This document shows, piece after piece, positions 1 to 64,000 of a stretch of DNA of 64,000 bases. Source of the stretch: Mycolicibacterium hassiacum DSM 44199 (GTDB lineage Bacteria > Actinomycetota > Actinomycetes > Mycobacteriales > Mycobacteriaceae); the NCBI RefSeq assembly GCF_900603025.1, contig NZ_LR026975.1, positions 4,278,001 to 4,342,000 of the forward strand, read 5' to 3'. Position numbers and translations under genes: made by a program. The notes under the pieces were generated by a model. The model saw only the letters and a program-made list of their open reading frames with translations, was not told the origin of the DNA and made no database searches. How positions within the stretch are numbered: position 1 is the stretch's first letter; every line of letters starts with the position of its first letter.

Positions 1-1094
1 TCCTGTTGACCGATGACCTGGTCGCCGAGGATTTCGACTTCTACGGCCGGCGGCTGTCGGGTACCGAGCAGATCCGCGACCGGTGGAAGCGCGGCGTGTC
101 GGTGGTGGAGAGCCTGCTTGGCTTCGCGGTCGGAAAGCTTTACGTGGAGCGGCATTTCCCACCGCACGCCAAGGAGCGGATGGACGAGCTGGTGGCCAAT
201 CTGCTGCAGGCCTACCGGGTCAGCATCAACTCGCTGGACTGGATGACCCCGGCCACCCGGGAGAAGGCGCTGGCCAAGCTGGAGCGGTTCACCCCGAAGA
301 TCGGCTATCCGGCCCGTTGGCGCGACTACACCGGGCTGGTGATCACCCGCGACGACCTGTACGGCAACTACCAGCGCGGCTACGCGTTCGAGTACGACCG
401 CGAGCTGAACAAGCTGGGAGGGCCGGTGGACCGCGACGAGTGGTTCATGACCCCGCAGACCGTCAACGCGTACTACAACCCGGGGATGAACGAGATCGTG
501 TTCCCCGCGGCGATCCTGCAGCCGCCGTTCTTCGACGCCGAGGCCGACGACGCGGCCAACTACGGCGGGATCGGCGCGGTGATCGGCCACGAGATCGGCC
601 ACGGGTTCGACGATCAGGGGTCGAAGTACGACGGCGACGGCAACCTGGTGGACTGGTGGACCGATGAGGACCGCGCCGAGTTCGCCAAGCGCACCAAGGC
701 GCTGATCGAGCAGTACGACGCCTACACCCCGCGGGCGCTCGACGAGCAGCACAAGGTCAACGGCGCGTTCACGGTCGGTGAGAACATCGGCGACCTGGGC
801 GGGTTGTCGATCGCGCTGCTGGCCTACCGGCTGTCGTTGAAGGGCGGGCAGGCGCCGGTGATCGACGGGCTGACCGGCGAGCAGCGGGTGTTCTTCGGCT
901 GGGCGCAGGTGTGGCGCACGAAATCCCGTGAGGCCGAGGCGATCCGGCGGCTGGCGATCGACCCGCACTCGCCGCCGGAGTTCCGGTGCAACGGCGTGGT
1001 GCGCAATATCGACGCGTTCTACGAGGCGTTCGGGGTGACCGAGGACGACGCGCTGTACCTGCCGCCGGAGCAGCGGGTGCACATCTGGAACTGA
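1..1094 (+). CDS. zmp1: M13 (neprilysin-like) zinc metallopeptidase, 3' part, Zmp1-like
   Basis: C-terminal part of an M13 endopeptidase; the gene enters from the left edge, so its start is not in the window. The zinc motif HEIGH is encoded at 588-602, with the catalytic Glu at 591-593. Further on, an ENIGDLGG block supplies the third zinc ligand, and the protein ends in the family-typical short tail finishing HIWN. M13 peptidases are usually about 660 residues, so roughly the last 55 percent is present. The mycobacterial member is Zmp1 (Rv0198c). The stop codon TGA at 1092-1094 abuts a terminator hairpin that recurs 62 kb away, so this gene probably belongs to the ancestral chromosome flanking the catabolic island. 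Recognition as M13 is secure; equating it with zmp1 rests on family and likely synteny. Confidence 0.93.
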   Translation, partial: LLTDDLVAEDFDFYGRRLSGTEQIRDRWKRGVSVVESLLGFAVGKLYVERHFPPHAKERMDELVANLLQAYRVSINSLDWMTPATREKALAKLERFTPKIGYPARWRDYTGLVITRDDLYGNYQRGYAFEYDRELNKLGGPVDRDEWFMTPQTVNAYYNPGMNEIVFPAAILQPPFFDAEADDAANYGGIGAVIGHEIGHGFDDQGSKYDGDGNLVDWWTDEDRAEFAKRTKALIEQYDAYTPRALDEQHKVNGAFTVGENIGDLGGLSIALLAYRLSLKGGQAPVIDGLTGEQRVFFGWAQVWRTKSREAEAIRRLAIDPHSPPEFRCNGVVRNIDAFYEAFGVTEDDALYLPPEQRVHIWN

Positions 1095-1169
1095 CTTCCT
1101 CCGGCGACAAGACGCGAAAACCCCCAATCCGCCAAGGGATTGGGGGTTTTCGCGTCTGTTCGGCGGGAC
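1095..1169. repeat. 75-bp direct repeat, left copy (island boundary)
   Basis: This segment is identical, base for base, to 63345-63419, an offset of 62,250 bp. Allowing one mismatch (A1094 versus G63344), the match extends to 1091/63341. It starts immediately after the peptidase stop codon, and the partner copy lies immediately beside the transpeptidase stop codon at the other end of the window. The pair looks like a target-site or attachment-site duplication made when the island entered the intergenic terminator. Confidence 0.9.
1111..1156. terminator. Bidirectional intrinsic terminator, left copy
   Basis: A perfect 20-bp inverted repeat (arms 1111-1130 and 1137-1156) encloses the 6-nt loop GCCAAG. 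The arms carry an A-run and a T-run (GCGAAAA and TTTTCGC), so the hairpin has tract features on both strands. It can end the M13 peptidase transcript from the left and the minus-strand catabolic operon from the right. Confidence 0.88.
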
Positions 1170-1177
1170 GTCCGCGG

Positions 1178-1612
1178 TCAGGCGAGTCCGAGCTGCCGGA
1201 CGAAGTCGCCGGCGTCGTAGAACGCGCGCACCCGCACCGCGCGCCCGGAGGCGTCGACGTTCCACACGTCACAGCCGCCGAGCTCGAACCGGTTGCCCGT
1301 CGGTTCGACACCGGGCGGGAACCCGCTGCCGGTGTAGTTGCCGCGCATGACCCACTCGTGGGCCACCCGGCCCAGCCGCTCGTCGACGAGTGGCTGTCCG
1401 ACCGGCTCGAAGACGATGTCGGGGAACGCGGCCCAGGCCGACTCGAAGAACCACTTCGCCCCCGCCCGGTCGGTGAGCGGTTCGGGCAGGCTGGGGTCGA
1501 TCCACTCGATGTCGTCGGCGATCACCGCCAGCGCGACGTCGATATCGCGTTGGTTCCACGCTGCGAAGTACCGGGCCGGATAGTTCGCCAGATGCGCTGT
1601 TGTGCTGGACAA
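1178..1612 (-). CDS. NTF2/SnoaL-like small protein
   Basis: A 144-residue protein of the NTF2-like (SnoaL) alpha+beta-barrel fold. The N-terminal half has the typical helix-rich pattern with YFAAWNQRDIDVALAVIADD, followed by a FFESAWAAFPDIVFEP segment. Members of this fold include isomerases, dehydratases and ring-hydroxylating dioxygenase beta subunits, so the catalytic role cannot be assigned. The only start in this frame is TTG at 1612, preceded by GGAG at good spacing. It is the last gene of the minus-strand meta-cleavage operon, 67 bp downstream of the aldolase gene, and it ends 8 bp from the repeat that marks the island edge. A role in the same aromatic pathway is inferred only from position. 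Confidence 0.75.
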   Translation of the reverse strand: MSSTTAHLANYPARYFAAWNQRDIDVALAVIADDIEWIDPSLPEPLTDRAGAKWFFESAWAAFPDIVFEPVGQPLVDERLGRVAHEWVMRGNYTGSGFPPGVEPTGNRFELGGCDVWNVDASGRAVRVRAFYDAGDFVRQLGLA

Positions 1613-1679
1613 TTCAACTCCAGTTGGGAATGGCGGACAGGATCACTCTGCATTCTGCGGCCGTCCGGGGCTGGCTTCA

Positions 1680-2729
1680 TCAACCGAACGAGGGATTGAG
1701 TTCCCTCTGCGGAGTGGTGCGCTGCCCGGCGAGGAGGTCCAGGGCGACGTCGTCGATCATGTCCTCCTGGCCACCGACCAGCCTGCGGCGCCCCACCTCG
1801 ACGAGGATGTCGCGCACGTCGAGCCCGTAGCGCTCGGCGGCCCACTCGGCGTGGCGCAGGAAGCTCGAGTACACCCCGGCGTAGCCGAGCGTCAGGGTCT
1901 CGCGGTCCACCCGCACCGGCCGATCCTGCAGCGGGCGTACCAGTGTCTCGGCCGCGTCCTGCAGCGCGAACAGGTCGCAGCCGTGCCGCCAGCCGTACAG
2001 CTCGGCGACGGCGACGAACGCCTCGATCGGGCAGTTGCCCGCGCCGGCGCCGTGGCCGCACAGCGAGGCGTCCACCCGGTAGACCCCCTCCTCGACGGCG
2101 ACCACCGAGTTGGCCACCGACAGCGAGAGGTTCTCGTGGGCGTGCACCCCGATCTGGGTCTCCGGCCGCAGCACCTCGCGATAGGCCCGGACCCGGTCGC
2201 GCATGTCCCGCATGGTGAGCCGGCCGCCGGAGTCGGTGACGTACACGCAGTGCGCCCCGGCGTCCTCCATGATCTTCGCCTGCCGGGCGAGCTCGGTGGG
2301 CTCGGCCATGTGCGACATCATCAGGAACCCCGAGACATCCATGCCCAGGTCACGGGCCTTGGCGATGTGCTGGGCGGCGATGTCGGCCTCGGTGGCGTGG
2401 GTGGCCACCCGCACCGAGGTCACGCCGAGGTCGTGTGCGCCCACCAGGTCGTGGACCGTACCGATGCCGGGCAGCAGCAGCGTGGTCAGCCGGGCGTTGG
2501 TGATCACCTCGGCCGCCGCGGCGATCCACACTCCGTCGCTGTGGCTGCCCGCACCGTAGGTCAGGCTCGAGCCGGCCAGCCCGTCGCCGTGGGCCACCTC
2601 GATCGCGGCGACCCCGGCCGCGTCGAGCGCGGCGGCGATGCGGCGCAGCTGGTCGACCGGCAGCCGGTGGCGGATGGCATGCATGCCGTCCCGCAGGGTG
2701 ACGTCCTGGATGTAGAGCTGCACGGTCAT
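1680..2729 (-). CDS. dmpG: 4-hydroxy-2-oxovalerate aldolase
   Basis: A 349-residue class II pyruvate aldolase (DmpG/BphI/HsaF family) that splits 4-hydroxy-2-oxo acids into pyruvate and an aldehyde in the lower meta-cleavage pathway. The N-terminal TLRDGMHA motif (residues 11-18) holds the metal and substrate residues Arg13, Asp14 and His17; the HAH pair at residues 196-198 supplies metal ligands. In this family the aldolase forms a channelling complex with the acylating aldehyde dehydrogenase, which here is encoded just upstream with a 4-bp ATGA overlap (2726-2729). Length matches the family. It belongs to the operon running from about 9981 to 1178. Confidence 0.95.
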
Positions 2730-3667
2730 GCCAACGCCTCCTTCCGGCTGGTCGCGAGCACCTCACCGACCCGCAGCGCAGCCGACGTCATGATGTCGAG
2801 GTTGCCCGCATACGCCGGCAGGTAGTGCGCCGCCCCCTCCACCTCCAGGTACACCGAGACCTGCCAGCACGGCCGCGGGCCGGACGGGTCGACCAGATCG
2901 TGGGCGGCATCCGCGGGTCCGACGGCGCGGAACTGGATGTCCTGTTTGAGCCGGTATCCGGGCACGTAGCCGGCGACGGCGTCGACCATCGCCAGGATGC
3001 GGTCCCGCACCGCGTCGAGGTCGGCATCGCCGATCAGGCAGTGCACGGTGTCGCGCATGATCAGCGGCGGCTCGGCGGGGTTGAGCACGATGATCGCCTT
3101 GGCCCGGTGCGCGTTGCCGACGACTTCCAGTGCACGGGAGGTGGTTTCGGTGAACTCGTCGATGTTGGCCCGGGTGCCGGGGCCGGCCGACTTCGAGGCG
3201 ATCGACGCGACGATCTCGGCGTAGCACACCGGGGTCACCGCGCTCACCGCCGCGACGATCGGGATGGTCGCCTGACCACCGCAGGTGACCATGTTGACGT
3301 TGTCGCGGTGGCGGTGCTCGTCGAGGTTGACCGTCGGCACCACGAACGGCCCCAGCGCGGCCGGGGTGAGGTCGACCAGCACCTTGCCATGCGGTGCTAG
3401 CAAGCCGGCGTTGACCCGGTGTGCGGATGCCGAGGTGGCGTCGAAAACCACGGCGATGTCGTTGAATTCCGGCATGGCGAGCAGGCCCGGCACGCCGTCG
3501 GCGGTGGTTGCCACGCCCAGCCGCCGGGCCCGCTTGAGCCCGTCGGAGTCCGGGTCGATGCCCACCATCGCCCCCATCTCCAGCACCTCGGACAGCCGCA
3601 GCACCTTGATCATCAGATCGGTGCCGATGTTCCCCGATCCCACGATGGCGACCTTCGCCCGGCTCAT
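2726..3667 (-). CDS. Acetaldehyde dehydrogenase (acylating)
   Basis: A 313-residue CoA-acylating aldehyde dehydrogenase (DmpF/HsaG family), partner of the DmpG-type aldolase. It turns the aldehyde released by the aldolase into acyl-CoA using NAD and CoA. The N-terminal Rossmann motif GSGNIG lies at residues 10-15 and the catalytic Cys129 sits in MVTCGGQA. The frame stays open far upstream, but the ATG at 3667 begins the conserved [10 protein letters not shown] and overlaps the stop of the hydratase gene by 4 bp (ATGA), the coupling pattern of this operon. It is short enough to be a stand-alone DmpF-type enzyme and unlike AdhE. Confidence 0.95.
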
Positions 3668-4461
3668 CGCTGCTCCCCTTCGAAACTGACCTGCACCGAA
3701 CCGATCCCGTCGATCTCGGCGAGGTATGTGCTGCCGAACCGGGCCGGGACCATCGGGCCGAGCGCCCCGGACAGCACGATGTGGCCGGCCCGCAGTGGCG
3801 TGCCGTTGGCCTGCGCGGTGCGGGCCAGCCACCACAGCGCGTTGAGCGGGCTGCCCAGGCAGTCCGCGCCGGTCCCGCTCGATACCGCCGCACCGTCCTC
3901 GCTGAGCGTCATCGAGACCGCGGTCAGATCCAGTTGGTCTGCCGCAACCGCGGTCTCGCCGAGCACGAAGCGTGCCGAGGAGCCGTTGTCGGCGATGGTG
4001 TCGACGATGCTGATGGACCAGTCGCGGACCCGGGAATCGACGATCTCCAGTGCCGCGACGGCCTTTCCCGCCGCGGCCCGGATGCGCGCCTCGGAGAGCT
4101 CCCCGTCGAGGTCCTCGGCCAGGATGAAGGCGACCTCGGCCTCGACCTTGGGCTGCAGCAGACCCGCGCGGGTGACCGTGCCCCCGCACGGAATCCGCAT
4201 GTCGGCGAACAGCACCCCGGAGTCGGGCTGATCGACCCCGAGCTGGCGCTGCACGGCCGGCGCGGTGAGGCCGATCTTGTGGCCGACGATGTGTCTGCCC
4301 CGAGCCAGCGCGGCTTCGGTGAGCAGCGCCTGTACCGCATACGCCGCACCGATGTCGCTGTCGCCCAGGATGTCCCGGACCGGTTCGCATTGTCGCGCGG
4401 TGTCGGCGGCGGCCAGCAACCGGTCGGCCGCCTGGCGGAGTTCCGTCGTCGTGACGGTCAT
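3664..4461 (-). CDS. 2-keto-4-pentenoate hydratase (MhpD/HsaE type)
   Basis: A 265-residue hydratase of the fumarylacetoacetase-like superfamily that adds water to 2-hydroxypenta-2,4-dienoate to give 4-hydroxy-2-oxovalerate, the substrate of the following aldolase. The motif GHKIGLT is at residues 60-66, and the metal-binding KVEAEVAF segment (Glu107, Glu109) follows. The start ATG at 4461 is preceded by a strong AGGAGGA ribosome site at about 4475, so the longer open frame upstream is not used. It overlaps the next gene by 4 bp. Hydratase, aldolase and acylating dehydrogenase together form the classic three-gene lower meta pathway. Confidence 0.94.
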
Positions 4462-4492
4462 GATTCGTGCAGTTCCTCCTGTGCTCGGCCGG

Positions 4493-5257
4493 TCAGCCCA
4501 TGCTGGCGGCGCCGTTGACGTAGATCGTCTGCCCGGTGACGAACCGGCTGTCGTCGCCGGCCAGGAACGCGACGGCGGCGGCGACCTCCTCGGGGGTGCC
4601 GGGCCGGCCCATGGGCACGATCTCGGTTGCGCGGGTGACAACCTCGCGCAGCCGCGCCGGGGCCTGCCCGGACTCCAGCAGGGCGGCCAGCTCGGGGGTA
4701 CGGACGTAGCAGGGCGCCACGGTGTTCGCGGTGATGCCGGATCCGGCGTACTCGACCGCCAGGCCGGTGACCATCGCGTGCACACCGCCCTTGGCGGCGT
4801 TGTACATGGCGTGGTCCATCAGGCCGGTCCGCACCGAGTCGGCCCCGATGTTGATGATCCGGCCGTGTCGGCGGCCGATCATGTGCGGCAGGACCGCGCG
4901 CACGCAGTGGATCGTGGTCCACAGGTTGTTGTCGATCGTGGCGCGCAACGTCTCCTCGGTGTGTTCGAGGGTCGGCAGGATCACGCCGCCGCCGGCGTTG
5001 TTGACCAGCACGTCGATATGTCCGAGCACGGCGAGCGCGGCGTCGATCATCTGCTGCGCGGCCGGTGCGTGCTGAAGTTCGCCGACGAATCCCCCCGCGA
5101 CGTCCACCGCGTCACGCACCTTCTGCAGATCCGCTTCCGAGCGGGTCGCCGCGAACACCTGCGCGCCGTCGGCTCGCAGGCGGCGTGCGATGCCCAGCCC
5201 GATCCCGGACGACGCCCCGGTGACGACGGCCGTCCGGCCGGCCAGGGCGGCGCTCAT
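4493..5257 (-). CDS. SDR oxidoreductase, probable cis-dihydrodiol dehydrogenase
   Basis: A 254-residue classical short-chain dehydrogenase. The cofactor motif TGASSGIG is at residues 13-20, NNAG at 86-89, and the catalytic residues are Ser141, Tyr152 and Lys156 (YNAAK). The tail has the usual TGQTIYVNG. It lies between the ring-hydroxylating dioxygenase subunit genes and the lower-pathway genes, with a 4-bp overlap with the beta-subunit gene, so oxidation of a cis-dihydrodiol to a catechol is the natural role. Fold and activity class are clear; the substrate is inferred from position only. Confidence 0.88.
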   Translation of the reverse strand: MSAALAGRTAVVTGASSGIGLGIARRLRADGAQVFAATRSEADLQKVRDAVDVAGGFVGELQHAPAAQQMIDAALAVLGHIDVLVNNAGGGVILPTLEHTEETLRATIDNNLWTTIHCVRAVLPHMIGRRHGRIINIGADSVRTGLMDHAMYNAAKGGVHAMVTGLAVEYAGSGITANTVAPCYVRTPELAALLESGQAPARLREVVTRATEIVPMGRPGTPEEVAAAVAFLAGDDSRFVTGQTIYVNGAASMG

Positions 5258-5766
5258 ATGACGATCGCCACGTCGGAGACGTCGCGCAGGTCGCTCATGT
5301 CGAGCTCGACCCGGCGGAAACAGATCCGCAGACCCGCCTCGGTCCGGCGCAGCCGGTAGCGGTATTTACCGACGTAGCAGTAGCTGCGCCCGCCCCGGAA
5401 CCGCCACACCGTAAAGTGCGCCCGCACCCCGATCTCGCCGTTGTCGTCGGGCCCTTCGACCCGGACGTTGAAGATCTGGTGGTTGGTCCGCGAGTGCGGG
5501 TACTCGCGGTGGGCGCGGCGGCTGTTCAGGCGCACCACCCGGGACCGCAACCGGTTGATGTCGTCGTCGATCAGCAGCAGGTCGGTCGACGGGTCGCCGT
5601 CGAGGGCGTCGTTGCACGGCACCTCGTACTTGGCGTCCTCGGTGAACAGCTGCACCCAGTCGTCGAGTGCCCAGGCATCCAGGAGTTCGGCCTCCCGGTA
5701 GAGGAAGTCCTCGATCTCGGCGCGGGTGGCCTGCTGCCGGCTGTCAACGCGCTCAATGGTGGTCAT
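5254..5766 (-). CDS. Aromatic-ring-hydroxylating dioxygenase, beta subunit
   Basis: A 170-residue small subunit of a Rieske-type ring-hydroxylating dioxygenase, with an NTF2-like fold and structural role. The N-terminal part (EIEDFLYREAELLDAWALDD) and the C-terminal barrel segments (YCYVGKYRYRLRRT, FRRVELD) match the family. The start ATG at 5766 gives MTTIERVD and overlaps the stop of the alpha-subunit gene by 4 bp (ATGA), which argues against the longer frame starting at 5889. Translation coupling would keep alpha and beta stoichiometric. Confidence 0.92.
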   Translation of the reverse strand: MTTIERVDSRQQATRAEIEDFLYREAELLDAWALDDWVQLFTEDAKYEVPCNDALDGDPSTDLLLIDDDINRLRSRVVRLNSRRAHREYPHSRTNHQIFNVRVEGPDDNGEIGVRAHFTVWRFRGGRSYCYVGKYRYRLRRTEAGLRICFRRVELDMSDLRDVSDVAIVI

Positions 5767-7070
5767 CGCACATTCTCCAGGTCCGCTGCGGTTCCCATCT
5801 GTTGCTGCCAGCGCCGCCAGAACTCGCGCATCTGCTCCTCGTCGTTGGCCATCGGTCCGCGGCCCATGCCGCGGGAGATGTCGTTCCACTCCACGCCGCC
5901 ACCGGCGAATCCCTGCTGGCAGGACTCGAGCGCCTCGATGTCGTCCGGCGTGGCGAATCCGCCCGGCCCGAGGAAGGTCAGGAAGCTGTCGGTCCGCCGG
6001 TCGCGCAGGCCGCGCAGTTCGTTGCGCGGTGCGAGCTGCCAGGCCGTGACGTCGACGCGGTCCGGTCCGGCCGGGTAGAGCGTGCGCACGGTGACGGCCA
6101 TGATGTCGTTGACGATCAGGTTCGGGTAGATCAACAGGTTCCGGTTCGTCTCGGCGATCAGCCGCGCCCGTTCGTCGCCGTAGCGGTGCACCAGGTCGGC
6201 CCGGATGCGGGCGATCTCCTCACGGGCGTCCTCGCCGAACAGCGGCTCCCACTTGGCCACCGGCCGCCCCCACGGGGCGGTGTACTGGATGACCGCGTGA
6301 CCGTTGCCGAGGGTGATGGCCCGGCCGTCGACCCCGCCCTGCAGGTCGGTGCCGAGCGAGACGAGGTACTTGAAGTAGGTGTCGTGCGTCGACTGCGCGT
6401 GGTAGCCGTCGACGCTGTTCTCCACGAGCAGTTTCCAGTTGGCGGCGAAGCTGTACTCGTTGGTGCCCCTGGTGATTTCGGCCTCTCCCCCGCAGCCGTC
6501 GATGACCAGGTCGAGGTAGTCCTTGGCGCCGGCCAGGTAGGTCGGCAGGTCGACGATGTCGGGATCGAAGCTGGCGAAGACGAAACCGCGGTAGGACTCG
6601 ACACGGGGCACCTTGGCCAGGCCGAGCTCGTCGAAGTTCAGCCCGCTGGCGTAGGCCTCGCGGTCCGGCACGCCGCGCAACCGGCCATCGGTGTCGAACG
6701 ACCAGGCGTGGTAGAAGCAGGAAAACACCTTGGCGTTGCCGGAGTCCTGGCGGCACACCAGGGCACCGCGGTGCGTGCACGAGTTGTGGAAGACGTTGAT
6801 CTGCCCGGTCGTGACGCTACGCACCATGAAGACCGGCCGCCCGGCCAACGGACGCCGCACGAAGTCCCCCGGGTTGGGGATCTCGGATTCGTGCCCGAGA
6901 TACAGCCACGAGCGGCCGAACACCCGCTCGATCTCGGCGCGGTAGACCGCCTCGGAGGTCATGGCGGCACGGTGCACCCGGAAGGTGTGGTTGGCGCGGT
7001 CCTCGACCACCATCGGCGAGGTCGCGACGCCGGCCCGGGCGGTCGTCGGGTTAGTCACATCGATGGTCAT
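5763..7070 (-). CDS. Aromatic-ring-hydroxylating dioxygenase, Rieske alpha subunit
   Basis: A 435-residue catalytic large subunit. The Rieske [2Fe-2S] ligands are Cys98, His100, Cys118 and His121 (SCTHRG and CFYHAW). The mononuclear iron site is complete, with Asp221, His224 and His229 in NSVDGYHAQSTH. The enzyme adds both atoms of O2 to an aromatic ring. Two-component alpha/beta oxygenases of this type need a ferredoxin and a reductase; no separate ferredoxin is encoded in this operon, so electrons must come from a distant gene, possibly the FNR-type reductase at 56247. The substrate is not evident; benzoate-, cumate- or biphenyl-type dioxygenases share this layout. Confidence 0.94.
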   Translation of the reverse strand: MTIDVTNPTTARAGVATSPMVVEDRANHTFRVHRAAMTSEAVYRAEIERVFGRSWLYLGHESEIPNPGDFVRRPLAGRPVFMVRSVTTGQINVFHNSCTHRGALVCRQDSGNAKVFSCFYHAWSFDTDGRLRGVPDREAYASGLNFDELGLAKVPRVESYRGFVFASFDPDIVDLPTYLAGAKDYLDLVIDGCGGEAEITRGTNEYSFAANWKLLVENSVDGYHAQSTHDTYFKYLVSLGTDLQGGVDGRAITLGNGHAVIQYTAPWGRPVAKWEPLFGEDAREEIARIRADLVHRYGDERARLIAETNRNLLIYPNLIVNDIMAVTVRTLYPAGPDRVDVTAWQLAPRNELRGLRDRRTDSFLTFLGPGGFATPDDIEALESCQQGFAGGGVEWNDISRGMGRGPMANDEEQMREFWRRWQQQMGTAADLENVR

Positions 7071-7086
7071 GGGTCACCACTTTCGG

Positions 7087-7926
7087 TCAGTTCCCGGAAA
7101 GGAAATCCGACACCAGCGCCGAGAACTCCGCGCCGCGTTCGATCTGGGTCCAGTGCCCGCACCGACTGAACACGTGCAGGTCGGCGTTGGGCAGCAGGTC
7201 CAGCATGGTGATCGACACGCTCAGCGGCACCACCTTGTCCTCGCGGCCGTGCACCAGCAGGGTCGGTGTCGCGATGGCGCGCACCTCGTCCTCGGTGATG
7301 CCCAGTTGCGACCCGGCGTGTTTGGGGTCGAAGAACATCGCCCGGTAGGTCTCGTGGGCCCCGTCGGCGATGCTCGCGGCATACCGGGTCTCCACCAGTT
7401 CGTCGGTGATCAGCTCGGGGTCCACCGCGAAGTAGTTGCGCAGCAGATCCCGCATCGCCTCCCGCGAGGGCTGGTAGGCGCGCAGCGCCTTGAGCCCGTC
7501 GGTCGGCACCATGCCCACCCCCGGGGCACCCATCAGCACCATTCGCGAGATGCGGTCCGGATGATCGGTGGCCATCTGCAGGGCGATCCGACCGCCCAGC
7601 GAGTTGCCCACCACCGCAACCCGATCGATTTCGTGGGCGTCCAGGAAGGCCCACACGTGGTCGGTCCAGGTGCGCAGCGAGTAGATGATGTCGGCGGGCC
7701 GCTCGGTGGCGCCGAACCCGACGATGTCCGGTGCCAGGACGCGGAACCGCTGCGCCAGCGTGGGAATGTTGTTCTGCCAGTTGGCCAGTGCGGACACCCC
7801 GGGCCCCGATCCGTGCAGCATCAGCACCGGCGCACCGGTGCCGGCCTCCAGATAGGCGGTGGCGATGCCACCGGCCGTGATGGTTCTTCTCGCCGGACTC
7901 TGGGCCGGCGCGGTCTGGGTCGTCAT
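7087..7926 (-). CDS. Alpha/beta hydrolase, meta-cleavage product (C-C bond) hydrolase
   Basis: A 279-residue alpha/beta hydrolase resembling BphD/HsaD/CmtE. The oxyanion-hole motif HGSGPG is at residues 38-43, the nucleophile elbow GNSLGG carries Ser109, the acid is in HGREDKVVP, and the catalytic His is in RCGHWTQIE. HGSGPG and GNSLGG are characteristic of hydrolases that split the vinylogous diketone left after extradiol ring cleavage, giving a short acid and 2-hydroxypentadienoate. The start ATG at 7926 overlaps the extradiol dioxygenase stop by 4 bp. The gene sits directly downstream of the ring-cleavage gene, as expected. Confidence 0.93.
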   Translation of the reverse strand: MTTQTAPAQSPARRTITAGGIATAYLEAGTGAPVLMLHGSGPGVSALANWQNNIPTLAQRFRVLAPDIVGFGATERPADIIYSLRTWTDHVWAFLDAHEIDRVAVVGNSLGGRIALQMATDHPDRISRMVLMGAPGVGMVPTDGLKALRAYQPSREAMRDLLRNYFAVDPELITDELVETRYAASIADGAHETYRAMFFDPKHAGSQLGITEDEVRAIATPTLLVHGREDKVVPLSVSITMLDLLPNADLHVFSRCGHWTQIERGAEFSALVSDFLSGN

Positions 7927-8999
7927 TGCGGGATTTCCTCCTTGAACACGGCAAAGCACTTGTTGGAGTTGAAAACATCGGTGAGGATCAGGTCCGACCA
8001 CTCCAGCCGAAGGCCGGCTTCGGCGACCGCCCCGGTCAGGCAGAACCAGTTGAGCATCTCGTGCTGGCCGGAATCGACGATGTCGGCGGTGGTCGTCTGG
8101 TTCCAGCGCTCCCAGTCACCGGCCTTGAACAGCTCGTACAGGCGCAGGTCGGCCTCGGTGTCCGGGACGATGTGCCAGGTCTTGTCGGTCAGGAAGGCAT
8201 GCGACCAGCTCGACGAGGCGATCAGCGCGACACGCAGATCGGTATCCGAGAAGGCCTGTGCCACCGCCTTTCCGAGTTCGAAGCAGCGCTTCGGCGACGG
8301 TCCCACCGGGTCCGGCTGCTCCTGGGCGATCTCGGCGAACCGGGCCAGCCCGCCGCGGCGGGCGATCGCGTGCTGGCCGTAGCAGTTCACCGTGATCGGG
8401 ATCAGCGGGTACGGGAAGTTCCGGCCCGCATGCGGATAGTCCAGAAACAGCTGGGTGTTGGTGATCGCGTGCGGGAACGGCGCATTCAACCGGTGCTGGT
8501 AGGAGTAGGCGATGTCGAAGCCGAGGTCGATCAGCCGGTCGGCAAGTCGGCGGGCCTGCTCGGGGACGCCGTGCAGGGTGATCCTGGTGTCGTCGGCCAG
8601 GCCCCAGGCGTTGGGGCTGCCCCGGTCGCGCATCACCTCGAAGGGGTCGACCTCGACGTCGCCGTAGGCCAGCACGCAGAACGGCGGGATGACCTCCTCG
8701 CGGAAGTTCTCGTACTGATCGTCACCCCAGACCACCACCACGTCCGGCCCGAATTCGTCCAGCGCCTCCCGGCACCGGGCGAGGGCTTCCACCAACTGCT
8801 TTCGGTGATGTGCCGCGGCTGCGACCCCGGCGTCGTCACCCCATTCCGCGCGCATGGACTCCGGCCAGTTGGCCGGGTCCTTGGCCGCGGCCGGGATGTC
8901 GGGATCCTGCAGTGTCCACCGCAGCAGGCTGGCCATGTGCTCGTCAGTGCCGGCGAGCAAGGGGTAGTGCGTGATGCCCAGCCCCAGGAAGTGTGCCAT
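7923..8999 (-). CDS. Class III (LigB-like) extradiol ring-cleavage dioxygenase
   Basis: A 358-residue protein of the LigB/DODA-type extradiol dioxygenase superfamily, which opens catechols next to the hydroxyl pair using non-haem Fe(II). His11 in GITHYPLL fits the first iron ligand, and the catalytic His lies in SSSWSHAFL. Where LigB and MhpB have Asp-His (second iron ligand), this protein has Asp93-Asp94 in WGDDQYENF, so it belongs to a divergent subgroup or uses a different ligand. The start ATG at 8999 gives MAHFLGLG and overlaps the end of the amidohydrolase gene by 56 bp. Its position between amidohydrolase and C-C hydrolase supports a ring-opening role. Confidence 0.85.
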   Translation of the reverse strand: MAHFLGLGITHYPLLAGTDEHMASLLRWTLQDPDIPAAAKDPANWPESMRAEWGDDAGVAAAAHHRKQLVEALARCREALDEFGPDVVVVWGDDQYENFREEVIPPFCVLAYGDVEVDPFEVMRDRGSPNAWGLADDTRITLHGVPEQARRLADRLIDLGFDIAYSYQHRLNAPFPHAITNTQLFLDYPHAGRNFPYPLIPITVNCYGQHAIARRGGLARFAEIAQEQPDPVGPSPKRCFELGKAVAQAFSDTDLRVALIASSSWSHAFLTDKTWHIVPDTEADLRLYELFKAGDWERWNQTTTADIVDSGQHEMLNWFCLTGAVAEAGLRLEWSDLILTDVFNSNKCFAVFKEEIPQ

Positions 9000-9981
9000 A
9001 GGTTTCCTCCATGTTGATTCGGCAAACTCGATCCCGCTGGCGTTGCGGCAGTTCGGCGACGAGGGCGTCCAGCGGTTCGGGCATCGCCGGGAAGGGGTAA
9101 TCGGTGCCCAGCACGATGTGGTCCTGTCCGAACACCTCGATCGCGGCGCGCAGCGCAGCGGGGTGGTAGGTGAGCGAGTCCGCCCACAGCCGGGCCGCCT
9201 GCCGACTCGGCAGGTCCGGCGAGTCGGCGGGCACTCCGGCCAGGCACGCCCCCTTGTCCAGTCGTCCGATGAGTGCGGGCAGCGTTCCACCGCCGTGGCA
9301 CAGGCAGATCCGCACCGGCGGGCGGCGCCGCAGCGCACCGCTGATCAGCAGCAGTGCCGCCGCGGTACCGGTCTCGGTCGGCATGCCGGCGCCGAATCCG
9401 ATACCCGCCTCGGTGACCCGGGCGGGCAGGTCCTGATCGACCGGGTGCACCAGCACCAGTGCGTCGAGTTCGGCTGCGACGGCGAAGAATCGGTCGAATC
9501 GCTCATCCGACAGTTCGACGCCGGCGACCTGGGTGCCGATCTCGGCGCCGAGGAATCCCGGTTGCCGCATACAGCGGCGCAACTCCTCGACCGCACGATC
9601 CGGATCCTGCATCGGCAGTGCGGCCAGGGCGGCGAAGCGATCCGGATGGTCGCCGACCACCCGCGCGAGGAAATCGTTCTGGGCCCGCGCGAGTTCCTCG
9701 GCACCGGCCGGCCCGGCCTGGTAGCAGAACGTCACCGGGATCGGGGATAGCACCTGCAGCGCTACGCCGGCCCGGTCCATGTCCGCGATGCGGGCGGCGG
9801 CCGACCAACAGCGGTGGTCGATCCGCCGGTAGGGCGCACCACCGAAGGTGAGCGTCGCCGCCGTCTCGGTGTGGCGGAGCACCGCCGGCCACCGGTCGTC
9901 GGGATAGCGCGCCCCGAGGTCGGGCAGGTCGGGGTCGATGGCGTGGGTGTGCACATCGATCGAACCGGGTTTGAAGTGCAT
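8944..9981 (-). CDS. Amidohydrolase-2 (ACMSD-like) decarboxylase or hydrolase
   Basis: A 345-residue metal-dependent hydrolase of the amidohydrolase-2 family. The first metal pair is His11/His13 in SIDVHTHAID; later blocks include LVHPVD, CLCHGGG and LGTDYPFP, the last holding the catalytic Asp. Relatives include aminocarboxymuconate-semialdehyde decarboxylase and gamma-resorcylate decarboxylase, so decarboxylation of a ring-cleavage product or an aromatic acid is plausible in this operon. The C-terminus differs from the usual NAxRLFGL ending and overlaps the extradiol gene by 56 bp. It is the first gene of the minus-strand operon, facing a divergent ligase gene across a 165-bp promoter region. 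Confidence 0.85.
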   Translation of the reverse strand: MHFKPGSIDVHTHAIDPDLPDLGARYPDDRWPAVLRHTETAATLTFGGAPYRRIDHRCWSAAARIADMDRAGVALQVLSPIPVTFCYQAGPAGAEELARAQNDFLARVVGDHPDRFAALAALPMQDPDRAVEELRRCMRQPGFLGAEIGTQVAGVELSDERFDRFFAVAAELDALVLVHPVDQDLPARVTEAGIGFGAGMPTETGTAAALLLISGALRRRPPVRICLCHGGGTLPALIGRLDKGACLAGVPADSPDLPSRQAARLWADSLTYHPAALRAAIEVFGQDHIVLGTDYPFPAMPEPLDALVAELPQRQRDRVCRINMEETYGTLPGAGHHALPLARRH

Positions 9982-10036
9982 GGATTTCGTCGATCTCCCC
10001 GGATGTGCGGGACAGGTGCCGATGACGATAGCCGAT

Positions 10037-10068
10037 TATGTATGCAGAATCCAGATTCGACATGCATT
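10037..10068. promoter_or_regulatory. Imperfect palindrome between divergent operons, candidate operator
   Basis: In the 165-bp gap between the divergent amidohydrolase (start 9981) and ligase (start 10147) genes, the arm TATGTATGCAGAATC (10037-10051) faces GATTCGACATGCATT (10054-10068) across a 2-bp spacer, matching at 11 of 15 positions. The surrounding sequence is AT-rich for this genome. It could bind a regulator controlling both directions, such as the nearby GntR protein encoded at 11873-12604; that link is a guess. Confidence 0.5.
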
Positions 10069-10146
10069 ATTTTCTGGGTCACACTCCGGCGGCCGGCTGC
10101 CCCATCGCACACGCCGGCCCCCACATCCAGCAAAGGAGCGCAGACG

Positions 10147-11829
10147 ATGTCCGAATCCACCCCGCCCACGGTTGCGCTACGCGCGGCCCGCGATCTACTC
10201 GTCGAGCACCGTGAGGATTTCGAATCCGCTGTGGCTCAGTTCGATTGGCCGTCGATCAGCGGACCCTTCAACTGGGCCGTCGACTGGTTCGACCGGATCG
10301 CACGGGGCAATCGGCGCCTGGCGCTGCGCATCGTCGGCGACGACGGCACCGACGAGCGCTACACGTTCGCCGAGCTGGCCGACCGCAGCGACCGGCTGGC
10401 GACCTGGCTGTCCGGCAACGGTGTGCGCCGCGGCGACCGGGTAATGCTGATGCTCGGCAATCAGGTCGAACTCTGGGAGTCGATGCTTGCGGTGATGAAG
10501 CTCGGTGCGGTCATCCTGCCCGCCACCACCGCACTCGGCCCCAAGGACCTCGCCGACCGTCTCGCCCGCGGCAACGTCGCCCACGTGATCACCAACAGCA
10601 CCGAGACGGCGAAGTTCGCCGACATCGCCGGGGAGTTCGGGCGGATCGCGATCGGGGCCCCCGTCGCCGGATGGCTGTCCTACCGCGACGCCGAGAACGT
10701 CACCGATCACCGCCCGTTGCGCACCTGCACCCAGGCCGACGACCCGCTGCTGGTCTACTTCACCTCGGGGACCACCAGCAAACCGAAGCTGGTGCAGCAC
10801 ACCCAGCGTTCCTATCCCGTCGGGCATCTGACCACCATGTACTTCATCGGGCTGCGGCCCGGTGATGTGCACCTGAACATCAGCTCGCCCGGATGGGCCA
10901 AGCATGCCTGGAGCTCGTTCTTCGCCCCGTGGCTGGCGGAGGCCACGATCGTCGCCTACAACTACACCCGCTTCGATGCGGCGCGTTTCCTGCGGTTGCT
11001 CGACCACCTCGACGTCACGACGCTGTGCGCGCCGCCGACGGTGTGGCGGATGTTGATTCAGGCCAACCTCGGCGACAAACCGGCCAAGCTGCGCGAAGCG
11101 ATGGGCGCCGGCGAACCGTTGAATCCCGAGGTGATCACCCAGGTCGCCGAGCGATGGGGCATCACCATCCGCGACGGTTTCGGGCAGACCGAGACCACCG
11201 CGTTGATCGGCAACACCCCGGGCGCCCCGGTCAAGCCCGGCTCGATGGGCCGCCCGCTGCCCGGGGTCCGGGTCGCGCTGGTCGACCCCGTCACCGGTCA
11301 GGAGGGCGACGACGGCGAGATCTGTCTGCCCCTGTCCGACGGCCGACCGGTGAACCTGATGACCGGATACCTCGGCGCCGACGAACTCAACGAGAAGGTG
11401 AGCGGTGACGGCTACTACCACACCGGGGACATCGCCACCCGCGACGCCGACGGCTACATCACCTATGTCGGCCGCACCGACGACGTGTTCAAGGCCTCCG
11501 ACTACAAGATCTCGCCGTTCGAGCTCGAAAGCGTCCTGATCGAGCATCCGGCGGTGGTCGAGGCGGCGGTCGTGCCGGCGCCGGACCCGGTACGGCTGGC
11601 GGTCCCCAAGGCCTACATCACGCTGACGGAGGGCTGGGCGGCCGACCGCGCCACCGCCGACTCGATCTTCGCCCACGCACGCCAGAACCTCGCCCCCTAC
11701 CAGCGCATCCGGCGGATCGAGTTCATGGAACTGCCCAAGACGATCTCGGGCAAGATCCGGCGCGTCGAACTGCGCGAGCGGGAGCGCACGGGCGTGCCGT
11801 CGGATGCCGAGTGGCGCGAATCGTCCTGA
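10147..11829 (+). CDS. AMP-dependent acyl-CoA synthetase/ligase
   Basis: A 560-residue ANL-superfamily adenylating enzyme that activates a carboxylic acid to acyl-AMP and then acyl-CoA. The AMP/phosphate loop YFTSGTTSKPK is near residue 204, followed by a medium-chain-type core, the GDGYYHTGD region and the catalytic Lys in KTISGKIRR near the C-terminus. The start ATG at 10147 follows an AAAGGAG ribosome site; the frame is open upstream but without a better start. The sequence style is closer to medium-chain/aromatic acyl-CoA ligases than to acetyl-CoA synthetase. It heads the plus-strand side of a divergent promoter. Confidence 0.9.
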   Translation: MSESTPPTVALRAARDLLVEHREDFESAVAQFDWPSISGPFNWAVDWFDRIARGNRRLALRIVGDDGTDERYTFAELADRSDRLATWLSGNGVRRGDRVMLMLGNQVELWESMLAVMKLGAVILPATTALGPKDLADRLARGNVAHVITNSTETAKFADIAGEFGRIAIGAPVAGWLSYRDAENVTDHRPLRTCTQADDPLLVYFTSGTTSKPKLVQHTQRSYPVGHLTTMYFIGLRPGDVHLNISSPGWAKHAWSSFFAPWLAEATIVAYNYTRFDAARFLRLLDHLDVTTLCAPPTVWRMLIQANLGDKPAKLREAMGAGEPLNPEVITQVAERWGITIRDGFGQTETTALIGNTPGAPVKPGSMGRPLPGVRVALVDPVTGQEGDDGEICLPLSDGRPVNLMTGYLGADELNEKVSGDGYYHTGDIATRDADGYITYVGRTDDVFKASDYKISPFELESVLIEHPAVVEAAVVPAPDPVRLAVPKAYITLTEGWAADRATADSIFAHARQNLAPYQRIRRIEFMELPKTISGKIRRVELRERERTGVPSDAEWRESS

Positions 11830-11838
11830 CCGCACCGC

Positions 11839-11872
11839 CGGTCCGCCGCGGCCACCGGGCCGCGGCGGACCG
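11839..11872. terminator. Strong GC hairpin between convergent genes
   Basis: A perfect inverted repeat with 14-bp arms (11840-11853 and 11858-11871) around the loop ACCG, extended by one more pair at 11839/11872. It lies exactly between the ends of the convergent ligase and GntR genes. It has no T-tract, as is common for mycobacterial terminators. Confidence 0.75.
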
Positions 11873-12604
11873 TCACGGCCGCCGGGGTGAGTCCGTGGTG
11901 CGGTCCGGGTCGTCCGCACCGAACAGGTCCTGGTCGTGGCGGTTCAGCGCGTCGATGAAGGCGCGCTGGTCGCGCACGGCGATCGCCGCCACGATGTCGT
12001 CGTGCACATCGAGGCTGTGCGCCAGCAGGGGTTGGTGATCGCGGACGAACACCACCCGGCTCAGCACCGCCCGGATGCTCGTGATGACCGTCTTGTGCAT
12101 CCCCTCCAACACGGGGATGTGTGCCGCCGCGGCCACCACCCCGTGGAAAGCCAGCACGGCGTCGAAGAACTCGCGAGCGTCGGTACTGGCCCGCATCCGG
12201 GCCATGGCCTCCCGCATCGCCGAGATGTCGTCGCGGGTGGCCCGCTCGAACGCCGCCTTGGTCAGCCCGAACTCCAGGTACAGCCGCGCCTCGATGAGGT
12301 CGAGCGGATGCGGGTTCGAGGGCAGGAACCACAGGTCGAGGGCGCCGAGCCGGACCTGCGGCGGTGCGCTGGCGACCGTGATCCCGCCGCCGGGGCCGGG
12401 CTTGACCTTGATCAGCTCGCGGTCGCGCAGGATGCGCAGGGTCTCGTTCATCACGGTCGGGCTGATGCCGAACCGGTCCATCAGTTCGCTGCGCCGCCCG
12501 AGATGGGCACCGACGGGCAGGCGCGCGTTGATGATCTCGCGTTCGATGTCGGCGGCGACACGCTCGGCCCGTGACGACCGCGCTGGACGATCGCGACCTG
12601 GCAC
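11873..12604 (-). CDS. GntR-family transcriptional regulator (FCD type)
   Basis: About 243 residues. An N-terminal winged helix-turn-helix (AADIEREIINARLPVGAHLG through the LRILRDRELI helix) is followed by an all-helical FCD-like ligand domain starting at DLIEARLYLEFGLTKAAFER. GntR/FadR-type proteins are usually repressors released by acids or acyl-CoA esters. GTG at 12604 is chosen because GAGGAG lies just upstream; the frame also permits GTG at 12607 and extends to 12697. The recognition loop RRSELMDRFGIS is less basic than in typical FadR proteins. Converging on the ligase gene and divergent from the acyl-CoA dehydrogenase gene, it is placed to control either. Confidence 0.87.
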   Translation of the reverse strand: MPGRDRPARSSRAERVAADIEREIINARLPVGAHLGRRSELMDRFGISPTVMNETLRILRDRELIKVKPGPGGGITVASAPPQVRLGALDLWFLPSNPHPLDLIEARLYLEFGLTKAAFERATRDDISAMREAMARMRASTDAREFFDAVLAFHGVVAAAAHIPVLEGMHKTVITSIRAVLSRVVFVRDHQPLLAHSLDVHDDIVAAIAVRDQRAFIDALNRHDQDLFGADDPDRTTDSPRRP

Positions 12605-12758
12605 CACTGCTCCTCGATTTCCTCCGTGGCACCGACGCGGTGCCACACCGTGCAAGTTTCCCAGACCAACCCCCGTTCGGGGCACCTGGTCCACCACCTA
12701 GGGGGCATAACGACGGCAGCACCCGCCAACGTGGCTTCTATAACGCATACCTTTGATA

Positions 12759-12769
12759 TGGTCTGACCT
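12759..12769. promoter_or_regulatory. FadR-like operator TGGTCTGACCT
   Basis: TGGTC-T-GACCT fits the FadR-subfamily GntR half-site pattern TGGTCNGACCA and lies 13 bp before the GTG start of the acyl-CoA dehydrogenase gene, just ahead of its AAAGGAG ribosome site. Similar sites recur upstream of other genes in this window. Confidence 0.6.
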
Positions 12770-12782
12770 CAAAGGAGTGCTC

Positions 12783-13916
12783 GTGTTCACCAGCCAACAA
12801 CAGGAGTTCGCCACGGCGGTGGCGGAGTTCTGCCAGAAGCACTGCGCCACCGCCGAGCAGCGGGCGCAACTGACCGACGGCGGGCGCCTGTCGAACAGTC
12901 CCACACTGCTGAAGAAGTTCGCCGAACTCGGCTGGCTCGGCGTGTCACTGCCGGCCGAGTACGGCGGCGGCGGGGCCGGGATGGTCGAGGAATGCATCTT
13001 CCTCGAGGAGACCAGCCGCGGACTGGCCCCCATCCACGCCTACGGAACCGGCCTGACCGCCGCGCAGGCCTATCTGCGGCACGGCACCGAGGACCAGAAG
13101 AAGCGGATCCTGGGCAACCTGTGCGCCGGTAATTTCGAGGCCATCGCGCTGTCGGAGCCGGGGGCCGGTTCGGACCTGGCGGGTGTGGCCACCCGGGCGG
13201 TCCGCGACGGCGACCGCTTCATCGTCAACGGCCAGAAGACCTGGATCACCGCCGCACATCTGGCCGACCACCTGCTGGTCCTCACGCGCACCGACCCGAA
13301 CGCGGGCCGGCACGAGGGCCTGACGTTGATGTACGTGCCCACCGACAGCCCCGGGCTCGAGATCCGGCCGATCCGGACGATGGACGGCCACACCGTCAAC
13401 GACGTGTTCTTCACCGACGTCGAGGTCCCGGTGGACAACGTCGTCGGCGGCATCGGCGACGCCTGGCACCGGCTGATGCGCGGCCTGAACGTCGAGCGGC
13501 TGATCATCGCGGCGATGTCCCTCGGCGCGGCCCGCCGTTCGCTGGAGGACACCATCGACTACGTCCGCACCCGTGAGCAGTTCGGCAAGCCGCTCAGCGC
13601 ATTCCAGGCGGTGCGGCACACGATCGCCGACCTCGCCACCGAGATCGAGCACTGCCGCGCCTACGTCTACCACGTCGCCCGGCAGATCGACGCCGGGCTG
13701 GAGGAGCGCCTCGCCCGGGAGGGTTCCATGGCCAAGCTCAAGTGCACCGAGGTTGCCAAACAGGCGGCCCTGACCGGGCTGCAGCTGATGGGCGGCAACG
13801 GCTACACCGTCGAGTTCGGCATGGAGATGCAGGTGCGCAAGGCGCTGGCCCCGCCGATCTACGGCGGCGCGAACGCGATCCAGCGCGAGATCATCGGCAA
13901 GAGTTACGGACTCTAG
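12783..13916 (+). CDS. Acyl-CoA dehydrogenase
   Basis: A 377-residue FAD-dependent acyl-CoA dehydrogenase introducing an alpha,beta double bond into a CoA thioester. Family blocks are visible in order: SEPGAGSDLAG, the flavin-contact segment QKTWITAA, LNVERL, VRTREQFGKPL, and QLMGGNGYTVEF. Near the C-terminus the usual catalytic Glu region YEGTNEIQ reads YGGANAIQ, so the base must be elsewhere, as in isovaleryl-CoA-type enzymes, or the protein pairs with another subunit. GTG at 12783 is chosen because AAAGGAG is 6-12 bp upstream; the ATG at 12753 lies before the operator. Confidence 0.9.
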   Translation: MFTSQQQEFATAVAEFCQKHCATAEQRAQLTDGGRLSNSPTLLKKFAELGWLGVSLPAEYGGGGAGMVEECIFLEETSRGLAPIHAYGTGLTAAQAYLRHGTEDQKKRILGNLCAGNFEAIALSEPGAGSDLAGVATRAVRDGDRFIVNGQKTWITAAHLADHLLVLTRTDPNAGRHEGLTLMYVPTDSPGLEIRPIRTMDGHTVNDVFFTDVEVPVDNVVGGIGDAWHRLMRGLNVERLIIAAMSLGAARRSLEDTIDYVRTREQFGKPLSAFQAVRHTIADLATEIEHCRAYVYHVARQIDAGLEERLAREGSMAKLKCTEVAKQAALTGLQLMGGNGYTVEFGMEMQVRKALAPPIYGGANAIQREIIGKSYGL

Positions 13917-13958
13917 CCCATCACCCCCCACAAACCAGTCAGCCCACAGGATGCCACC

Positions 13959-14747
13959 ATGACCGACCAACCGTTCAGCCCCAAGGAACTGTCCGCATCA
14001 TCGGCGCTCATCGTCGGCGGGACCGCGGGAATCGGCCTCGCCACCGCGAAGGCGCTGGTGCGCGCCGGCCTGCCGCGGATCGCCGTCGTCGGCCGCAACG
14101 TCGAGCGCGGCACCGCGGCCGCCGAATCACTGGCCGAACTCGGCACCACCGCGCACTACATCGCCGGCAACGCGGTCGATCCGGCCGACGCCGCCGAAAT
14201 CGCCGCGCGGGCCGACGAACTGCTCTCCGGGATCGACATTCTCATGTGCACCACGGCCGCCGATGTCCGCCCCGAACTGTTCATCGACATCCCCACCTCC
14301 GACATCGGCCGGATCCTCACCGAACTGGCGCTGCCGTCGATGCACATGGCCGGCGAGGTGCTGCCCGGTATGCGGGTCCGGCGCGGCGGCGTCATCGTCA
14401 ACGTGGCCTCCGACGCCGCCAAGACCGCCACCCCCGGTGAGGCGGTCATCGGCGCCGCGAAGGCGGCCATCACGATGTTCACCCGCACCATCGCCATCGA
14501 GGAGAAGCGCTACGGCATCCGCGCCAACGTCCTGACCCCGTCGCTGGTCCACGGCACGGCATCGACCGAGCGGATCACCACCGAGGGGTTCAGCGCCAAA
14601 CTCTTCGCCAAGGCCGCACAGCAGGCCGCCCTCGGTGTGCCCGACGCCGACGACATCGCCGCCCTGGCGGCCTTTTTGTGCAGCCCGGCCGCGGCCAAGC
14701 TCACCGGGCAGGCGATCAGCGTCAACGGCGGGATCTCCGCGGTCTGA
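13959..14747 (+). CDS. SDR-family protein lacking the catalytic tyrosine
   Basis: A 262-residue short-chain dehydrogenase fold protein. The dinucleotide motif GGTAGIG is at residues 20-26, and the tail TGQAISVNGGI is standard. The active-site motif YxxxK is altered: the segment after VASDAAKT reads VIGAAKAA, so the tyrosine is replaced by an aliphatic residue while the lysine remains. Either the reaction uses another acid/base, as in some enoyl- or dienoyl-CoA reductases, or the protein is structural. It follows the acyl-CoA dehydrogenase by 42 bp and precedes the BadI-like gene, suggesting it acts on the same CoA-thioester pathway. Confidence 0.85.
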   Translation: MTDQPFSPKELSASSALIVGGTAGIGLATAKALVRAGLPRIAVVGRNVERGTAAAESLAELGTTAHYIAGNAVDPADAAEIAARADELLSGIDILMCTTAADVRPELFIDIPTSDIGRILTELALPSMHMAGEVLPGMRVRRGGVIVNVASDAAKTATPGEAVIGAAKAAITMFTRTIAIEEKRYGIRANVLTPSLVHGTASTERITTEGFSAKLFAKAAQQAALGVPDADDIAALAAFLCSPAAAKLTGQAISVNGGISAV

Positions 14748-14799
14748 GCCTTGGCGGGCTATTGCCCAGCGCGGATCTCAAAGTTACGATTGATACAAA

Positions 14800-14810
14800 A
14801 GGTCAGTCCA
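14800..14810. promoter_or_regulatory. Degenerate FadR-like operator AGGTCAGTCCA
   Basis: AGGTC-A-GTCCA differs at one core position from the GGTCNGACC palindrome and lies 50 bp before the BadI-like gene, in an AT-richer stretch. It is weaker than the other sites and is reported as a possible member of the set. Confidence 0.4.
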
Positions 14811-14860
14811 AATTTACCGGGCGACCCGACTCGATCACGGAAAGGACGTTCACGGCTCAG

Positions 14861-15655
14861 ATGAGCGAATTCACCGATATCACATACGAAGTCGACAACG
14901 GACTGGCCTGGATCACCATCAACCGGCCGGAGCGGTACAACGCGTTCCGCGCAAAGACCGTCGACGAACTCGTGATGGCCTTCAAGCGGGCCTGGAGCAG
15001 CAAGGACGTCGGCGTAGTCGCCCTCACCGGTGCCGGGGACAAGGCGTTCTGCGCCGGCGGTGACCAGAAGCAGCGGATGGAGACCGGCGACTACGGTCCT
15101 TCGGCCAGCGGCCTTTTCGAGATCGACTCATTGCACCGCGTCATCCGCGACATTCCCAAACCGGTGATCGCCGCGGTGAACGGGCTGGCTATCGGCGGCG
15201 GCCATGTCCTGCATGTGCTGTGTGACCTGACCATCGCCGCCGACACCGCCCAGTTCGGCCAGAACGGCCCGCGGGTCGGCTCCTTCGACGCCGGGCTGGG
15301 CTCCGGCTACCTCGCCCGGGTCGTCGGGGAGAAGCGGGCCCGCGAGATCTGGTTCATGCTGCGCCGGCTCTCGGCACAGGAGGCCATGGAGTGGGGCCTG
15401 GTGAACAAGGTGGTCCCCGCCGCCGAACTCAGAAACGAGGTCCGGGCTTGGGCAGACCAGATGCTCGCCTTCTCACCCACGGCACTGAAAGTGCTCAAGC
15501 AGTCGATGAACACCGACACCGAGCACTTCCTGGGCATCGGCTCGATGGCGTACTCGACCCTGCAGATCTTCGGCGACACCCCCGAGGCGCAGGAGGGTAT
15601 CAACGCCTTCAACGAGAAGCGCCAGCCCGACTTCAGCCCGTACCGCGGCAAGTAA
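14861..15655 (+). CDS. BadI-like 2-ketocyclohexanecarboxyl-CoA hydrolase (crotonase family)
   Basis: A 264-residue crotonase-fold protein closest in pattern to BadI, the alicyclic ring-opening hydrolase that turns 2-ketocyclohexanecarboxyl-CoA into pimelyl-CoA, and to the related MenB. Shared blocks include [49 protein letters not shown] (with the family Asp in GSFDAG), the GEKRAREIWFM segment, and an EKRQPDFSPY tail. No other menaquinone genes are nearby, which disfavours MenB. The start ATG at 14861 gives MSEFTDITYEV. It likely performs a retro-Claisen ring cleavage; the exact ring is unknown. A paralogue is encoded at 26503-27339. Confidence 0.85.
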   Translation: MSEFTDITYEVDNGLAWITINRPERYNAFRAKTVDELVMAFKRAWSSKDVGVVALTGAGDKAFCAGGDQKQRMETGDYGPSASGLFEIDSLHRVIRDIPKPVIAAVNGLAIGGGHVLHVLCDLTIAADTAQFGQNGPRVGSFDAGLGSGYLARVVGEKRAREIWFMLRRLSAQEAMEWGLVNKVVPAAELRNEVRAWADQMLAFSPTALKVLKQSMNTDTEHFLGIGSMAYSTLQIFGDTPEAQEGINAFNEKRQPDFSPYRGK

Positions 15656-15687
15656 CGACCCGGAAGGCAGATACTCCCCTCGAGGAC

Positions 15688-15712
15688 GGTGCCGGGTCTC
15701 CCGCCCGGCACC
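15688..15712. terminator. GC hairpin after BadI-like gene
   Basis: Arms GGTGCCGGG (15688-15696) and CCCGGCACC (15704-15712) enclose a 7-nt loop, 33 bp past the BadI-like stop codon in the 174-bp gap before the next gene. There is no T-tract; partial termination or an mRNA boundary is likely. Confidence 0.5.
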
Positions 15713-15829
15713 GCGCACCCCGCAATCGGCGCCAGCCCGGCTCGTTCCCTCCGTTCACTTTCCGACACCTGTCCGGACGAACCGGGCTGACGCGCATCCA
15801 CCACCGTCTTGAACCGAGAGGAAACCGAC

Positions 15830-16750
15830 ATGTCCGTCCCGGCCGGCCCGTTCTCTCCTACCTTGCTCACCGCCAAGCGAATCCTGGTCACCGGCGGCGG
15901 CACCGGCCTCGGTCGCGGGGTCGCGCGCCATCTCGTGGCCCACGGCGCCACCGTGCATCTATGGGGCCGCCGACCGGCGGTCCTGCAGGAGGCCGCCGCC
16001 GAAATCGGGGCGACCCGTCCAGATGCGGTCCACATCGACACCGTCGACGTCCGGGATCACGACCGCGTCGACGCCGCGATGGAGCGGATCTGGACCGAAC
16101 ACGGCCCGTTGACCGGGCTGATCAACAATGCCGCCGCGAATTTCATCGCACCGACCCACGAGCTGAGCCCACGCGGGTACCGGGCGATCACCAGCACCGT
16201 CATGGACGGTTCGTTCCACACCACCCACGCCGCGGGACGCCGCTGGATCGCCGACGGCCTGCCGGGCTGCGTGCTGTCGACGCTGACCACCTGGATCTGG
16301 ACCGGTTCGGCGTTCGTTGTCCCCTCCTCGATGGCCAAGGCCGCCGTGCACGCCATGACGATGTCGCTGGCCGTCGAGTGGGCCCGGTACGGGATCAGGC
16401 TCAATGCGGTTGCGCCCGGACCCATTCCGACCGAATACGCCTGGCAGATGCTCAACCCGACCGACCAGAGCTCGGTGGGCGCGACCCAGCCCGACCAGAT
16501 CCCCGCCGGGCGGACCGGGACCATCGAGGAGCTCGCCAACCTGGTGATCTTCCTGATGTCGGACGCCTGCGACTATCTCACCGGCCAGACTATCGCCATG
16601 GACGGCGGGCAGATGCTGGCCGGCCCCAACACGTTCGCCGGCCTGACCCGGCTGACCGACAGCGACTGGCAGCAGATCAGACAGACGGCGAAGGCGGCCA
16701 CCGAGCGGAGCAAGGCGCAGCGCGGTGACCACCGGGTTACTCCCGGATGA
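15830..16750 (+). CDS. SDR, 2,4-dienoyl-CoA reductase-like
   Basis: A 306-residue short-chain dehydrogenase resembling 2,4-dienoyl-CoA reductases, with the cofactor motif TGGGTGLGRG near residue 22 and the DECR-like INNAAANFIAPTHELSPRGY segment. The usual YxxxK is replaced by SMAK within FVVPSSMAKAAVHAM, and the tail TGQTIAMDGGQML is typical. Such enzymes remove conjugated double bonds from acyl-CoA intermediates so that beta-oxidation can go on. The start ATG at 15830 follows AGAGGAAA. It ends 38 bp from the convergent remnant of a metal-dependent hydrolase gene. Confidence 0.85.
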   Translation: MSVPAGPFSPTLLTAKRILVTGGGTGLGRGVARHLVAHGATVHLWGRRPAVLQEAAAEIGATRPDAVHIDTVDVRDHDRVDAAMERIWTEHGPLTGLINNAAANFIAPTHELSPRGYRAITSTVMDGSFHTTHAAGRRWIADGLPGCVLSTLTTWIWTGSAFVVPSSMAKAAVHAMTMSLAVEWARYGIRLNAVAPGPIPTEYAWQMLNPTDQSSVGATQPDQIPAGRTGTIEELANLVIFLMSDACDYLTGQTIAMDGGQMLAGPNTFAGLTRLTDSDWQQIRQTAKAATERSKAQRGDHRVTPG

Positions 16751-16788
16751 CCACCGGCGCCGCTTTTTCCCGTGCCGAATCAGCCCAA

Positions 16789-17052
16789 TCAGTCCGCCTG
16801 CGGAATCCGCACCGTCTTGTTCTCACCGATCTCGGCCAACAGCTCCGTCGCACGCGAGGGTGCCGGGATCGTCGCCGGATCGTAGGTCGGCCGGTGTGCG
16901 GTCACGTAGTGCCCGAAGAAGTGTCCGAACACCCGGAACAGCACCTTACCGTACCGGAACCGGCTGGCCCACTTCCCCCTGATCCGGCCCTTGGCCCGGT
17001 CCTCCTGGATGAGTTTCCCTGCCACGCCGAGGGCGAAGCCGAACAGGTGGAT
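16789..17052 (-). pseudogene. Metal-dependent hydrolase, C-terminal piece (disrupted by IS)
   Basis: The C-terminal 85-90 codons of a protein of the predicted metal-dependent hydrolase family (PF10118-like). The piece begins at IHLFGFALGVAGKLI and ends at the stop at 16789. Removing the insertion 17053-20033 and one copy of the 9-bp duplication joins it in frame to the piece at 20034-20342, restoring YGMWYEAIHLFGFALG. The gene is also missing its 5' end, so it is a remnant twice over. Confidence 0.8.
17044..17052. repeat. 9-bp target-site duplication CAGGTGGAT, left copy
   Basis: CAGGTGGAT at 17044-17052 recurs at 20034-20042, directly flanking the composite insertion. Nine bp fits the 8-9 bp duplications made by IS256-family elements. 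Confidence 0.85.
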
Positions 17053-17928
17053 GAGCAATGATCAGAACCTGTGGATGAGCCTCGGGGTGGGGGCGTGAAA
17101 GTGGGCGCACCTTCCCGAGGATGATCTGAATGTCAGTAGGTCCGATCATGAGCCGGCGTTGGCGCGCTGGTTCGGGAAGGTACGCCCATGCTCACCGTAG
17201 TTCACGACGCCGAGGACGCCAACGACAGCGACACTCCCGGTCGCTCGTTGTTGGATGAGATCGTCCGCGACGGGGCGCGACAGATGCTGGCCGCCGCGTT
17301 GCAGGCCGAGGTCGCCGCCTACGTGGCCCAGTACGCCGACCAGCTCGATGAGAACGGCCACCGCCTGGTGGTGCGCAACGGCTACCACCAGCCCCGCGAG
17401 GTGCTGACCGCAGCCGGTGCGGTGCAGGTCAAAGCGCCGCGAGTCAACGACCGCCGTGTCGACCCCGACACCGGCGAACGCAAACGGTTCTCCTCGGCGA
17501 TCCTGCCGGCCTGGGCGCGCAAGTCTCCGCAGATGAGCGAAGTGCTGCCGCTGCTGTACCTGCACGGGCTGTCCACCAGCGACTTCACCCCGGCATTGGA
17601 GCAGTTCCTGGGTTCGGGTGCGGGGTTGTCGGCCACCACGATCACCCGGCTCACGGCGCAGTGGCAGGACGAGGCCCGCGCGTTTGCGGCCCGGGACCTG
17701 TCCGGCACCGACTACGTCTACCTGTGGGTCGACGGTATCCACCTCAAGGTCCGCCTGGACCAGGAAAAACTCTGTTTGCTGGTGATGCTGGGCGTGCGCG
17801 CTGACGGCCGCAAAGAGCTGGTGGCGATCACCGACGGCTACCGGGAATCGACCGAGTCGTGGGCTGATCTGCTGCGCGACTGTAAACGACGCGGCATGAC
17901 ACTTCCTGAGTCAACCCCTACGCAGTTT

Positions 17929-19158
17929 TCATGCTGCGGTGTGCAGTTTTTGTACGGCACCGTGCCGGGCGGGGTCGTAGGGGCTTTGGTCGTGCCAGCA
18001 GCGGTAGATGACGCGAATCCAGGCGCGGGCGAGGATTCGCACGGCGTGGGGGTGGTCGTGTCCGCGCGCGCGGGCTCGGTTGTAGATGTCGGCTGCCCAA
18101 GTGCTTTGGTGTCGGCTGTTGTCAGCGAAGGTGGTCAGTGCTCGGCGGAAGCGTTTGTTGCATGCCCAGCGGAAGTGCACGGCGTGTTGTTTGCCGGAAG
18201 ATTTGGTGACGGGAGTGACCCCGGCCAGGGCGGCCACGGCGTCGGGACCGTCGTAGGCTGCACGGGAGTCGCCCCACTCGGCGAGCACCTGGGCGGCGTT
18301 GATCTGACCCGACCTTGGCAGCGACGTGAAGACCTCGGCGTCCGGGTGCTCCCCGAGGCGGGCGATGACGGATCGGTCGAGGGCCTTGCCTGCGCTGTTG
18401 AGCGCCTCGATGACGCTGACGAGGGCCAGCACGACGTCGCGGACGGCGATAGTCAGGACGGGATCGGTGGTGCCTGCGGGTGCGCTGCGCAGCCGGGTCA
18501 ACAGTTCTTTGACTGGTCGTCGACCGGAATAGGAATGCTTGACAAGGAACGCAGCCAAGCGTTTCTCTCCGAGTCGAGCGGCGCTGGCCGCGGTGGGATA
18601 GCGACGCAGGAACGCCAGGCTGATTGGAGATTCGACGTCGGCGAAGATCGCTTTGGCGCCAGGCCAGTGATCATCGAGCAGGGCGCTGAGTTGGTTGGTG
18701 GCCGCCACCCGCATGGCGACAACGTCGTCGCGGGTGCGGACCACCGTGCGCAGCGCCTTGGTCGACGAACTGTACGGGGCTGCGGGGCGCAGTCGATGGT
18801 GGCGCAAGCGCAGGTATTCGGCGATCACCAGGGCGTCACCGGCATCAGACTTGGCGCCGGAGATGACTTCGCCGTCCCGCCACGTTTTGATGGCGTTCGG
18901 GGATACCGGGATGACCGGGTGGCCGGCTTCGAGCAGCAGGTCGACCAGCCGCCCATTGGGTCGTTCGATCCCGATGTGCACATCGGCGGGATCGCCGAAC
19001 TTGGACAGTTTGCGAATCAGTGTGGCGATGCCATCGGCAGTATGGTCAATCATGAACTGCGCCAGTATCTTTCCCACTGCGGACAGCACGCACACGGCAT
19101 GAGTGGCGGCAGCCCAGTCCAACCCGACGTAGATGATTTCTGCGGTTTCCTCGGACAA
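17929..19158 (-). CDS. IS110-family DEDD transposase
   Basis: A 409-residue IS110-type recombinase. The N-terminal RuvC-like domain has Asp14 (VGLDWA), Glu65 (IGIERP) and Asp105/Asp108 (KSDAGDALV), completing the DEDD set. The C-terminal Transposase_20 domain carries LPRSGQINAAQVLAEWGD with the conserved Ser, then PVTKSSGK and the RWACNKRFRRAL segment. The start at 19158 gives MSEETAEIIYVGLDW. Reading frame and active sites are intact, so it could be functional. It is transcribed against the IS256 transposase it interrupts. Confidence 0.95.
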   Translation of the reverse strand: MSEETAEIIYVGLDWAAATHAVCVLSAVGKILAQFMIDHTADGIATLIRKLSKFGDPADVHIGIERPNGRLVDLLLEAGHPVIPVSPNAIKTWRDGEVISGAKSDAGDALVIAEYLRLRHHRLRPAAPYSSSTKALRTVVRTRDDVVAMRVAATNQLSALLDDHWPGAKAIFADVESPISLAFLRRYPTAASAARLGEKRLAAFLVKHSYSGRRPVKELLTRLRSAPAGTTDPVLTIAVRDVVLALVSVIEALNSAGKALDRSVIARLGEHPDAEVFTSLPRSGQINAAQVLAEWGDSRAAYDGPDAVAALAGVTPVTKSSGKQHAVHFRWACNKRFRRALTTFADNSRHQSTWAADIYNRARARGHDHPHAVRILARAWIRVIYRCWHDQSPYDPARHGAVQKLHTAA

Positions 19159-19396
19159 CGAATCTCCTCAAGGTGGCAGCGACGACGCGGCGAGGGGGTC
19201 GACCACCGGACGGTCACTAACTGGCGCTCTGCGGCGCGTCTTCCTGATGCCGGTCTGCGACTCCGGGAGGGCCGAGGGCGGCGGTGTCATGCTGGCCCTC
19301 TACGAGCGACCGCACCTGGCCGTCACCTCGGCCCCCGCCGAGTCCCTTCAACGAACACCCATCAGGCATCCGCAATAAGGATGGTGCCCTAGTGAC
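19159..19396 (-). ncRNA. Candidate IS110 bridge-RNA region
   Basis: A 238-bp non-coding segment between the element end and its transposase gene, in the place where IS110-group elements encode the bridge RNA that guides donor and target recognition. On the plus strand it contains GTCATGC at 19286-19292, complementary to GCATGAC at 17894-17900 beside the insertion site, and GACGCGGC near 19184, identical to target bases 17888-17895. Such matches are expected of target-recognition loops, but 7-8 bp agreements can arise by chance in GC-rich DNA. RNA boundaries and folding are not determined. Confidence 0.5.
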
Positions 19397-20033
19397 CGCC
19401 CCAGTGCTCGCGGTCGGCGATGGCGCCTTGGGGTTTTGGAACGCGGTGCGCGAAGTGTTCCCGGCCACCCGTGAGCAGCGGTGCTGGTTTCACAAGCAAG
19501 CCAATGTCCTTGCCGCGCTGCCGAAATCAGCACACCCGTCGGCGTTGGCAGCGCTCAAAGAGATCTACAACGCCGAGGATATCGACAAAGCCCAGGTCGC
19601 GGTCAAAGCCTTCGAGGTCGACTTCGGCGCCAAATATCCCAAGGCGGTCGCCAAGATCACCGACGATCTGGACACCCTGCTGGAATTCTACCGCTATCCC
19701 GCCGAGCACTGGATCCACCTACGCACCACGAATCCGATCGAAAGCACCTTCGCCACAGTGCGTTTGCGCACCAAAGTCACCAAAGGTCCGGGGTCACGAG
19801 CAGCTGGTCTGGCCATGGCCTACAAGCTCATCGACGCCGCCGCGGCCCGCTGGCGCGCCGTCAACGCACCACACCTGGTCGCCCTGGTGCGCGCCGGCGC
19901 GGTCTTCCACAAGGGCAAACTGCTTGAACGCCCCACCGAGATCACCCCACCAACCCCGCCCTCAGACGGCGATCAGCAAGCCGGAACGGAGGTCGCCTGA
20001 AACACCCCGATCCACAGGTCTTGACAATTCCTC

Positions 20034-20042
20034 CAGGTGGAT
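20034..20042. repeat. 9-bp target-site duplication CAGGTGGAT, right copy
   Basis: Second copy of the duplication flanking the IS256-family element; the bases also belong to the hydrolase remnant (codons for I-H-L on the minus strand). Confidence 0.85.
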
Positions 20043-20342
20043 TGCCTCGTACCACATGCCGTACACGCGGTACCAGTAACTCTCGCACAGCTCGCGGAGC
20101 GTGTAGTTGGTGACCACCCGGTGCTCGTACTCCTCGGCCATGTGCCACAACCACAGGTACGTCGTCGGCTCATGCCAGTTGCGCATCAGGTCGGGGGCCC
20201 GGTTGAAGAAGAACGACGCCACCATGGGGCCGATCGTTTCCAAACCCGCACAGTAGGCCAGGCAGAACTTCAGGCCCGTGTTCTCGAAGAAGTGGTTGTA
20301 ATCGGCCTCCAGCTTGGCCACGGCCGGCTCGATGGTCGCCAC
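20034..20342 (-). pseudogene. Metal-dependent hydrolase, middle piece (5' truncated, IS-interrupted)
   Basis: About 100 codons of the same hydrolase as 16789-17052, in the order ...KLEADYNHFFENTGLKFCLA, CAGLETIGPM, LWHMAEEYEHRVV, YWYRVYGMWYEAIHL. The MAEEYEHR segment contributes Glu and His residues of the presumed metal site. The N-terminal third expected for this family (280-300 residues in all) is missing: coding similarity stops near 20342, where DNA coding for an epoxide hydrolase on the other strand begins. A GTG at 20342 is available but would not restore the lost part. Confidence 0.75.
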
Positions 20343-20908
20343 CCGCCTGGGGATCCGTCACCCCGATTCGGGTGCCGGCGTCCACCTCAACCTCGGGCTG
20401 TGCAACGCGGAGGAGCTGTTGCAGCTGGGGACCCCTACCGAGGCCGAACAGCGGCAGCTAGCGAAGTTCCAGCAACGCGCCGATTGGGGCCGATTGGGAG
20501 AGCGGCTATTCCGAACAGCAGCGCACCCGGCCACAGACGGTCGGATACGGCCTGACCGACTCACCGGCCGGGCAGTGTGCCTGGATCCTGGAGAAGTTCT
20601 ACGCCTGGACCGACTGCGCCGGTCATCCGGAGCGGGTGATCGCACGGGACAAGTTACTCGACAACATCTCCCTGTACTGGTTCACCGCGACCGCAGCCTC
20701 CTCAGCACGGCTGTACTGGGAGAGCTTCCGGGCCGCCTTCGCGGACTTCACGCCGCTGCCGGTCCCGACGGCCTACTCGGTGTTCCCGCACCCGGATCCG
20801 CAGCTGCGCTGCTACCGGCAGCTCGACGCCGGCGGGCACTTCCCCGCCCTGGAGTGCCCCGATGTCTTTGTGGCCGAGGTCCGCGCCGGCCTGCGCGCCC
20901 TGCGTTGA
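20320..20908 (+). pseudogene. Epoxide hydrolase, C-terminal remnant with frameshift
   Basis: C-terminal half of a microsomal-type epoxide hydrolase. The first frame reads GSMVATRLGIRHPDSGAGVHL, and near 20483-20500 the frame shifts. There GATTGGGGCC-GATTGGGA looks like a 10-bp partial duplication; removing ten bases gives ADWESGYSEQQRTRPQ and continues through GYGLTDSPAGQCAWILEKFY to the stop at 20908. The later catalytic His region DAGGHFPALE is present, but the nucleophile domain is missing. It starts abruptly at the same point where the opposing hydrolase gene loses its 5' end, which suggests a single deletion removed both gene starts. Confidence 0.8.
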
Positions 20909-20918
20909 CGGCGGCGCC

Positions 20919-21941
20919 TCAGCGGTCGGCGATGGTGGGCCGGTACCGGTAGTCCGGGCTGCGGGTCACCGCGAACTCCAGGACGCCGGTCCCGGTCAGC
21001 TCCGGTGTGCTGAATACGCAGACCCGGTCGGTCAGCGCGGTGACCAGGGATCGCGGCGTCACGGTCCCGTCGAGCGGATAGCGATCGGATTCGACGTGCT
21101 CGGAGTGCACCGGCACCCGATGGCTTCGCCCGTAACCGCCACCCGCCATGTACCCGCCGCCGGCGCTGCCGTCGGCGTGCAAGCGCAGCATCTCCCCGGA
21201 GACGGTCTCGATCTCGAGTTCGGCCGCCGAGAGGTCCAGTCCGGTGTCGAAGGTGAGGTCGTGGCGAACCTCCCGCACCGCATCGAGGTTGCCGTTCTCG
21301 TGCATGACCGCTCCGGTGATCAGCAGGCGTTCGTGTGACCGCGACTCCACCAGCAGCAGTCCCACGCAGAACGCCGGGAACTGCGCCTGCAACCACAGGT
21401 GCAGCCCCTGCCCACCGGCCATGTTGCGTACCCCGCGGGACCGGTCGCGCTGTCCGTACCACCCGTCCACCCGGTGCTCGATCCCGTCGATGCGCAACCA
21501 TCCGGTGTAGCGCCCGGACTGGAACAAGTGCTCGAAAGCCGTGGCGTCGCCAGCCCGGTTGGCGACGGTGACGCCGTCGATCCACGGAGCGGTCCGGGCG
21601 CACCAGGTGACGTCGAATTCGACGCTGATATCGTTGGGCGCCATTCGAAGTCGCCACTGTCGGTGGGGTTCGAGCACGTCGAACCGCAACGGCCCCGCAC
21701 CGTCGGTCCGAACCCGTTCAGCGGTGGCGGTGAACCGGAGGTTGCGCTGTTCGCGCCCGACGGTGGCGATGACGTACCCGTCGGCGCCGCCCCGTGCCGG
21801 GTACACCCCGAAGCCGGTGATGACAGCCGGCGCGGTGGTGTCGGTGGGGTGCATGTTGAACATGAAGCGGTCGAAGAACCGCTCCGGCAGACCGGCGGTG
21901 TCGATGCCCACCAGCGGATCGCGGAATGTGTTGTCGGCCAT
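20919..21941 (-). CDS. Uncharacterised AttH/DUF7064-like protein
   Basis: A 340-residue protein without a recognised catalytic motif. It resembles large two-lobed beta-rich proteins (AttH/DUF7064-7065 group, calycin-like) found near CoA-thioester and terpene-degradation genes in mycobacteria; this is a weak assignment from residue pattern only. Features visible: no signal peptide, WYGQRDRSRGVRN near residue 170 (a WxxQRDxSxG pattern seen in this group), and a run of acidic and aromatic strands. The start ATG at 21941 gives MADNTFRD. It ends 10 bp from the convergent epoxide hydrolase remnant and lies 14 bp from the phosphotransferase gene upstream, so it is the tail of that operon. Confidence 0.6.
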   Translation of the reverse strand: MADNTFRDPLVGIDTAGLPERFFDRFMFNMHPTDTTAPAVITGFGVYPARGGADGYVIATVGREQRNLRFTATAERVRTDGAGPLRFDVLEPHRQWRLRMAPNDISVEFDVTWCARTAPWIDGVTVANRAGDATAFEHLFQSGRYTGWLRIDGIEHRVDGWYGQRDRSRGVRNMAGGQGLHLWLQAQFPAFCVGLLLVESRSHERLLITGAVMHENGNLDAVREVRHDLTFDTGLDLSAAELEIETVSGEMLRLHADGSAGGGYMAGGGYGRSHRVPVHSEHVESDRYPLDGTVTPRSLVTALTDRVCVFSTPELTGTGVLEFAVTRSPDYRYRPTIADR

Positions 21942-21955
21942 GTGACGCTCCGAAT

Positions 21956-22999
21956 CTATGTCCTGGCGGACTCCAGGCCGCAAGTGCGCCACGCATCCGC
22001 GAGGAAGTCCGCGACGAGTGCGGAATCGGCATAGTAGGGATCCCCGATCCCCGCCTCCGCGCGCCGCCGACTGTACTCGTAGAGCACCGCAAGCTTCCAC
22101 AGCGCGAAGGTGGTATACCAGGCCAGCCCGCGCAGGTCCGCACCGGTGCGGTCGGCGTAGCGCGCCGCGAGCTCCGACCGGGCCGGATATCCCGGTTCCA
22201 GCAGTGCGGCGCCGAGTCTGGCCACCGGATTGAGGCGCGCTCCCGGCTGCGGGTAGGTCGCCAGGAAGTACCCGAGGTCCTGCAGGGGGTCACCGACGGT
22301 GGCCAGCTCCCAGTCCAGCACCGCGGCCACCCGCCCCGGCGGATCGGGGGCGAGCACGACGTTGCCGATGCGGAAGTCGCCGTGGATCAGGGCGGCGCCG
22401 GACTCGGCCGGAACGTTGTCGCGCAGCCAGGAGTGGACCTCGGCGAAACCGTCCGGCAATGGTGTGTCGTCCGGGCCGAGCAGCCGTCGCATCCGGCTCA
22501 GGTGGCGGGCATTGAAGCCGTCCGGCCGGCCCAGGTCGGTCAAGCCGACCGCCCGCCAGTCCACCTGGTGCAGATCTGCCAGGGTGTCGACCAGGGCGGT
22601 GGCGATCGAGCGGCGCTGTTCGGGCGTGTCCAGCGGCGCGGGCGTGCCGGTGGTGACCACCGGCCCGGCGACGAATGTCATGACATAGCAGGGAACGTCG
22701 ATGACCTCACCGGCCTGCGCGACGGCGAGCACCTGCGGTACCGGAACCGCCGTGGGGGACAACGCGGTGAGCAACCTGACCTCGCGCAGCATGTCATTGG
22801 CCCCGGGCGGGAGCGGGGGCGGTGGCGGGCGCCGGACGACGACACGGTCGGTTCCATCCGTCACCAGGAAGGTGAGGTTGGAGTGACCGTCACCGATCGG
22901 CCTGGTGGTGATCGGTCCGTGCAGGATGCCCCGATCGTTGAGGAACCGTTGCAACGCCGCATGGGCGGGGCCGCCCCACTCCCAGCCCATGTGCGTCAC
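21956..22999 (-). CDS. Phosphotransferase-family protein (APH/ACAD10-11-like kinase)
   Basis: A 347-residue aminoglycoside-phosphotransferase-fold protein. The nucleotide-binding N-lobe (RPIGDGHSNLTFLV) is followed by the catalytic Asp in ALIHGDFRIGNVV and the metal site in VLDWELATVGDP. Related domains in ACAD10/ACAD11 phosphorylate 4-hydroxyacyl-CoA so that the phosphate can be eliminated, and mycobacterial stand-alone versions sit among beta-oxidation genes. Here it overlaps the enoyl-CoA hydratase gene by 4 bp, so processing of a hydroxylated acyl-CoA intermediate is a reasonable guess. Antibiotic resistance is not supported by context. Confidence 0.85.
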   Translation of the reverse strand: MTHMGWEWGGPAHAALQRFLNDRGILHGPITTRPIGDGHSNLTFLVTDGTDRVVVRRPPPPPLPPGANDMLREVRLLTALSPTAVPVPQVLAVAQAGEVIDVPCYVMTFVAGPVVTTGTPAPLDTPEQRRSIATALVDTLADLHQVDWRAVGLTDLGRPDGFNARHLSRMRRLLGPDDTPLPDGFAEVHSWLRDNVPAESGAALIHGDFRIGNVVLAPDPPGRVAAVLDWELATVGDPLQDLGYFLATYPQPGARLNPVARLGAALLEPGYPARSELAARYADRTGADLRGLAWYTTFALWKLAVLYEYSRRRAEAGIGDPYYADSALVADFLADAWRTCGLESART

Positions 23000-23808
23000 C
23001 GCCCCCGGAACTCCGGCCGGCGCTTCTGTTTGAATGCCGCGAGCGCCTCCGGCATGTCCTCGGTGCGGGTGAGCAGTGCCTGGCCGCGGTTCTCCAACTC
23101 CAGTGCGGCCTCGTAGGAACCGATCTCCATGTTGCGCTGGATGGCGCGTTTGGACATCCGGATCCCGCCCGGGGAGTTCCCGGCTATCCGGCGTGCCAGC
23201 TCGATCGCCTCGTCGAGGAGTCGATCGGCGGCCACGATCCGGTTGACCAGGCCGACGCGGGCCGCCTCCTCAGCCTCGACGACGCGCCCGGTGTAGGACA
23301 GCTCGGCGGCCAGAGCCGGGCCGACCAACCGGGTGAGCTGGTAGGAGGTACCGAGCTCCCCAACCGACAGACCGACCTGCACGAACGCGACACTCATCTT
23401 CAACGTCGGTGCGGCAAGCCGGATGTCGGCGGCCAGCGCCAGGGCCAGCCCGCCCCCGGTGGCCGGGCCGTGGATCGCCGCGATCACCGGGAACGGCAGT
23501 TCCCGCAGCGCCTTGATCCCGCCGGTGGCGGTCTCGACGAAGCTCAGGAACTCCGGCACCGGCATCTCGGTGATCTGGTGCACCTCGTCGAGATCGAACC
23601 CCGCACAGAACGCGCGGTCACCTGCGCCGGTGATGATGAGCGCCCGCAACCGGCTGTCGCGCAGCACGCGGCCGACCGCGAGGTACTCGCGGAACATCGT
23701 CACCGTCTGCGAGTTCATCCGGTCCGGACGGTTCAGGCGCAGGATCCCGATCCCCGGTTCGCACTCCTGGAAGGTAAGGGTCTTCAGTTCCGGCAGCTCG
23801 ATGGTCAT
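22996..23808 (-). CDS. Enoyl-CoA hydratase/isomerase (tandem paralogue 1)
   Basis: A 270-residue crotonase-family protein. The first oxyanion-hole segment is AFCAGFDLDEV and the second GPATGGGLALALAADIRLA; the position of the usual second catalytic Glu is occupied by the VGLSVGELGTSY segment. It is closely related to the next protein (23844-24653): both end with nearly the same IGSY.AALELENRGQALL tail, indicating a local duplication. It probably hydrates or isomerises an unsaturated acyl-CoA in the island pathway. The start ATG at 23808 gives MTIELPEL. It is coupled to the kinase gene by a 4-bp overlap. Confidence 0.9.
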   Translation of the reverse strand: MTIELPELKTLTFQECEPGIGILRLNRPDRMNSQTVTMFREYLAVGRVLRDSRLRALIITGAGDRAFCAGFDLDEVHQITEMPVPEFLSFVETATGGIKALRELPFPVIAAIHGPATGGGLALALAADIRLAAPTLKMSVAFVQVGLSVGELGTSYQLTRLVGPALAAELSYTGRVVEAEEAARVGLVNRIVAADRLLDEAIELARRIAGNSPGGIRMSKRAIQRNMEIGSYEAALELENRGQALLTRTEDMPEALAAFKQKRRPEFRGR

Positions 23809-23843
23809 CTACAGGCCTTCTCGTGTCGTGGTCGGGGTGGCTG

Positions 23844-24653
23844 TCATTCGTTGCGGAATACCGCGGTTCGCTTCTGTCGGAACGCCTCGAGAGCTTCGGC
23901 CATGTCCCGGGTCCGGGTCAGCAGCGCCTGGCCGCGGTTCTCCAGCTCCAGCGCCGCCGCGTAGGAACCGATCTCGAGGTTGGCCTGCAGGGCGCGTTTG
24001 GACAGCCGCACCGCCCCGGGCGAGCGGCCGGCGATGTCGTCCGCCAGCGCGACGGCACCGCCGACGACGTCCTCGGCAACGGCGTTTACCAGTCCGATCT
24101 CGGCGGCCTCCGGCGCGTCGACCATCCGCCCGGTGAAACAGATCTCGGCCGCCCGGGCCGGGCCGATCAGCCGGGTGAGCAGCCAGGAGGTGCCCAGATC
24201 GCCGGCCGAGAGCCCGATCCGGACGAAGGCCGCGTTGAACGTCGCCGCCGGGCCGGCCAGCCGGATGTCGGCGGCCAGCGCCAGCGCCAGCCCACCTCCC
24301 GCCGCCGGGCCGTTGACCGCTGCGATCACCGGCACGCGCAACCGGTGGACGGCCAGCAGCGCCCGGGCCGCCCGCTCCTGCTTGTCGAGCATGCCCAGGG
24401 CCCCGAGGCCGGGCAACTCGTCGGCGTCGGCGAGGTCGTAGCCGGCACAGAAGGCCTTTCCCGCACCGGTGAGGATCACCACCCGCACGCCGGAGTCGGC
24501 GTCGAGCGCCCAGGCCAGCCGTTCCAGTTCGACGAACATCGTGTCGGTCATCGCGTTGAACCGGTCCGGCCGGTTCAACGTGACGCACACGATGCCCGGC
24601 TTCGTCTCCTGCACTGTCAAGGTCAGCATGCCGTCGGGTTGTCGCATCGTCAT
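23844..24653 (-). CDS. Enoyl-CoA hydratase/isomerase (tandem paralogue 2)
   Basis: A 269-residue crotonase-family protein, sister of the preceding one (22996-23808). Oxyanion-hole blocks are AFCAGYDLADA and GPAAGGGLALALAADIRLA; the IGLSAGDLGTSWLLTRLIG segment replaces the classic catalytic-Glu motif with an Asp-containing one. The start ATG at 24653 gives MTMRQPDG; the longer upstream frame lies inside the neighbouring hydratase gene and is not used. Keeping two diverged copies side by side suggests different substrates or a hetero-oligomer. Confidence 0.9.
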   Translation of the reverse strand: MTMRQPDGMLTLTVQETKPGIVCVTLNRPDRFNAMTDTMFVELERLAWALDADSGVRVVILTGAGKAFCAGYDLADADELPGLGALGMLDKQERAARALLAVHRLRVPVIAAVNGPAAGGGLALALAADIRLAGPAATFNAAFVRIGLSAGDLGTSWLLTRLIGPARAAEICFTGRMVDAPEAAEIGLVNAVAEDVVGGAVALADDIAGRSPGAVRLSKRALQANLEIGSYAAALELENRGQALLTRTRDMAEALEAFRQKRTAVFRNE

Positions 24654-24675
24654 CGGTGCCCCTGTCTGCTGCCGG

Positions 24676-25467
24676 TCAGCGGAAGGCAGGGGTACGCTTC
24701 TCGATGAACGCCGCGATCCCCTCGGCGGCCTCGCCGTGCTCGAAGAGCGCCTGCTCCTCCTCGACCTCGTAGCGCATCCCGTCCGCCAGCGCCACGTCGG
24801 CGGCCTTGTCGACGGTGCGGACCACGGCCAGTTGCGCGGGCAGGGACGCCGTCGCCAGTTCGTCGGCCAGCGATAGGGCGGCATCGACCGCATCGCCGTC
24901 GGTCAGCCGGTCGACCAATCCGATGGCGTGTGCCTCGCCGGCGGGGACCTGCCGTCCGGTCAGCATGATGTCCAGCGCACGACCGCGGCCGACGAGCCGT
25001 GGCAGGCGCTGGGTCCCACCGGCACCGGGAATGAGCCCGATCTTCACCTCGGGCAGCCCGAACCGCGCCTTCGGCCCGGCCACCCGCAGCGTGCAGGCCA
25101 TCGCGAGTTCGAGCCCACCGCCGAGGGCCATTCCGTTCACCGCGGCGATGGAGATCCACGGCGCCGCCGCCATCCGGTCGTTGACGGCCCGCATGTTGTC
25201 GCCGTATGCGGTGAACGTCTCGCCATCGATCCGGGCGAGGTGCTTGATGTCCGCACCGGCGGCGAAGAACCCGTCGAGCGCCGAGGACAACACCATCACC
25301 TTCACATCACCGCGTCGCTCCGCGGCGTCCATGGCCTGCTGCAGACCGTCGAGCAGCACCTCGCCGAGCGCGTTCGCCGGAGGACGCTGCATCGTCACCA
25401 GCATGATGCGGTCGCGAACCATCGTCCAGGCCACCACGTCCCCGGTCGTTCCCGCCTCGGCTCCCAT
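24676..25467 (-). CDS. Enoyl-CoA hydratase (classical type)
   Basis: A 263-residue crotonase-family hydratase with the full classical active site: the first oxyanion block GFFAAGADIKHLA and the second GMALGGGLELAMAC, with PEVKIGLIPGAGGTQRLPR holding the catalytic Glu. It should hydrate trans-2-enoyl-CoA to L-3-hydroxyacyl-CoA. ATG at 25467 is preferred over 25491 because AAGGAGT lies 9 bp upstream. It heads the minus-strand group running to 20919 and is divergent from the GntR gene at 25681. A FadR-like operator half-match lies at 25551-25561. Confidence 0.93.
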   Translation of the reverse strand: MGAEAGTTGDVVAWTMVRDRIMLVTMQRPPANALGEVLLDGLQQAMDAAERRGDVKVMVLSSALDGFFAAGADIKHLARIDGETFTAYGDNMRAVNDRMAAAPWISIAAVNGMALGGGLELAMACTLRVAGPKARFGLPEVKIGLIPGAGGTQRLPRLVGRGRALDIMLTGRQVPAGEAHAIGLVDRLTDGDAVDAALSLADELATASLPAQLAVVRTVDKAADVALADGMRYEVEEEQALFEHGEAAEGIAAFIEKRTPAFR

Positions 25468-25550
25468 CCCGCCGTCACTCCTTCCGTCCACCGGTGTTTC
25501 GCGTTCAGCCGCGCCCCTCCGGCCGGCAGTCCCGCCACTAACAATTATTT

Positions 25551-25561
25551 TGCTCAGACCA
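25551..25561. promoter_or_regulatory. FadR-like operator TGCTCAGACCA
   Basis: One mismatch from TGGTCNGACCA, 84 bp upstream of the hydratase start, in an AT-rich patch (ACAATTATTTTGC) within the divergent hydratase/GntR promoter region. Confidence 0.5.
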
Positions 25562-25648
25562 AAGATACTGTGCGCTCCAACTCCGCGGTAGCCCCGGTGT
25601 GATTTGCCTCGTTAGGGGACAGACAGTTGTCGGGAGTGCTGATAGTTT

Positions 25649-25659
25649 AGGTATGACCA
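25649..25659. promoter_or_regulatory. FadR-like operator AGGTATGACCA
   Basis: Fits the (T/A)GGT(C/A)NGACCA set and lies 21 bp before the GntR start codon at 25681, placing it for autoregulation. The neighbouring TTTAGGTATGACCATTAGG is AT-rich and may overlap the -10 region. Confidence 0.55.
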
Positions 25660-25680
25660 TTAGGGGAAGAAGTAGGTGCC

Positions 25681-26454
25681 ATGTCCGAGATAGAGCCCCC
25701 GACCGCGGTTGCGCGACATCCGGTGCAGTTGCAACCGATGCAGGTACCTAAAGCGTCCGACGTGCTCGCCAACGATCTGCGCGAACGGATTCTGCGCGGC
25801 GAGTTCCCGCCCGGGACCGCCTTGCCGCCGGAGCGGGAGCTGGTCAACCAGACCCGGATGGGCCGCACCACGGTCCGGGAGGCGCTGCGCATCCTCGAGG
25901 TTCAGGGGCTTGTCTCGATCAAGACCGGCCGCGCCGGCGGCGCCTTCGTCCAGCAGCCCGACGGAGACGCGGTCGCGTCGTCGGTTAGCCTGCTCATTCG
26001 GGGCCAGCAGCTGCGACTGACGGACCTGCTGGAGACCCGCGAGACCATCGAACCGGCCTGCGCGAGGCTGGCCGCGAAATACCGCACCGACGAGGACCTC
26101 GAGGCGCTGGAGGCGGCCAACTCGGTCATCGGCGACCCTGACTCCACACTGGACGATTTCCTGCGGGCGAACGTCGACTGGCACCTCGCGGTCGCCCGAG
26201 CCGGCCACAACGAACTGCTCACCGGCTTCATGACCGCACTGTCGAAGGCGATCTACGCCTCCACCGACAACACCGCCTTCGTCGACGACGAGGTGCGCAA
26301 AACCACGTATATCGCACACAAGTCGATCACCGCGGCGATCCGCGCCAAGGACGCCGCAGCCGCCATGCGGCGCATGAGCAAGCACGTCCACAGCTACGCC
26401 GAAGCGGTTGTGCAGGTAGAGGAACGGACCGAGATCGACCTGGCGAAGGACTGA
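25681..26454 (+). CDS. FadR-subfamily GntR transcriptional regulator (FCD domain)
   Basis: A 257-residue regulator. The winged helix-turn-helix covers about residues 23-92: KASDVLANDLRERILRGE, the strongly conserved GTALPPERELVNQTRMGRTT recognition region, and LRILEVQGLVSIKTGRAGG. The C-terminal FCD domain carries metal/ligand histidines in NVDWHLAVARAGHNELL and in ISKxx-like helices (HKSITAAI, MSKHVHSYAE). FadR-type proteins are usually repressors relieved by acyl-CoA or an acid. The intact TTVREALRILE helix matches proteins that bind TGGTNNNACCA palindromes, and such palindromes recur through this island, one of them before this gene. It is therefore the best candidate for the island regulator. 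Confidence 0.93.
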   Translation: MSEIEPPTAVARHPVQLQPMQVPKASDVLANDLRERILRGEFPPGTALPPERELVNQTRMGRTTVREALRILEVQGLVSIKTGRAGGAFVQQPDGDAVASSVSLLIRGQQLRLTDLLETRETIEPACARLAAKYRTDEDLEALEAANSVIGDPDSTLDDFLRANVDWHLAVARAGHNELLTGFMTALSKAIYASTDNTAFVDDEVRKTTYIAHKSITAAIRAKDAAAAMRRMSKHVHSYAEAVVQVEERTEIDLAKD

Positions 26455-26456
26455 GC

Positions 26457-26488
26457 GCCGGCGCCGCGCACCGGGGCGCGGGGCCGGC
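26457..26488. terminator. GC hairpin between convergent GntR and BadI-like genes
   Basis: The arms GCCGGC (26457-26462) and GCCGGC (26483-26488), with an inner CGCGC/GCGCG pairing, form an interrupted stem in the 48-bp convergent gap. No T-tract follows. Confidence 0.55.
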
Positions 26489-26502
26489 GGCCGCAGCACC
26501 GG

Positions 26503-27339
26503 TCAGGCCCGGCGGGGGAACCGCCGAAAGTCCGGCTGTCGCTTGGCTTTGAACGCCTCACGCCCCTCGCGGGCCTCATCGGTGGCGTAGAACAACAGGT
26601 TCGCGTCGTGGGCGAGCTGCTGGATGCCGGCCAGCCCGTCCTCGGCGGCGTGAAAGCTGGCCTTCATCAATCGCAATGCCATCGGCGAAAGTTCCATCAT
26701 GCGCCGGCACCAGGCCAGGGTCTCCGACTCCAACTGCGCCAGCGGCACAACGGTGTTCACCAAGCCCATCTCCAGTGCCTCCTGCGCACCGTACTGCCGG
26801 CACAGGAACCAGATCTCCTTGGCCTTGCGGACACCGACCGTCTCGGCCAGCAGCCCGGCGCCAAAGCCGCCGTCGAAGGATCCGACCCGCGGACCCACCT
26901 GACCGAACCGGGCGTTGTCGGCGGCGATCGTAAGATCGCACACCAGTTGCAGCACGTGGCCGCCGCCGATGGCGTACCCCGCCACCATCGCGACCACCGG
27001 CTTGGGCAACCGGCGGATCTGCACCTGCAGATCCGTAACGTGGAACCGGCCGACGCCGGCGGGATCGCCCGGATCGGTGAGATACCCGGTGTCGCCGCGC
27101 ACCCACTGGTCACCACCGGAGCAGAACGCCGCATCGCCCTGCCCGGTCAGCACGATCACCCCGATGGACGGATCCTCCCGGGCGTGGGTGAGCGCATCCC
27201 CGATCTCGATCAGAGTCTGCGGCCGGAACGCGTTGTGCACCTCCGGACGGCAGATGGTGATCTTGGCGATCCCGTCGGCCGTCCGCGCGTATTCCACGTC
27301 CTGGTACCGCCGTACCGTCGACCATTCGCTCGACATCAT
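26503..27339 (-). CDS. BadI-like ring-opening hydrolase, second copy (crotonase family)
   Basis: A 278-residue crotonase-fold protein with the same signature as the BadI-like protein at 14861: [40 protein letters not shown] with the family Asp, [15 protein letters not shown], and a [13 protein letters not shown] tail. The pattern fits 2-ketocyclohexanecarboxyl-CoA hydrolase or MenB; the BadH-like gene 13 bp upstream and the lack of other men genes favour ring cleavage of an alicyclic beta-keto thioester. Two such genes in one island suggest two ring-opening steps or two substrates. Confidence 0.85.
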
Positions 27340-27352
27340 CCGGGCCGTTCGA

Positions 27353-28111
27353 CTACGCCATCGTCAGGCCGCCGCTGACCGACAGCGTCTGGCCGGTGAT
27401 GTACCCGGTGTCGTCGCCGGCGAAGAAGGCCACGGCCGCGGCGATGTCCGCGGGCTGGGCCAGGCGGCGCATCGGCACGGCCCGGACCATCCCGGCCAGC
27501 ACCTTATCGGCGTCCTGTCCCGAGTTGTCGGCGAACTTGCGCAGGGCGGGAGTGTCGGTCGGCCCGGGGCAGACGGTGTTCGCGGTGACCCCCTTGGTGG
27601 CCACCTCGCGCGCCAGGGTCTTGGTGAAGGCGATGATCCCGCCCTTGGCCCCCGAGTAGACGGCCTCCAGCGACGAGCCGACCCGGCCGGCATCGGAGCC
27701 GATGTTGATCACCCGGCCGAAGCCGCGCTCGACCATACCCGGCACCACCGCGTGGCAAACCCGCAGCGCCCCCTTGAAATTGATGTCGAGGATCTTGTTC
27801 CAGAAGTCCTCGTCGGTGTCGAGGAAGTTCATGAAGTCGTCCCACCCGGCATTGTTGACGGCGACCTCAACCGGGCCGAGTTCGGCGGTGACCTGCGCCA
27901 CCGCCGAATTCACCGACTCGGTGTCGGTCACGTCCACCCGGACCGCGATGGCCTGCCCACCGGCAGCGACGATCCGCTCCGCCGTCTGTTTCGCCTTCTC
28001 GGCGTTCAGATCTGCCACAGCGACCCGGAACCCGTCGGCCCCCAACCGAATCGAGATCCCCTCGCCGATCCCCTGTGCCCCGCCGGTCACGAACGCCACT
28101 CGATTGGTCAT
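27353..28111 (-). CDS. BadH-like 2-hydroxycyclohexanecarboxyl-CoA dehydrogenase (SDR)
   Basis: A 252-residue SDR with strong BadH character: TGGAQGIG at residues 9-16, [32 protein letters not shown] with catalytic Ser, Tyr and Lys (YSGAK), [10 protein letters not shown], and the ending [14 protein letters not shown]. BadH oxidises the 2-hydroxyl of an alicyclic CoA thioester to a ketone just before BadI opens the ring, and the BadI-like gene follows directly here. The start ATG at 28111 is preceded by GGAAGGGAG. The pairing is strong evidence for an alicyclic beta-oxidation route. Confidence 0.88.
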
Positions 28112-28172
28112 GTCTGCTTGCTCCCTTCCCTACGTACGTCTTTTCACTACGTTTTCTCGCCCCGCCGTCACA

Positions 28173-29408
28173 TCACGACGCATTCGCCAGACGCACGGCG
28201 CGCTCCAGTTCCTCCCGGAATTGCGGTGCGGCGATGCGGATCATCCGGCGTCGGCGCTCGGCGAGTGACTGCCCCCGCAGGTGCGCCACACCGTACTCGG
28301 TGACCACACAGTCGACGTCGGCCCTAGCGGTGGTCACCACCCCCTCGTCCAGGGCGAACTTTATCGACGAGCGGCCGCCGACCGTCGAACGCAGCGCGAT
28401 GATCGATCGTTTCCCGGTGAGCGCCGCTGCCCGCGCGAAGTCCACCTGCCCGCCGACGGCACCGAGGTAGGTCCCCCGGCTGACCTCGGCGCCGACCTGT
28501 CCGGTGAGGTCGACCTCGATCGCGAAGTTCACCGCGACCAGTGAAGCGAGCTCGGCCAGCACCCGAGGGGAGTGCGTGTAGCTGGTCGGCCGGAACGACA
28601 CCGGCAGTTCCTGGATCCGCGCGTAGAGCCGGGCCGAGCCCAGCGCGGTGCCGGCGACCGCGAACCCGGTGTCGATTTCCTTACGCCCGCCAGTGACCGC
28701 GCCTTTTTCCATCAGCATCAACAGCCCGTCGGTGATCATGCCGGTGTGCACCCCGAGGTCGCGATGCCCGGACAGCGCCTCGAAAACCGCGGCACCGAGG
28801 GATCCGATACCGACCTGGATGGTGTCGCCGTCGTCGATCAGCCCGACGATGTGTGCGGCGATCGCCCGCTCGACGTCACCGATCGGTGCAGGCGGATCCT
28901 CCGGCAACGGCCGGTCGGTCTCGATGACCGCGGTGAAGCTGTGCAGCGGCAGCCGGGGCGAGGTTTCGGTGACCGGCATCCGGGCGTTGATCTCGGCGAA
29001 CAGCAGCGGGGTGTGGTCGATGGCGTTGGCCATGTAGTCAACGCCGATCCCCAGCGAGCACATGCCGTACGCGTCCGGCGGGGACACCTGGATGAGCCCG
29101 GCGTCACAGGGCAGCCGCCGTTCGGCGAACATGCGGGGCAGCGCCGAGTAGTGGCACGGCACCACCTCGAGCCGGTCGGCTTGCACCAGTTTGCGCAGCG
29201 CACCGAGGCCGCCGTAGGAGATCATCCGGGTGCCCGGCGAGATCTGCTTGGCCAGTTGGTCGTTCCAGCTCAGCCCGGTGAACAGCTGCAGCGGTCCCAG
29301 CGTCGGCGCCTGAGCCAGCAACTGGTCGACCAGCGGACGCGGCTCGGCTGCCGCCTGGCCCCACCAGACACCCATTCCCGGTTTCAGGTATCGACCGAAG
29401 TCGATCAT
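28173..29408 (-). CDS. Acetyl-CoA hydrolase/4-hydroxybutyrate CoA-transferase family protein
   Basis: A 411-residue family-I-type CoA-transferase. Visible blocks are the SPPDAYGMCSLGIGVD segment, IQVGIGSLGAAVFEAL, the MITDGLLMLMEKGAV region, the TYLGAVGGQVDFARAA motif, and the C-terminal TEYGVAHLRGQSLAER. It could move CoA from acetyl-, propionyl- or succinyl-CoA to a substrate acid, or recycle CoA from a product. ATG at 29408 is chosen because it overlaps the thiolase stop by one base (TGATG); the frame upstream is the thiolase gene in another phase. It is the last gene of the operon that starts near 35644. Confidence 0.9.
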   Translation of the reverse strand: MIDFGRYLKPGMGVWWGQAAAEPRPLVDQLLAQAPTLGPLQLFTGLSWNDQLAKQISPGTRMISYGGLGALRKLVQADRLEVVPCHYSALPRMFAERRLPCDAGLIQVSPPDAYGMCSLGIGVDYMANAIDHTPLLFAEINARMPVTETSPRLPLHSFTAVIETDRPLPEDPPAPIGDVERAIAAHIVGLIDDGDTIQVGIGSLGAAVFEALSGHRDLGVHTGMITDGLLMLMEKGAVTGGRKEIDTGFAVAGTALGSARLYARIQELPVSFRPTSYTHSPRVLAELASLVAVNFAIEVDLTGQVGAEVSRGTYLGAVGGQVDFARAAALTGKRSIIALRSTVGGRSSIKFALDEGVVTTARADVDCVVTEYGVAHLRGQSLAERRRRMIRIAAPQFREELERAVRLANAS

Positions 29409-30607
29409 CACTCGATCCGTTCGATGAGTGTGCCGGTGCCCAGCCCACCGCCGCAGCACATGGTGATCAGCCCGAGGGTGGCGTCGCGGCGCGGCATCTC
29501 GTGCAGGAGCGTGGCCACAAGGCGGGCGCCAGTGGCCCCGACGGCATGTCCGAGGGCGATCGCCCCGCCGTTGACGTTGACCCGGTCCATGTCGGGCTGC
29601 AGCTCCCGTTCCCAGGCCAGGACCACCGAGGAGAAGGCCTCGTTGACCTCGAACAGGTCGACGTCGTCGACGGTGAGCCCGTTGCGTTCCAGCAGTTTTC
29701 GGGTGGCCGGGATGGGTCCGGTGAGCATGATGATCGGATCGACACCGACGGTGATCTGGTCGGCGATGCGGGCCCGGAGCCGCAGCCCGTGGCGTTGCGC
29801 GGCTTCGCGGGTGCACAGCAGGACCGCGGCCGCGCTGTCGCAGATCGGGCTCGAGCTGCCGGCGGTGATGCGGCCGTTGTCCGGGCGGAACACCGGCTTG
29901 AGTTTGGCGAGTGTTTCCAGTGAGGTGTCCGGCCGCACGGTCTGGTCGCCGGTGCGGATCTGGCCGTCGAGCTGCATCGGCACCATTTCATCGACGAACC
30001 GGCCCGCGGCGATGGCCTCGGCGGCCAGTCGGTGCGAACGGAGGGCGAATTCGTCCATCTCGGTCCGCGAGATGCCCCAGCGGTCGGCGATCAGTTCGGC
30101 GCTTTCGCCCTGGGTGACGAAGTCGTAGCGTTCCCGCAATTCGGGCGGCCACGGATCGCCGTAGAGTTCGCTGATCGTGGCCGGGGAGTTCATCGGCACG
30201 TGGTGCATGTGTTCCACTCCGCCGGCGATCACGATGTCGTGTGCGCCCGAGGCGATCAGTGCGGCCGCGAAATTCACCGCGGTCTGGGCCGACCCGCAGC
30301 GGCGGTCCAGTGTGGTGGCCGGCACCTCCGGCGGAAAGCCGGCCTGTAACCAGGCGTTGCGCCCGATGTTGCGGGACTGTTCCCCGAACGGCGCGGTGCA
30401 GCCGATGATCAGATCCTCCACCGCCCCGGGGTCGATATCGGCACGCTCGATCAGCTCCCGGTAGCAGGCGGCCAGCATGGCGTTCGGGTGCCAGTCGCGA
30501 AACCACCCCTTCTCCGGATGTGATCGGCCGATAGGGGTGCGCACTGCCTCGGCGATCACCACCTCGCGACCCGTGTTCGCGAACGGACCGGATACCCTGG
30601 CCGCCAT
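29408..30607 (-). CDS. Thiolase (acetyl-CoA C-acyltransferase)
   Basis: A 399-residue thiolase. The nucleophilic Cys lies in TLDRRCGSAQ, the NEAF motif in LFEVNEAFSSV, the catalytic His in ALGHAVGATGAR, and the second Cys in MCCGGGLGTG, so all active residues are present. It cleaves 3-ketoacyl-CoA with CoA, and the AGGVEHMHHVPM segment places it with degradative thiolases. It overlaps its neighbours on both sides by one base (TGATG), indicating tight coupling with the SDR and CoA-transferase genes. Confidence 0.95.
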   Translation of the reverse strand: MAARVSGPFANTGREVVIAEAVRTPIGRSHPEKGWFRDWHPNAMLAACYRELIERADIDPGAVEDLIIGCTAPFGEQSRNIGRNAWLQAGFPPEVPATTLDRRCGSAQTAVNFAAALIASGAHDIVIAGGVEHMHHVPMNSPATISELYGDPWPPELRERYDFVTQGESAELIADRWGISRTEMDEFALRSHRLAAEAIAAGRFVDEMVPMQLDGQIRTGDQTVRPDTSLETLAKLKPVFRPDNGRITAGSSSPICDSAAAVLLCTREAAQRHGLRLRARIADQITVGVDPIIMLTGPIPATRKLLERNGLTVDDVDLFEVNEAFSSVVLAWERELQPDMDRVNVNGGAIALGHAVGATGARLVATLLHEMPRRDATLGLITMCCGGGLGTGTLIERIE

Positions 30608-31401
30608 CAGATCACCGTCCCTCCGTCGACGGGCAACACCTGCCCGGTGATGTAGGCCGCCGCGTCGGACGCCAGAAACAGGAAGCTCGGGGCGATCTCG
30701 GCGGGGGTGGCCCAGCGCTTCAGCGGGATCCGCTCGAGCGTCTTGGCGGCGAGTTTCTCGTTGCTGCGGATGTTCTCGGTCATCGCGGTGGCGGCCAGCG
30801 GGGCGACCGCGTTCACCGTGATCGACTGTCTGGCCAACTCGCGGGCCAGGGACTTGGTCAGGCCGATGATCGCGGCCTTGGCCGCGCCGTAGTTGGCCTG
30901 GCCGATCGTCCCGGTCAGCCCGGCGGCGGAGGTGACGTTGATGATCCGGCCGGTGCCGTCGGTGGGCAGCACGTCGAGTGCGGCGTGGCTGCAGTGGTAG
31001 GTGCCCATCACGTGCACGTCCAGGACGCGCCGGAATCTGGCCTCGTCCATGTTGGCGAACATGGCCGGGGCGATCACCCCGGCGTTGTTGACCAGGATGT
31101 GCAGCGTGCCGTCGCCGAGCTCCACGGCGGCCGCCACCGCCGCGGCGGTGTTGTCGGGATCGCAGACGTCCAACGCGAACGGTTCGGCGCTGCCGCCGGC
31201 CTCGGTGATCCGGCCCGCCACCCGCGCCGCCGCCGCCTCATCGACGTCGGTGACCAGCACGCGTGCCCCCGCCGCGGCGAAGCGTTCGGCCACGGCAGCC
31301 CCCACGCCGCCGCCGGCCCCCGTCACCAGCGCGGTGCGGCCGTCGAGGCCGAACACCCGCAGTGCCTCTGCCACGTTCAGCGCGCTGTGTGGTTGGCTCA
31401 T
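30607..31401 (-). CDS. SDR, 3-hydroxyacyl-CoA dehydrogenase-like (FabG type)
   Basis: A 264-residue classical SDR with TGAGGGVG near residues 28-35, NNAGVIAPAMF, and the catalytic residues in NVTSAAGLTGTIGQANYGAAK. The tail TGQVLPVDGGTVI is typical of FabG-like enzymes. Sitting between thiolase and acyl-CoA dehydrogenase genes, it most likely oxidises the 3-hydroxyacyl-CoA of the pathway. It is coupled by one-base overlaps to both neighbours. Confidence 0.9.
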   Translation of the reverse strand: MSQPHSALNVAEALRVFGLDGRTALVTGAGGGVGAAVAERFAAAGARVLVTDVDEAAAARVAGRITEAGGSAEPFALDVCDPDNTAAAVAAAVELGDGTLHILVNNAGVIAPAMFANMDEARFRRVLDVHVMGTYHCSHAALDVLPTDGTGRIINVTSAAGLTGTIGQANYGAAKAAIIGLTKSLARELARQSITVNAVAPLAATAMTENIRSNEKLAAKTLERIPLKRWATPAEIAPSFLFLASDAAAYITGQVLPVDGGTVI

Positions 31402-32567
31402 CAGTAGCTCCTCGGCAGGCCGAGCACGTGGGATCCGAGGAAGTTCAGCACCATCTCCTGGCTGATCGGGGCGATCCGGGTCAGCCGGGCCTCACGGAAA
31501 TAACGGGCCACGTTGTACTCCTCGGCATACCCCATGCCGCCGTGGGTCTGGAGGGCGCGGTCGGCGGCTTCGAATCCCGCATCGGCGCACAGGTATTTGG
31601 CGGTGTTGGCCTCCCGGCCACACGGTTTGCCGTTGTCATACAGCCACGTGGCCTTGCGCAGCATCAACTCGGCGGCGTCCAACCGGGCCAGCGAGTCCGC
31701 CAGCGGGAACTGGATGCCCTGGTTCATCCCGATGGGCCGTCCGAACACCTCACGGTCGTTGCCGTACTGCACCGCCGCACGCAGGGCCGCCCGGCCGATG
31801 CCCAGCGCCTCGGCCGCGATCAGCATCCGCTCCGGGTTCAGCCCGTCCAGCAGGTACTTGAACCCCTGCCCCTCCTCGCCGACCCGGTCCTCCACGGGCA
31901 CCTCCAGGCCGTCGATGAACAACTCATTGGAGGTGACCGCGTTGCGCCCCATCTTCTTGATCGGGCGGATCTCGACCCGGCTGCGGTCCAGATCGGTCAG
32001 AAACAGCGTCATGCCGTCGGTCTTGCGCGCCGCGTCCTCGAACTTCGTGGTGCGGGTCAGCAGCAGGATCTTCTCCGACTCCACCGCCTTGGAGATCCAC
32101 ACCTTGCGGCCGTTGACGATGTATTTGTCGCCCTTGCGTTCGGCGAATGTGGTGATCTTGGTGGTGTCCAGGCCGGCACCCGGTTCGGTGACGCCGAAGC
32201 AGACGTGCAGATCACCGGTGACGATGCGGGGCAGCGTGCGCCGCTTGAGCTCCTCGCTGCCGTGCACGATCACCGGGTGCATGCCGAAGATCGACATGTG
32301 CATCGCGCTCGCGCCGTTCATCCCGGCGCCGGAGGCCGCCACCTGCTCCAGCACGATCGAGGCCTCGGTGATGCCGTAACCGTGCCCGCCGTACTCCTCG
32401 GGGGTGGTGATGCCCAGCCAGCCGCCCTCGGCGAAGGCGTTGTAGAACTCGGTGGGAAACTCGTGGTTTTCGTCCTTCTCCTGCCAGTACCGATCGTCGA
32501 ACCGGGCCGCCAGTTCGGCGACCGCGTCACGGATTGTCAGCTGGTCCTCGGTCAATTCGAAATTCAC
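31401..32567 (-). CDS. Acyl-CoA dehydrogenase, larger subunit of a possible pair
   Basis: A 388-residue acyl-CoA dehydrogenase: FGVTEPGAGLDTTKI, the NGRKVWISKA flavin segment, LNPERMLIAAEALG, and the QTHGGMGYAEEYNVARYF block. The C-terminal catalytic-Glu motif reads RIAPISQEMVLN in place of a YEGTSEIQ type. The neighbouring gene (32609-33661) encodes a shorter, more diverged homologue. Such adjacent unequal pairs in mycobacteria often form alpha2beta2 heterotetramers acting on steroid or cyclic acyl-CoAs. GTG at 32567 is chosen (GGAG upstream); the long upstream frame is an artefact. Confidence 0.9.
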   Translation of the reverse strand: MNFELTEDQLTIRDAVAELAARFDDRYWQEKDENHEFPTEFYNAFAEGGWLGITTPEEYGGHGYGITEASIVLEQVAASGAGMNGASAMHMSIFGMHPVIVHGSEELKRRTLPRIVTGDLHVCFGVTEPGAGLDTTKITTFAERKGDKYIVNGRKVWISKAVESEKILLLTRTTKFEDAARKTDGMTLFLTDLDRSRVEIRPIKKMGRNAVTSNELFIDGLEVPVEDRVGEEGQGFKYLLDGLNPERMLIAAEALGIGRAALRAAVQYGNDREVFGRPIGMNQGIQFPLADSLARLDAAELMLRKATWLYDNGKPCGREANTAKYLCADAGFEAADRALQTHGGMGYAEEYNVARYFREARLTRIAPISQEMVLNFLGSHVLGLPRSY

Positions 32568-32608
32568 ATCAGCTCCGTCGTATCGGTGGAAAACGGTCCG
32601 AACGGCCG

Positions 32609-33661
32609 TCAGGGGATAGCCGTCTCGTCGAGCAGGGCGGTGGCGATCCGCTCGTTCCAGGCCCGGGGGGTGCCGAACAGGGTGCGGTCGAGCTTGGCCC
32701 GCTTGTAGAACAGGTGCAGATCGTGTTCCCAGGTGTAACCGATCGCCCCGTGCACGGTCAGCGCGGAATCGGCCACACCGACCGCACCCCCGGTCACCTG
32801 CGCCTTGGCCGCCGCAGCCGTCGTCGTCGCATCCGGCCGCCCGCCGTCCAACGCCGCGGCCGCATACAGCGCGATCGAATAGGCCGCCTCCACACTCACC
32901 AGCATCTGCGCCGCCGCATGCTTGACCGCCTGGAACGACCCGATCGGCCGGCCGAACTGCTTGCGCTGCTTGCTGTATTCGACTGACAGTTCCAGCATCC
33001 GCTCCGCCGCCCCGAGCGCATCGGCGGCCACCAGCACCGCGGCTAGCGCCGTTGCACGAACCAGCGCCGCATCGTCGACGGCCTGTACATCGGTGACCGC
33101 AACTTCGGCGAACTCGATGGTGCCCGCGGCACGGGAGCGGTCCAGCAACGGTTCTGCCGAGACCGTTACCGCCTCGGCCGACAACCGGGCCAGGCCGCCC
33201 TCGACCGGCACGAGGAACACGTCGGCTTCCGGCGCACCCAGTACGTGCGCGACGGTTCCGCTCAGGCACCCGCGATCAGACTCGACGGCGCTCCAGTCGG
33301 GTATCCGATCTCCCCGGAGCGCGAGCGCATACCGTTGCTCGCCCTCGATCTGGGCGGCAAGCTCAGCGTCGGTGAGCAGTGGGGCCGCCACGGTGGCGGC
33401 CAGCCACGAGGCATCTGGCACCGCGGCGCGGCCGAACTCCCTTGCCGTCAGGGCTAACTCGAGCACTCCCCCACCTTGACCGCCGGCTTGTTCGGGATAA
33501 CCGACGGCCCACCAACCCTCGTTGATCAGGGCAGCGGTGAATGTCGAGGTGTCGCCGTCGGACTGCAACCGACGCACGGTCTCGGTGGTGAACTTCGCGG
33601 CGATCCACTCGCGCAGCGAGGTCGCGAAGAGTTCCTGCTCCTCGGACAGCTCCAATTGCAT
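32609..33661 (-). CDS. Acyl-CoA dehydrogenase, shorter subunit of a possible pair
   Basis: A 350-residue, diverged acyl-CoA dehydrogenase. The N-terminal MQLELSEEQELFATSLREWI and the C-terminal RKQFGRPIGSFQAVKHAAAQ and GAIGYTWEHDLHLFYKRAK blocks are recognisable. The mid-region flavin motif (SEPxxGSD) is not obvious, and no catalytic Glu follows the final RAK helix, as is typical of the non-catalytic partner in alpha2beta2 FadE pairs. It is encoded 41 bp upstream of the larger subunit gene. Substrate unknown; bulky cyclic acyl-CoAs are usual for this arrangement. Confidence 0.88.
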   Translation of the reverse strand: MQLELSEEQELFATSLREWIAAKFTTETVRRLQSDGDTSTFTAALINEGWWAVGYPEQAGGQGGGVLELALTAREFGRAAVPDASWLAATVAAPLLTDAELAAQIEGEQRYALALRGDRIPDWSAVESDRGCLSGTVAHVLGAPEADVFLVPVEGGLARLSAEAVTVSAEPLLDRSRAAGTIEFAEVAVTDVQAVDDAALVRATALAAVLVAADALGAAERMLELSVEYSKQRKQFGRPIGSFQAVKHAAAQMLVSVEAAYSIALYAAAALDGGRPDATTTAAAAKAQVTGGAVGVADSALTVHGAIGYTWEHDLHLFYKRAKLDRTLFGTPRAWNERIATALLDETAIP

Positions 33662-33673
33662 TCTTGCTCCTCG

Positions 33674-35644
33674 TCAGTTGGTGCTCCCGGCGCCGCATGC
33701 GGAGCTGCCGTGCACGACTTGCCGAATGGCATCAACGGCTTCCGGGTTCTCGGCGCTGGACAGATCCCCGGGATCCGCCCCGATGGCGGCCGCACGGATC
33801 GCGCGGCGCAGGATCTTGGCCGATCTGGTCTTGGGCAGCGCCGGGACGGCCAGCACCCGCGCCGGCGCGAACGGTTTGCCGATCCCGTCGGACACCAACC
33901 GGCGCAGCTCGTCGGCGACCGCCCCGGTGTCGACTTCGCTGCGCGGTACCCAGAACGCCCAGATCACCTCGCCCTTCTGTGGATTGGGCACGCCGACGGC
34001 CGCCGCCTCGGCGACCGCGGGGTGGGTGGCGAGGATGGACTCAACCTCGGCCGGTGCGATGCGCTTGCCGGCAACGTTCATCACGTCATCGGAGCGCCCG
34101 AGGATATACCACCGGCCGGATGCGTCGACCAGCGCGAAATCGCCGTGCCACCACATCCCCGGATACCGCGACCAGTACGACCGCAGGTAGCGCTCCCGGT
34201 CCCGCCACACCCCTCGGGTCATGGCGGGCCAGGGTTGGCGGCAGACAAGTTCCCCGACCCGGCCGCGCACCGGCGCGCCGTCGTCGTCGACGACGTCGAC
34301 GTCCATCCCCAGCGACGGGCCGCCCAGCGAGCAGCTGGGAATGGGCTCGACCGGGTAGGGCGCAAGGAAGGAGCCGCCGACCTCGGTACCGCCGGAGAAG
34401 TTGATCACCGGCACCCGGCCGCCGAACACGTCGGCGGCCAGCCACTCGTAGGAGTCGGCGTCCCACGGCTCCCCGGTGGATCCCAACACCCGTACCGAGC
34501 TCAGGTCGTAGCGGCGGAATTCCTCCGCCGGAGTGGCCTTCAGCGCCCGGATCAGGGTGGGCGACACGCCGAACATGGTGATCCGGTGCCGTTCGACCAG
34601 GCTCCACAACCGGCAACGGTCCGGAACGTCGGGTGAGCCCTCGTACAGCAACAGGGTGGCGCCGTTGGCGTGGGTACCGATGGTCGACAGGGGCCCCATG
34701 ACCCAGCCCATGTCGGTGATCCAGCAGAACACCTCGCCGGGGTGGATGTCGAACGAGTAGGCGACCTCGCTGGTCACCTTCACGGTGAATCCCGCCTGGG
34801 TGTGCACCGCGCCCTTGGGTTTTCCGGTGGTTCCCGAGGTGTAACCGAGCATCAGCGGATGCTCGGCCGGCAGCGGTTCGAATCGGTGCGGTGCCCGGCC
34901 CGGATCGACCAGGGCGGACCAGTCTGCCACCGTGACGTCGGCCCGGCCGACCTGCACCCGGGCGCCGATGTTGTCCACGGCGACGACAGTCCGGACGCTG
35001 GGCGATCGCGGCAGCGCCCGGGCCAACTCGTCGGCCATACTCACCGACCGTCCACGCCGGACGGTGCCGTCGGCGACGACGACCGCCTTGACCTCGGCGT
35101 CGGCGAGCCGGGCCGCGATGGCCGGGGCCCCGAACCCGGAGAACAGCGGCACCACGATCGCGCCGATGCCGGCCGCCGCATACAGCGCCACGACCGCTTC
35201 GGGTGTCATCGGCAGGTAGATGCCGACCGCGTCGCCCTTGCCGATCCCGAGCTCGGTCAGGCCCGCCGCGGCCCGGCCGACCTGGTCGGCCAGCTCACCG
35301 TAGGTCAGCGTGGTCACCGAGCCGTTCTCGGCCTCGTGGACCACCGCCGGACGGTCCCGGTCGGTTGCCAGCCACCTTCCGATGCAGGCGTCGACCACGT
35401 TGAAGGTGCCGCCGACGAACCACTCCGGGAATTCGATGCCCCGGGAGAGGTCGACCACCGACCGGTACGGGGTGGCGAACGGGATGCCCAGGTCTTCGAC
35501 GACCGCATTCCAGTACCAGCAGATGTCGGCGGTGGACCGGCGGCGCAACTCGTCGATGGTGTCGATACCGTGCCGACGGGCCAGCCGCAGCACATTGGCC
35601 CGCTCCAGATATTCGGCCGTGGGATGCCAGACGTAGTCGGTCAT
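33674..35644 (-). CDS. AMP-dependent acyl-CoA synthetase, acetoacetyl/acetyl-CoA synthetase-like
   Basis: A 656-residue ANL enzyme of the long type related to acetyl- and acetoacetyl-CoA synthetases: an N-terminal cap (MTDYVWHPTAEYLERANVLR), the phosphate loop GYTSGTTGKPKG, ITDMGWVMGP, the NFSGGTEVGG adenine region, WHGDFA, the hinge ILGRSDDVMNVAGKRI, and the C-terminal catalytic Lys in TRSAKILRR. The start ATG at 35644 follows GGAGAACG; the upstream extension overlaps the dehydrogenase gene. It likely activates a small or cyclic carboxylic acid for the same operon. Confidence 0.9.
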   Translation of the reverse strand: MTDYVWHPTAEYLERANVLRLARRHGIDTIDELRRRSTADICWYWNAVVEDLGIPFATPYRSVVDLSRGIEFPEWFVGGTFNVVDACIGRWLATDRDRPAVVHEAENGSVTTLTYGELADQVGRAAAGLTELGIGKGDAVGIYLPMTPEAVVALYAAAGIGAIVVPLFSGFGAPAIAARLADAEVKAVVVADGTVRRGRSVSMADELARALPRSPSVRTVVAVDNIGARVQVGRADVTVADWSALVDPGRAPHRFEPLPAEHPLMLGYTSGTTGKPKGAVHTQAGFTVKVTSEVAYSFDIHPGEVFCWITDMGWVMGPLSTIGTHANGATLLLYEGSPDVPDRCRLWSLVERHRITMFGVSPTLIRALKATPAEEFRRYDLSSVRVLGSTGEPWDADSYEWLAADVFGGRVPVINFSGGTEVGGSFLAPYPVEPIPSCSLGGPSLGMDVDVVDDDGAPVRGRVGELVCRQPWPAMTRGVWRDRERYLRSYWSRYPGMWWHGDFALVDASGRWYILGRSDDVMNVAGKRIAPAEVESILATHPAVAEAAAVGVPNPQKGEVIWAFWVPRSEVDTGAVADELRRLVSDGIGKPFAPARVLAVPALPKTRSAKILRRAIRAAAIGADPGDLSSAENPEAVDAIRQVVHGSSACGAGSTN

Positions 35645-35654
35645 TTCGTTCTCC

Positions 35655-36845
35655 TCAGCCCCTGGGCATCCCGAGCACCCGCTCGGCGGCGATGTTGCGC
35701 TGGATGAAGGTCGATCCGCCCGCGATCGCAGTGCCGCGGGCCTGGTAGGCCAACCGCAGCCAGCGCTGCTGTTCGGGGTCCGTGTCGTCCCGTCCCGCTT
35801 CGTCGAGCCCGAACTGGCCACCGAAATCCGTCAGTTCCAGCCCGAAGTCGGCGATGTCCTCGACCAGCGGACAGAAGTACAGCTTGCCGATTGAGGTCAC
35901 CGGCCCGGGTGGTTCGCCGGATGCCGCGCCGGTGATCACCCGCTGCCCGATCAGGTAATGGGTCAGTGCGCGGCCGTACAGGTCGGCGATCCGCTGGCGT
36001 ACCAGGGGATCGGCCGCCAGCGGCCGGCCGTCGTCGGTGGTCCCGCGCTTGATCTGATCGACCAGATCGGCTACCGCGCGGGTGGTGTTGACCCGGCCGG
36101 TGGCGATGCCGACCCGCTCGAACGACAGCGTCGCCATCGCGACCTTCCACCCGCCGTCCACCGCACCGACGACGTTGCCGTCCGGCACGAAAACGTCGTC
36201 GAGGAACACCTCGTTGAACTCGGCCTCACCCAGCATGTGCGCCAGCGGCCGGACCGTGATCCCGGGTGAGGCCATCGACACCAGGAAGTAGGTGATGCCC
36301 TTGTGCCGTTCACCGCCGCCGGTGCGCGCCAACAGGATCGCGTTGTCGGCGATCTGGGCGCGCGAGGTCCAGATCTTCTGGCCGTTGATCTTCCATCCGC
36401 CGTCGACCTTGGTGGCCGTGGTGCGCAGCGAGGCCAGATCCGATCCGGACTCCGGCTCGGAGAACAACTGACACCAGATCTCGTCGCCCTTCAGAATCGG
36501 CTCGAGGTAGCGCCGCTTCTGCTCGTCGGTGCCGAACGCGACGATGGTCGGCCCGGCGAAGTCCTCGCCGATGATGTTGAGCCGGTCCGGGGCACCCGCG
36601 CGGTCGAGCTCCTCGTTGAAGATCGCCTTGATCTTCGCATCCGCTCCGGCCCCACCGTATTCGGCCGGCCAGGACAGCCCGGCGAAGCCGGCGTCGAACA
36701 GCTTGCGCTGCCACACCGACCAGAACCGGCGCCGCTCATGCATGTCGGCCGGCTCCGGCCACGGCAGCGTCGGCAGCGTGTCGGCCAGCCACGCCCGCAA
36801 CCGGGCGCGGAACCGCGCCTCGGCCGGCGAATCGTTCAGATCCAT
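35655..36845 (-). CDS. Acyl-CoA dehydrogenase (FadE-type)
   Basis: A 396-residue acyl-CoA dehydrogenase: FSEPESGSDLASLRT, NGQKIWTSRAQ, the FNEVFLDDVFVPDGNVVG strand, and a C-terminal YQARGTAIAGGSTFIQRN block where the common GGTSEIQ reads GGSTFIQ. The pattern is that of FadE enzymes for steroid side chains or other cyclic substrates. It is the first gene of the minus operon ending at 28173 and shares a divergent 66-bp promoter region, with a FadR-like operator, with the MaoC gene pair. Confidence 0.9.
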   Translation of the reverse strand: MDLNDSPAEARFRARLRAWLADTLPTLPWPEPADMHERRRFWSVWQRKLFDAGFAGLSWPAEYGGAGADAKIKAIFNEELDRAGAPDRLNIIGEDFAGPTIVAFGTDEQKRRYLEPILKGDEIWCQLFSEPESGSDLASLRTTATKVDGGWKINGQKIWTSRAQIADNAILLARTGGGERHKGITYFLVSMASPGITVRPLAHMLGEAEFNEVFLDDVFVPDGNVVGAVDGGWKVAMATLSFERVGIATGRVNTTRAVADLVDQIKRGTTDDGRPLAADPLVRQRIADLYGRALTHYLIGQRVITGAASGEPPGPVTSIGKLYFCPLVEDIADFGLELTDFGGQFGLDEAGRDDTDPEQQRWLRLAYQARGTAIAGGSTFIQRNIAAERVLGMPRG

Positions 36846-36882
36846 CCGAACCCTCCCAACATCATCGGACTAACCGTACAAT

Positions 36883-36893
36883 AGGTCTGACCA
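36883..36893. promoter_or_regulatory. FadR-like operator AGGTCTGACCA
   Basis: The best-matching copy of the island motif, in the 66-bp gap between the divergent acyl-CoA dehydrogenase (start 36845) and MaoC (start 36912) genes, so one site could control both. ACAATAGGTCTGACC also resembles a -10 region overlapping the operator. Confidence 0.65.
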
Positions 36894-36911
36894 AAAATCC
36901 AGGAGGACCAC

Positions 36912-37370
36912 ATGGAACGTTCACCGACGCCCCCGGAGGCATCGGCCGTACTCGACGAAGTCTCGTTCCGCGTCGAGGCGGGCAAGGTCCGGGAGTTCGC
37001 CCGGGCCACCCGCGCCACCGATCCGGTGTACACCGACCAGACCGCCGCGCGGGCCGCAGGATTTGACAACATCCCCGCCACGCCGACCTATCTCGTTGTG
37101 GCAGGCCACTATCGCGATCAGCGTGGCTTCGTACAGGCGCTGGGTCTGGCCATCGAACGGGTCGTCGTCGGATCGGTGGAATGGGAGTACCTGCGCCCGC
37201 TCGTGGTCGGCGACCGACTCCGGGGGACCCGCCGCGTCGTGGCGGACGACACCAGAACGGGCCGCCGAGGTGGGGTGATGCGACTGGTGACGCTGGAGAC
37301 CACCTGGGTCGACGGGTCCGGCGCGACCGTGGCGAGACAACGTGAAGTCCTGATCGAAAGGGGTGCTTGA
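36912..37370 (+). CDS. MaoC-like hydratase, N-terminal (FAS1-type dehydratase) subunit
   Basis: A 152-residue hot-dog-fold protein of the MaoC N-terminal/FAS1-like dehydratase family. It has VEAGKVREFARATRATDPVY at the start of the domain, then the DNIPATPTYLVVAGHY substrate channel and a VGDRLRGTRRV strand. In mycobacteria such proteins act as heterodimers with a second MaoC protein to hydrate enoyl-CoAs with bulky rings, as in HadAB and ChsH1/ChsH2; the partner gene begins 2 bp after this stop. GGAGGACC precedes the ATG. Confidence 0.9.
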   Translation: MERSPTPPEASAVLDEVSFRVEAGKVREFARATRATDPVYTDQTAARAAGFDNIPATPTYLVVAGHYRDQRGFVQALGLAIERVVVGSVEWEYLRPLVVGDRLRGTRRVVADDTRTGRRGGVMRLVTLETTWVDGSGATVARQREVLIERGA

Positions 37371-37372
37371 GA

Positions 37373-37789
37373 ATGCGGCAACCGAAGACGTTGCAAGCCG
37401 GAGAAACGCTGCCGCTCAGGACGATCGGCCCGATCACCCAGACCGACATCGTGCGGTTCGCCGGTGCCGGCGGTGACTTCAACCCGCTGCACCACGACCC
37501 GGAGTACGCGCGCGCGGCGGGCCTGGCGGGCGTCATCGCCATGGGCCAGATGCACGCCGGGATGCTCGCGGCCTGGCTGTGCGACCTGGTGCACGTCGAG
37601 CACCTGCTGTCGTACCAGGTCCGGTTCGCCTCCCCGCTCGCGCTCGGCGAGACCATCCAGTTCACCGGCCGGGTCGAGAACATCACGCCCGGTGAGAACG
37701 GCACGGCGACAGCGAGTCTGGCCTTGCAGGGCGCGGTCGGTGACCGTGTTGTCGTCACCGCCACCGCCCGGGTGCGCACGGCCGGGTGA
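37373..37789 (+). CDS. MaoC-like hydratase, catalytic subunit
   Basis: A 138-residue hot-dog hydratase carrying the catalytic dyad region FAGAGGDFNPLHHDPEYA (Asp and His of hydratase motif 2) and GVIAMGQMHAGMLAAWL. It lies directly after the gene for the non-catalytic partner, so the two probably form an R-specific enoyl-CoA hydratase heterodimer. ATG at 37373 is preferred over TTG at 37367, which overlaps the previous stop. It ends 19 bp from the convergent dehydrogenase gene. Confidence 0.9.
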   Translation: MRQPKTLQAGETLPLRTIGPITQTDIVRFAGAGGDFNPLHHDPEYARAAGLAGVIAMGQMHAGMLAAWLCDLVHVEHLLSYQVRFASPLALGETIQFTGRVENITPGENGTATASLALQGAVGDRVVVTATARVRTAG

Positions 37790-37808
37790 CCGGGTGCGGC
37801 GGCAACGT

Positions 37809-38786
37809 TCACTGCAGCAGCACGATCTTGCCGAACTCCCCACCCGATTCGAGGTGCCGGTGCGCCTCGGCCGCATCGGCCAACGGAAAGGTCCTGGCGA
37901 TCACCGGGCGCGAGAGCCGGCCCTTGGCAACGAGATCGAGCAGGCCGCGAAAATCCGATGGGCTGCCCATCGTGGTGCCGAGCAGGCTGTACTGCCCGAA
38001 GTAGAAGGCGCGGATGTCCATGTCCGCGCGCTCGGCGACGTTCGCCCCCAGTACGACGAGCCGGCCGCCCGGGCGCAACGCTTGCACCGAGCGGCCCCAC
38101 AGCCCCACCGCATCCAGGATCACGTCGAAACCGCGCCCGTCCGGCGAGATTTCCCTGGCGCGCTGCGGCCAGTCGGCGTCCGAGTGCAGGACCCCACCCT
38201 GTGCCCCGGCCGCGATCGCCCGGTCACGCTTGGCGTCGGTCGATGCGGTCACCCACACCCGCGCCCCGAGCGCGGCGCCCAGCGACAGGGCCATCGTGGC
38301 GATGCCCCCGCCGGCACCGATGATCAGCAGCGACTCGCCGGTCCGTAGCCCCGCCCGGGTGACCAGGGCCCGGTAGCAGGTGACCCCGACCAGCGGCAGC
38401 GCCGCCGCCTCGGCCCAGGACAAGCCGGCGGGTTTGGGCGCCACGCACTCCTCGGGGACGCTGACGTACTCGGCGTAGGTTCCCGCCACCCGGTCGCCCA
38501 GGATCTCGAATTCCGGTGCCGGGGCGGCGCTGTCGGCACCCCAGAACAGCGACGGCAGGATGACCACCTCTTCGCCGGTGTCCACCCGGACACCGGCACC
38601 GTCCGCACCGGGGATGTGCGGCAACGGTGATCCGTACCGGCCCTGCCGAACCAGGACGTCATGCCAGTTCAGGGCACTGGCTCGCAGCGCCACCGTGACC
38701 CAGCCGCGACGCTGCGGCGGCTCCGGGACCGCCCGCGACACCAGCACCTCCGGCCCGCCGAACGCCTCGAGGACAACGGCTTTCAC
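37809..38786 (-). CDS. Medium-chain dehydrogenase/quinone oxidoreductase
   Basis: A 325-residue MDR-superfamily enzyme: the GroES-like N-domain with LNWHDVLVRQGRYG and IPGADGAGV, and the Rossmann motif GAGGGIATMA. The structural zinc cysteines of true alcohol dehydrogenases are missing, so it looks like a zeta-crystallin/quinone-oxidoreductase or enoyl-reductase type using NADPH. It overlaps the upstream ligase gene by 4 bp (38783-38786), so it acts with that enzyme, perhaps reducing a double bond in an activated intermediate. Confidence 0.87.
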   Translation of the reverse strand: MKAVVLEAFGGPEVLVSRAVPEPPQRRGWVTVALRASALNWHDVLVRQGRYGSPLPHIPGADGAGVRVDTGEEVVILPSLFWGADSAAPAPEFEILGDRVAGTYAEYVSVPEECVAPKPAGLSWAEAAALPLVGVTCYRALVTRAGLRTGESLLIIGAGGGIATMALSLGAALGARVWVTASTDAKRDRAIAAGAQGGVLHSDADWPQRAREISPDGRGFDVILDAVGLWGRSVQALRPGGRLVVLGANVAERADMDIRAFYFGQYSLLGTTMGSPSDFRGLLDLVAKGRLSRPVIARTFPLADAAEAHRHLESGGEFGKIVLLQ

Positions 38787-40471
38787 CGATAGCTCCTCCC
38801 GGTGGCGGCCAGTTCCGCGCGCACCCGGTCGCGCAGGATGTGCTTCTGCACCTTGCCGGTGGCAGTCATCGGCAGCGCCTCGACGGCGATCACCCGCTCC
38901 GGGGTCTTCTGGATCGCCACCCCCTGTCCGACCAGGAATTCCCGCAGATCCTCCACCGTCGGTGCGCGACGGCCCTCCCGGGGCACCACGAAACAGCAGA
39001 CCTTCTCCCCCAGCCGTTCGTCCGGCATCCCCACCACGGCGACCGCCGTCAGATCCGGGTGCGCGGCCAGCCGGTCCTCGATCTCGCGAGCACTGATGTT
39101 CATGCCGCCGCGAATCACGATGTCCTTGATCCGCCCGGTGACCCTGACGTATCCGTCCTGGTCCATCACCCCGAGATCACCGGATCGGGAGAAGCCGTCG
39201 GGGGTGTACAGCTTCGCGGTTTCGGCCGGGTTGTTCAGGTAGCCGAGCATGTGCGATGGGCCGCGATAGGCGATGTCGCCCTCGGTGCCCCGGGGCACCT
39301 CCAGCCCGTCGGGACCGACGATTTTCACCTCGGCACCCGGCAACGCCGCGCCGTCGCTGGTGACCGCCCGGCGCGGGTCGTCGGTGATCGTGCAGGTGGT
39401 GGTGCAGAGGTTCTCGCTGCGGCCGTACAGCGACAGGATCGTGGTGCCCGGCAACTTCTTCTTGGCGTTCTGCACAACCGCGGCCGGAATGGGCGACCCG
39501 GCGCAGGTCCATACCCGCAGCGAGGACAGATCGGCGTCCGGGATCTCCTCGGCCGCGGCGATCAGCGTCTGCAGGAACGTGGTCGCGGTGACTGCGGCCG
39601 TGCACCGGTACCGCTCGATCTCCTCGACCGCCCGTTTCGGATCCCAGGACGGCATGAGATGTGTCGCCGCGCCGACGAGCAAGGGAAGCAGCAGGCTGGT
39701 CACCAGACCGGTGGTATGGGTGATCGGCGACGGCCCGAACTGTACGTCGTTCTCGGTGTGGCCGAATGCCTCCGTCAGCGCCCGGGCCCCGGCGGCGTAG
39801 GTGTTGAAGGTGTGCATGCACCCCTTCGGCGCCGAGGTGGTGCCCGAGGTGTAGACGATCACGAACAACTCGTCGGGGTCGGCCCGGAAGTCGATCTCGG
39901 CGTCGACCTGCGCGGGTTGTGCATCCGGGAGCAACGCGTCGAGCACGAGGATGTCCCGGTCGGCGAGGCCGGCATGTTCGTGCTCCGCTGCCCGGACCGC
40001 CACGATGTCGGTCAGCGTCGGCGAATCACGCCGGATGTCCTCGTACATCGGGAGGTAGTCGAATTTGCCGAATCCGACCGGAGCGAAGGCCATCCGGATC
40101 CCGGCGTCGACCACCACGTGGCCGACCTCCTCGCGCCGGTAAATGGGCATGATCGGCACCATCACCGCGCCGATCCGCGCCAGCGCCGCGGTGACCACGA
40201 CGAACTCCGCCCAGTTCGGCAACTGCACGGCCACCCGGTCACCGGCGCGCAGCCCACGTCGGTGCAGGCCGAGCGCGAGCCGCTGCGACGCCGCGAACAC
40301 CTCGGCGAAGGTCATCGACCGCACGCCGTCGGTGACGAAGACCTTCTTGCCGTGCGTCTCGGCGCGCAGCCGCAGCAGGTCGGTGAGGTTCACCTCCTTC
40401 CACTGCCCGGTGGCGTAGAAGTCGTCGATCTGGTCCGGGCTGTACGGCCCGATCGGTTGCCTGCTCGTCAC
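38783..40471 (-). CDS. AMP-dependent acyl-CoA ligase (cyclohexanecarboxylate-CoA ligase-like)
   Basis: A 562-residue ANL enzyme: VAVQLPNWAEFVVVTAALAR, the phosphate loop VYTSGTTSAPKG, the SLYGRSENLCTTTC adenine region, FSRSGDLG, the hinge RIKDIVIRGGMNISAREIED, and the catalytic Lys in TATGKVQKH. The family includes short/medium-chain and cyclohexanecarboxylate-CoA ligases (AliA type), fitting the BadH/BadI genes in the island. GTG at 40471 is chosen for its GAAGGAG ribosome site; the longer frame runs into the intergenic gap after mceF. Confidence 0.88.
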   Translation of the reverse strand: MTSRQPIGPYSPDQIDDFYATGQWKEVNLTDLLRLRAETHGKKVFVTDGVRSMTFAEVFAASQRLALGLHRRGLRAGDRVAVQLPNWAEFVVVTAALARIGAVMVPIMPIYRREEVGHVVVDAGIRMAFAPVGFGKFDYLPMYEDIRRDSPTLTDIVAVRAAEHEHAGLADRDILVLDALLPDAQPAQVDAEIDFRADPDELFVIVYTSGTTSAPKGCMHTFNTYAAGARALTEAFGHTENDVQFGPSPITHTTGLVTSLLLPLLVGAATHLMPSWDPKRAVEEIERYRCTAAVTATTFLQTLIAAAEEIPDADLSSLRVWTCAGSPIPAAVVQNAKKKLPGTTILSLYGRSENLCTTTCTITDDPRRAVTSDGAALPGAEVKIVGPDGLEVPRGTEGDIAYRGPSHMLGYLNNPAETAKLYTPDGFSRSGDLGVMDQDGYVRVTGRIKDIVIRGGMNISAREIEDRLAAHPDLTAVAVVGMPDERLGEKVCCFVVPREGRRAPTVEDLREFLVGQGVAIQKTPERVIAVEALPMTATGKVQKHILRDRVRAELAATGRSYR

Positions 40472-40559
40472 GTCCTCGCTCCTTCGTGATGAATGTCGCC
40501 GCCCGATGGGAGGCTCTCGCCCCGGGTTTTCGAACGCCTTTCCTGCAACGGTCTGCCCG

Positions 40560-41993
40560 TCATTGCCCCGGCTCCGACGGGAGCAGCAGCGACTGCAGCG
40601 ATCTGCGGCCCGACCCGGTATCCGGGCCACCCGGCTGCACCCCCTCCTCCGCGCCGGCCAGCAGTTCGGCCGGCACTAGCGGCTGAGGCGGTCGCGCGAC
40701 CGGGTGCGCCCGCACCGCGCCCGGCGGAAGCTGGGGGATGTCCTGCCCGGACAGGGTGGCGTTCGGATCGCCCTTCCAGTTGTTGCCGTCGTTGAGCGGT
40801 ACGTACTGCTCGTCGCTCTCGCAAAGTTGCACCGTCGGGGCCCGCTTTCCCGGCCGGGTGATGCACGGGAAGTTCTTGGCCCCGCGTACGTTCCACATCG
40901 AATCCTGCGGGGTGCGGCAGTACAGCATCCCCGGCTCCCGTTCGGGGGCGTCCTCGTGCACAGGCGAGCGGCGCTGCTGGGCCGGCAGGAAACCGGTCGT
41001 GCACGGCGGCGGCAGATTCAGGTTGAGGTTGAAGCTCAGGTACTGCCCGCGGTAGTCCTGTTTGGTGCCCCGGTTGGCGACGTGGGTGGCCTGCGCCTCG
41101 GCGATCGCCTGCGGGAACAGCACCAGCAGCTGTTCGACGCTGGGATGGTAGGTGTGTGCCACCTCGGAGAGCCCGGCCATGTTCGACAGCACGGTGGGCA
41201 CCGTCGGCTCCAGCCGGTCGATCAGCGCCTGCGCTTCGGTGAAGGCCCCACCACCGGTGTCGAGCAGCTGTCGCAGGTCGACGTCATGGTCGCGCAGGGA
41301 CGCGGTGACCGTGGCGACGTGCGCCGCCCATGACTGGATCGCGTCCGCGGTCTCGGTCTGGCTGTCGAGCACCGGTTTGGACTTCTCGATCAGCGCGATG
41401 AGCGAGTCGAGGTTCTCGGCTGCCTCGATCGACAGATCGGTCGACGCGGTCACGATTCGTCGCAGCTCCGGACCCAGCCCGCCGACGGCGGTGTGGGCCT
41501 CGTCGATGACGGTCCGCAGGTTCTCCTTCGGCACCGCCCGCAATCCGGACACCGCATCTGCGAGCACGGTGTTGATGTCGGCCGGGACGCTGGTGTTGTG
41601 CACCGGGATGACGTCGCCGTCACGCAGCGGTGGCGACGTCGCGTCCTGCGGCAGCAACAGCACGTACTGTTCGCCGATCGCGGACTGGCTGTGCACCTCG
41701 GCCCGGACGTTCGACGGGATCTCCACCCCGGACCGCAGCGACAGCCGGGCGCTGACGCCGGTATCGGTCAGTTCCAGGGATTCCACCTCGCCGACCTCGA
41801 CCCCGCGATAGGTCACGTTGCCGCGGGCATACAGCCCCGCGGCGTCGGGCAACTCGACGACGACGGTGTAACGACCGGCACCGAACAGCCGTGCCGGTAG
41901 TTGCATGAACTGCACCGCCATCAACCCGATGGCGATCAACGCGATCATCGAGAAGACCGCGAGTTGAATCTTGACCCTTCTGTGCAGATGCAT
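40560..41993 (-). CDS. mceF: MceF-type substrate-binding protein
   Basis: A 477-residue MCE protein: one N-terminal membrane segment (residues about 10-32), the MlaD/MCE domain from YTVVVELPDAAGLYARGNVTY, then a long helical region that forms the tunnel of the Mce hexamer, and a Pro-rich C-terminal tail with four Cys residues. MceA-F heterohexamers carry lipids or sterol-like compounds from the outer membrane to the YrbE permease. Last gene of the operon, its ATG directly follows the mceE stop (TAA then ATG). An 88-bp gap separates it from the CoA ligase gene. Confidence 0.95.
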   Translation of the reverse strand: MHLHRRVKIQLAVFSMIALIAIGLMAVQFMQLPARLFGAGRYTVVVELPDAAGLYARGNVTYRGVEVGEVESLELTDTGVSARLSLRSGVEIPSNVRAEVHSQSAIGEQYVLLLPQDATSPPLRDGDVIPVHNTSVPADINTVLADAVSGLRAVPKENLRTVIDEAHTAVGGLGPELRRIVTASTDLSIEAAENLDSLIALIEKSKPVLDSQTETADAIQSWAAHVATVTASLRDHDVDLRQLLDTGGGAFTEAQALIDRLEPTVPTVLSNMAGLSEVAHTYHPSVEQLLVLFPQAIAEAQATHVANRGTKQDYRGQYLSFNLNLNLPPPCTTGFLPAQQRRSPVHEDAPEREPGMLYCRTPQDSMWNVRGAKNFPCITRPGKRAPTVQLCESDEQYVPLNDGNNWKGDPNATLSGQDIPQLPPGAVRAHPVARPPQPLVPAELLAGAEEGVQPGGPDTGSGRRSLQSLLLPSEPGQ

Positions 41994-43154
41994 TTACGGC
42001 CCCTGATCCCATCGGTATGGCGCAACCAGCGGATTTCCCGGCGTGTTCGGCCCGCCGCCGGTGCAGGGACTCGGGAACTGCCCGATGGTCCGGCCCCACT
42101 GCATTTCCAGCCAGGTCAGGTGGCATTCCCACCGGGTGCCGGTGAAGACGCTCGCGTCGATGCGGCTGAGGGTCAGGTCGAAGATGGCGGTGAGGTTCGC
42201 GTAATCACCGCGCTGCCACAGTTCGATGGTCTCGAACGGGAACGGATAGGTGACTATGCCGCTCAGCCCGCGCGTCATGCTCGGTCCGGCGTCGGCGAGC
42301 CGTTCCAGGATCGGCCCGGCGTCGTGGAGGATCCGGACCAGGTCCTCTCTGGACTGCCCGATGGTGTCGGTGAGCATGGCGCCGAACCTGCCCAGCTCGG
42401 TGGTCGCGGTGACCAGGTCGTCGCGCCGCTCGTCGAGCACCTTCAGCGCGGCCGGGATCGTCTGCAACGCCCGGTCCAGCACGGGTTGCTCGCGGGCGAA
42501 CTCGGCGACCAGGGTGTTGAGGCTTTCGGCCGCGGCGATGATGTCGGCGCTCTGCTCGTTGAGATTGGCCGCGAACCGGTCGAGTTCGCCGATCAGGCTG
42601 CGCAGATCGTTCTCACGCCCGTGGTAGGCCAGCGTGAGTGCCTCGGTGATGTCGTAGATCTGGCCAATCCCGCCCCCGTTGAGCACCGCCGACAGCGTGG
42701 CCAGAGTCTGTTCGGTGGTCGGGTACATCCCGCTGTGCCGCAATGGGATAAGTGATCCGTCGCGCAGTTCGCCCTGCGGCGGCTCGTCGGTGGGTGGGGC
42801 CAGTTCGATGTGCTGTGAGCCCAGGATGCTGGTCTGGCCGAGCTTGGCGGTGGCGTTCGCGGGCAGCGTCACCCCGCCTTCGAGCCGCATCGTGACCAGC
42901 GCATGCCAGCCCTGCCGTTCGATCCTGGTGACCGACCCGACCGTGACGTCGCCGACCCGCACCCGCGCGTTCTGCTCGAGGTTGTTGATGTCGGGCATCT
43001 GCGCCTGCACCACGAACGAGCCCGCGCCGTCGCCACGGGTTCCCGGCAGCGAGAAGGTGTTCAACCCGCGCCAGTCGGCACAGCCGGTCAGGCCGAGCAC
43101 CACGGTGACGACGAGCACCCCTGCGACGCCGCGCCGCAGCACTGCCCGGTTCAT
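41994..43154 (-). CDS. mceE: MceE-type lipoprotein
   Basis: A 386-residue MCE lipoprotein (LprK family). The signal peptide ends in the lipobox L-T-G-C with lipidated Cys25. The MCE domain follows from FVVQAQMPDINNLEQNARVR, then helical repeats, and a Cys pair near the C-terminus (WECHL and PSPCTG) that may form a disulfide. The start ATG at 43154 overlaps mceD by 4 bp (ATGA). Lipid anchoring of the E subunit is a constant feature of actinobacterial Mce complexes. Confidence 0.95.
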   Translation of the reverse strand: MNRAVLRRGVAGVLVVTVVLGLTGCADWRGLNTFSLPGTRGDGAGSFVVQAQMPDINNLEQNARVRVGDVTVGSVTRIERQGWHALVTMRLEGGVTLPANATAKLGQTSILGSQHIELAPPTDEPPQGELRDGSLIPLRHSGMYPTTEQTLATLSAVLNGGGIGQIYDITEALTLAYHGRENDLRSLIGELDRFAANLNEQSADIIAAAESLNTLVAEFAREQPVLDRALQTIPAALKVLDERRDDLVTATTELGRFGAMLTDTIGQSREDLVRILHDAGPILERLADAGPSMTRGLSGIVTYPFPFETIELWQRGDYANLTAIFDLTLSRIDASVFTGTRWECHLTWLEMQWGRTIGQFPSPCTGGGPNTPGNPLVAPYRWDQGP

Positions 43155-44413
43155 CGGCCACCTCCGTCCGGCATCAGCAGGTCGGCGACGCCGCCGGCCG
43201 GCGCGGATGCCGCCTCGGCCGGGGCCTCGGGAGCCGGGGGGACGTAGTCGGGGCGCATCCAGGCCTCGCTGTAGGTGACCTCGTTCGGACGCGCCTGGGC
43301 GCCGACGAAGAGGTTGAACCCCAGTGGCGGGAAGTTGTACTGCCGGTTCTTCACGATCGGCGCGAGGTACTGAACGCACAGTTTCGCGGCCTGTTCGGCG
43401 CCGAGGCGCGAGGCCGCCTCCACCGCGCCACAGAGGAATTGGATCGGATTCGCGAAATTGTTCGCCGCCAGTGCCCCGGTGAACGACCCGTTGGCCGGTT
43501 CGTAGATGTTGCTGAAATTCTGCAGCACGGTCGGGGCGACATGCAGCGCCTGCTTGATGTCGTCCATGCTTTCCACCAATGCGGTCGTGATCGAGGACAG
43601 CCGCTGAGCTGTGATGTCGAGCGCATCGCGGTTCTCGGCGGCGAAATGCCGCAGATCGCCGACGACCGCACGCAGGTCGGCCACCATCCGGCCGACCTTC
43701 TGCGGATCGTCGGCCAAGAGATTCGTCACCGCCGCCATGTTCCGGTTCAACTGTTCGAGCACGCCGGCGCTGTCGTGCAGCGCCGAGACAACCGTCGAGA
43801 GATTGCGCAGGGTGCCGAAGACGTCCTGGCTGTGATCGCCGAGCGCCGCCATCGCCCGCGACAGCTTCACGATCGTGTCGCGGATGCCCCTGCCCTGACC
43901 GTCGAGGTTGCGCGCCGCGGAGTTGATCAGGTGGCCGAGCGTGCTCACCCCACCGGGCTCGGTCGGTTGCAGCAGTTCGGTCACCCGCTGCAGTTGTTCG
44001 CGTACGTCGTCCCATTCGACCGGGACCGCGGTGCGTTCCTGCGGGATCTCCGCGCCGTCGGGCAGCGTCGGGCCGGACGTGTAGGCCGGGGTCAACTGGA
44101 TGGCGCGGCCCGTGACCAGCTGCGGCGACAGGATCACCGCGTTCACGTCGGCGGGCAGCTGGTACTTCTCGTCGACCCAGAAGGTGACCTTGACCCGCTC
44201 GGGCTGGGGTTCGATCGCCTCGATCCGGCCGACGCGTACCCCTTTGATCCGCACGTCGTCGCCGGGGAACACCCCGATGCTGGTGTCGAAATAGGCGATC
44301 ACCGTCCGCCGCGACGCGCTCTGCACACCGCGCACGGCCAGTACCGCGCCGCCGACAAGCACCATCACCAGCACCACACCCAGTACCAGACGTGTTCTGC
44401 CCCGCCCGATCAC
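43151..44413 (-). CDS. mceD: MceD-type protein
   Basis: A 420-residue MCE protein with an N-terminal transmembrane segment (VLGVVLVMVLVGGAVLAV), an MCE domain beginning RRTVIAYFDTSIGVFPGDDV, and a helical tunnel region to about residue 330, followed by a Pro/Ala-rich tail. GTG at 44413 overlaps mceC (GTGA). It is part of the yrbEAB-mceA-F operon; no mceG ATPase gene is present, as usual for mycobacteria, where one MceG encoded elsewhere serves all systems. Confidence 0.95.
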   Translation of the reverse strand: MIGRGRTRLVLGVVLVMVLVGGAVLAVRGVQSASRRTVIAYFDTSIGVFPGDDVRIKGVRVGRIEAIEPQPERVKVTFWVDEKYQLPADVNAVILSPQLVTGRAIQLTPAYTSGPTLPDGAEIPQERTAVPVEWDDVREQLQRVTELLQPTEPGGVSTLGHLINSAARNLDGQGRGIRDTIVKLSRAMAALGDHSQDVFGTLRNLSTVVSALHDSAGVLEQLNRNMAAVTNLLADDPQKVGRMVADLRAVVGDLRHFAAENRDALDITAQRLSSITTALVESMDDIKQALHVAPTVLQNFSNIYEPANGSFTGALAANNFANPIQFLCGAVEAASRLGAEQAAKLCVQYLAPIVKNRQYNFPPLGFNLFVGAQARPNEVTYSEAWMRPDYVPPAPEAPAEAASAPAGGVADLLMPDGGGR

Positions 44414-45675
44414 TCGTCACCTCCTGTGCTCTCGGTTCCTGTGTCGGCCGCCGGTCCGGGCGGCGGCGCGGGCGGCCCGGGCGGCGGCCCGCCCGGTGCC
44501 GGCGCGGGTTCGGGTTCGCGGTACGGATAGCGCGGATCGCCCGGCTTGCCGGTGATCGCGTCCGGCACGCTCAGATGCGGCTCGCCGCCCTGCCCGGTGC
44601 GTGGATGCGGCATCGGCAGCGCCGGCGTCGCCGGCTGCCCGGTCTGGGGGTCGCTGAGCTGCGACGGTGGCAGGACCGCGGGGTCGAGGCCGAGATCGGA
44701 GAAGGCAGCCTCGACGAACGGCTGAACGAATTGCCCGGGAAGGAGATTGGCCAGATACGCCTTGAAGAAAGGCCCGGATCCGAGTGACTCCCCCAGTGCC
44801 ATCGCGTAGGTATGCAGCCCCGCGATGGCTTGTTGGACACGGTCGCGGCGGTCGTCGATGATCGTCAGGACGCCGTTGAGCTTGTCCAGTGCCGGCTTTA
44901 GCTGGGTCCGGTTCTCCTCGATGAACGCCTTGAGTTCCCGTGCCGCCGCGGAGACGGAGTGCCAAACCTCGTCGAGCGCGGCGCTCTGCAGCCGAAGCTC
45001 GGCGAGCAGCGCGTTGGTCTGGTGCACCAGCGTGACGATCTGGTCGGTCCGCTCGGCGAGCACCCCGCTTGATTTGGCCGCGTTGTCGAGCAGTTTGCGG
45101 AGATTTGCGTCGCGCTCGTTAAGCGTCTGGGCGATCCGCCCCACACCCTGCACCGCCCGCTGCAACTCCTCCGGTGTGTCGGCGAACGTGTCGGCCAGCG
45201 TTTGTAGCGACGCCGACACCTGCTCGGTTTCGATCTCGCCGATCGTGGCGGCGAGATCGCCGAGTGCGTCCGGCAGTTGGTACGGCGAGGTGGTCCGGCT
45301 CAGCGGAATCGTGCCGTCCAGCGGTTGTTCACCGCGCGGCAGGACCTCCAGGACCTTCGTACCGAGCAGGCTCTTGGCCCGGATGCGGGCCTCCGACCGG
45401 TCTCCGATGTGAATGTCCTTGTCGACCGAGAAGGTGATGACCACGCGGTCCCCCTCGAGGTCGATATTCGACACCCGGCCGGCCGGGAACCCGGATACCT
45501 CCACGTCAGCACCGGCGTAGAGCCCACCGGCGTCCTCGAACTCCGCGATGTAGCTTTTGCCCTGGTCGATCAGCGGGAGATTCTGCAGGTTCAGCGCCAC
45601 GGCACAGACGCCCAAGACGCCGACCAGTCCGGCGATGCCGATGACCGACACGTTGCGTTCGGAGAACGACCTCAT
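44410..45675 (-). CDS. mceC: MceC-type protein
   Basis: A 421-residue MCE protein: a membrane segment after MRSFSERNVSVIG, an MCE domain from YIAEFEDAGGLYAGADV, a helical region, and a long Pro-rich C-terminal tail (PAPAPGGPPPGPPAPPPGP), typical of MceC proteins and possibly spanning the periplasmic layer. ATG at 45675 overlaps the mceB stop (ATGA); GTG at 45687 is an alternative that adds four residues. Confidence 0.94.
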   Translation of the reverse strand: MRSFSERNVSVIGIAGLVGVLGVCAVALNLQNLPLIDQGKSYIAEFEDAGGLYAGADVEVSGFPAGRVSNIDLEGDRVVITFSVDKDIHIGDRSEARIRAKSLLGTKVLEVLPRGEQPLDGTIPLSRTTSPYQLPDALGDLAATIGEIETEQVSASLQTLADTFADTPEELQRAVQGVGRIAQTLNERDANLRKLLDNAAKSSGVLAERTDQIVTLVHQTNALLAELRLQSAALDEVWHSVSAAARELKAFIEENRTQLKPALDKLNGVLTIIDDRRDRVQQAIAGLHTYAMALGESLGSGPFFKAYLANLLPGQFVQPFVEAAFSDLGLDPAVLPPSQLSDPQTGQPATPALPMPHPRTGQGGEPHLSVPDAITGKPGDPRYPYREPEPAPAPGGPPPGPPAPPPGPAADTGTESTGGDE

Positions 45676-46688
45676 CGTGGTGCGCACCGTCCCGTCGTCT
45701 GGCTCGCGACCTTGACATAGACCGGCTGTCCGCCCTTGCCGTTGACTTTCAGGATCAGGTCGCAGAGGTAGAAGTTGAAGAAGTCGCCGTACATCGTCTG
45801 CCGGTTGAGCACCCGGTATTTGTCGGGCAACTGGTCGAGCAGCCGTTCCAGGTACTCGTGGTCGGCGACGGCGATAGCGGCGGCCCGGTCGAGTTCGCCG
45901 ACCACCTTCCGGAACGGTTCCCGCGCCTGTCCCAGCAGTTGCGCGAACGAGTCTGCGCCACCGTTGATCTGCGCAACGGCATCGGACAGCTCCGCCCGCC
46001 TGGCGGCGAGCCCGTCCACCAGATCCGACAGCGTGCTGACGGTCTGGTCAAAACGGTCCCGCTGGGCGCCCAGCGTCCCGAGCACCGTGCTCAGGTTGTC
46101 GATGACCTGTCCGATCAACAGATCGCGGTCGGCCAGGGTATTAGTCACCGCCGCGGCCTGGTCGAGGAAGGAGGCGATGGTCGGACCCTGTCCCTGGAAC
46201 GCCTTGATGAGCTGGCCGGTCAACTCGTTCATCTGCTCCGGCTCGAGCGCGCGGAACAACGGCCGGAAGCCGCCAATCAGCGCGTCGAGATCCAGCGCGG
46301 GCTCGGTTCGGTCCACCGGGATGGTGCCTCCCGGCTCAAGCCGCTGGACCCCGCCGCTGCCCTCCAGCAACGCCATGAACCGGTTGCCGATCGGATCGTC
46401 GTAGCGGATCTGGGCCCGCGTCCCCTCGGTCAGCACCACCGTGCTGTCCGCCGAGAACTCCACCCGCACCGTCGAGTCACGGTTGACGGTAATGGATTTG
46501 ACTTTTCCGACCTCCACGCCCGCGATCCGTACGGTGTCCCCCTTCTTCAGGCCGGAGACGTTGTGAAACTCGGCGAAATAGCTGTTGCCGCTGCTGAACC
46601 GGAAGTCACCGAAGACGGTCAGCAGCGCGAAGGCACCGAAGGCGCAGACGAGCAGGAACGCCGCGAGGCGCCACAGCACCGCCCTCAT
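45672..46688 (-). CDS. mceB: MceB-type protein
   Basis: A 338-residue MCE protein: an N-terminal membrane segment (LAAFLLVCAFGAFALLTVFG), an MCE domain from YFAEFHNVSGLKKGDTVRIA, the helical tunnel region, and a short tail with two Cys residues (FYLCDL, GRCAPR). The start ATG at 46688 gives MRAVLWRLA; upstream frame belongs to mceA in another phase. MceB proteins are the shortest of the set, as here. Confidence 0.94.
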   Translation of the reverse strand: MRAVLWRLAAFLLVCAFGAFALLTVFGDFRFSSGNSYFAEFHNVSGLKKGDTVRIAGVEVGKVKSITVNRDSTVRVEFSADSTVVLTEGTRAQIRYDDPIGNRFMALLEGSGGVQRLEPGGTIPVDRTEPALDLDALIGGFRPLFRALEPEQMNELTGQLIKAFQGQGPTIASFLDQAAAVTNTLADRDLLIGQVIDNLSTVLGTLGAQRDRFDQTVSTLSDLVDGLAARRAELSDAVAQINGGADSFAQLLGQAREPFRKVVGELDRAAAIAVADHEYLERLLDQLPDKYRVLNRQTMYGDFFNFYLCDLILKVNGKGGQPVYVKVASQTTGRCAPR

Positions 46689-46731
46689 GCTTCCCACGTA
46701 TTCACCCCCAGGGTTGCTCGGTCGTCGGTGG

Positions 46732-48087
46732 TCACGGTGTCTGGCCGTTCCGGTCCGGGTGGGCCGGGCCCGGTTCGGGCCCGGCCGGCGGCACGCCCGG
46801 CCACAACGGCACCCCGCCGGGCCCGTACATCGGCGCCCCGTACGGAGGGGCACCCGGATAGGGCACCGGACCGATCGCCGGCCCCGGCAGACACTTGCGG
46901 ACGTCGGGGGGCTCGGGAACCGCACGAGTGACCGGGAACCAGTTCGCCGCGCACGTCGTGCCGATCCCGGGGTTGGGCCGGATGTCGACCCCAGTGCCCC
47001 ACCCGGTGTTGGTGATCAGCTTGCGAACCGGGAAGTTCTTCGCGACGTCGGGCAGCGACCCACAGCCGGGTTTGCCGCCGGGACCGCCTTTGGCCGCCAC
47101 CACCGGCAGGTGCCGGGGGTACTCGTAGAGGTCGTTGCCGAGCAGCAACCCGACGTCGAAGATCAGCGAGCGCCGGTCGGCGCCGCCGTAGGCGTCGTAG
47201 GCGCCGTTCTCCAGCAGGAACTGCGACCCTTGCAGCAGACAGGTGTAGGTTGGGCTGTATTCGCGCAGCAGCGCGATCGTCGGCTCGAGCCGGTCGGCGG
47301 TCGCGTTGAAGTCGTCCTTGCTCCGCTCGAGCAGATCCGCGCCTGCACCGCCGAATCCGGCCACGCTCAGCAACAGCGCATCGAAGGCCTGCGCGTGGTC
47401 GACCACGGTCTGCCCGGTCGTCGTCGCGGCGTCGAGCACCGTCACCAGATGTGCGGCCGCGGCCGCGTAGGTGTCGTTGAATCCCTTGAACGCCTGCCAG
47501 TCCGCACGGATGAGGTCGTGGCGGTCGTTGAGCGCCTGGAGCACCTCGTTGAGGCCGGTGGTCGCGGCGCCGATGCGCTCGCCCTGCCCACGAAGCGCCT
47601 CCGCGACCGCGGTCAAGATGCCGTTCAGCTTCGCCGGGTCGATCATCCCGATCAGCTCGACAACGTTCTCGAAGACCGTATTGACCTCGGTGGCAACGTT
47701 TCTGACCTGCAGCTCCGCACCCGCGGCCAGCCGCTGCGAGCTGGGGTGCTCCGGGACGACGAGGTTGACGAACTTCGCGCCGAAAGCCGTGGTCGAGGCG
47801 ATTTCAGGTACGACATTGGCTGGAATGCGCGGGAGCTGATCGGAAAAGAGCTCCAGCGTCACCCGTGCACCGTCACCGGTGCTCTCGACCTTGCCGACCT
47901 TGCCCACCTCGACGCCACGCATCTTCACCATGGCGTTCGGTTCGAGGATGATGCCCGAGCGTTCGGCCGTCACGATCACCGGAACCGTCGTGGTGAAGGC
48001 CCCGGCAAAGCAGGCCGAGGTGACCACCACGAAGCCGACGACGAACACGATGAGGATCAACGCCCACCAACCGGGACGAAGGCGCAT
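46732..48087 (-). CDS. mceA: MceA-type protein
   Basis: A 451-residue MCE protein: a membrane segment after MRLRPGWWALI, an MCE domain with VPVIVTAERSGIILEPNAMV and MRGVEVGKVGKV, a helical region, a Cys-containing periplasmic part, and a Pro/Gly-rich tail. ATG at 48087 is preceded by CGGAGAA; the long upstream frame is yrbEB in another phase. MceA is the first substrate-binding subunit of the operon. Confidence 0.94.
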   Translation of the reverse strand: MRLRPGWWALILIVFVVGFVVVTSACFAGAFTTTVPVIVTAERSGIILEPNAMVKMRGVEVGKVGKVESTGDGARVTLELFSDQLPRIPANVVPEIASTTAFGAKFVNLVVPEHPSSQRLAAGAELQVRNVATEVNTVFENVVELIGMIDPAKLNGILTAVAEALRGQGERIGAATTGLNEVLQALNDRHDLIRADWQAFKGFNDTYAAAAAHLVTVLDAATTTGQTVVDHAQAFDALLLSVAGFGGAGADLLERSKDDFNATADRLEPTIALLREYSPTYTCLLQGSQFLLENGAYDAYGGADRRSLIFDVGLLLGNDLYEYPRHLPVVAAKGGPGGKPGCGSLPDVAKNFPVRKLITNTGWGTGVDIRPNPGIGTTCAANWFPVTRAVPEPPDVRKCLPGPAIGPVPYPGAPPYGAPMYGPGGVPLWPGVPPAGPEPGPAHPDRNGQTP

Positions 48088-48113
48088 TTCTCCGGGTCTT
48101 GGTTCCACAGCAG

Positions 48114-48980
48114 CTATCCCGCCAGGTTGAAGTTGCCCGTCTGGCCGTACACGGCCAGGGAGATGAAGATGATCACCACTGCGGTCACGATCATCGAGGT
48201 GCGGACCGCGCGGCCGACCGCCTCGCCGACGCCGGCCGGACCGCCCGAGGCGGTGTAGCCGTAATAGGTGTGCACCAGCATGACCGCGATCGCGATCGCG
48301 ACCACCTGGACGAAGGACCAGACCAGATCGGTCGGGTTCAAGAACGTGTTGAAGTAGTGGTCGTAGACACCGGACCCTTGGCCGTAGATGACCGTCGTGC
48401 CGGTGCGGGCGGACAGGAACGCCATCATGATGGCCACGCAGTACAGCGGGATGACGACGATTACGCCGGCGAGTAGCCGCGTCGTGGCCAGATACGTGAT
48501 GCTCGGGATGCCGATCACCTCGAGTGCGTCGATCTCCTCGTTGATCCGCATCGCGCCGATCTGTGCGGTCGCGCCAGCGCCGATGGTCGCCGCCAGCGCG
48601 ACCGCGGTCGTCCCGGGCACGATGAGCCGGACGTTGAAGAACGCCGACGCAAAACCGGTGAGCGCTTCGAAACCCACCGCGGCGAGCTGGTTGTACCCCT
48701 GTACCGCGACCAGACCCCCGGTGGTGATGGTGAGGAACCCGACGATGACGACGGTGCCACCGATCACGGCCAGCGCCCCGGTGCCCAGCCCCATTGCGGC
48801 GATCAACCGCAGCAGCTCGGCGCGATAGCGGATGACCGCATCGGGGATCGCGGCCAGGGTCCGGGCGTAGAACTCCGTCTGCCTGCCGATCCGGTTCCAT
48901 TCGCCAACGGCACGGCCGCGGATCGCCCGCAACCGGTTGAACGGCCGGCTCGGCACGGCGATAAGCATGGTTTTCGACAT
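48114..48980 (-). CDS. yrbEB: YrbEB-type Mce permease (MlaE family)
   Basis: A 288-residue integral membrane permease of the MlaE/YrbE family with about five or six membrane helices. The family motif EIDALEVIGI is present in MRINEEIDALEVIGIPSITY, the coupling helix that contacts the MceG ATPase. It forms a heterodimer with the YrbEA protein; the genes overlap by one base (TGATG at 48980). The start ATG at 48980 gives MSKTMLIAVP. Confidence 0.95.
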   Translation of the reverse strand: MSKTMLIAVPSRPFNRLRAIRGRAVGEWNRIGRQTEFYARTLAAIPDAVIRYRAELLRLIAAMGLGTGALAVIGGTVVIVGFLTITTGGLVAVQGYNQLAAVGFEALTGFASAFFNVRLIVPGTTAVALAATIGAGATAQIGAMRINEEIDALEVIGIPSITYLATTRLLAGVIVVIPLYCVAIMMAFLSARTGTTVIYGQGSGVYDHYFNTFLNPTDLVWSFVQVVAIAIAVMLVHTYYGYTASGGPAGVGEAVGRAVRTSMIVTAVVIIFISLAVYGQTGNFNLAG

Positions 48981-49747
48981 CAGACGGTGAACTGGATTCC
49001 GACAGCGGTGACCACGATGTTGATCGCGAAGAGCACCATGAACGAGAAGACGACGGTCTCGTTGACGGCGTTGCCGACACCGGCCGGGCCACCGCCCACC
49101 GAGATTCCCTTGTAGCAGGCGATCAGTCCGGCCGCCATGCCGAACAACGTCGCCTTGATCAGCGACACGATCACATCGCCGATCCCGGTGAGCAGGGTGA
49201 GGCCGGTGACGAACGCTCCGGCCGAGACGTGCTGCACGTAGACGACGAAGAAGAACGCGCCCACCAGACCGACCATGATCACCGATGAGGCCAACGCCAA
49301 CGAGACGGTCGTCGCCGCGAGCACGCGCGGCACCACCAGCGCCTGGATCGGGTCGACACCCATCACCCGCAACGCATCCAGCTCGTCGCGGATCGTCCGC
49401 GCGCCCAGATCGGCACACATGGCTGTCGCGCCGGCCCCCGAGACCACCAGCACTGTGACGATCGGCCCGATCTGGTTCACGGTGCCGATGGCCGCCCCGG
49501 TACCCGAGTAGTCGGCGGCGCCGAACTCCGAGAGCAGGACGTTGAAGGTGAACACCAGCAGCACCGAGTACGGCATGGTCAGCAGCAGCGCCGGGACAAC
49601 CGAAACCCTTGCCACGAACCATGTCTGGTGCACGTACTCGCGCCAGGCGAACGGTGGGCGGAACATCTGCACCAGCGTGTCCAGGGACATGGCGAAGAAT
49701 CCGCCTACGGCGCGGACCGGTTTGGTTTCGATCAGCGCGGCGACCAT
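48980..49747 (-). CDS. yrbEA: YrbEA-type Mce permease (MlaE family)
   Basis: A 255-residue MlaE-family permease, first gene of the mce operon. The coupling-helix motif is TIRDELDALRVMGVDPIQ. ATG at 49747 follows GGGAGGGG and gives MVAALIETKP; the frame stays open to 49942, but no upstream start has a ribosome site. Together with YrbEB it forms the inner-membrane core through which the substrate delivered by MceA-F enters the cell. Confidence 0.95.
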   Translation of the reverse strand: MVAALIETKPVRAVGGFFAMSLDTLVQMFRPPFAWREYVHQTWFVARVSVVPALLLTMPYSVLLVFTFNVLLSEFGAADYSGTGAAIGTVNQIGPIVTVLVVSGAGATAMCADLGARTIRDELDALRVMGVDPIQALVVPRVLAATTVSLALASSVIMVGLVGAFFFVVYVQHVSAGAFVTGLTLLTGIGDVIVSLIKATLFGMAAGLIACYKGISVGGGPAGVGNAVNETVVFSFMVLFAINIVVTAVGIQFTV

Positions 49748-50068
49748 CAACACCCCTCCCGACTCCGGGCGCCGGCCGACACCGCAATGTCTCGACCGGC
49801 TGAATGGATGGAAGCGACAATAGTTCGGGTTCACCGCGTTGACAGCTCCCCTATGGGACATATCAGCTGCCCCTTTTGGGGTATACCCGAATCTGACGGT
49901 CGTCAGTTGATCACATCGATTGCCCACCAATGTAATTACCACGATGGTAAGTTTGGACGCGAAAGATGCAACCTACCGAGCAGAAGTGAAATCGCTTAGA
50001 GGGCAGGTGAACCCACCATAGAAATCCGAATCGTGCTGAACTACAGCGTGATTAGGCCACAGATAGAG
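49748..50068 (-). promoter_or_regulatory. mce operon promoter region with three palindromes
   Basis: A 321-bp gene-free stretch between the LuxR-type gene and yrbEA, AT-rich for this genome. It holds the perfect palindrome TTACCACGATGGTAA (49936-49950), CTGACGGTCGTCAG (49893-49906), and a CCCC-TTTT-GGGG hairpin (49870-49881). These are candidate sites for the two LuxR-type regulators encoded just upstream. The promoter itself cannot be fixed by eye. Confidence 0.55.
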
Positions 50069-51145
50069 TTACTGGAAGGCCGACCGGGATTTTCCGATCT
50101 CGTCCAGATAGAGCGCAATCGCCTCGGAACGGTTGACCGCACCGATCTTTCGCAGGATCCGCTTCACGTGGGTCTTGACGGTCTCGACGGTGATAACGAG
50201 TTCCTCGGCAATCTCCGCGTTCGACGCACCAGCAACCAGTCGTTCGAAGACCTGCCGTTCACGTTCCGACAGGGCCGCGACCAACGGGGAGTCGGCGGGC
50301 AGGGCGGCGGGTTCGGCGGCGTCCTCGCGGTCGATTTCAAGCGAAATCGCCGCTGCAGCAAGACGATCAGCCCTTTCTGCGGCCAGCGCCGCAGCACGGG
50401 CGATCGCCACCCGCTGCGACTCCACCCGTTCGACGTTGAGCATCCGTTCCAACAGCACCGAGAACACCGACGTGAACGCGTCGACCATGTCGCGGTCGGC
50501 ATCTCGGGCCGGATAGCCGTCGGCCCGGCCGACATGGACGAGTGCGACCACGCGCCCGGCAGCGATGATGGGCGCAACGAGGTAGTGCACGGTGCCCAGG
50601 ATGTCCCGGTACCCCCGGGCCGGTGGGAGATCCATCTCCCAGGTAGGGATCGTGCGCTGTTCGGCGACACACCGTTGTTCGGGCGGGCACTCGCTGCGCG
50701 GGACCACCGACACACAGCCGCTGCCGCGGGCGTCCTCGACCACGTACGCGTCCTCCTCGACGAAGGAGACCAGCACGTGGTCGAATCCGAAGGCGTCGCG
50801 CAACTCGACGCATGCCCGGCGCACGAGCTGTTGCACCGAGCGGGCGTCGCGCAGCCTTCGGATCGAGGCCGTCAGCTCGCGGACTTGCCGAGCCCTCGAG
50901 TCATCGTGGCATTCCCGCGCCTCGATCTGGGCGTGCAGGAAGTCGACGAGCACGGCGCGCCTGGCATCCGCGCCCGGGCCGTACCAGATGTCCCGATCCG
51001 ACGCGATGACGCGCTTGATAACGTTGTCGGCCAAGGCAATTGATTCTTCCAGGGTGGATGCGTCGGGCACGGCCGAGACACTCAGCAGGTCGCAGATCCG
51101 ACGGTTGAGCTCATTGACCCGCGCAATCGCCGCATGGACGTTCAT
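50069..51145 (-). CDS. GAF-LuxR transcriptional regulator 2
   Basis: A 358-residue regulator. A helical N-terminal part is followed by a GAF-like sensor domain at about residues 100-240 (LVRRACVELRDAFGFDHVLV, then APIIAAGRVVALVHVGRADG). The C-terminal LuxR-type helix-turn-helix is LSERERQVFERLVAGASNAE, then ITVETVKTHVKRILRKIG. ATG at 51145 overlaps the preceding regulator stop by 4 bp, so the two are co-translated. No receiver domain or phospho-acceptor is seen; GAF domains of this kind bind small ligands. Position directly upstream of the mce operon, in the same direction, suggests it controls substrate uptake. Confidence 0.9.
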   Translation of the reverse strand: MNVHAAIARVNELNRRICDLLSVSAVPDASTLEESIALADNVIKRVIASDRDIWYGPGADARRAVLVDFLHAQIEARECHDDSRARQVRELTASIRRLRDARSVQQLVRRACVELRDAFGFDHVLVSFVEEDAYVVEDARGSGCVSVVPRSECPPEQRCVAEQRTIPTWEMDLPPARGYRDILGTVHYLVAPIIAAGRVVALVHVGRADGYPARDADRDMVDAFTSVFSVLLERMLNVERVESQRVAIARAAALAAERADRLAAAAISLEIDREDAAEPAALPADSPLVAALSERERQVFERLVAGASNAEIAEELVITVETVKTHVKRILRKIGAVNRSEAIALYLDEIGKSRSAFQ

Positions 51146-52272
51146 CGGGCCCCAGAGGTCAGTCCGGCGTAGGCGGCCACCGCCGCGGCACGGCTGGAGG
51201 TGTTGAGCTTCTTGGCGATGTGCTTCAGATGCGTCTTGACCGTTCCCTCGGAGATCATGAGATTTCGAGCGATCTGCCGATTGGTGGCCCCGGTGGCGAC
51301 CAGCGCCATGATCTCCCGCTCGCGTGCCGTCAGCGGTGCCTGCGGACCGCGCGGCTGCGGACCACCCGGCGCCTCGGCGGGCGCCAGCGCAGCCTCCGCC
51401 TGGCGCTGCGCCGACCGGCCGTCCAGGTTCTCGAGGTGCGCGAACAACTGCTCGACCTCGCGTTTCTGCTGCACCGCCCGGTGCGCCATCACCGCGCTTT
51501 CGAACGCGATCGCCAGGCATTCGGCGAAGGCCTCCAGCGACTCCAGGTGATGCATCGTCACCGTTCGATCGGTACGCGGGCGGTCGGCGTGCAGCATGCC
51601 GATGACGCGCCCCTGGGCGACGATCGGCGCGGCGATGTACCCCCAACTGCCCGAGGCCTCCACGATCTCCTTGAAGGTGCGGTGGTCCTCGTGCGGAGCA
51701 CTGACGAGGGCACCCGCACGCTTGCGCACCACCTCCGTCTCGAGCGGGGCGTCCGCGAGCTGCAGCTGCCGGCCGTCGATGTAGGCCTGAAACCGCTCCG
51801 TCTCGGGGTCGGAGTGGGCATTCTGCACATACAGGCGCTTGGGCCGCCAGACCGACCCCCGCACCGTCGAAATCATGCACCGCCGGAAGTCCAGCACGTC
51901 GCACACCACTTCCGGGGTGGTGTGGATCATCTCCTGCGGCTGCTGCCCCCGGAGCCGGCCCAGCGCCCGGCCGATGTCGGTCACCGCACTCCCCCATTGC
52001 CGCACCTCGTGATCGTGCAGTTCGTTCCGAAGCGCCAGCACCGATATCAGCAGATCCGAGCACGCGGCGATCTCCTCGGGATCGGCCGCCCGCAGCAGGC
52101 GCTCCTCGATGGCCCGCCCGAGCTCGATCAACTGGTCCCGTAGGACCCGCGGCGAATGCCCGTCGCGCGCCTCACTGCGGCTGCCTTCGGCGGCTGCGAT
52201 GATCGCCTCGGCCCGCTTCACCGCAGCCGACACGTCGGCGCCGACATCGGACAACGTCTGCGAAGTCAGCAT
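51142..52272 (-). CDS. GAF-LuxR transcriptional regulator 1
   Basis: A 376-residue paralogue of the next regulator: a coiled N-terminal part, a GAF-like domain (EVVCDVLDFRRCMISTVRG through YIAAPIVAQGRVIGMLHADR), a helical linker, and a LuxR-type helix-turn-helix at the end (LTAREREIMALVATGATN, then ISEGTVKTHLKHIAKKLN). ATG at 52272 is preceded by AAGGAGG at ideal spacing, better than GTG at 52293. The FadR-like operator at 52312-52322 lies 40 bp upstream, so the GntR system may govern both LuxR genes. Confidence 0.9.
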   Translation of the reverse strand: MLTSQTLSDVGADVSAAVKRAEAIIAAAEGSRSEARDGHSPRVLRDQLIELGRAIEERLLRAADPEEIAACSDLLISVLALRNELHDHEVRQWGSAVTDIGRALGRLRGQQPQEMIHTTPEVVCDVLDFRRCMISTVRGSVWRPKRLYVQNAHSDPETERFQAYIDGRQLQLADAPLETEVVRKRAGALVSAPHEDHRTFKEIVEASGSWGYIAAPIVAQGRVIGMLHADRPRTDRTVTMHHLESLEAFAECLAIAFESAVMAHRAVQQKREVEQLFAHLENLDGRSAQRQAEAALAPAEAPGGPQPRGPQAPLTAREREIMALVATGATNRQIARNLMISEGTVKTHLKHIAKKLNTSSRAAAVAAYAGLTSGAR

Positions 52273-52311
52273 TCGCTCCCTCCTTACCGCCACATCTCGA
52301 TCCGAGATAAA

Positions 52312-52322
52312 CGGTCAGACCA
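52312..52322. promoter_or_regulatory. FadR-like operator CGGTCAGACCA
   Basis: Fits GGTCNGACCA exactly in the core and lies 40 bp upstream of the first LuxR-type gene, just next to an AT-rich GATAAAC stretch. A related element, GGCCATACCA (52446-52455), lies further upstream and shares CGAATGGTATG on its reverse strand with the site at 63305. Confidence 0.6.
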
Positions 52323-52694
52323 CAGGGCCAAAATAGCACTAGCAAGTGGTGCGCGCCACATCCCGTTCGGCCGACACCCGACACCCGGTTGCCGATATCG
52401 GACTCAACTTGGCGTTTCGGCGAAATTCACCCGTTGGATCGGTTTGGCCATACCATTCGTGGCAAATCGGACTCGGACCGCTCCGATAAGCAGATTGGAA
52501 CGTGTTTCATCACCGCATAACGGCCGCCGTACCCCGCTCGTCATCCCCGACCGGGGGACCCCTATCGGTTTCCCGGGCGCCGGCCCACCCTCCACCGGTC
52601 CCAGATCAACGCCGCGGCGAACCGGCACACACGCCGGATCCGGCGTCGTAGCAGAGCGCGCCGCATCCCCCGTCGGGGGGACGACCGGAGCGGG
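52323..52694. other. Gene-free stretch upstream of LuxR operon
   Basis: No convincing coding frame. It contains small GC hairpins (CCCCGACCGGGG near 52546 and CCCCCGTCGGGGG near 52666) that may end transcripts arriving from the Rieske operon on the minus strand, and a weak match to the island operator at 52446-52455. The IS21-family element begins at its right end. Confidence 0.5.
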
Positions 52695-52756
52695 TGATTG
52701 CGCTCATCGAAAGTCCCCAGGTGTGCTCGCCGAAATTCCTCACCTGTGAGCAGCGG

Positions 52757-53614
52757 TCAGTGTAGTGGTTGGCGGGTGCCGGTGGTGGTGCGGCGTAGGG
52801 TTTCGGCGGCGGCCTGGTGATCGCGCAGGCGGTAGGACTCGCCGTCGAGGTTGATGACGACGGAGCGGTGCAGCAGGCGGTCGAGCATGGCGGCCGCGAC
52901 GGTGGTGTCGCCGAGGATCTCTCCCCAGGCTCCCACCCCGCGGTTGGTGGTGATGACGATGCTGGTCTTCAAATACCGTTGGGACACAACCTGAAACAGC
53001 GCCGAGGCGGCCTCGGCGGGCAACGGCAGGTACCCGAGTTCGTCGATCACCAGCAGGGTTGGGCCGGCGTAGAACCGCATGGTGGTGGCCCAGCGTCCCT
53101 CGATGGCGGCGCGGTGGCACCGTGCGGCCAGATCGGCGGCGGTGGTGAAGTAGGTGCGGTAGCCGGCATGGGCGGCTGCGCGTGCCAATCCGACGGATAG
53201 GTGGGTTTTGCCGGTGCCTGGTGGCCCGATGAGCAGGATGTTGGTCGCCGATTCCAGGTAGCGGCAGGTGCCCAGCTCGTCGATGAGCTTGCGGTCGATC
53301 CCGGCGGCGGCGTCGACGTCGAAGTCGGCCAGGGTGGCCGGGGTGGGCAGGCAGGCGAACCGCAACCGGCCGGCCAGCCGGCGGGCGGTGGAGGCCTCGA
53401 CTTCCACGGCCAGCAGCCGCTCCAACGCCACGGTCAGCGACAGTCCCTCGGCGGTAGCCTCGTCGAGCACCGCGGGCAGCGCTTCGGCGGCCGCGGCGAG
53501 TTTGAGTTCGGCCAGGTGCGAACGCAGCTGCTGATAGCGACTCGCCGCCGCCGACGGCGACTCCTCGACGGTGGTCGTGGTGGCGGTTTTGGGGGTGCGG
53601 GGGGTGGGGGTCAT
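52757..53614 (-). CDS. istB: IS21 helper ATPase IstB
   Basis: A 285-residue AAA+ ATPase that assembles on target DNA and stimulates IstA. The Walker A motif GPPGTGKT is at residues 130-137, Walker B in TLLVIDELGYLP, and the sensor region in SIVITTNRGVGAWGEIL. The gene overlaps istA by 4 bp (ATGA at 53611-53614), typical of IS21. Slightly longer than some homologues at the N-terminus because of a Thr/Ser-rich lead. Confidence 0.95.
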   Translation of the reverse strand: MTPTPRTPKTATTTTVEESPSAAASRYQQLRSHLAELKLAAAAEALPAVLDEATAEGLSLTVALERLLAVEVEASTARRLAGRLRFACLPTPATLADFDVDAAAGIDRKLIDELGTCRYLESATNILLIGPPGTGKTHLSVGLARAAAHAGYRTYFTTAADLAARCHRAAIEGRWATTMRFYAGPTLLVIDELGYLPLPAEAASALFQVVSQRYLKTSIVITTNRGVGAWGEILGDTTVAAAMLDRLLHRSVVINLDGESYRLRDHQAAAETLRRTTTGTRQPLH

Positions 53615-54972
53615 TGGAGGGTCCTGTTCTGGGCGGCCCGCTCGTAGGCGGACAGGTCGATGACGGTGGAATCGGTTGACGGAGTTGAGGATTGATGCAC
53701 GGAGCTGTCGGCTTGTTTGATTCGGAGTAGTTGCGCGGCAGCGGCTTTGGCCGCCGGGCCGGGTGGGATGCGTTCCTTGCGCCGATGCGGGCGCCCGGTG
53801 GCCGCGGTGGCCATCGCCGCGGTGTCCAGGGCGATGACATGACCGCTGTCGCGCACCATCACCCCGAGCCCGTCAGCGGCCATCCGGTGCCGGGCGACCA
53901 CGATCCCGGCGGTGGTGGCGATATCGAGGTGCTCACCGCCGACCGGATGCGACACCACCACCTGGGCGGCGGCCAGTTCCGGGGGCACCGAGTAGCGGTT
54001 GCCGCGGTAGGACACCATCGCTTGGCGCGAGGCGGTGCGGGTCTCGGCCACGATCACCGGATACGCCTGCGCCGGCACCGGCGCCAGGGGCTCCGTTTTG
54101 GCCACCACAGCGACCGAGGAGCGGCCGTCGGCGGTGGCCCGCAACCGGGTGTCACCGCGGACCCGGGCGAAGCGATCCAGGCTGGCCTGGGCCGCCTCGA
54201 CGGTCAGATCGTCGGCCAGGGTGCGCCACCAGCGTTGCGCGGCGGTGTGGTTGACCTTCTCCACCACGCCCTTGCGGTTGCCGCGCCGCGGCGGGCAGAT
54301 CGCCACCGACACCCCGTAGTGTTTGGCCACCCCGGCGAACGACGCGGTCACCCGACCGCTGCCCGGATCGCAGACCGTGGCCATCCGGTCGAAGCGCCAC
54401 ACCCGGGTCAGACCGCCGAGGCCGCGAGTCACGCGGTCCAAGCCGGCGACCAGATGGGGCTGATCCTCACTCGGCGCCAAGTTGCCGCGCCACTTCCCGG
54501 AATGCGATAGCGAGTCGACCAGCAGGTGCGCGGTCTTGCCCCAGCCCCACGATGCCGGTGGGTCGGGCAGTTCCAGCCAGTCCCATTGGGTTTCCTCGCC
54601 CGGTGGGTGTGGGATGACCGCGTTCGGCCGCCCGGTGGCGGTCCGGCAGGCTTCACAGACCGGGCGCAGGTTCCGGGTGCGGATGTTGCGGGTCAGGCTC
54701 TGATACGACAGCCCGAACCCCAGGTCCTCGAGTTCGTCGAACAGGGTGCGGGCCCATAGGTGCGGGTCCTCGGTCAGCCTCGCGGTGACGTAGTCGACGA
54801 ACGGGTCGAAGGGGTCCGGGCCGGGTCGGGCACGCACCCCGGGTGTGCCGTCGCCGGCCAGATACTTGCGGACCGTCTTGCGGTCGAAACCGGTGTGGCG
54901 GGCGATCGCTGAGATCGTCCAACCACGCTTGGCCAGGGCATGTACTTCCACATCGTCCTCCCATGTGAGCAT
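53611..54972 (-). CDS. istA: IS21 transposase IstA
   Basis: A 453-residue transposase. The N-terminal helix-turn-helix (VHALAKRGWTISAIARHTGF, then DRKTVRKYL) is followed by an RNase H-like DDE core: the first Asp in TQWDWLEL, the RVWRFDRMATVCD segment holding the second, and the Glu in RKGVVEKVNHTAA. The C-terminal beta-barrel follows (MVSYRGNRYSVPPEL). Reading frame intact, so the element may be active. It starts with ATG at 54972 inside the right terminal region. Confidence 0.95.
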   Translation of the reverse strand: MLTWEDDVEVHALAKRGWTISAIARHTGFDRKTVRKYLAGDGTPGVRARPGPDPFDPFVDYVTARLTEDPHLWARTLFDELEDLGFGLSYQSLTRNIRTRNLRPVCEACRTATGRPNAVIPHPPGEETQWDWLELPDPPASWGWGKTAHLLVDSLSHSGKWRGNLAPSEDQPHLVAGLDRVTRGLGGLTRVWRFDRMATVCDPGSGRVTASFAGVAKHYGVSVAICPPRRGNRKGVVEKVNHTAAQRWWRTLADDLTVEAAQASLDRFARVRGDTRLRATADGRSSVAVVAKTEPLAPVPAQAYPVIVAETRTASRQAMVSYRGNRYSVPPELAAAQVVVSHPVGGEHLDIATTAGIVVARHRMAADGLGVMVRDSGHVIALDTAAMATAATGRPHRRKERIPPGPAAKAAAAQLLRIKQADSSVHQSSTPSTDSTVIDLSAYERAAQNRTLQ

Positions 54973-55155
54973 GAGAAAGCGGGCCTCCTTCGGGCAGTGC
55001 TGCAGGCGTCAGACACCAGCAGCATCGAAGGAGGCCCGCCCTTCTCGGCGGAGCCACACGGGTGGGGAATTTCGATGAGCGTCAGTGGGGAATTTCAGTG
55101 AGCGCGGTCACGGGATGGCGACGAAGGCCCGTCCGCGCGAATTGGCCGGAGCCAG

Positions 55156-56250
55156 CTAGGACGCCGACGGTGCCGGGCCCCTCCGGCGCGCACCGCGGGC
55201 ATAACCGCGTTGCGTCGGCGCGAACCCGGGCCGTATCGGTGCACGGCCGGCCTCCCTCGCGAGCATCACCCCGACTATCCGGCGTGCCCGCGCCGCCGCC
55301 GCGTCGGACTGGAACTCCACGCCCCCGCGCCACCCGTCATAGCCGGAATGTGCCCCGACCATTTCCAGGACCTCGATGTCGCGGGCGACGACCCGATCAA
55401 GGAACGTCCGCAGCACCGCCGTTACCTCCGAGTCGTCGAGCCGGTAGTTCCGTGACGACTGCATGAACACGTGGCTCGACTCCTCGGTCTCCGGGGTTAT
55501 GGCGTGGGTGCGGGTAGTGACGTACTGCCGGCCGTCCGGGCCCTCGACGGCCCAGTACTGCCGGTGCATGGCCGGGGAGACGAACGTGCCGCTCTCGCTG
55601 TGGTCGTAGCGCAGGTTCGGGTCCAGGCCGGTGGCCCGGCGTTGCCAGTCGGTCAGCGGCATTCCGGGTATCCGCCGCAGGTAGGACACCGTCGTCTCGG
55701 TCACCTCGACCTGACTGAACGCCGGCATCCGGTCCAGCCCGGACGGCACGTCGCCGGCGTGGACGACCGGTGCGTAGCTGAAGTCCAGCAGGTGTTCGTG
55801 CACCATCATGTAGTTGGCGCGCACCCGCCAGGAGTTGCCGAACGTGGTCCAGAACGGCTCGTCAATCCACGGTGTGGCCGGCGGCTCGACCGTTGCGGCC
55901 GCCGCCGGCGGGCCAAGCCAGATCCATACGAACGGCGGATCCTCACGCACCGGATAGACCGTAACCCGCATGTCGACCGGGGCCTGCGCCTGCGCCGGGG
56001 TGTAGCGACAGCAGCCGTCCCGGTCGTAGGTGCAGCCGTGGTAGCCGCAGACTAGCGTCTGCCCTTCGATGCGCCCCCGATCCAGCGGGAACCCGCGGTG
56101 GGCACAACGGTTCTCGAACGCCGCTACCCGTCCGTCGGCGCCGCGCCAGAGCACGACGTCCTTACCCAGCAGGCGCCGCCCGACCGGGGCGCGACCGAGC
56201 TCGCCACAGGTGGCGGCGACATACCAGCACTTCTTCGGGAAATTGGTCAT
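55156..56250 (-). CDS. Rieske oxygenase (VanA/DdmC-type) with altered iron ligand
   Basis: A 364-residue Rieske-type oxygenase. The [2Fe-2S] ligands are Cys49, His51, Cys68 and His71 (CAHRGFPLD and CGYHGCTYD). In the mononuclear iron site the usual D-x-x-H-x4-H reads D156-F-S-Y159-A-P-V-V-H164, so the first His is replaced by Tyr. Enzymes of this group demethylate or hydroxylate aromatic or alicyclic acids with a flavin/Fe-S reductase partner, encoded here by the gene overlapping by 4 bp. The Arg-rich C-terminal tail is atypical. It is the last gene of the 55-57 kb operon. Confidence 0.88.
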   Translation of the reverse strand: MTNFPKKCWYVAATCGELGRAPVGRRLLGKDVVLWRGADGRVAAFENRCAHRGFPLDRGRIEGQTLVCGYHGCTYDRDGCCRYTPAQAQAPVDMRVTVYPVREDPPFVWIWLGPPAAAATVEPPATPWIDEPFWTTFGNSWRVRANYMMVHEHLLDFSYAPVVHAGDVPSGLDRMPAFSQVEVTETTVSYLRRIPGMPLTDWQRRATGLDPNLRYDHSESGTFVSPAMHRQYWAVEGPDGRQYVTTRTHAITPETEESSHVFMQSSRNYRLDDSEVTAVLRTFLDRVVARDIEVLEMVGAHSGYDGWRGGVEFQSDAAAARARRIVGVMLAREAGRAPIRPGFAPTQRGYARGARRRGPAPSAS

Positions 56251-57236
56251 AGGTCCAGCACCAGCCGTTCGCCGCGGGAACCCGAGACACAGACCATCAT
56301 CACCGATCCGCTGTCGCGCTCGGCGTCGTTGAGCACCGAGTCACGATGCAGCGGCGACCCCTCCAGCACCCGGGCCTCACAGGTTCCGCAGATCCCTTCG
56401 TAGCAGCTCCCTGTGATCGGCACCCCCGCAGCCTCGAGCCGCTCGAGGATCGACTCGTGCGCCGCCACCTCGATGGTCACCCCGGACCGGCGGCATACGA
56501 CCTCGAACCGGTCCAATGCGGCGGAGTCGTCGACGGTGATCTGCTTGGCGGCGAACCGCTCGACGTGCAACACACCCGCAGGCCAGTGCGCGCAATGTTG
56601 CTCCACCGCGGTCAACAGCCCCTCCGGCCCGCAGCAGTACACCAGCGTGTCGTCGGCCGGGTCCTTCAGCGCCGTCTCCAGGTCGAGCAGCCCCCGCTCG
56701 TCCTGCGGCCAGATGGTCACGCGGCCCGGGAATCTCGTCGCCAGCTCGTCGGCGAAGGCCATCGACGCCCGAGTCCTGCCACCGTAGAGCAGGGTCCAGT
56801 CCTGGCCAGTCCGGTGCACCTGTTCGACCATCGCCAGGATCGGTGTGATGCCGATGCCGCCGGCGATGAATCGGTAACGGGGCGCCTCGACGAGCTGGAA
56901 GTGATTGCGCGGTCCCCGTACCCGTACCCGGCATCCTTCCCGGAGTTGTTCATGCACGAACTTGGAACCACCCCGGCTGTTCGGATCGAGCAGGACCCCG
57001 ATGCGCCAGATGCTGTGGTCGTCGAAGTCGCCGCACAGCGAATACTGGCGTGTCAGGCCGTTTTCCAGACACAAGTCGATATGGGCCCCGGGCTCCCATC
57101 GCGGCAGCGCAGCTCCGGACGGGTCGGCAAGGTCGAGCAGGACCACGCCGTCGGCGACACTGGTACGGCTCCGCACCACCAGTTCGGCGGTGAACTCACG
57201 GACCTGTGCGGTGGGGGTCGAGATGGGGGCAGACAT
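56247..57236 (-). CDS. Oxygenase reductase: FNR-type flavin domain with C-terminal 2Fe-2S ferredoxin (VanB type)
   Basis: A 329-residue phthalate-dioxygenase-reductase-like protein: an FMN-binding domain (TRQYSLCGD, the RFIAGGIGITPILAM nucleotide-binding segment), an NAD domain (VYCCGPEGLLTAVE), and a plant-type [2Fe-2S] cluster with CYEGICGTC and a later Cys in MMVCVSGSRG. It passes electrons from NAD(P)H to the Rieske oxygenase gene product that follows. ATG at 57236 is chosen; GTG at 57251 or TTG at 57260 are possible. It may also supply the two-subunit dioxygenase at 5.2-7.1 kb, which lacks its own electron carriers. Confidence 0.92.
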   Translation of the reverse strand: MSAPISTPTAQVREFTAELVVRSRTSVADGVVLLDLADPSGAALPRWEPGAHIDLCLENGLTRQYSLCGDFDDHSIWRIGVLLDPNSRGGSKFVHEQLREGCRVRVRGPRNHFQLVEAPRYRFIAGGIGITPILAMVEQVHRTGQDWTLLYGGRTRASMAFADELATRFPGRVTIWPQDERGLLDLETALKDPADDTLVYCCGPEGLLTAVEQHCAHWPAGVLHVERFAAKQITVDDSAALDRFEVVCRRSGVTIEVAAHESILERLEAAGVPITGSCYEGICGTCEARVLEGSPLHRDSVLNDAERDSGSVMMVCVSGSRGERLVLDL

Positions 57237-57331
57237 CGATGACACGCTCACAATCGGCAACTCAACGGGCTATCTCCGGAACACAGTGGTGGCTGGGCAC
57301 CGCGCGCCCAGCCACCGACCTCAACAGCGAC

Positions 57332-58783
57332 TCACTTCGCCTCGCCCGGTGGGAGATACACGGTCTTGTGCACCTGGAACCCGGCAAGGCCCTCCGGACC
57401 GAGTTCACGTCCCCAACCACTCTTCTTGATGCCACCGAACGGGGCGACCGGGTCGTTGGTGTAGTGGTTCACCCCGACGGTGCCGGAGTGGACTCGGCGG
57501 GCGACCGCGATGGCCCGGTCCGGATCCGCCGACCACACGCTGCCGCCCAGCCCGTAGTCGCTGTCGTTGGCGATCGCGATGGCCTCCTCGTCGCTGCCGT
57601 ACGGGATCAGCGACAGCACCGGCCCGAAGATCTCCTCGCGCGAGATCGTCGCCTGGTTGTCCACGTCGGCGAAGATGGTCGGCTCGATGAAGAAGCCGCG
57701 GTCGAACGGCCGCCGGCCACCGGTGGTCATGCGGCCCTCGGCCTTGCCCTTCTCGATGTAGCCCTCGACGCGTTCCTGCTGCCGCCGCGAAACCAGCGGA
57801 CCGATCTTGGTTTCCGGGTCCAGCGGGTCGCCGACCTTCAGCGCCTTGGCCAGATCGGTGATCGCGTCGACGATCTCCTGGTACCGGTTGCGCGGGACCA
57901 GGACCCGGGTACCCAGCCAGCAGATCTGCCCGTTGTTCAACAACGTGCAGGCGAACAGGTTCTCCAGCGAGGCCGACAGGTCCACATCGTCGAGCAGGAT
58001 GGCCGCGGACTTGCCGCCGAGTTCCAGGGTCACCGGGCGCAGCAGCTCGCCGCAGGTCCGGGCGATGGCCCGGCCGGCCGCCGTGGAACCGGTGAAGGAC
58101 ACCTTGTCGACCCCGGGGTGTGCGACCAGATAGGCCCCCAGCTCGCGCCCGCCCGGCACCACGTTGAGTACCCCGGGCGGCAGCCCGGCTGCGACCGCGG
58201 CCTCCGCCATCAGGAACGCGTCGAGCACCGTCTCCTCGGCCGGCTTCAGCACGACGGTGCACCCGGCGGCCAAGGCCGGTGCGATCTTGAGGAACGAGAT
58301 CGCCTGCGGGACGTTCCAGGGCACGATCGCCGCAACCACGCCGATCGGCTCCTTGGAAACCAGGCACGAACCGCCGAGCATGCCGGGCCGTACCTCCTCG
58401 GCCGGCGCCCCGGTCATCAGCCCGCTGTAGTAGCGCAGCAGCAGGGCGGGGAATCCGGCCTCGAAGTTGTTGGCGAGCCAGATCGGCATGCCGTTCTGCA
58501 TCGACACCCGCCGGGCCGTCTCCGCCGCGCGGGCCTCGAGTTCCCTGGCGAACCGCTCGAGCACCTCGGCGCGGTCCTTGGCTTCCCAGCTCGCCCAGCC
58601 GTCCGGGGCGTCGAAGGCCGCCCGGGCCGCCGCGACGGCGGCGTCGACGTCGGCCTCACCGCCCCGCGGCACACTACCGATCCGTTCCTCGGTGGCCGGC
58701 GAGTGGACCTCGATCGTGCCGGTTCCGGCCGGCACGATCCAGGTGCCCCCGATGTAGAGCTGGTTGTATTCGATCGTCGTCAT
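57332..58783 (-). CDS. Aldehyde dehydrogenase
   Basis: A 483-residue NAD-dependent aldehyde dehydrogenase with Asn157 (PWNVPQ), the FTGSTAAG cofactor loop, Glu254 in LELGGKSA, and the catalytic Cys288 in NNGQICWLG, all required residues present. ATG at 58783 gives MTTIEYNQLY; the frame upstream is the P450 gene in another phase. Together with the P450 and alcohol dehydrogenase encoded next to it, it completes methyl-to-carboxylate oxidation, the arrangement known from terpineol degradation. Confidence 0.94.
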   Translation of the reverse strand: MTTIEYNQLYIGGTWIVPAGTGTIEVHSPATEERIGSVPRGGEADVDAAVAAARAAFDAPDGWASWEAKDRAEVLERFARELEARAAETARRVSMQNGMPIWLANNFEAGFPALLLRYYSGLMTGAPAEEVRPGMLGGSCLVSKEPIGVVAAIVPWNVPQAISFLKIAPALAAGCTVVLKPAEETVLDAFLMAEAAVAAGLPPGVLNVVPGGRELGAYLVAHPGVDKVSFTGSTAAGRAIARTCGELLRPVTLELGGKSAAILLDDVDLSASLENLFACTLLNNGQICWLGTRVLVPRNRYQEIVDAITDLAKALKVGDPLDPETKIGPLVSRRQQERVEGYIEKGKAEGRMTTGGRRPFDRGFFIEPTIFADVDNQATISREEIFGPVLSLIPYGSDEEAIAIANDSDYGLGGSVWSADPDRAIAVARRVHSGTVGVNHYTNDPVAPFGGIKKSGWGRELGPEGLAGFQVHKTVYLPPGEAK

Positions 58784-58797
58784 GGTGTCCCGTTCCG

Positions 58798-60126
58798 TCA
58801 GGAGATCTTCACCCGGGCCGGCAGATGCTTGAGGCCACCGACGAAGTTCGTCGGGGTCAGGCTGCCCGGCCCGGTGATCTCGATGGACTCGAGACGCGGG
58901 AGCAGCTCCTCGAACATGATCCGCAGCTCGAGCTTGGCCAGGTGCTGGCCGACACAGGTGTGCGGGCCGAACCCGAAGCCCAGGTGCGAGTTGTTCTCCC
59001 GATCCAGGCTGAACACGTCCGGGTTTTCGAAGAGATCCTCGTCCCGGCAACCGGACTGGAACAGCGGCATGACACGTTCGCCGGCCTTGATGGTCTGGCC
59101 GCCGAGTGTGGTGTCGGTCAGCGCGATCCGCATGAAGTGCTTGACCGGCGCGACGTAGCGGACCGCCTCGACCACCATCTTCGGCACCAGCGACAGATCG
59201 GCCTTCACCCGCGCCAGCACATCGGGATGCTCGGCCAGCGCCTTGAGCGTGCCGGCCAGCGTCGACGAGGTGGTGTCGTGACCGGCGGTGCACACCTGCA
59301 TGAACCAGCCGTAGGCGAACGAGGCCGGCCAGTACTCGCCGTCCGCCCGCCGGGCCTGCGCGATAATGGTGGCCAGATCGTCGCGCGGATTGGCGCGCCG
59401 GTCCTGCAGCAGGTTCTCGAAGTAGCCGCAGAACTCCTGGAAACTCGCCACGAACTGCTGGGCCATCGCCTCAGGCGTCATCGCCTCGATGTCGTCGCGC
59501 TGGTATTCGGGGTCGGCGGTGCCGAAGAACTCCTGGGTAAGCTTCATCATGAGCGGCTCGTCCTCCGGCGGCACCCCGAACAGGCTCATGATCACGTGCA
59601 GCGGGAAGCCGAGCGCCCAGTCGGTTACCAGATCGATCTCGCCCTGTTCGGAGACCTTTTTGAGCTTGTCGATCGACGCCCGGGCCAACTGCCGGATCTG
59701 ATCCTCGAGCTTGGCCACCCGGCTGGGCTTGAAGTAGTCGAAGGCGATCGCCTTCATCGCGGAGTGTTCGGCACCGTCCATGTACGGCAGGGCGTCCATG
59801 ATGCGCACGGTCCCAACGGTGTTCTTCATGAACTGGTCGCCGGCCTGGTTCTGCAGGATCGGGTTGTGGCTCCCCGGGTGGTCGGGGCCGCCACCGGCGG
59901 CGAACACCTCCGGCATCCCCTCGACCTGGAGGATGTCGGCGTGCTTGGCGACGAGCCAGAGCTCGTCAAAGCCGTCGACAACGGCTTTGCCTACCGGCAT
60001 GTTCTGGCGCATCCAGCGGTAGGCCGCGTGCAGCGAGTCCAGGTCCGCGTGGCCCTCCGGAAGCACGATCTTCCGGGCGATCTCATCGGGCAGAATCGCT
60101 TGTGCCACAGGTTGAGTGGTGGTCAT
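58798..60126 (-). CDS. Cytochrome P450, CYP108 (P450terp)-like
   Basis: A 442-residue bacterial P450. The I-helix AGHDTTS is at residues 281-287, the ExxR pair is Glu320/Arg323, and the haem Cys391 lies in FGFGPHTCVGQHLA. The regions YVAPVKHFMR, FEELLPRLESIEITGP and NFVGGLKHLP resemble CYP108A1 (P450terp), which hydroxylates the allylic methyl of alpha-terpineol. ATG at 60126 gives MTTTQPVAQA after AGAGGA; the earlier ATG at 60183 is less likely. No ferredoxin gene is adjacent, so electron supply is open. Neighbouring aldehyde and alcohol dehydrogenase genes support stepwise methyl oxidation. Confidence 0.92.
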   Translation of the reverse strand: MTTTQPVAQAILPDEIARKIVLPEGHADLDSLHAAYRWMRQNMPVGKAVVDGFDELWLVAKHADILQVEGMPEVFAAGGGPDHPGSHNPILQNQAGDQFMKNTVGTVRIMDALPYMDGAEHSAMKAIAFDYFKPSRVAKLEDQIRQLARASIDKLKKVSEQGEIDLVTDWALGFPLHVIMSLFGVPPEDEPLMMKLTQEFFGTADPEYQRDDIEAMTPEAMAQQFVASFQEFCGYFENLLQDRRANPRDDLATIIAQARRADGEYWPASFAYGWFMQVCTAGHDTTSSTLAGTLKALAEHPDVLARVKADLSLVPKMVVEAVRYVAPVKHFMRIALTDTTLGGQTIKAGERVMPLFQSGCRDEDLFENPDVFSLDRENNSHLGFGFGPHTCVGQHLAKLELRIMFEELLPRLESIEITGPGSLTPTNFVGGLKHLPARVKIS

Positions 60127-60288
60127 TTCTGAATCCTCTCTCGAATCGTCTCCGGCGGTTCGGCTGCACTGGGGGTGATTCAAGTCTCATGACGGGCCGG
60201 CGTTCGCGCGTCACCACGTCGAGGGGTCCGCGGTCTTACATTGGGGGGATCGGCGCGGTGTGCGACCCGAAGGAATCACCCCCCGCGG

Positions 60289-60612
60289 TCACGGGCAGCC
60301 GTCGTCGATCCACTGCTCGATCAACCGGATTTCGTCCTCCGACAACGGATCGAGGTATGCCGGCATCCGGGGCAGCAGCGCTCCGGCTGGCGGCTCGTCG
60401 AGATCGGAGCCGAACGGCGGCTGGCCCCGCAGCGACAGCACGAGATTCGAGTTCGCGCCGTCGCCCGGCGTCACCAGCTTGCGGCCGCCCACTTTCATCT
60501 CCAGGAAGCGTTCGCGCGTCACCCCGCGCCAGAACGCACCGTGGGACCCGACATAGGCGTCGGCACCGCCGACCGAGCGGTCCAGCAGGTCGATGACATC
60601 GTCGAACTTCAT
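60289..60612 (-). CDS. Small protein with cytochrome-c-like C-terminal motif but no haem site
   Basis: A 107-residue protein with no signal peptide and no CxxCH. Its C-terminal half, PRMPAYLDPLSEDEIRLIEQ followed by WIDDGCP, is the ending seen in small c-type-cytochrome or planctomycete cytochrome-like domains. The rest (FWRGVTRERFLEMKVGGRKL) is unrecognised. It lies between the P450 and alcohol dehydrogenase genes in the same direction. A structural or metal-binding role in the oxygenase system is possible; no function is assigned. Confidence 0.65.
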   Translation of the reverse strand: MKFDDVIDLLDRSVGGADAYVGSHGAFWRGVTRERFLEMKVGGRKLVTPGDGANSNLVLSLRGQPPFGSDLDEPPAGALLPRMPAYLDPLSEDEIRLIEQWIDDGCP

Positions 60613-60660
60613 TGATAAGCCCCTTCTTTGCAGATGTTTTCGCGTTATCAGCAGCCCGAG

Positions 60661-61761
60661 CTACGGGGTCAGAACGACCTTCAACGCGTCACCGCGGTGC
60701 TGCGCCTCGACCGCCTCGTTGATCTGATCGAACGGGTACTTGGTGATCAGCTTGTCGAACGGGAACCTGCCCTGGCGGTGCAGATCCAGCAGGTACGGAA
60801 TGAAGGTCTTGGGATCGGCGTCACCCTCGACGATTCCGCGGATGGTCATCCCGACCAGCTGAGGTTGCAGCAGGCCGACGGTGAACACCGCCTGCGGGTC
60901 GGCGGGCACGCCGATGAGGCCCACCTTGCCCCGCATCGCCACCGCGGCGAGTAGTTGCTCAACCACAGGGCCGACTGCCGTGGTGTCGATGGCGTAGTCC
61001 ACGCCGGCGGGAACGATCGCGCGGATCTGTTCGGCGAGCTCACCGGCGGTGGGATCGATGGCGTGGGTGGCGCCTAGCTCGAGAGCCAGCTTGCGCCGCC
61101 CCTCCTGCAGATCGACCGCGATGATGTGCGAGGCGTCCCGGACCACCGCCGCGAGCACCGCCGAGAGCCCGACCGCCCCCGCACCGGTGACCACCACCGA
61201 CGATCCGGGCTGCACGTCCAGCGAGTTCATCACCGCTCCGGCACCGGTCTGAATGCCGCAACCGAGCGGTCCGGCGATGTCGACCGGCACCCCCGCCGGC
61301 AGCTTGACCACATTGCGTTCGTGGGCGAGGGCATGGGTGGCCAGCGACGACTGCCCGAAGAAGTTCCCTCCGAGCTCGGTACCGCCGGCCGACAGCCCCG
61401 AGCTGCCATCCGGGCGCACCCCGCCGAAGTTGTACTCCAGGAAGTTGTGGCAGTAGGCTGGCTCGCCGACGGCACAACGGGGGCAGTTGCTGCAGCTGTT
61501 GAAGCTGATTGCGACCTGGTCGCCGACGGCGACCTCGGTCACGGCCGTACCCGCCGCGACCACGGTCCCGGCCCCCTCGTGGCCGAGCACACCCGGCAGC
61601 GGGAACGGCAGATGCCCCTCCTTGACGGCCAGATCGGTGTGGCAGACGCCGACACCGGCGATCTTCACCAGCACCTCGTCGGGCCCTGGTTCGCCGAGCT
61701 CGACATCGGTCAGGGTGAACGGAGCGCCAACCTCTTGCACCACCGCGGCTTTGATTTGCAT
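60661..61761 (-). CDS. Zinc-dependent alcohol dehydrogenase (aryl/allyl alcohol type)
   Basis: A 366-residue zinc alcohol dehydrogenase. Catalytic zinc ligands Cys40 and His61 lie in GVCHTDLA and LGHEGAG, the structural zinc cysteines are 90, 93, 96 and 104 (CSNCPRCAVGEPAYC), and the NAD motif is GAGAVGLSAV. The pattern fits benzyl/geraniol-type dehydrogenases (XylB, GeoA) acting on bulky primary alcohols. ATG at 61761 gives MQIKAAVVQE. It would oxidise the alcohol made by the P450 before the aldehyde dehydrogenase acts. Confidence 0.94.
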   Translation of the reverse strand: MQIKAAVVQEVGAPFTLTDVELGEPGPDEVLVKIAGVGVCHTDLAVKEGHLPFPLPGVLGHEGAGTVVAAGTAVTEVAVGDQVAISFNSCSNCPRCAVGEPAYCHNFLEYNFGGVRPDGSSGLSAGGTELGGNFFGQSSLATHALAHERNVVKLPAGVPVDIAGPLGCGIQTGAGAVMNSLDVQPGSSVVVTGAGAVGLSAVLAAVVRDASHIIAVDLQEGRRKLALELGATHAIDPTAGELAEQIRAIVPAGVDYAIDTTAVGPVVEQLLAAVAMRGKVGLIGVPADPQAVFTVGLLQPQLVGMTIRGIVEGDADPKTFIPYLLDLHRQGRFPFDKLITKYPFDQINEAVEAQHRGDALKVVLTP

Positions 61762-61914
61762 TCTGTGCCCCTTGCTTCTCATCCGGTCATCTCCGACCCC
61801 CGGTCGGCAACGACCGCGGGCCGACAGATCCTGCACCGGAGTCTGTCCAAGACGGCGCGGTCGCCGCGTCACCACATCGGGCGGTTCTCGATCCCGCAGC
61901 GGGGGTAGCCCGCC

Positions 61915-62808
61915 TCACCCCACCACGCCGGCGCTGCACGCCATCGCCAGCACCCGCTCGGCCTGGCGCAGATGCGGCGCGTCGAGCATCTTGCCGTCCA
62001 GCGCAACGGTCCCCACACCGTCGGCGAACGCGGCGATCACCCTTTGTGCGTAGTCGATCTCGGCTTGCGACGGGGTGAATGCCGCGTTGATGGTCTCGAC
62101 CTGCGCCGGGTGGATGGCGATCCTTCCGGTGAACCCCTCGCTGCGGGCCCGCCGCGACGAGACGGCCAGCCCCTCGAGGTCACGGATGTCGGCATAGAGC
62201 GTCTCGACCGGTTCGACATCGGCTGCCCGGGCGGCCAGCAGGGCCAGCGAACGCACCGTCTGGTAGGTGACCGCCCATTCCCCCGTCGGCCCCAGGTTGG
62301 TCGACGCACCCAGCGCGGCGCTGAGATCCTCGGCACCCCAGGTCAATCCGTACAATCGATCGATGCCTGCAGCCGCGAATTCACCGAGCGAGAACGGCGC
62401 GCGCGCCGTCTCGGTCGCCACCGGCAGGATCCGGGTACTACCCGGCGGGATGCCGTGGACCGCCTCCAGCGCGTCCAGGTAGTGACCGACGCGCAGCACG
62501 TCGGCGGGACCGTCGATCTTCGGCAGCACGATCCCCGCCGGCGCACCCGCCATCACCGCGGTCAGATCCGGCAGGGCGTGATCGGTTCCGAGGGGGTTGA
62601 TCCGGACCCACAACTGGGTCCGGTTCCGGCCTCGCCGGTCCTGCAGGTACTGCGAAACCAACTCTCGTGCAACGGCCTTTCGCGGCTCGGCGACGGCGTC
62701 CTCGAGATCGAGGATCAACGCATCGGCCGGCGAGTCGGCCACCTTGGCGAGCTTCTTGTCGCTGTCGCCCGGCACGAACAGGAACGACCGGATCAGCCGC
62801 CGGGTCAT
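61915..62808 (-). CDS. HpcH/HpaI/CitE-like aldolase or thioester lyase
   Basis: A 297-residue TIM-barrel lyase of the CitE-like group, with RSFLFVPGDSDKKLAK, the metal-site segment ALILDLEDAVAEPRK, WVRINPLGT, and YGLTWGAEDLSAALG, where Glu and Asp bind Mg. Relatives split or form malyl-, citramalyl- or beta-methylmalyl-CoA. The gene overlaps the MaoC hydratase gene by 4 bp, and such CitE/MaoC pairs often hydrate and then cleave a branched or dicarboxylic CoA intermediate. The specific substrate is unknown. Confidence 0.88.
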   Translation of the reverse strand: MTRRLIRSFLFVPGDSDKKLAKVADSPADALILDLEDAVAEPRKAVARELVSQYLQDRRGRNRTQLWVRINPLGTDHALPDLTAVMAGAPAGIVLPKIDGPADVLRVGHYLDALEAVHGIPPGSTRILPVATETARAPFSLGEFAAAGIDRLYGLTWGAEDLSAALGASTNLGPTGEWAVTYQTVRSLALLAARAADVEPVETLYADIRDLEGLAVSSRRARSEGFTGRIAIHPAQVETINAAFTPSQAEIDYAQRVIAAFADGVGTVALDGKMLDAPHLRQAERVLAMACSAGVVG

Positions 62809-63263
62809 CGCGGCCTCTTACGCTGCAGACCCGAGCGCTTGCAGGACGCCACCAGCTCGTCGTGCTGGTTGTAGGCCTGGTGCAGGAAGACCACGATGCC
62901 CTGGTCCGGGCGGGATCTCGACTCCCGCAACTCCAGCACCTCGGTCACCACCCGGATGGTGTCGCCGTGGAACACCGGCTTGGGGAAGCGGACCTCGTCC
63001 CAGCCCAGGTTGGCCACCGCGGTTCCAAGCGTGGTGTCGCCCACCGAGATGCCGACCATCAACCCGAGCGTGAACGCGCTGTTGACGACGCGCCGACCGA
63101 ATTCGGTGCCCTTCATGTACTCCTCGTCGAGGTGGAGCAGGGCGGGGTTGTGGGTCAGCGCGGTGAACAGGATGTTGTCGGTCTCGGTGATCGTTCGGCG
63201 GATGGGGTGTTCGAATCGCTGTCCCACCGACAGCTCGTCGAACCAGACACCGGCCATGGGCAC
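62805..63263 (-). CDS. MaoC-like hydratase (mesaconyl-CoA hydratase-like)
   Basis: A 152-residue hot-dog hydratase with TRRT-like lead FEHPIRRTITETDNILFTA, the active-site segment THNPALLHLDEEYMKGTEFG, and VNSAFTLGLMVGISVGDTTLG. It resembles mesaconyl-CoA hydratase and other MaoC acyl-CoA hydratases that pair with CitE-type lyases, as here. First gene of the right-hand minus operon, its ATG at 63263 is preceded by AAAGGGGG. A FadR-like operator lies 42 bp upstream, and the island boundary repeat begins 82 bp upstream. Confidence 0.9.
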   Translation of the reverse strand: MPMAGVWFDELSVGQRFEHPIRRTITETDNILFTALTHNPALLHLDEEYMKGTEFGRRVVNSAFTLGLMVGISVGDTTLGTAVANLGWDEVRFPKPVFHGDTIRVVTEVLELRESRSRPDQGIVVFLHQAYNQHDELVASCKRSGLQRKRPR

Positions 63264-63304
63264 CCCCTTTCTTACGGCTCGCTCTCCATACGCAGTGGAT
63301 CGAA

Positions 63305-63315
63305 TGGTATGACCG
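63305..63315. promoter_or_regulatory. FadR-like operator TGGTATGACCG
   Basis: Matches the set (T/A)GGT(C/A)NGACC and lies 42 bp before the MaoC gene, beside the AT-rich TTTATATAG stretch, which on the minus strand may form the -10 or -35 region. Nearly the same sequence, AGGTATGACCA, precedes the GntR gene. Confidence 0.55.
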
Positions 63316-63344
63316 TTTATATAGTCAGGTCAAGGACGCGCTGG

Positions 63345-63419
63345 CTTCCTCCGGCGACAAGACGCGAAAACCCCCAATCCGCCAAGGGATTGGGGGTTTT
63401 CGCGTCTGTTCGGCGGGAC
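63345..63419. repeat. 75-bp direct repeat, right copy (island boundary, includes terminator)
   Basis: Identical to 1095-1169. It contains the same perfect 20-bp-stem hairpin (arms 63361-63380 and 63387-63406, loop GCCAAG), which here can end the transpeptidase transcript coming from the right. It abuts the transpeptidase stop codon at 63421-63423 with one base between. Confidence 0.9.
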
Positions 63420-63420
63420 T

Positions 63421-64000
63421 CTAGAACAACTGCCAGTCGTGGGCGCCGTCCTGCTGGGTGTACAGCGGGCCGCTGGTGTTCTTCACCACCACCGGGTCGC
63501 CGGAGCCGAAGTTCTGGTAGAACCACTCGGCGTCCTTGGGCGCCAGGTTAATGCACCCGTGGCTGACGTTGCTCGACCCCTGGGCGCCGACCGACCACGG
63601 CGCGCCGTGCACGAAGATGCCGCTGTTGTCGATGCGCACCGCGTGCTTGACCTTGATCTTGTAGCCCTCCGGGTCGTCCACCGGCACCCCGTAGGTCGAG
63701 GAGTCCATGACGATCTCCTCGAACTTCTCCAGCACGTAGTAGGTGCCGTTGCGGGTCTCGTAGCCCTTCTTGCCCATCGAGACCTTGAACGTCTTCTCCA
63801 GCTCGCCGTTGCGGTGGATCTCCATCCGCTTGGTCTTGTCATCGACCGTGGCGACCAGCGACTCGCCGACCCGGAAGCTCGACCTGGTGCCGCCGGCGTC
63901 GATGTTGACCACGGTGTCGGCGGGCCAGAAGTCCTGCGGCCGCCACCGCAGCTCGGTGTCGCTGATCCAGTAGAACCGGCCCGGCACCGGCGGGTCGGAC
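63421..64000 (-). CDS. L,D-transpeptidase (YkuD domain), 3' part
   Basis: C-terminal part of a mycobacterial L,D-transpeptidase, which makes 3-3 cross-links in peptidoglycan; the 5' part lies beyond the right edge and the frame is open to base 64000. The YkuD catalytic motif is present: [11 protein letters not shown] leading to SHGCINL with the nucleophilic Cys, and the substrate-binding YYVLEKFEE and [10 protein letters not shown] segments precede it. The Ig-like domain start ([17 protein letters not shown]) is also visible. It converges on the M13 peptidase gene across the island and is probably ancestral chromosome; Rv0192-type enzymes lie near zmp1 in M. tuberculosis. Confidence 0.95.

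What the first reader, a model, noticed from the sequence alone, without database searches (positions are those of the whole stretch)
1095..63419. A 62-kb catabolic island bounded by a perfect 75-bp direct repeat that is a bidirectional terminator
The sequence 1095-1169 recurs exactly at 63345-63419. The left copy begins right after the stop of an M13 peptidase gene; the right copy sits right beside the stop of an L,D-transpeptidase gene, and the two genes point at each other. Deleting 62,250 bp leaves one terminator between two convergent housekeeping genes, the layout expected of the empty site. The island may therefore have used a terminator as its integration or recombination site, and recombination between the copies would release a circle. 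No integrase or resolvase gene is visible inside the window.
Basis: partly seen in the sequence, partly recalled or inferred. Interest (0 to 1): 0.9.

Follow-up and report, generated by a model that had tools for sequence, protein, structure and literature searches.

The report
Catabolic island flanked by duplicated hairpin
A heat-loving mycobacterium carries a 62-kb block of genes that look made for breaking down aromatic and fatty compounds, inserted between two ordinary genes, and the short hairpin that separates those genes in relatives is here present, letter for letter, at both ends of the block.

Summary
Confirmed: 1095-1169 and 63345-63419 are identical over 75 bp. The genome is Mycolicibacterium hassiacum DSM 44199. 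The predicted empty site exists: with the block and one copy removed, the flanks align through the junction in 6 of 7 chosen relatives, and 18 of the 29 nearest sampled relatives have the two genes at most 98 bp apart. The block was not seen as a unit in 15 of the 16 nearest; its aromatic cluster and a Mce operon also sit together on an M. paragordonae plasmid. So this is an acquired island, and the repeat is a derived duplication. The hairpin differs between species, yet the two copies are identical and cover 75 of the 76 bp between the stop codons. I therefore favour duplication of the resident spacer within this lineage over a classical att site brought by a foreign element. No site-specific recombinase was found in the island; its two ISs are later insertions. 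Termination is untested, and the hairpin lacks a T-run. The mechanism stays open.

The parts
1..1094 (+). M13 peptidase gene, 3' part; left conserved flank
   Evidence: Pfam Peptidase_M13, 5.3e-80; 393 of 396 genus genomes searched, own included, have a match
1095..1169 (.). left copy of the 75-bp direct repeat (hairpin stem 1111-1130/1137-1156, loop 1131-1136)
1170..63344 (.). inserted block of 62,175 bp between the two copies (62,250 bp with one copy)
   Evidence: not seen as a unit in 15 of the 16 nearest relatives
1178..9981 (-). aromatic meta-cleavage cluster: SnoaL, DmpG-like aldolase, acylating acetaldehyde dehydrogenase, FAA-hydrolase-type hydratase, SDR, ring-hydroxylating dioxygenase beta and alpha, alpha/beta hydrolase, LigB extradiol dioxygenase, amidohydrolase
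   Evidence: Pfam; collinear matches in other mycobacteria and on a plasmid
10147..16750 (.). acyl-CoA ligase, GntR/FCD regulator, acyl-CoA dehydrogenase, SDRs, enoyl-CoA hydratase
17053..20033 (+). IS256-family element interrupted by an IS110 (transposase 17929-19158, minus); 9-bp target duplication CAGGTGGAT; a later insertion
20919..40471 (.). phosphotransferase, enoyl-CoA hydratases, GntR/FCD regulator, SDRs, CoA-transferase, thiolase, acyl-CoA dehydrogenases, CoA ligases, MaoC pair, alcohol dehydrogenase
40560..49747 (-). Mce operon (two MlaE-type permeases, six MlaD/Mce proteins)
50069..52272 (-). two GAF/LuxR-type regulators
52695..55110 (-). IS21-family element (Mu-type transposase, IstB); 4-bp target duplication CGGG; a later insertion
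55156..63257 (-). Rieske oxygenase, reductase, aldehyde dehydrogenase, P450, alcohol dehydrogenase, HpcH aldolase, MaoC
63345..63419 (.). right copy of the 75-bp direct repeat
63421..64000 (-). L,D-transpeptidase (YkuD) gene, 3' part; right conserved flank
   Evidence: Pfam YkuD; 148 of 148 genus genomes searched, own included, have a match, paralogues included

Best explanation
The block is a horizontally acquired catabolic island that entered the M. hassiacum lineage at the spacer between two convergent genes. Before that the spacer held one hairpin. Shown: the repeat, the empty site in relatives, the lack of the block as a unit in the nearest relatives searched, and later IS insertions inside it. 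Inferred: the two copies descend from the single resident spacer and were duplicated within this lineage, at or near the time of insertion. Mechanism I commit to (inferred): the strong palindrome was broken in a staggered way, with nicks near both ends of the spacer; foreign DNA was joined to the ends, and filling in the single strands copied the spacer onto both sides, as a very long target duplication. Mycobacterial Ku/LigD end joining (recalled, not tested here) could do this without any recombinase. My split: lineage-internal duplication with insertion of foreign DNA, about 0.9; capture at a staggered break as its cause, about 0.4.
For: Empty site: joined flanks plus one copy align through the junction in 6 of 7 chosen relatives; 18 of the 29 nearest sampled relatives have the genes at most 98 bp apart. 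The spacer differs between species: 60 of 85 aligned columns identical to G216, 57 of 82 to G068, 54 of 84 to G081, 49 of 76 to G039, yet 75 of 75 between the two copies. No trace of a longer duplication beside either copy. The repeat covers 75 of the 76 bp between the stop codons and is centred within 1.5 bp of the hairpin axis (coordinates). No exact twin among the 75 hairpins of the family that were listed for five relatives, of 155 counted in eight. No recombinase in the called island genes. The ISs lie inside the block with their own short target duplications, so they did not make the ends.
Against: A 75-bp target duplication is far longer than any I know of. The agreement of the repeat's ends with the gene ends, and its symmetry about the hairpin, may be one coincidence, because the hairpin sits in the middle of the spacer. 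A lost integrase, or a circle from another strain of the species, would also give two identical copies. Over the best local stretch the spacer is 78-83% identical to four relatives, so it is not free of constraint. No intermediate or second strain was seen.
Confidence: 0.4

Rival explanations
1. Classical genomic island: a circular element integrated by a tyrosine or serine recombinase whose attachment site is the hairpin; the repeats are attL and attR, and the integrase gene has been lost or lies elsewhere.
For: Direct repeats exactly at the ends, a clean empty site, and catabolic cargo related to a plasmid cluster. Loss of the integrase is common in old islands (recalled). Seven tyrosine recombinase matches lie elsewhere in the genome.
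Against: No integrase in the called island genes, and no tblastn match in the window to the longest frame of the seven tyrosine recombinase loci (in 4 of 7 that frame has the recombinase's length). Nearest PF00589 match about 1.59 Mb away. A foreign element's att would be expected to differ from the host spacer, and attL and attR would then differ from each other; they are identical. No tRNA gene in the window. The hairpin gave no match in the phage and plasmid collections, and its 20-base core none in viral contigs.
Confidence: 0.27
2. A circle that had formed in the same species by recombination between the two copies re-entered by a single RecA-type crossover in the 75 bp; the island moves between strains of the species this way.
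For: Explains the identity of the copies. Another M. hassiacum isolate has a chromosome about 273 kb shorter by the two stated lengths (the paper says about 200 kb) at 99.73% average identity (PMC11435378, passages), so large blocks differ between strains; which blocks is not known to me.
Against: Does not explain how the first pair of copies arose; 75 bp is short for efficient homologous recombination (recalled).
Confidence: 0.18
3. Old insertion with one hairpin left, the second copy arising later, or both kept identical by gene conversion or by selection for a terminator on each side.
For: Inserts between the same two genes in G029, G064 and G120 have a same-family but non-identical hairpin at each end (read by eye), so a hairpin on each side of such inserts is not unusual.
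Against: Selection for a hairpin would not keep loop and outer bases identical; the copies match over the whole spacer.
Confidence: 0.1
4. Assembly artefact.
For: None found.
Against: PacBio assembly with reads of 17,024 bp on average at 223-fold coverage (PMC6346194, whole text) easily spans 75 bp; the two junctions have different unique flanks.
Confidence: 0.02

Closest known systems
Integrase-borne genomic islands and ICEs (att-flanked)
   Same: foreign cargo, exact direct repeats at both ends, clean empty site in relatives
   Different: no integrase found in the block, no tRNA, no conjugation gene among the called genes; the repeat is a whole spacer hairpin that differs between species, not a conserved att core
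Plasmid-borne aromatic catabolic cluster with Mce operon (M. paragordonae 305-kb plasmid NZ_CP025547)
   Same: same gene order from DmpG to the amidohydrolase, followed by the FCD regulator and a Mce operon
   Different: on a plasmid; 66-89% protein identity in that cluster and 62-81% in the Mce operon; the island has a CoA ligase between amidohydrolase and regulator, and its Mce operon lies about 28 kb from the regulator; no IS is annotated in the 26-kb stretch viewed
Insertions at palindromic repeats (REP-targeting IS elements; PMC1525189, search listing with start of abstract only)
   Same: a palindromic intergenic sequence is the place of insertion
   Different: those are IS elements; here 62 kb of cargo and a 75-bp duplication

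Membership tests
Integrase-mediated genomic island / ICE | direct repeats at both ends | tested here: met
   75/75 identical
Integrase-mediated genomic island / ICE | precise empty site in relatives | tested here: met
   6 of 7 chosen relatives align through the junction; the seventh has a 751-bp insert
Integrase-mediated genomic island / ICE | site-specific recombinase gene in the element | tested here: not met
   Pfam scans of the called genes show none; nearest PF00589 match about 1.59 Mb away; serine recombinases not searched genome-wide
Integrase-mediated genomic island / ICE | conserved att site such as a tRNA gene | tested here: not met
   no tRNA in the window; the spacer differs between species
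Integrase-mediated genomic island / ICE | excised circle | not testable with these tools
   needs reads or PCR
Composite transposon | IS copies at both ends | tested here: not met
   ISs only inside, at 17053-20033 and 52695-55110, each with its own target duplication
DDE transposon | terminal inverted repeats of the block and a short target duplication | tested here: not met
   block ends match at 4 of the first 20 positions, and the local score of the terminal 40 bases is reached by 77 of 500 shuffles; none of the inverted repeats of 30 nt or more is terminal except those of the hairpins themselves; the repeat is 75 bp
Intrinsic terminator | GC-rich hairpin followed by a T-run | tested here: not met
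   hairpin strong but no T-run match; mycobacterial hairpins without a T-run may still terminate (recalled)

The most novel reading that the evidence does not exclude
Long palindromic spacer hairpins between convergent mycobacterial genes act as recombinase-free landing pads: breakage at the hairpin captures large foreign DNA, and fill-in duplicates the whole hairpin, so that the island arrives already insulated by a hairpin on each side.
Probability: 0.2. Interest if true: 0.7.

Novelty: new variant of a known kind. Interest (0 to 1): 0.42.

Why it matters
Islands without a recombinase gene are common (recalled) and their entry is usually unexplained. Here the empty site, the exact duplicated unit and its species-specific sequence are all known, so the mode of entry can be tested with a few strains. 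If spacer hairpins do work as landing pads, the hairpins of this family in mycobacteria (27, 38 and 66 strict matches in three of eight genomes searched, 4-7 in the other five) would mark places where foreign DNA can enter without harming genes.

Tried and rejected
Chance repeat: rejected. Two unrelated members of a dispersed family: the family exists, but other members in this genome are at most 85% identical apart from one 24-base partial match, and under the strict pattern share at most 38 of 46 positions. Composite transposon by the two ISs: rejected. Block as a transposon with short terminal inverted repeats: none seen. Larger, decayed duplication of the gene ends: inner flanks against the opposite outer flanks score no better than shuffles (53 and 49 of 200 shuffles reach the score). 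Stepwise growth at an old insert: in 21 fetched loci with other inserts between the same genes, island proteins match only through SDR paralogues at 28-30% identity in one locus. Identical repeats round other M13-LDT inserts: within up to 600 bases of each end of 22 gaps, the longest exact direct repeat was 22 bp, a shared hairpin arm. Circular permutation of the island relative to clusters elsewhere: right-end genes lie near left-end genes in Protofrankia, Frankia and Mycobacterium sp. AT1, but in other orders or orientations, so no conclusion (18 of 79 loci shown). Viral, phage or plasmid origin of the hairpin: no match. Literature on terminators as integration sites: the listings show no paper that describes this; they cover open-licence PMC only.

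Limits. Genus searches are a sample of a larger group (148 genomes; 396). The 15 genomes are the 16 nearest without G138, which I left out by oversight; those searches covered 1170-17100, 20800-40500 and 43400-63344, and their listings were cut. The seven relatives were chosen; six of them were already known to have adjacent genes. In one search, gaps run between BLAST match ends, so they can include bases of the stop codons, and ten of 29 relatives had no LDT within the fetched 1.5 kb (larger inserts or contig ends). Of 155 strict hairpins counted in eight relatives, 75 were listed and compared; G039, G216 and G064 had none listed. Pfam was run on called genes, not on all 249 ORFs. The names of the G handles are not known from any call.
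Full report
Observation. The two 75-bp copies at 1095-1169 and 63345-63419 are identical and do not extend. They occupy the whole spacer from the M13 stop codon to 1 bp before the L,D-transpeptidase stop. The hairpin has 20-bp stem arms (1111-1130 and 1137-1156) inside a longer palindrome with 30-nt arms that are 90% complementary. The canonical terminator scan around the left copy did not report it, since no T-run follows the stem, so termination is inferred from position and shape only.

Identity of the genome. The window is positions 4,278,001-4,342,000 of a single 5,269,097-bp contig. That is the length of the M. hassiacum DSM 44199 chromosome (PMC6346194, whole text). IS positions in Table 1 of PMC10832570 (section 15 read) fall on the window's IS110, IS256 and IS21-family genes. 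A search of that paper's main text for 'island' gave 0.

Copies elsewhere. The chromosome has two exact copies and nine other places with looser relatives, best 85% apart from one 24-base partial match at 96%. With a strict arm pattern there are five hairpins, two of them our copies. Of 148 genus genomes searched, own included, 48 have a match at E 0.001 or better; no listed row outside this genome is above 86% (listing cut). Strict matches number 4-7 in five of eight chosen relatives and 27, 38 and 66 in the other three. No two of the 75 listed ones are identical within a genome; the closest pairs share 44 of 46 positions. The exact pair here is therefore unusual for the family, as far as listed.

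Empty site. M13 matches were found in 393 of 396 genus genomes. Of the 29 nearest by M13 sequence, 18 have LDT 12-98 bp downstream, 1 has it at 751 bp, and 10 have no LDT within the fetched flank. The three nearest (G133, G068, G216) have gaps of 98, 78 and 79 bp. G068, G216, G081 and G039 hold a hairpin of the same family there; G133 holds an unrelated one. The joined flanks with one copy align through the junction in 6 of 7 chosen relatives; the seventh, G191, carries a 751-bp insert. In other genomes the same gap holds inserts of up to 9.8 kb: among 21 fetched loci, 13 are related to each other, 5 to each other and 3 stand alone, and none holds the island. It is a tolerant place.

The block. 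Pfam scans give an aromatic dioxygenase and meta-cleavage cluster, beta-oxidation-type genes, a Mce operon, two regulators, and a Rieske/P450/aldehyde dehydrogenase cluster. In 15 of the 16 nearest relatives the listed matches are single genes or operons at scattered places; apart from IS sequence the long ones are 64-81% identical, such as a Mce operon in G191 at 77% (listings cut). The left cluster occurs in many actinobacteria in variable company. On an M. paragordonae plasmid it sits beside a Mce operon. G+C is 68.2% against 70.2% in 80 kb of flanks.

Mobile genes. An IS256 interrupted by an IS110 (17053-20033) and an IS21 (52695-55110) have their own 9-bp and 4-bp target duplications. They are 99.4% and 99.96% identical to copies in G191, so they came later and moved recently between species. 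They do not touch the block's ends. No tyrosine or serine recombinase was seen among the called genes of the block. Seven tyrosine recombinase matches lie elsewhere in the genome, the nearest about 1.59 Mb away; the longest frames of those loci give no tblastn match in the window (the frame being certainly the recombinase in 4 of 7). Serine recombinases were not searched genome-wide.

Mechanism. In an att integration by a foreign element the two att copies mix host and element halves, so any difference between host and element spacer appears as a difference between the copies. Against the four relatives with the same hairpin family the spacer differs in 29-36% of aligned columns, or 17-22% over the best local stretch, yet the copies differ at 0 of 75 sites. 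By the rule of three this bounds their divergence at about 4%. So the second copy most likely came from this lineage: either the spacer was duplicated at insertion, or the element had already been resident in the species. I prefer duplication at insertion, by capture of foreign DNA at a staggered break of the hairpin. I hold the integrase reading as the main rival, and re-entry of a circle within the species as the next. None is proven. The closed chromosome of another isolate is about 273 kb shorter by the stated lengths (the paper says about 200 kb) at 99.73% identity (PMC11435378, passages). Whether it lacks the block is the decisive check, which I could not run.

Novelty. An island with direct repeats is a known kind. 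Without a recombinase found in it, and with a whole spacer hairpin as the duplicated unit, it is a variant that I did not find described in the searches (listings only).

Noticed in passing
genus-wide; e.g. L254, L255, L257: A family of palindromic spacer hairpins with conserved outer arms (GAGCAGACGCRAAA...) and variable, mostly self-complementary inner arms is scattered in mycobacteria: 4-7 strict copies in five of eight relatives searched and 27-66 in the other three. A paper search for the 10-base arm motif gave 54 papers; none of the 10 listed is about mycobacteria by its title.
   Followed up: partly
window 17053-20033 and 52695-55110; L236: The IS256::IS110 nest and the IS21 are 99.4% and 99.96% identical to copies lying about 1.1 kb apart in another mycobacterium (G191), which suggests recent exchange between the two lineages.
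   Followed up: partly
window 16789-17058 and 19962-20342: The IS256 may split a metal-dependent hydrolase gene: a PF10118 fragment lies at its right side; the small ORF at its left side has no Pfam match.
   Followed up: no
window 17078-17150, minus: Rfam match to Ms_AS-8 (RF02466, 91 bits) inside the left end of the IS256, so this described small RNA may be an IS-end sequence.
   Followed up: no
L237 (G191), M13-LDT gap: A 751-bp unexplained insert between the same two genes, and two unrelated families of larger inserts in other genomes.
   Followed up: partly
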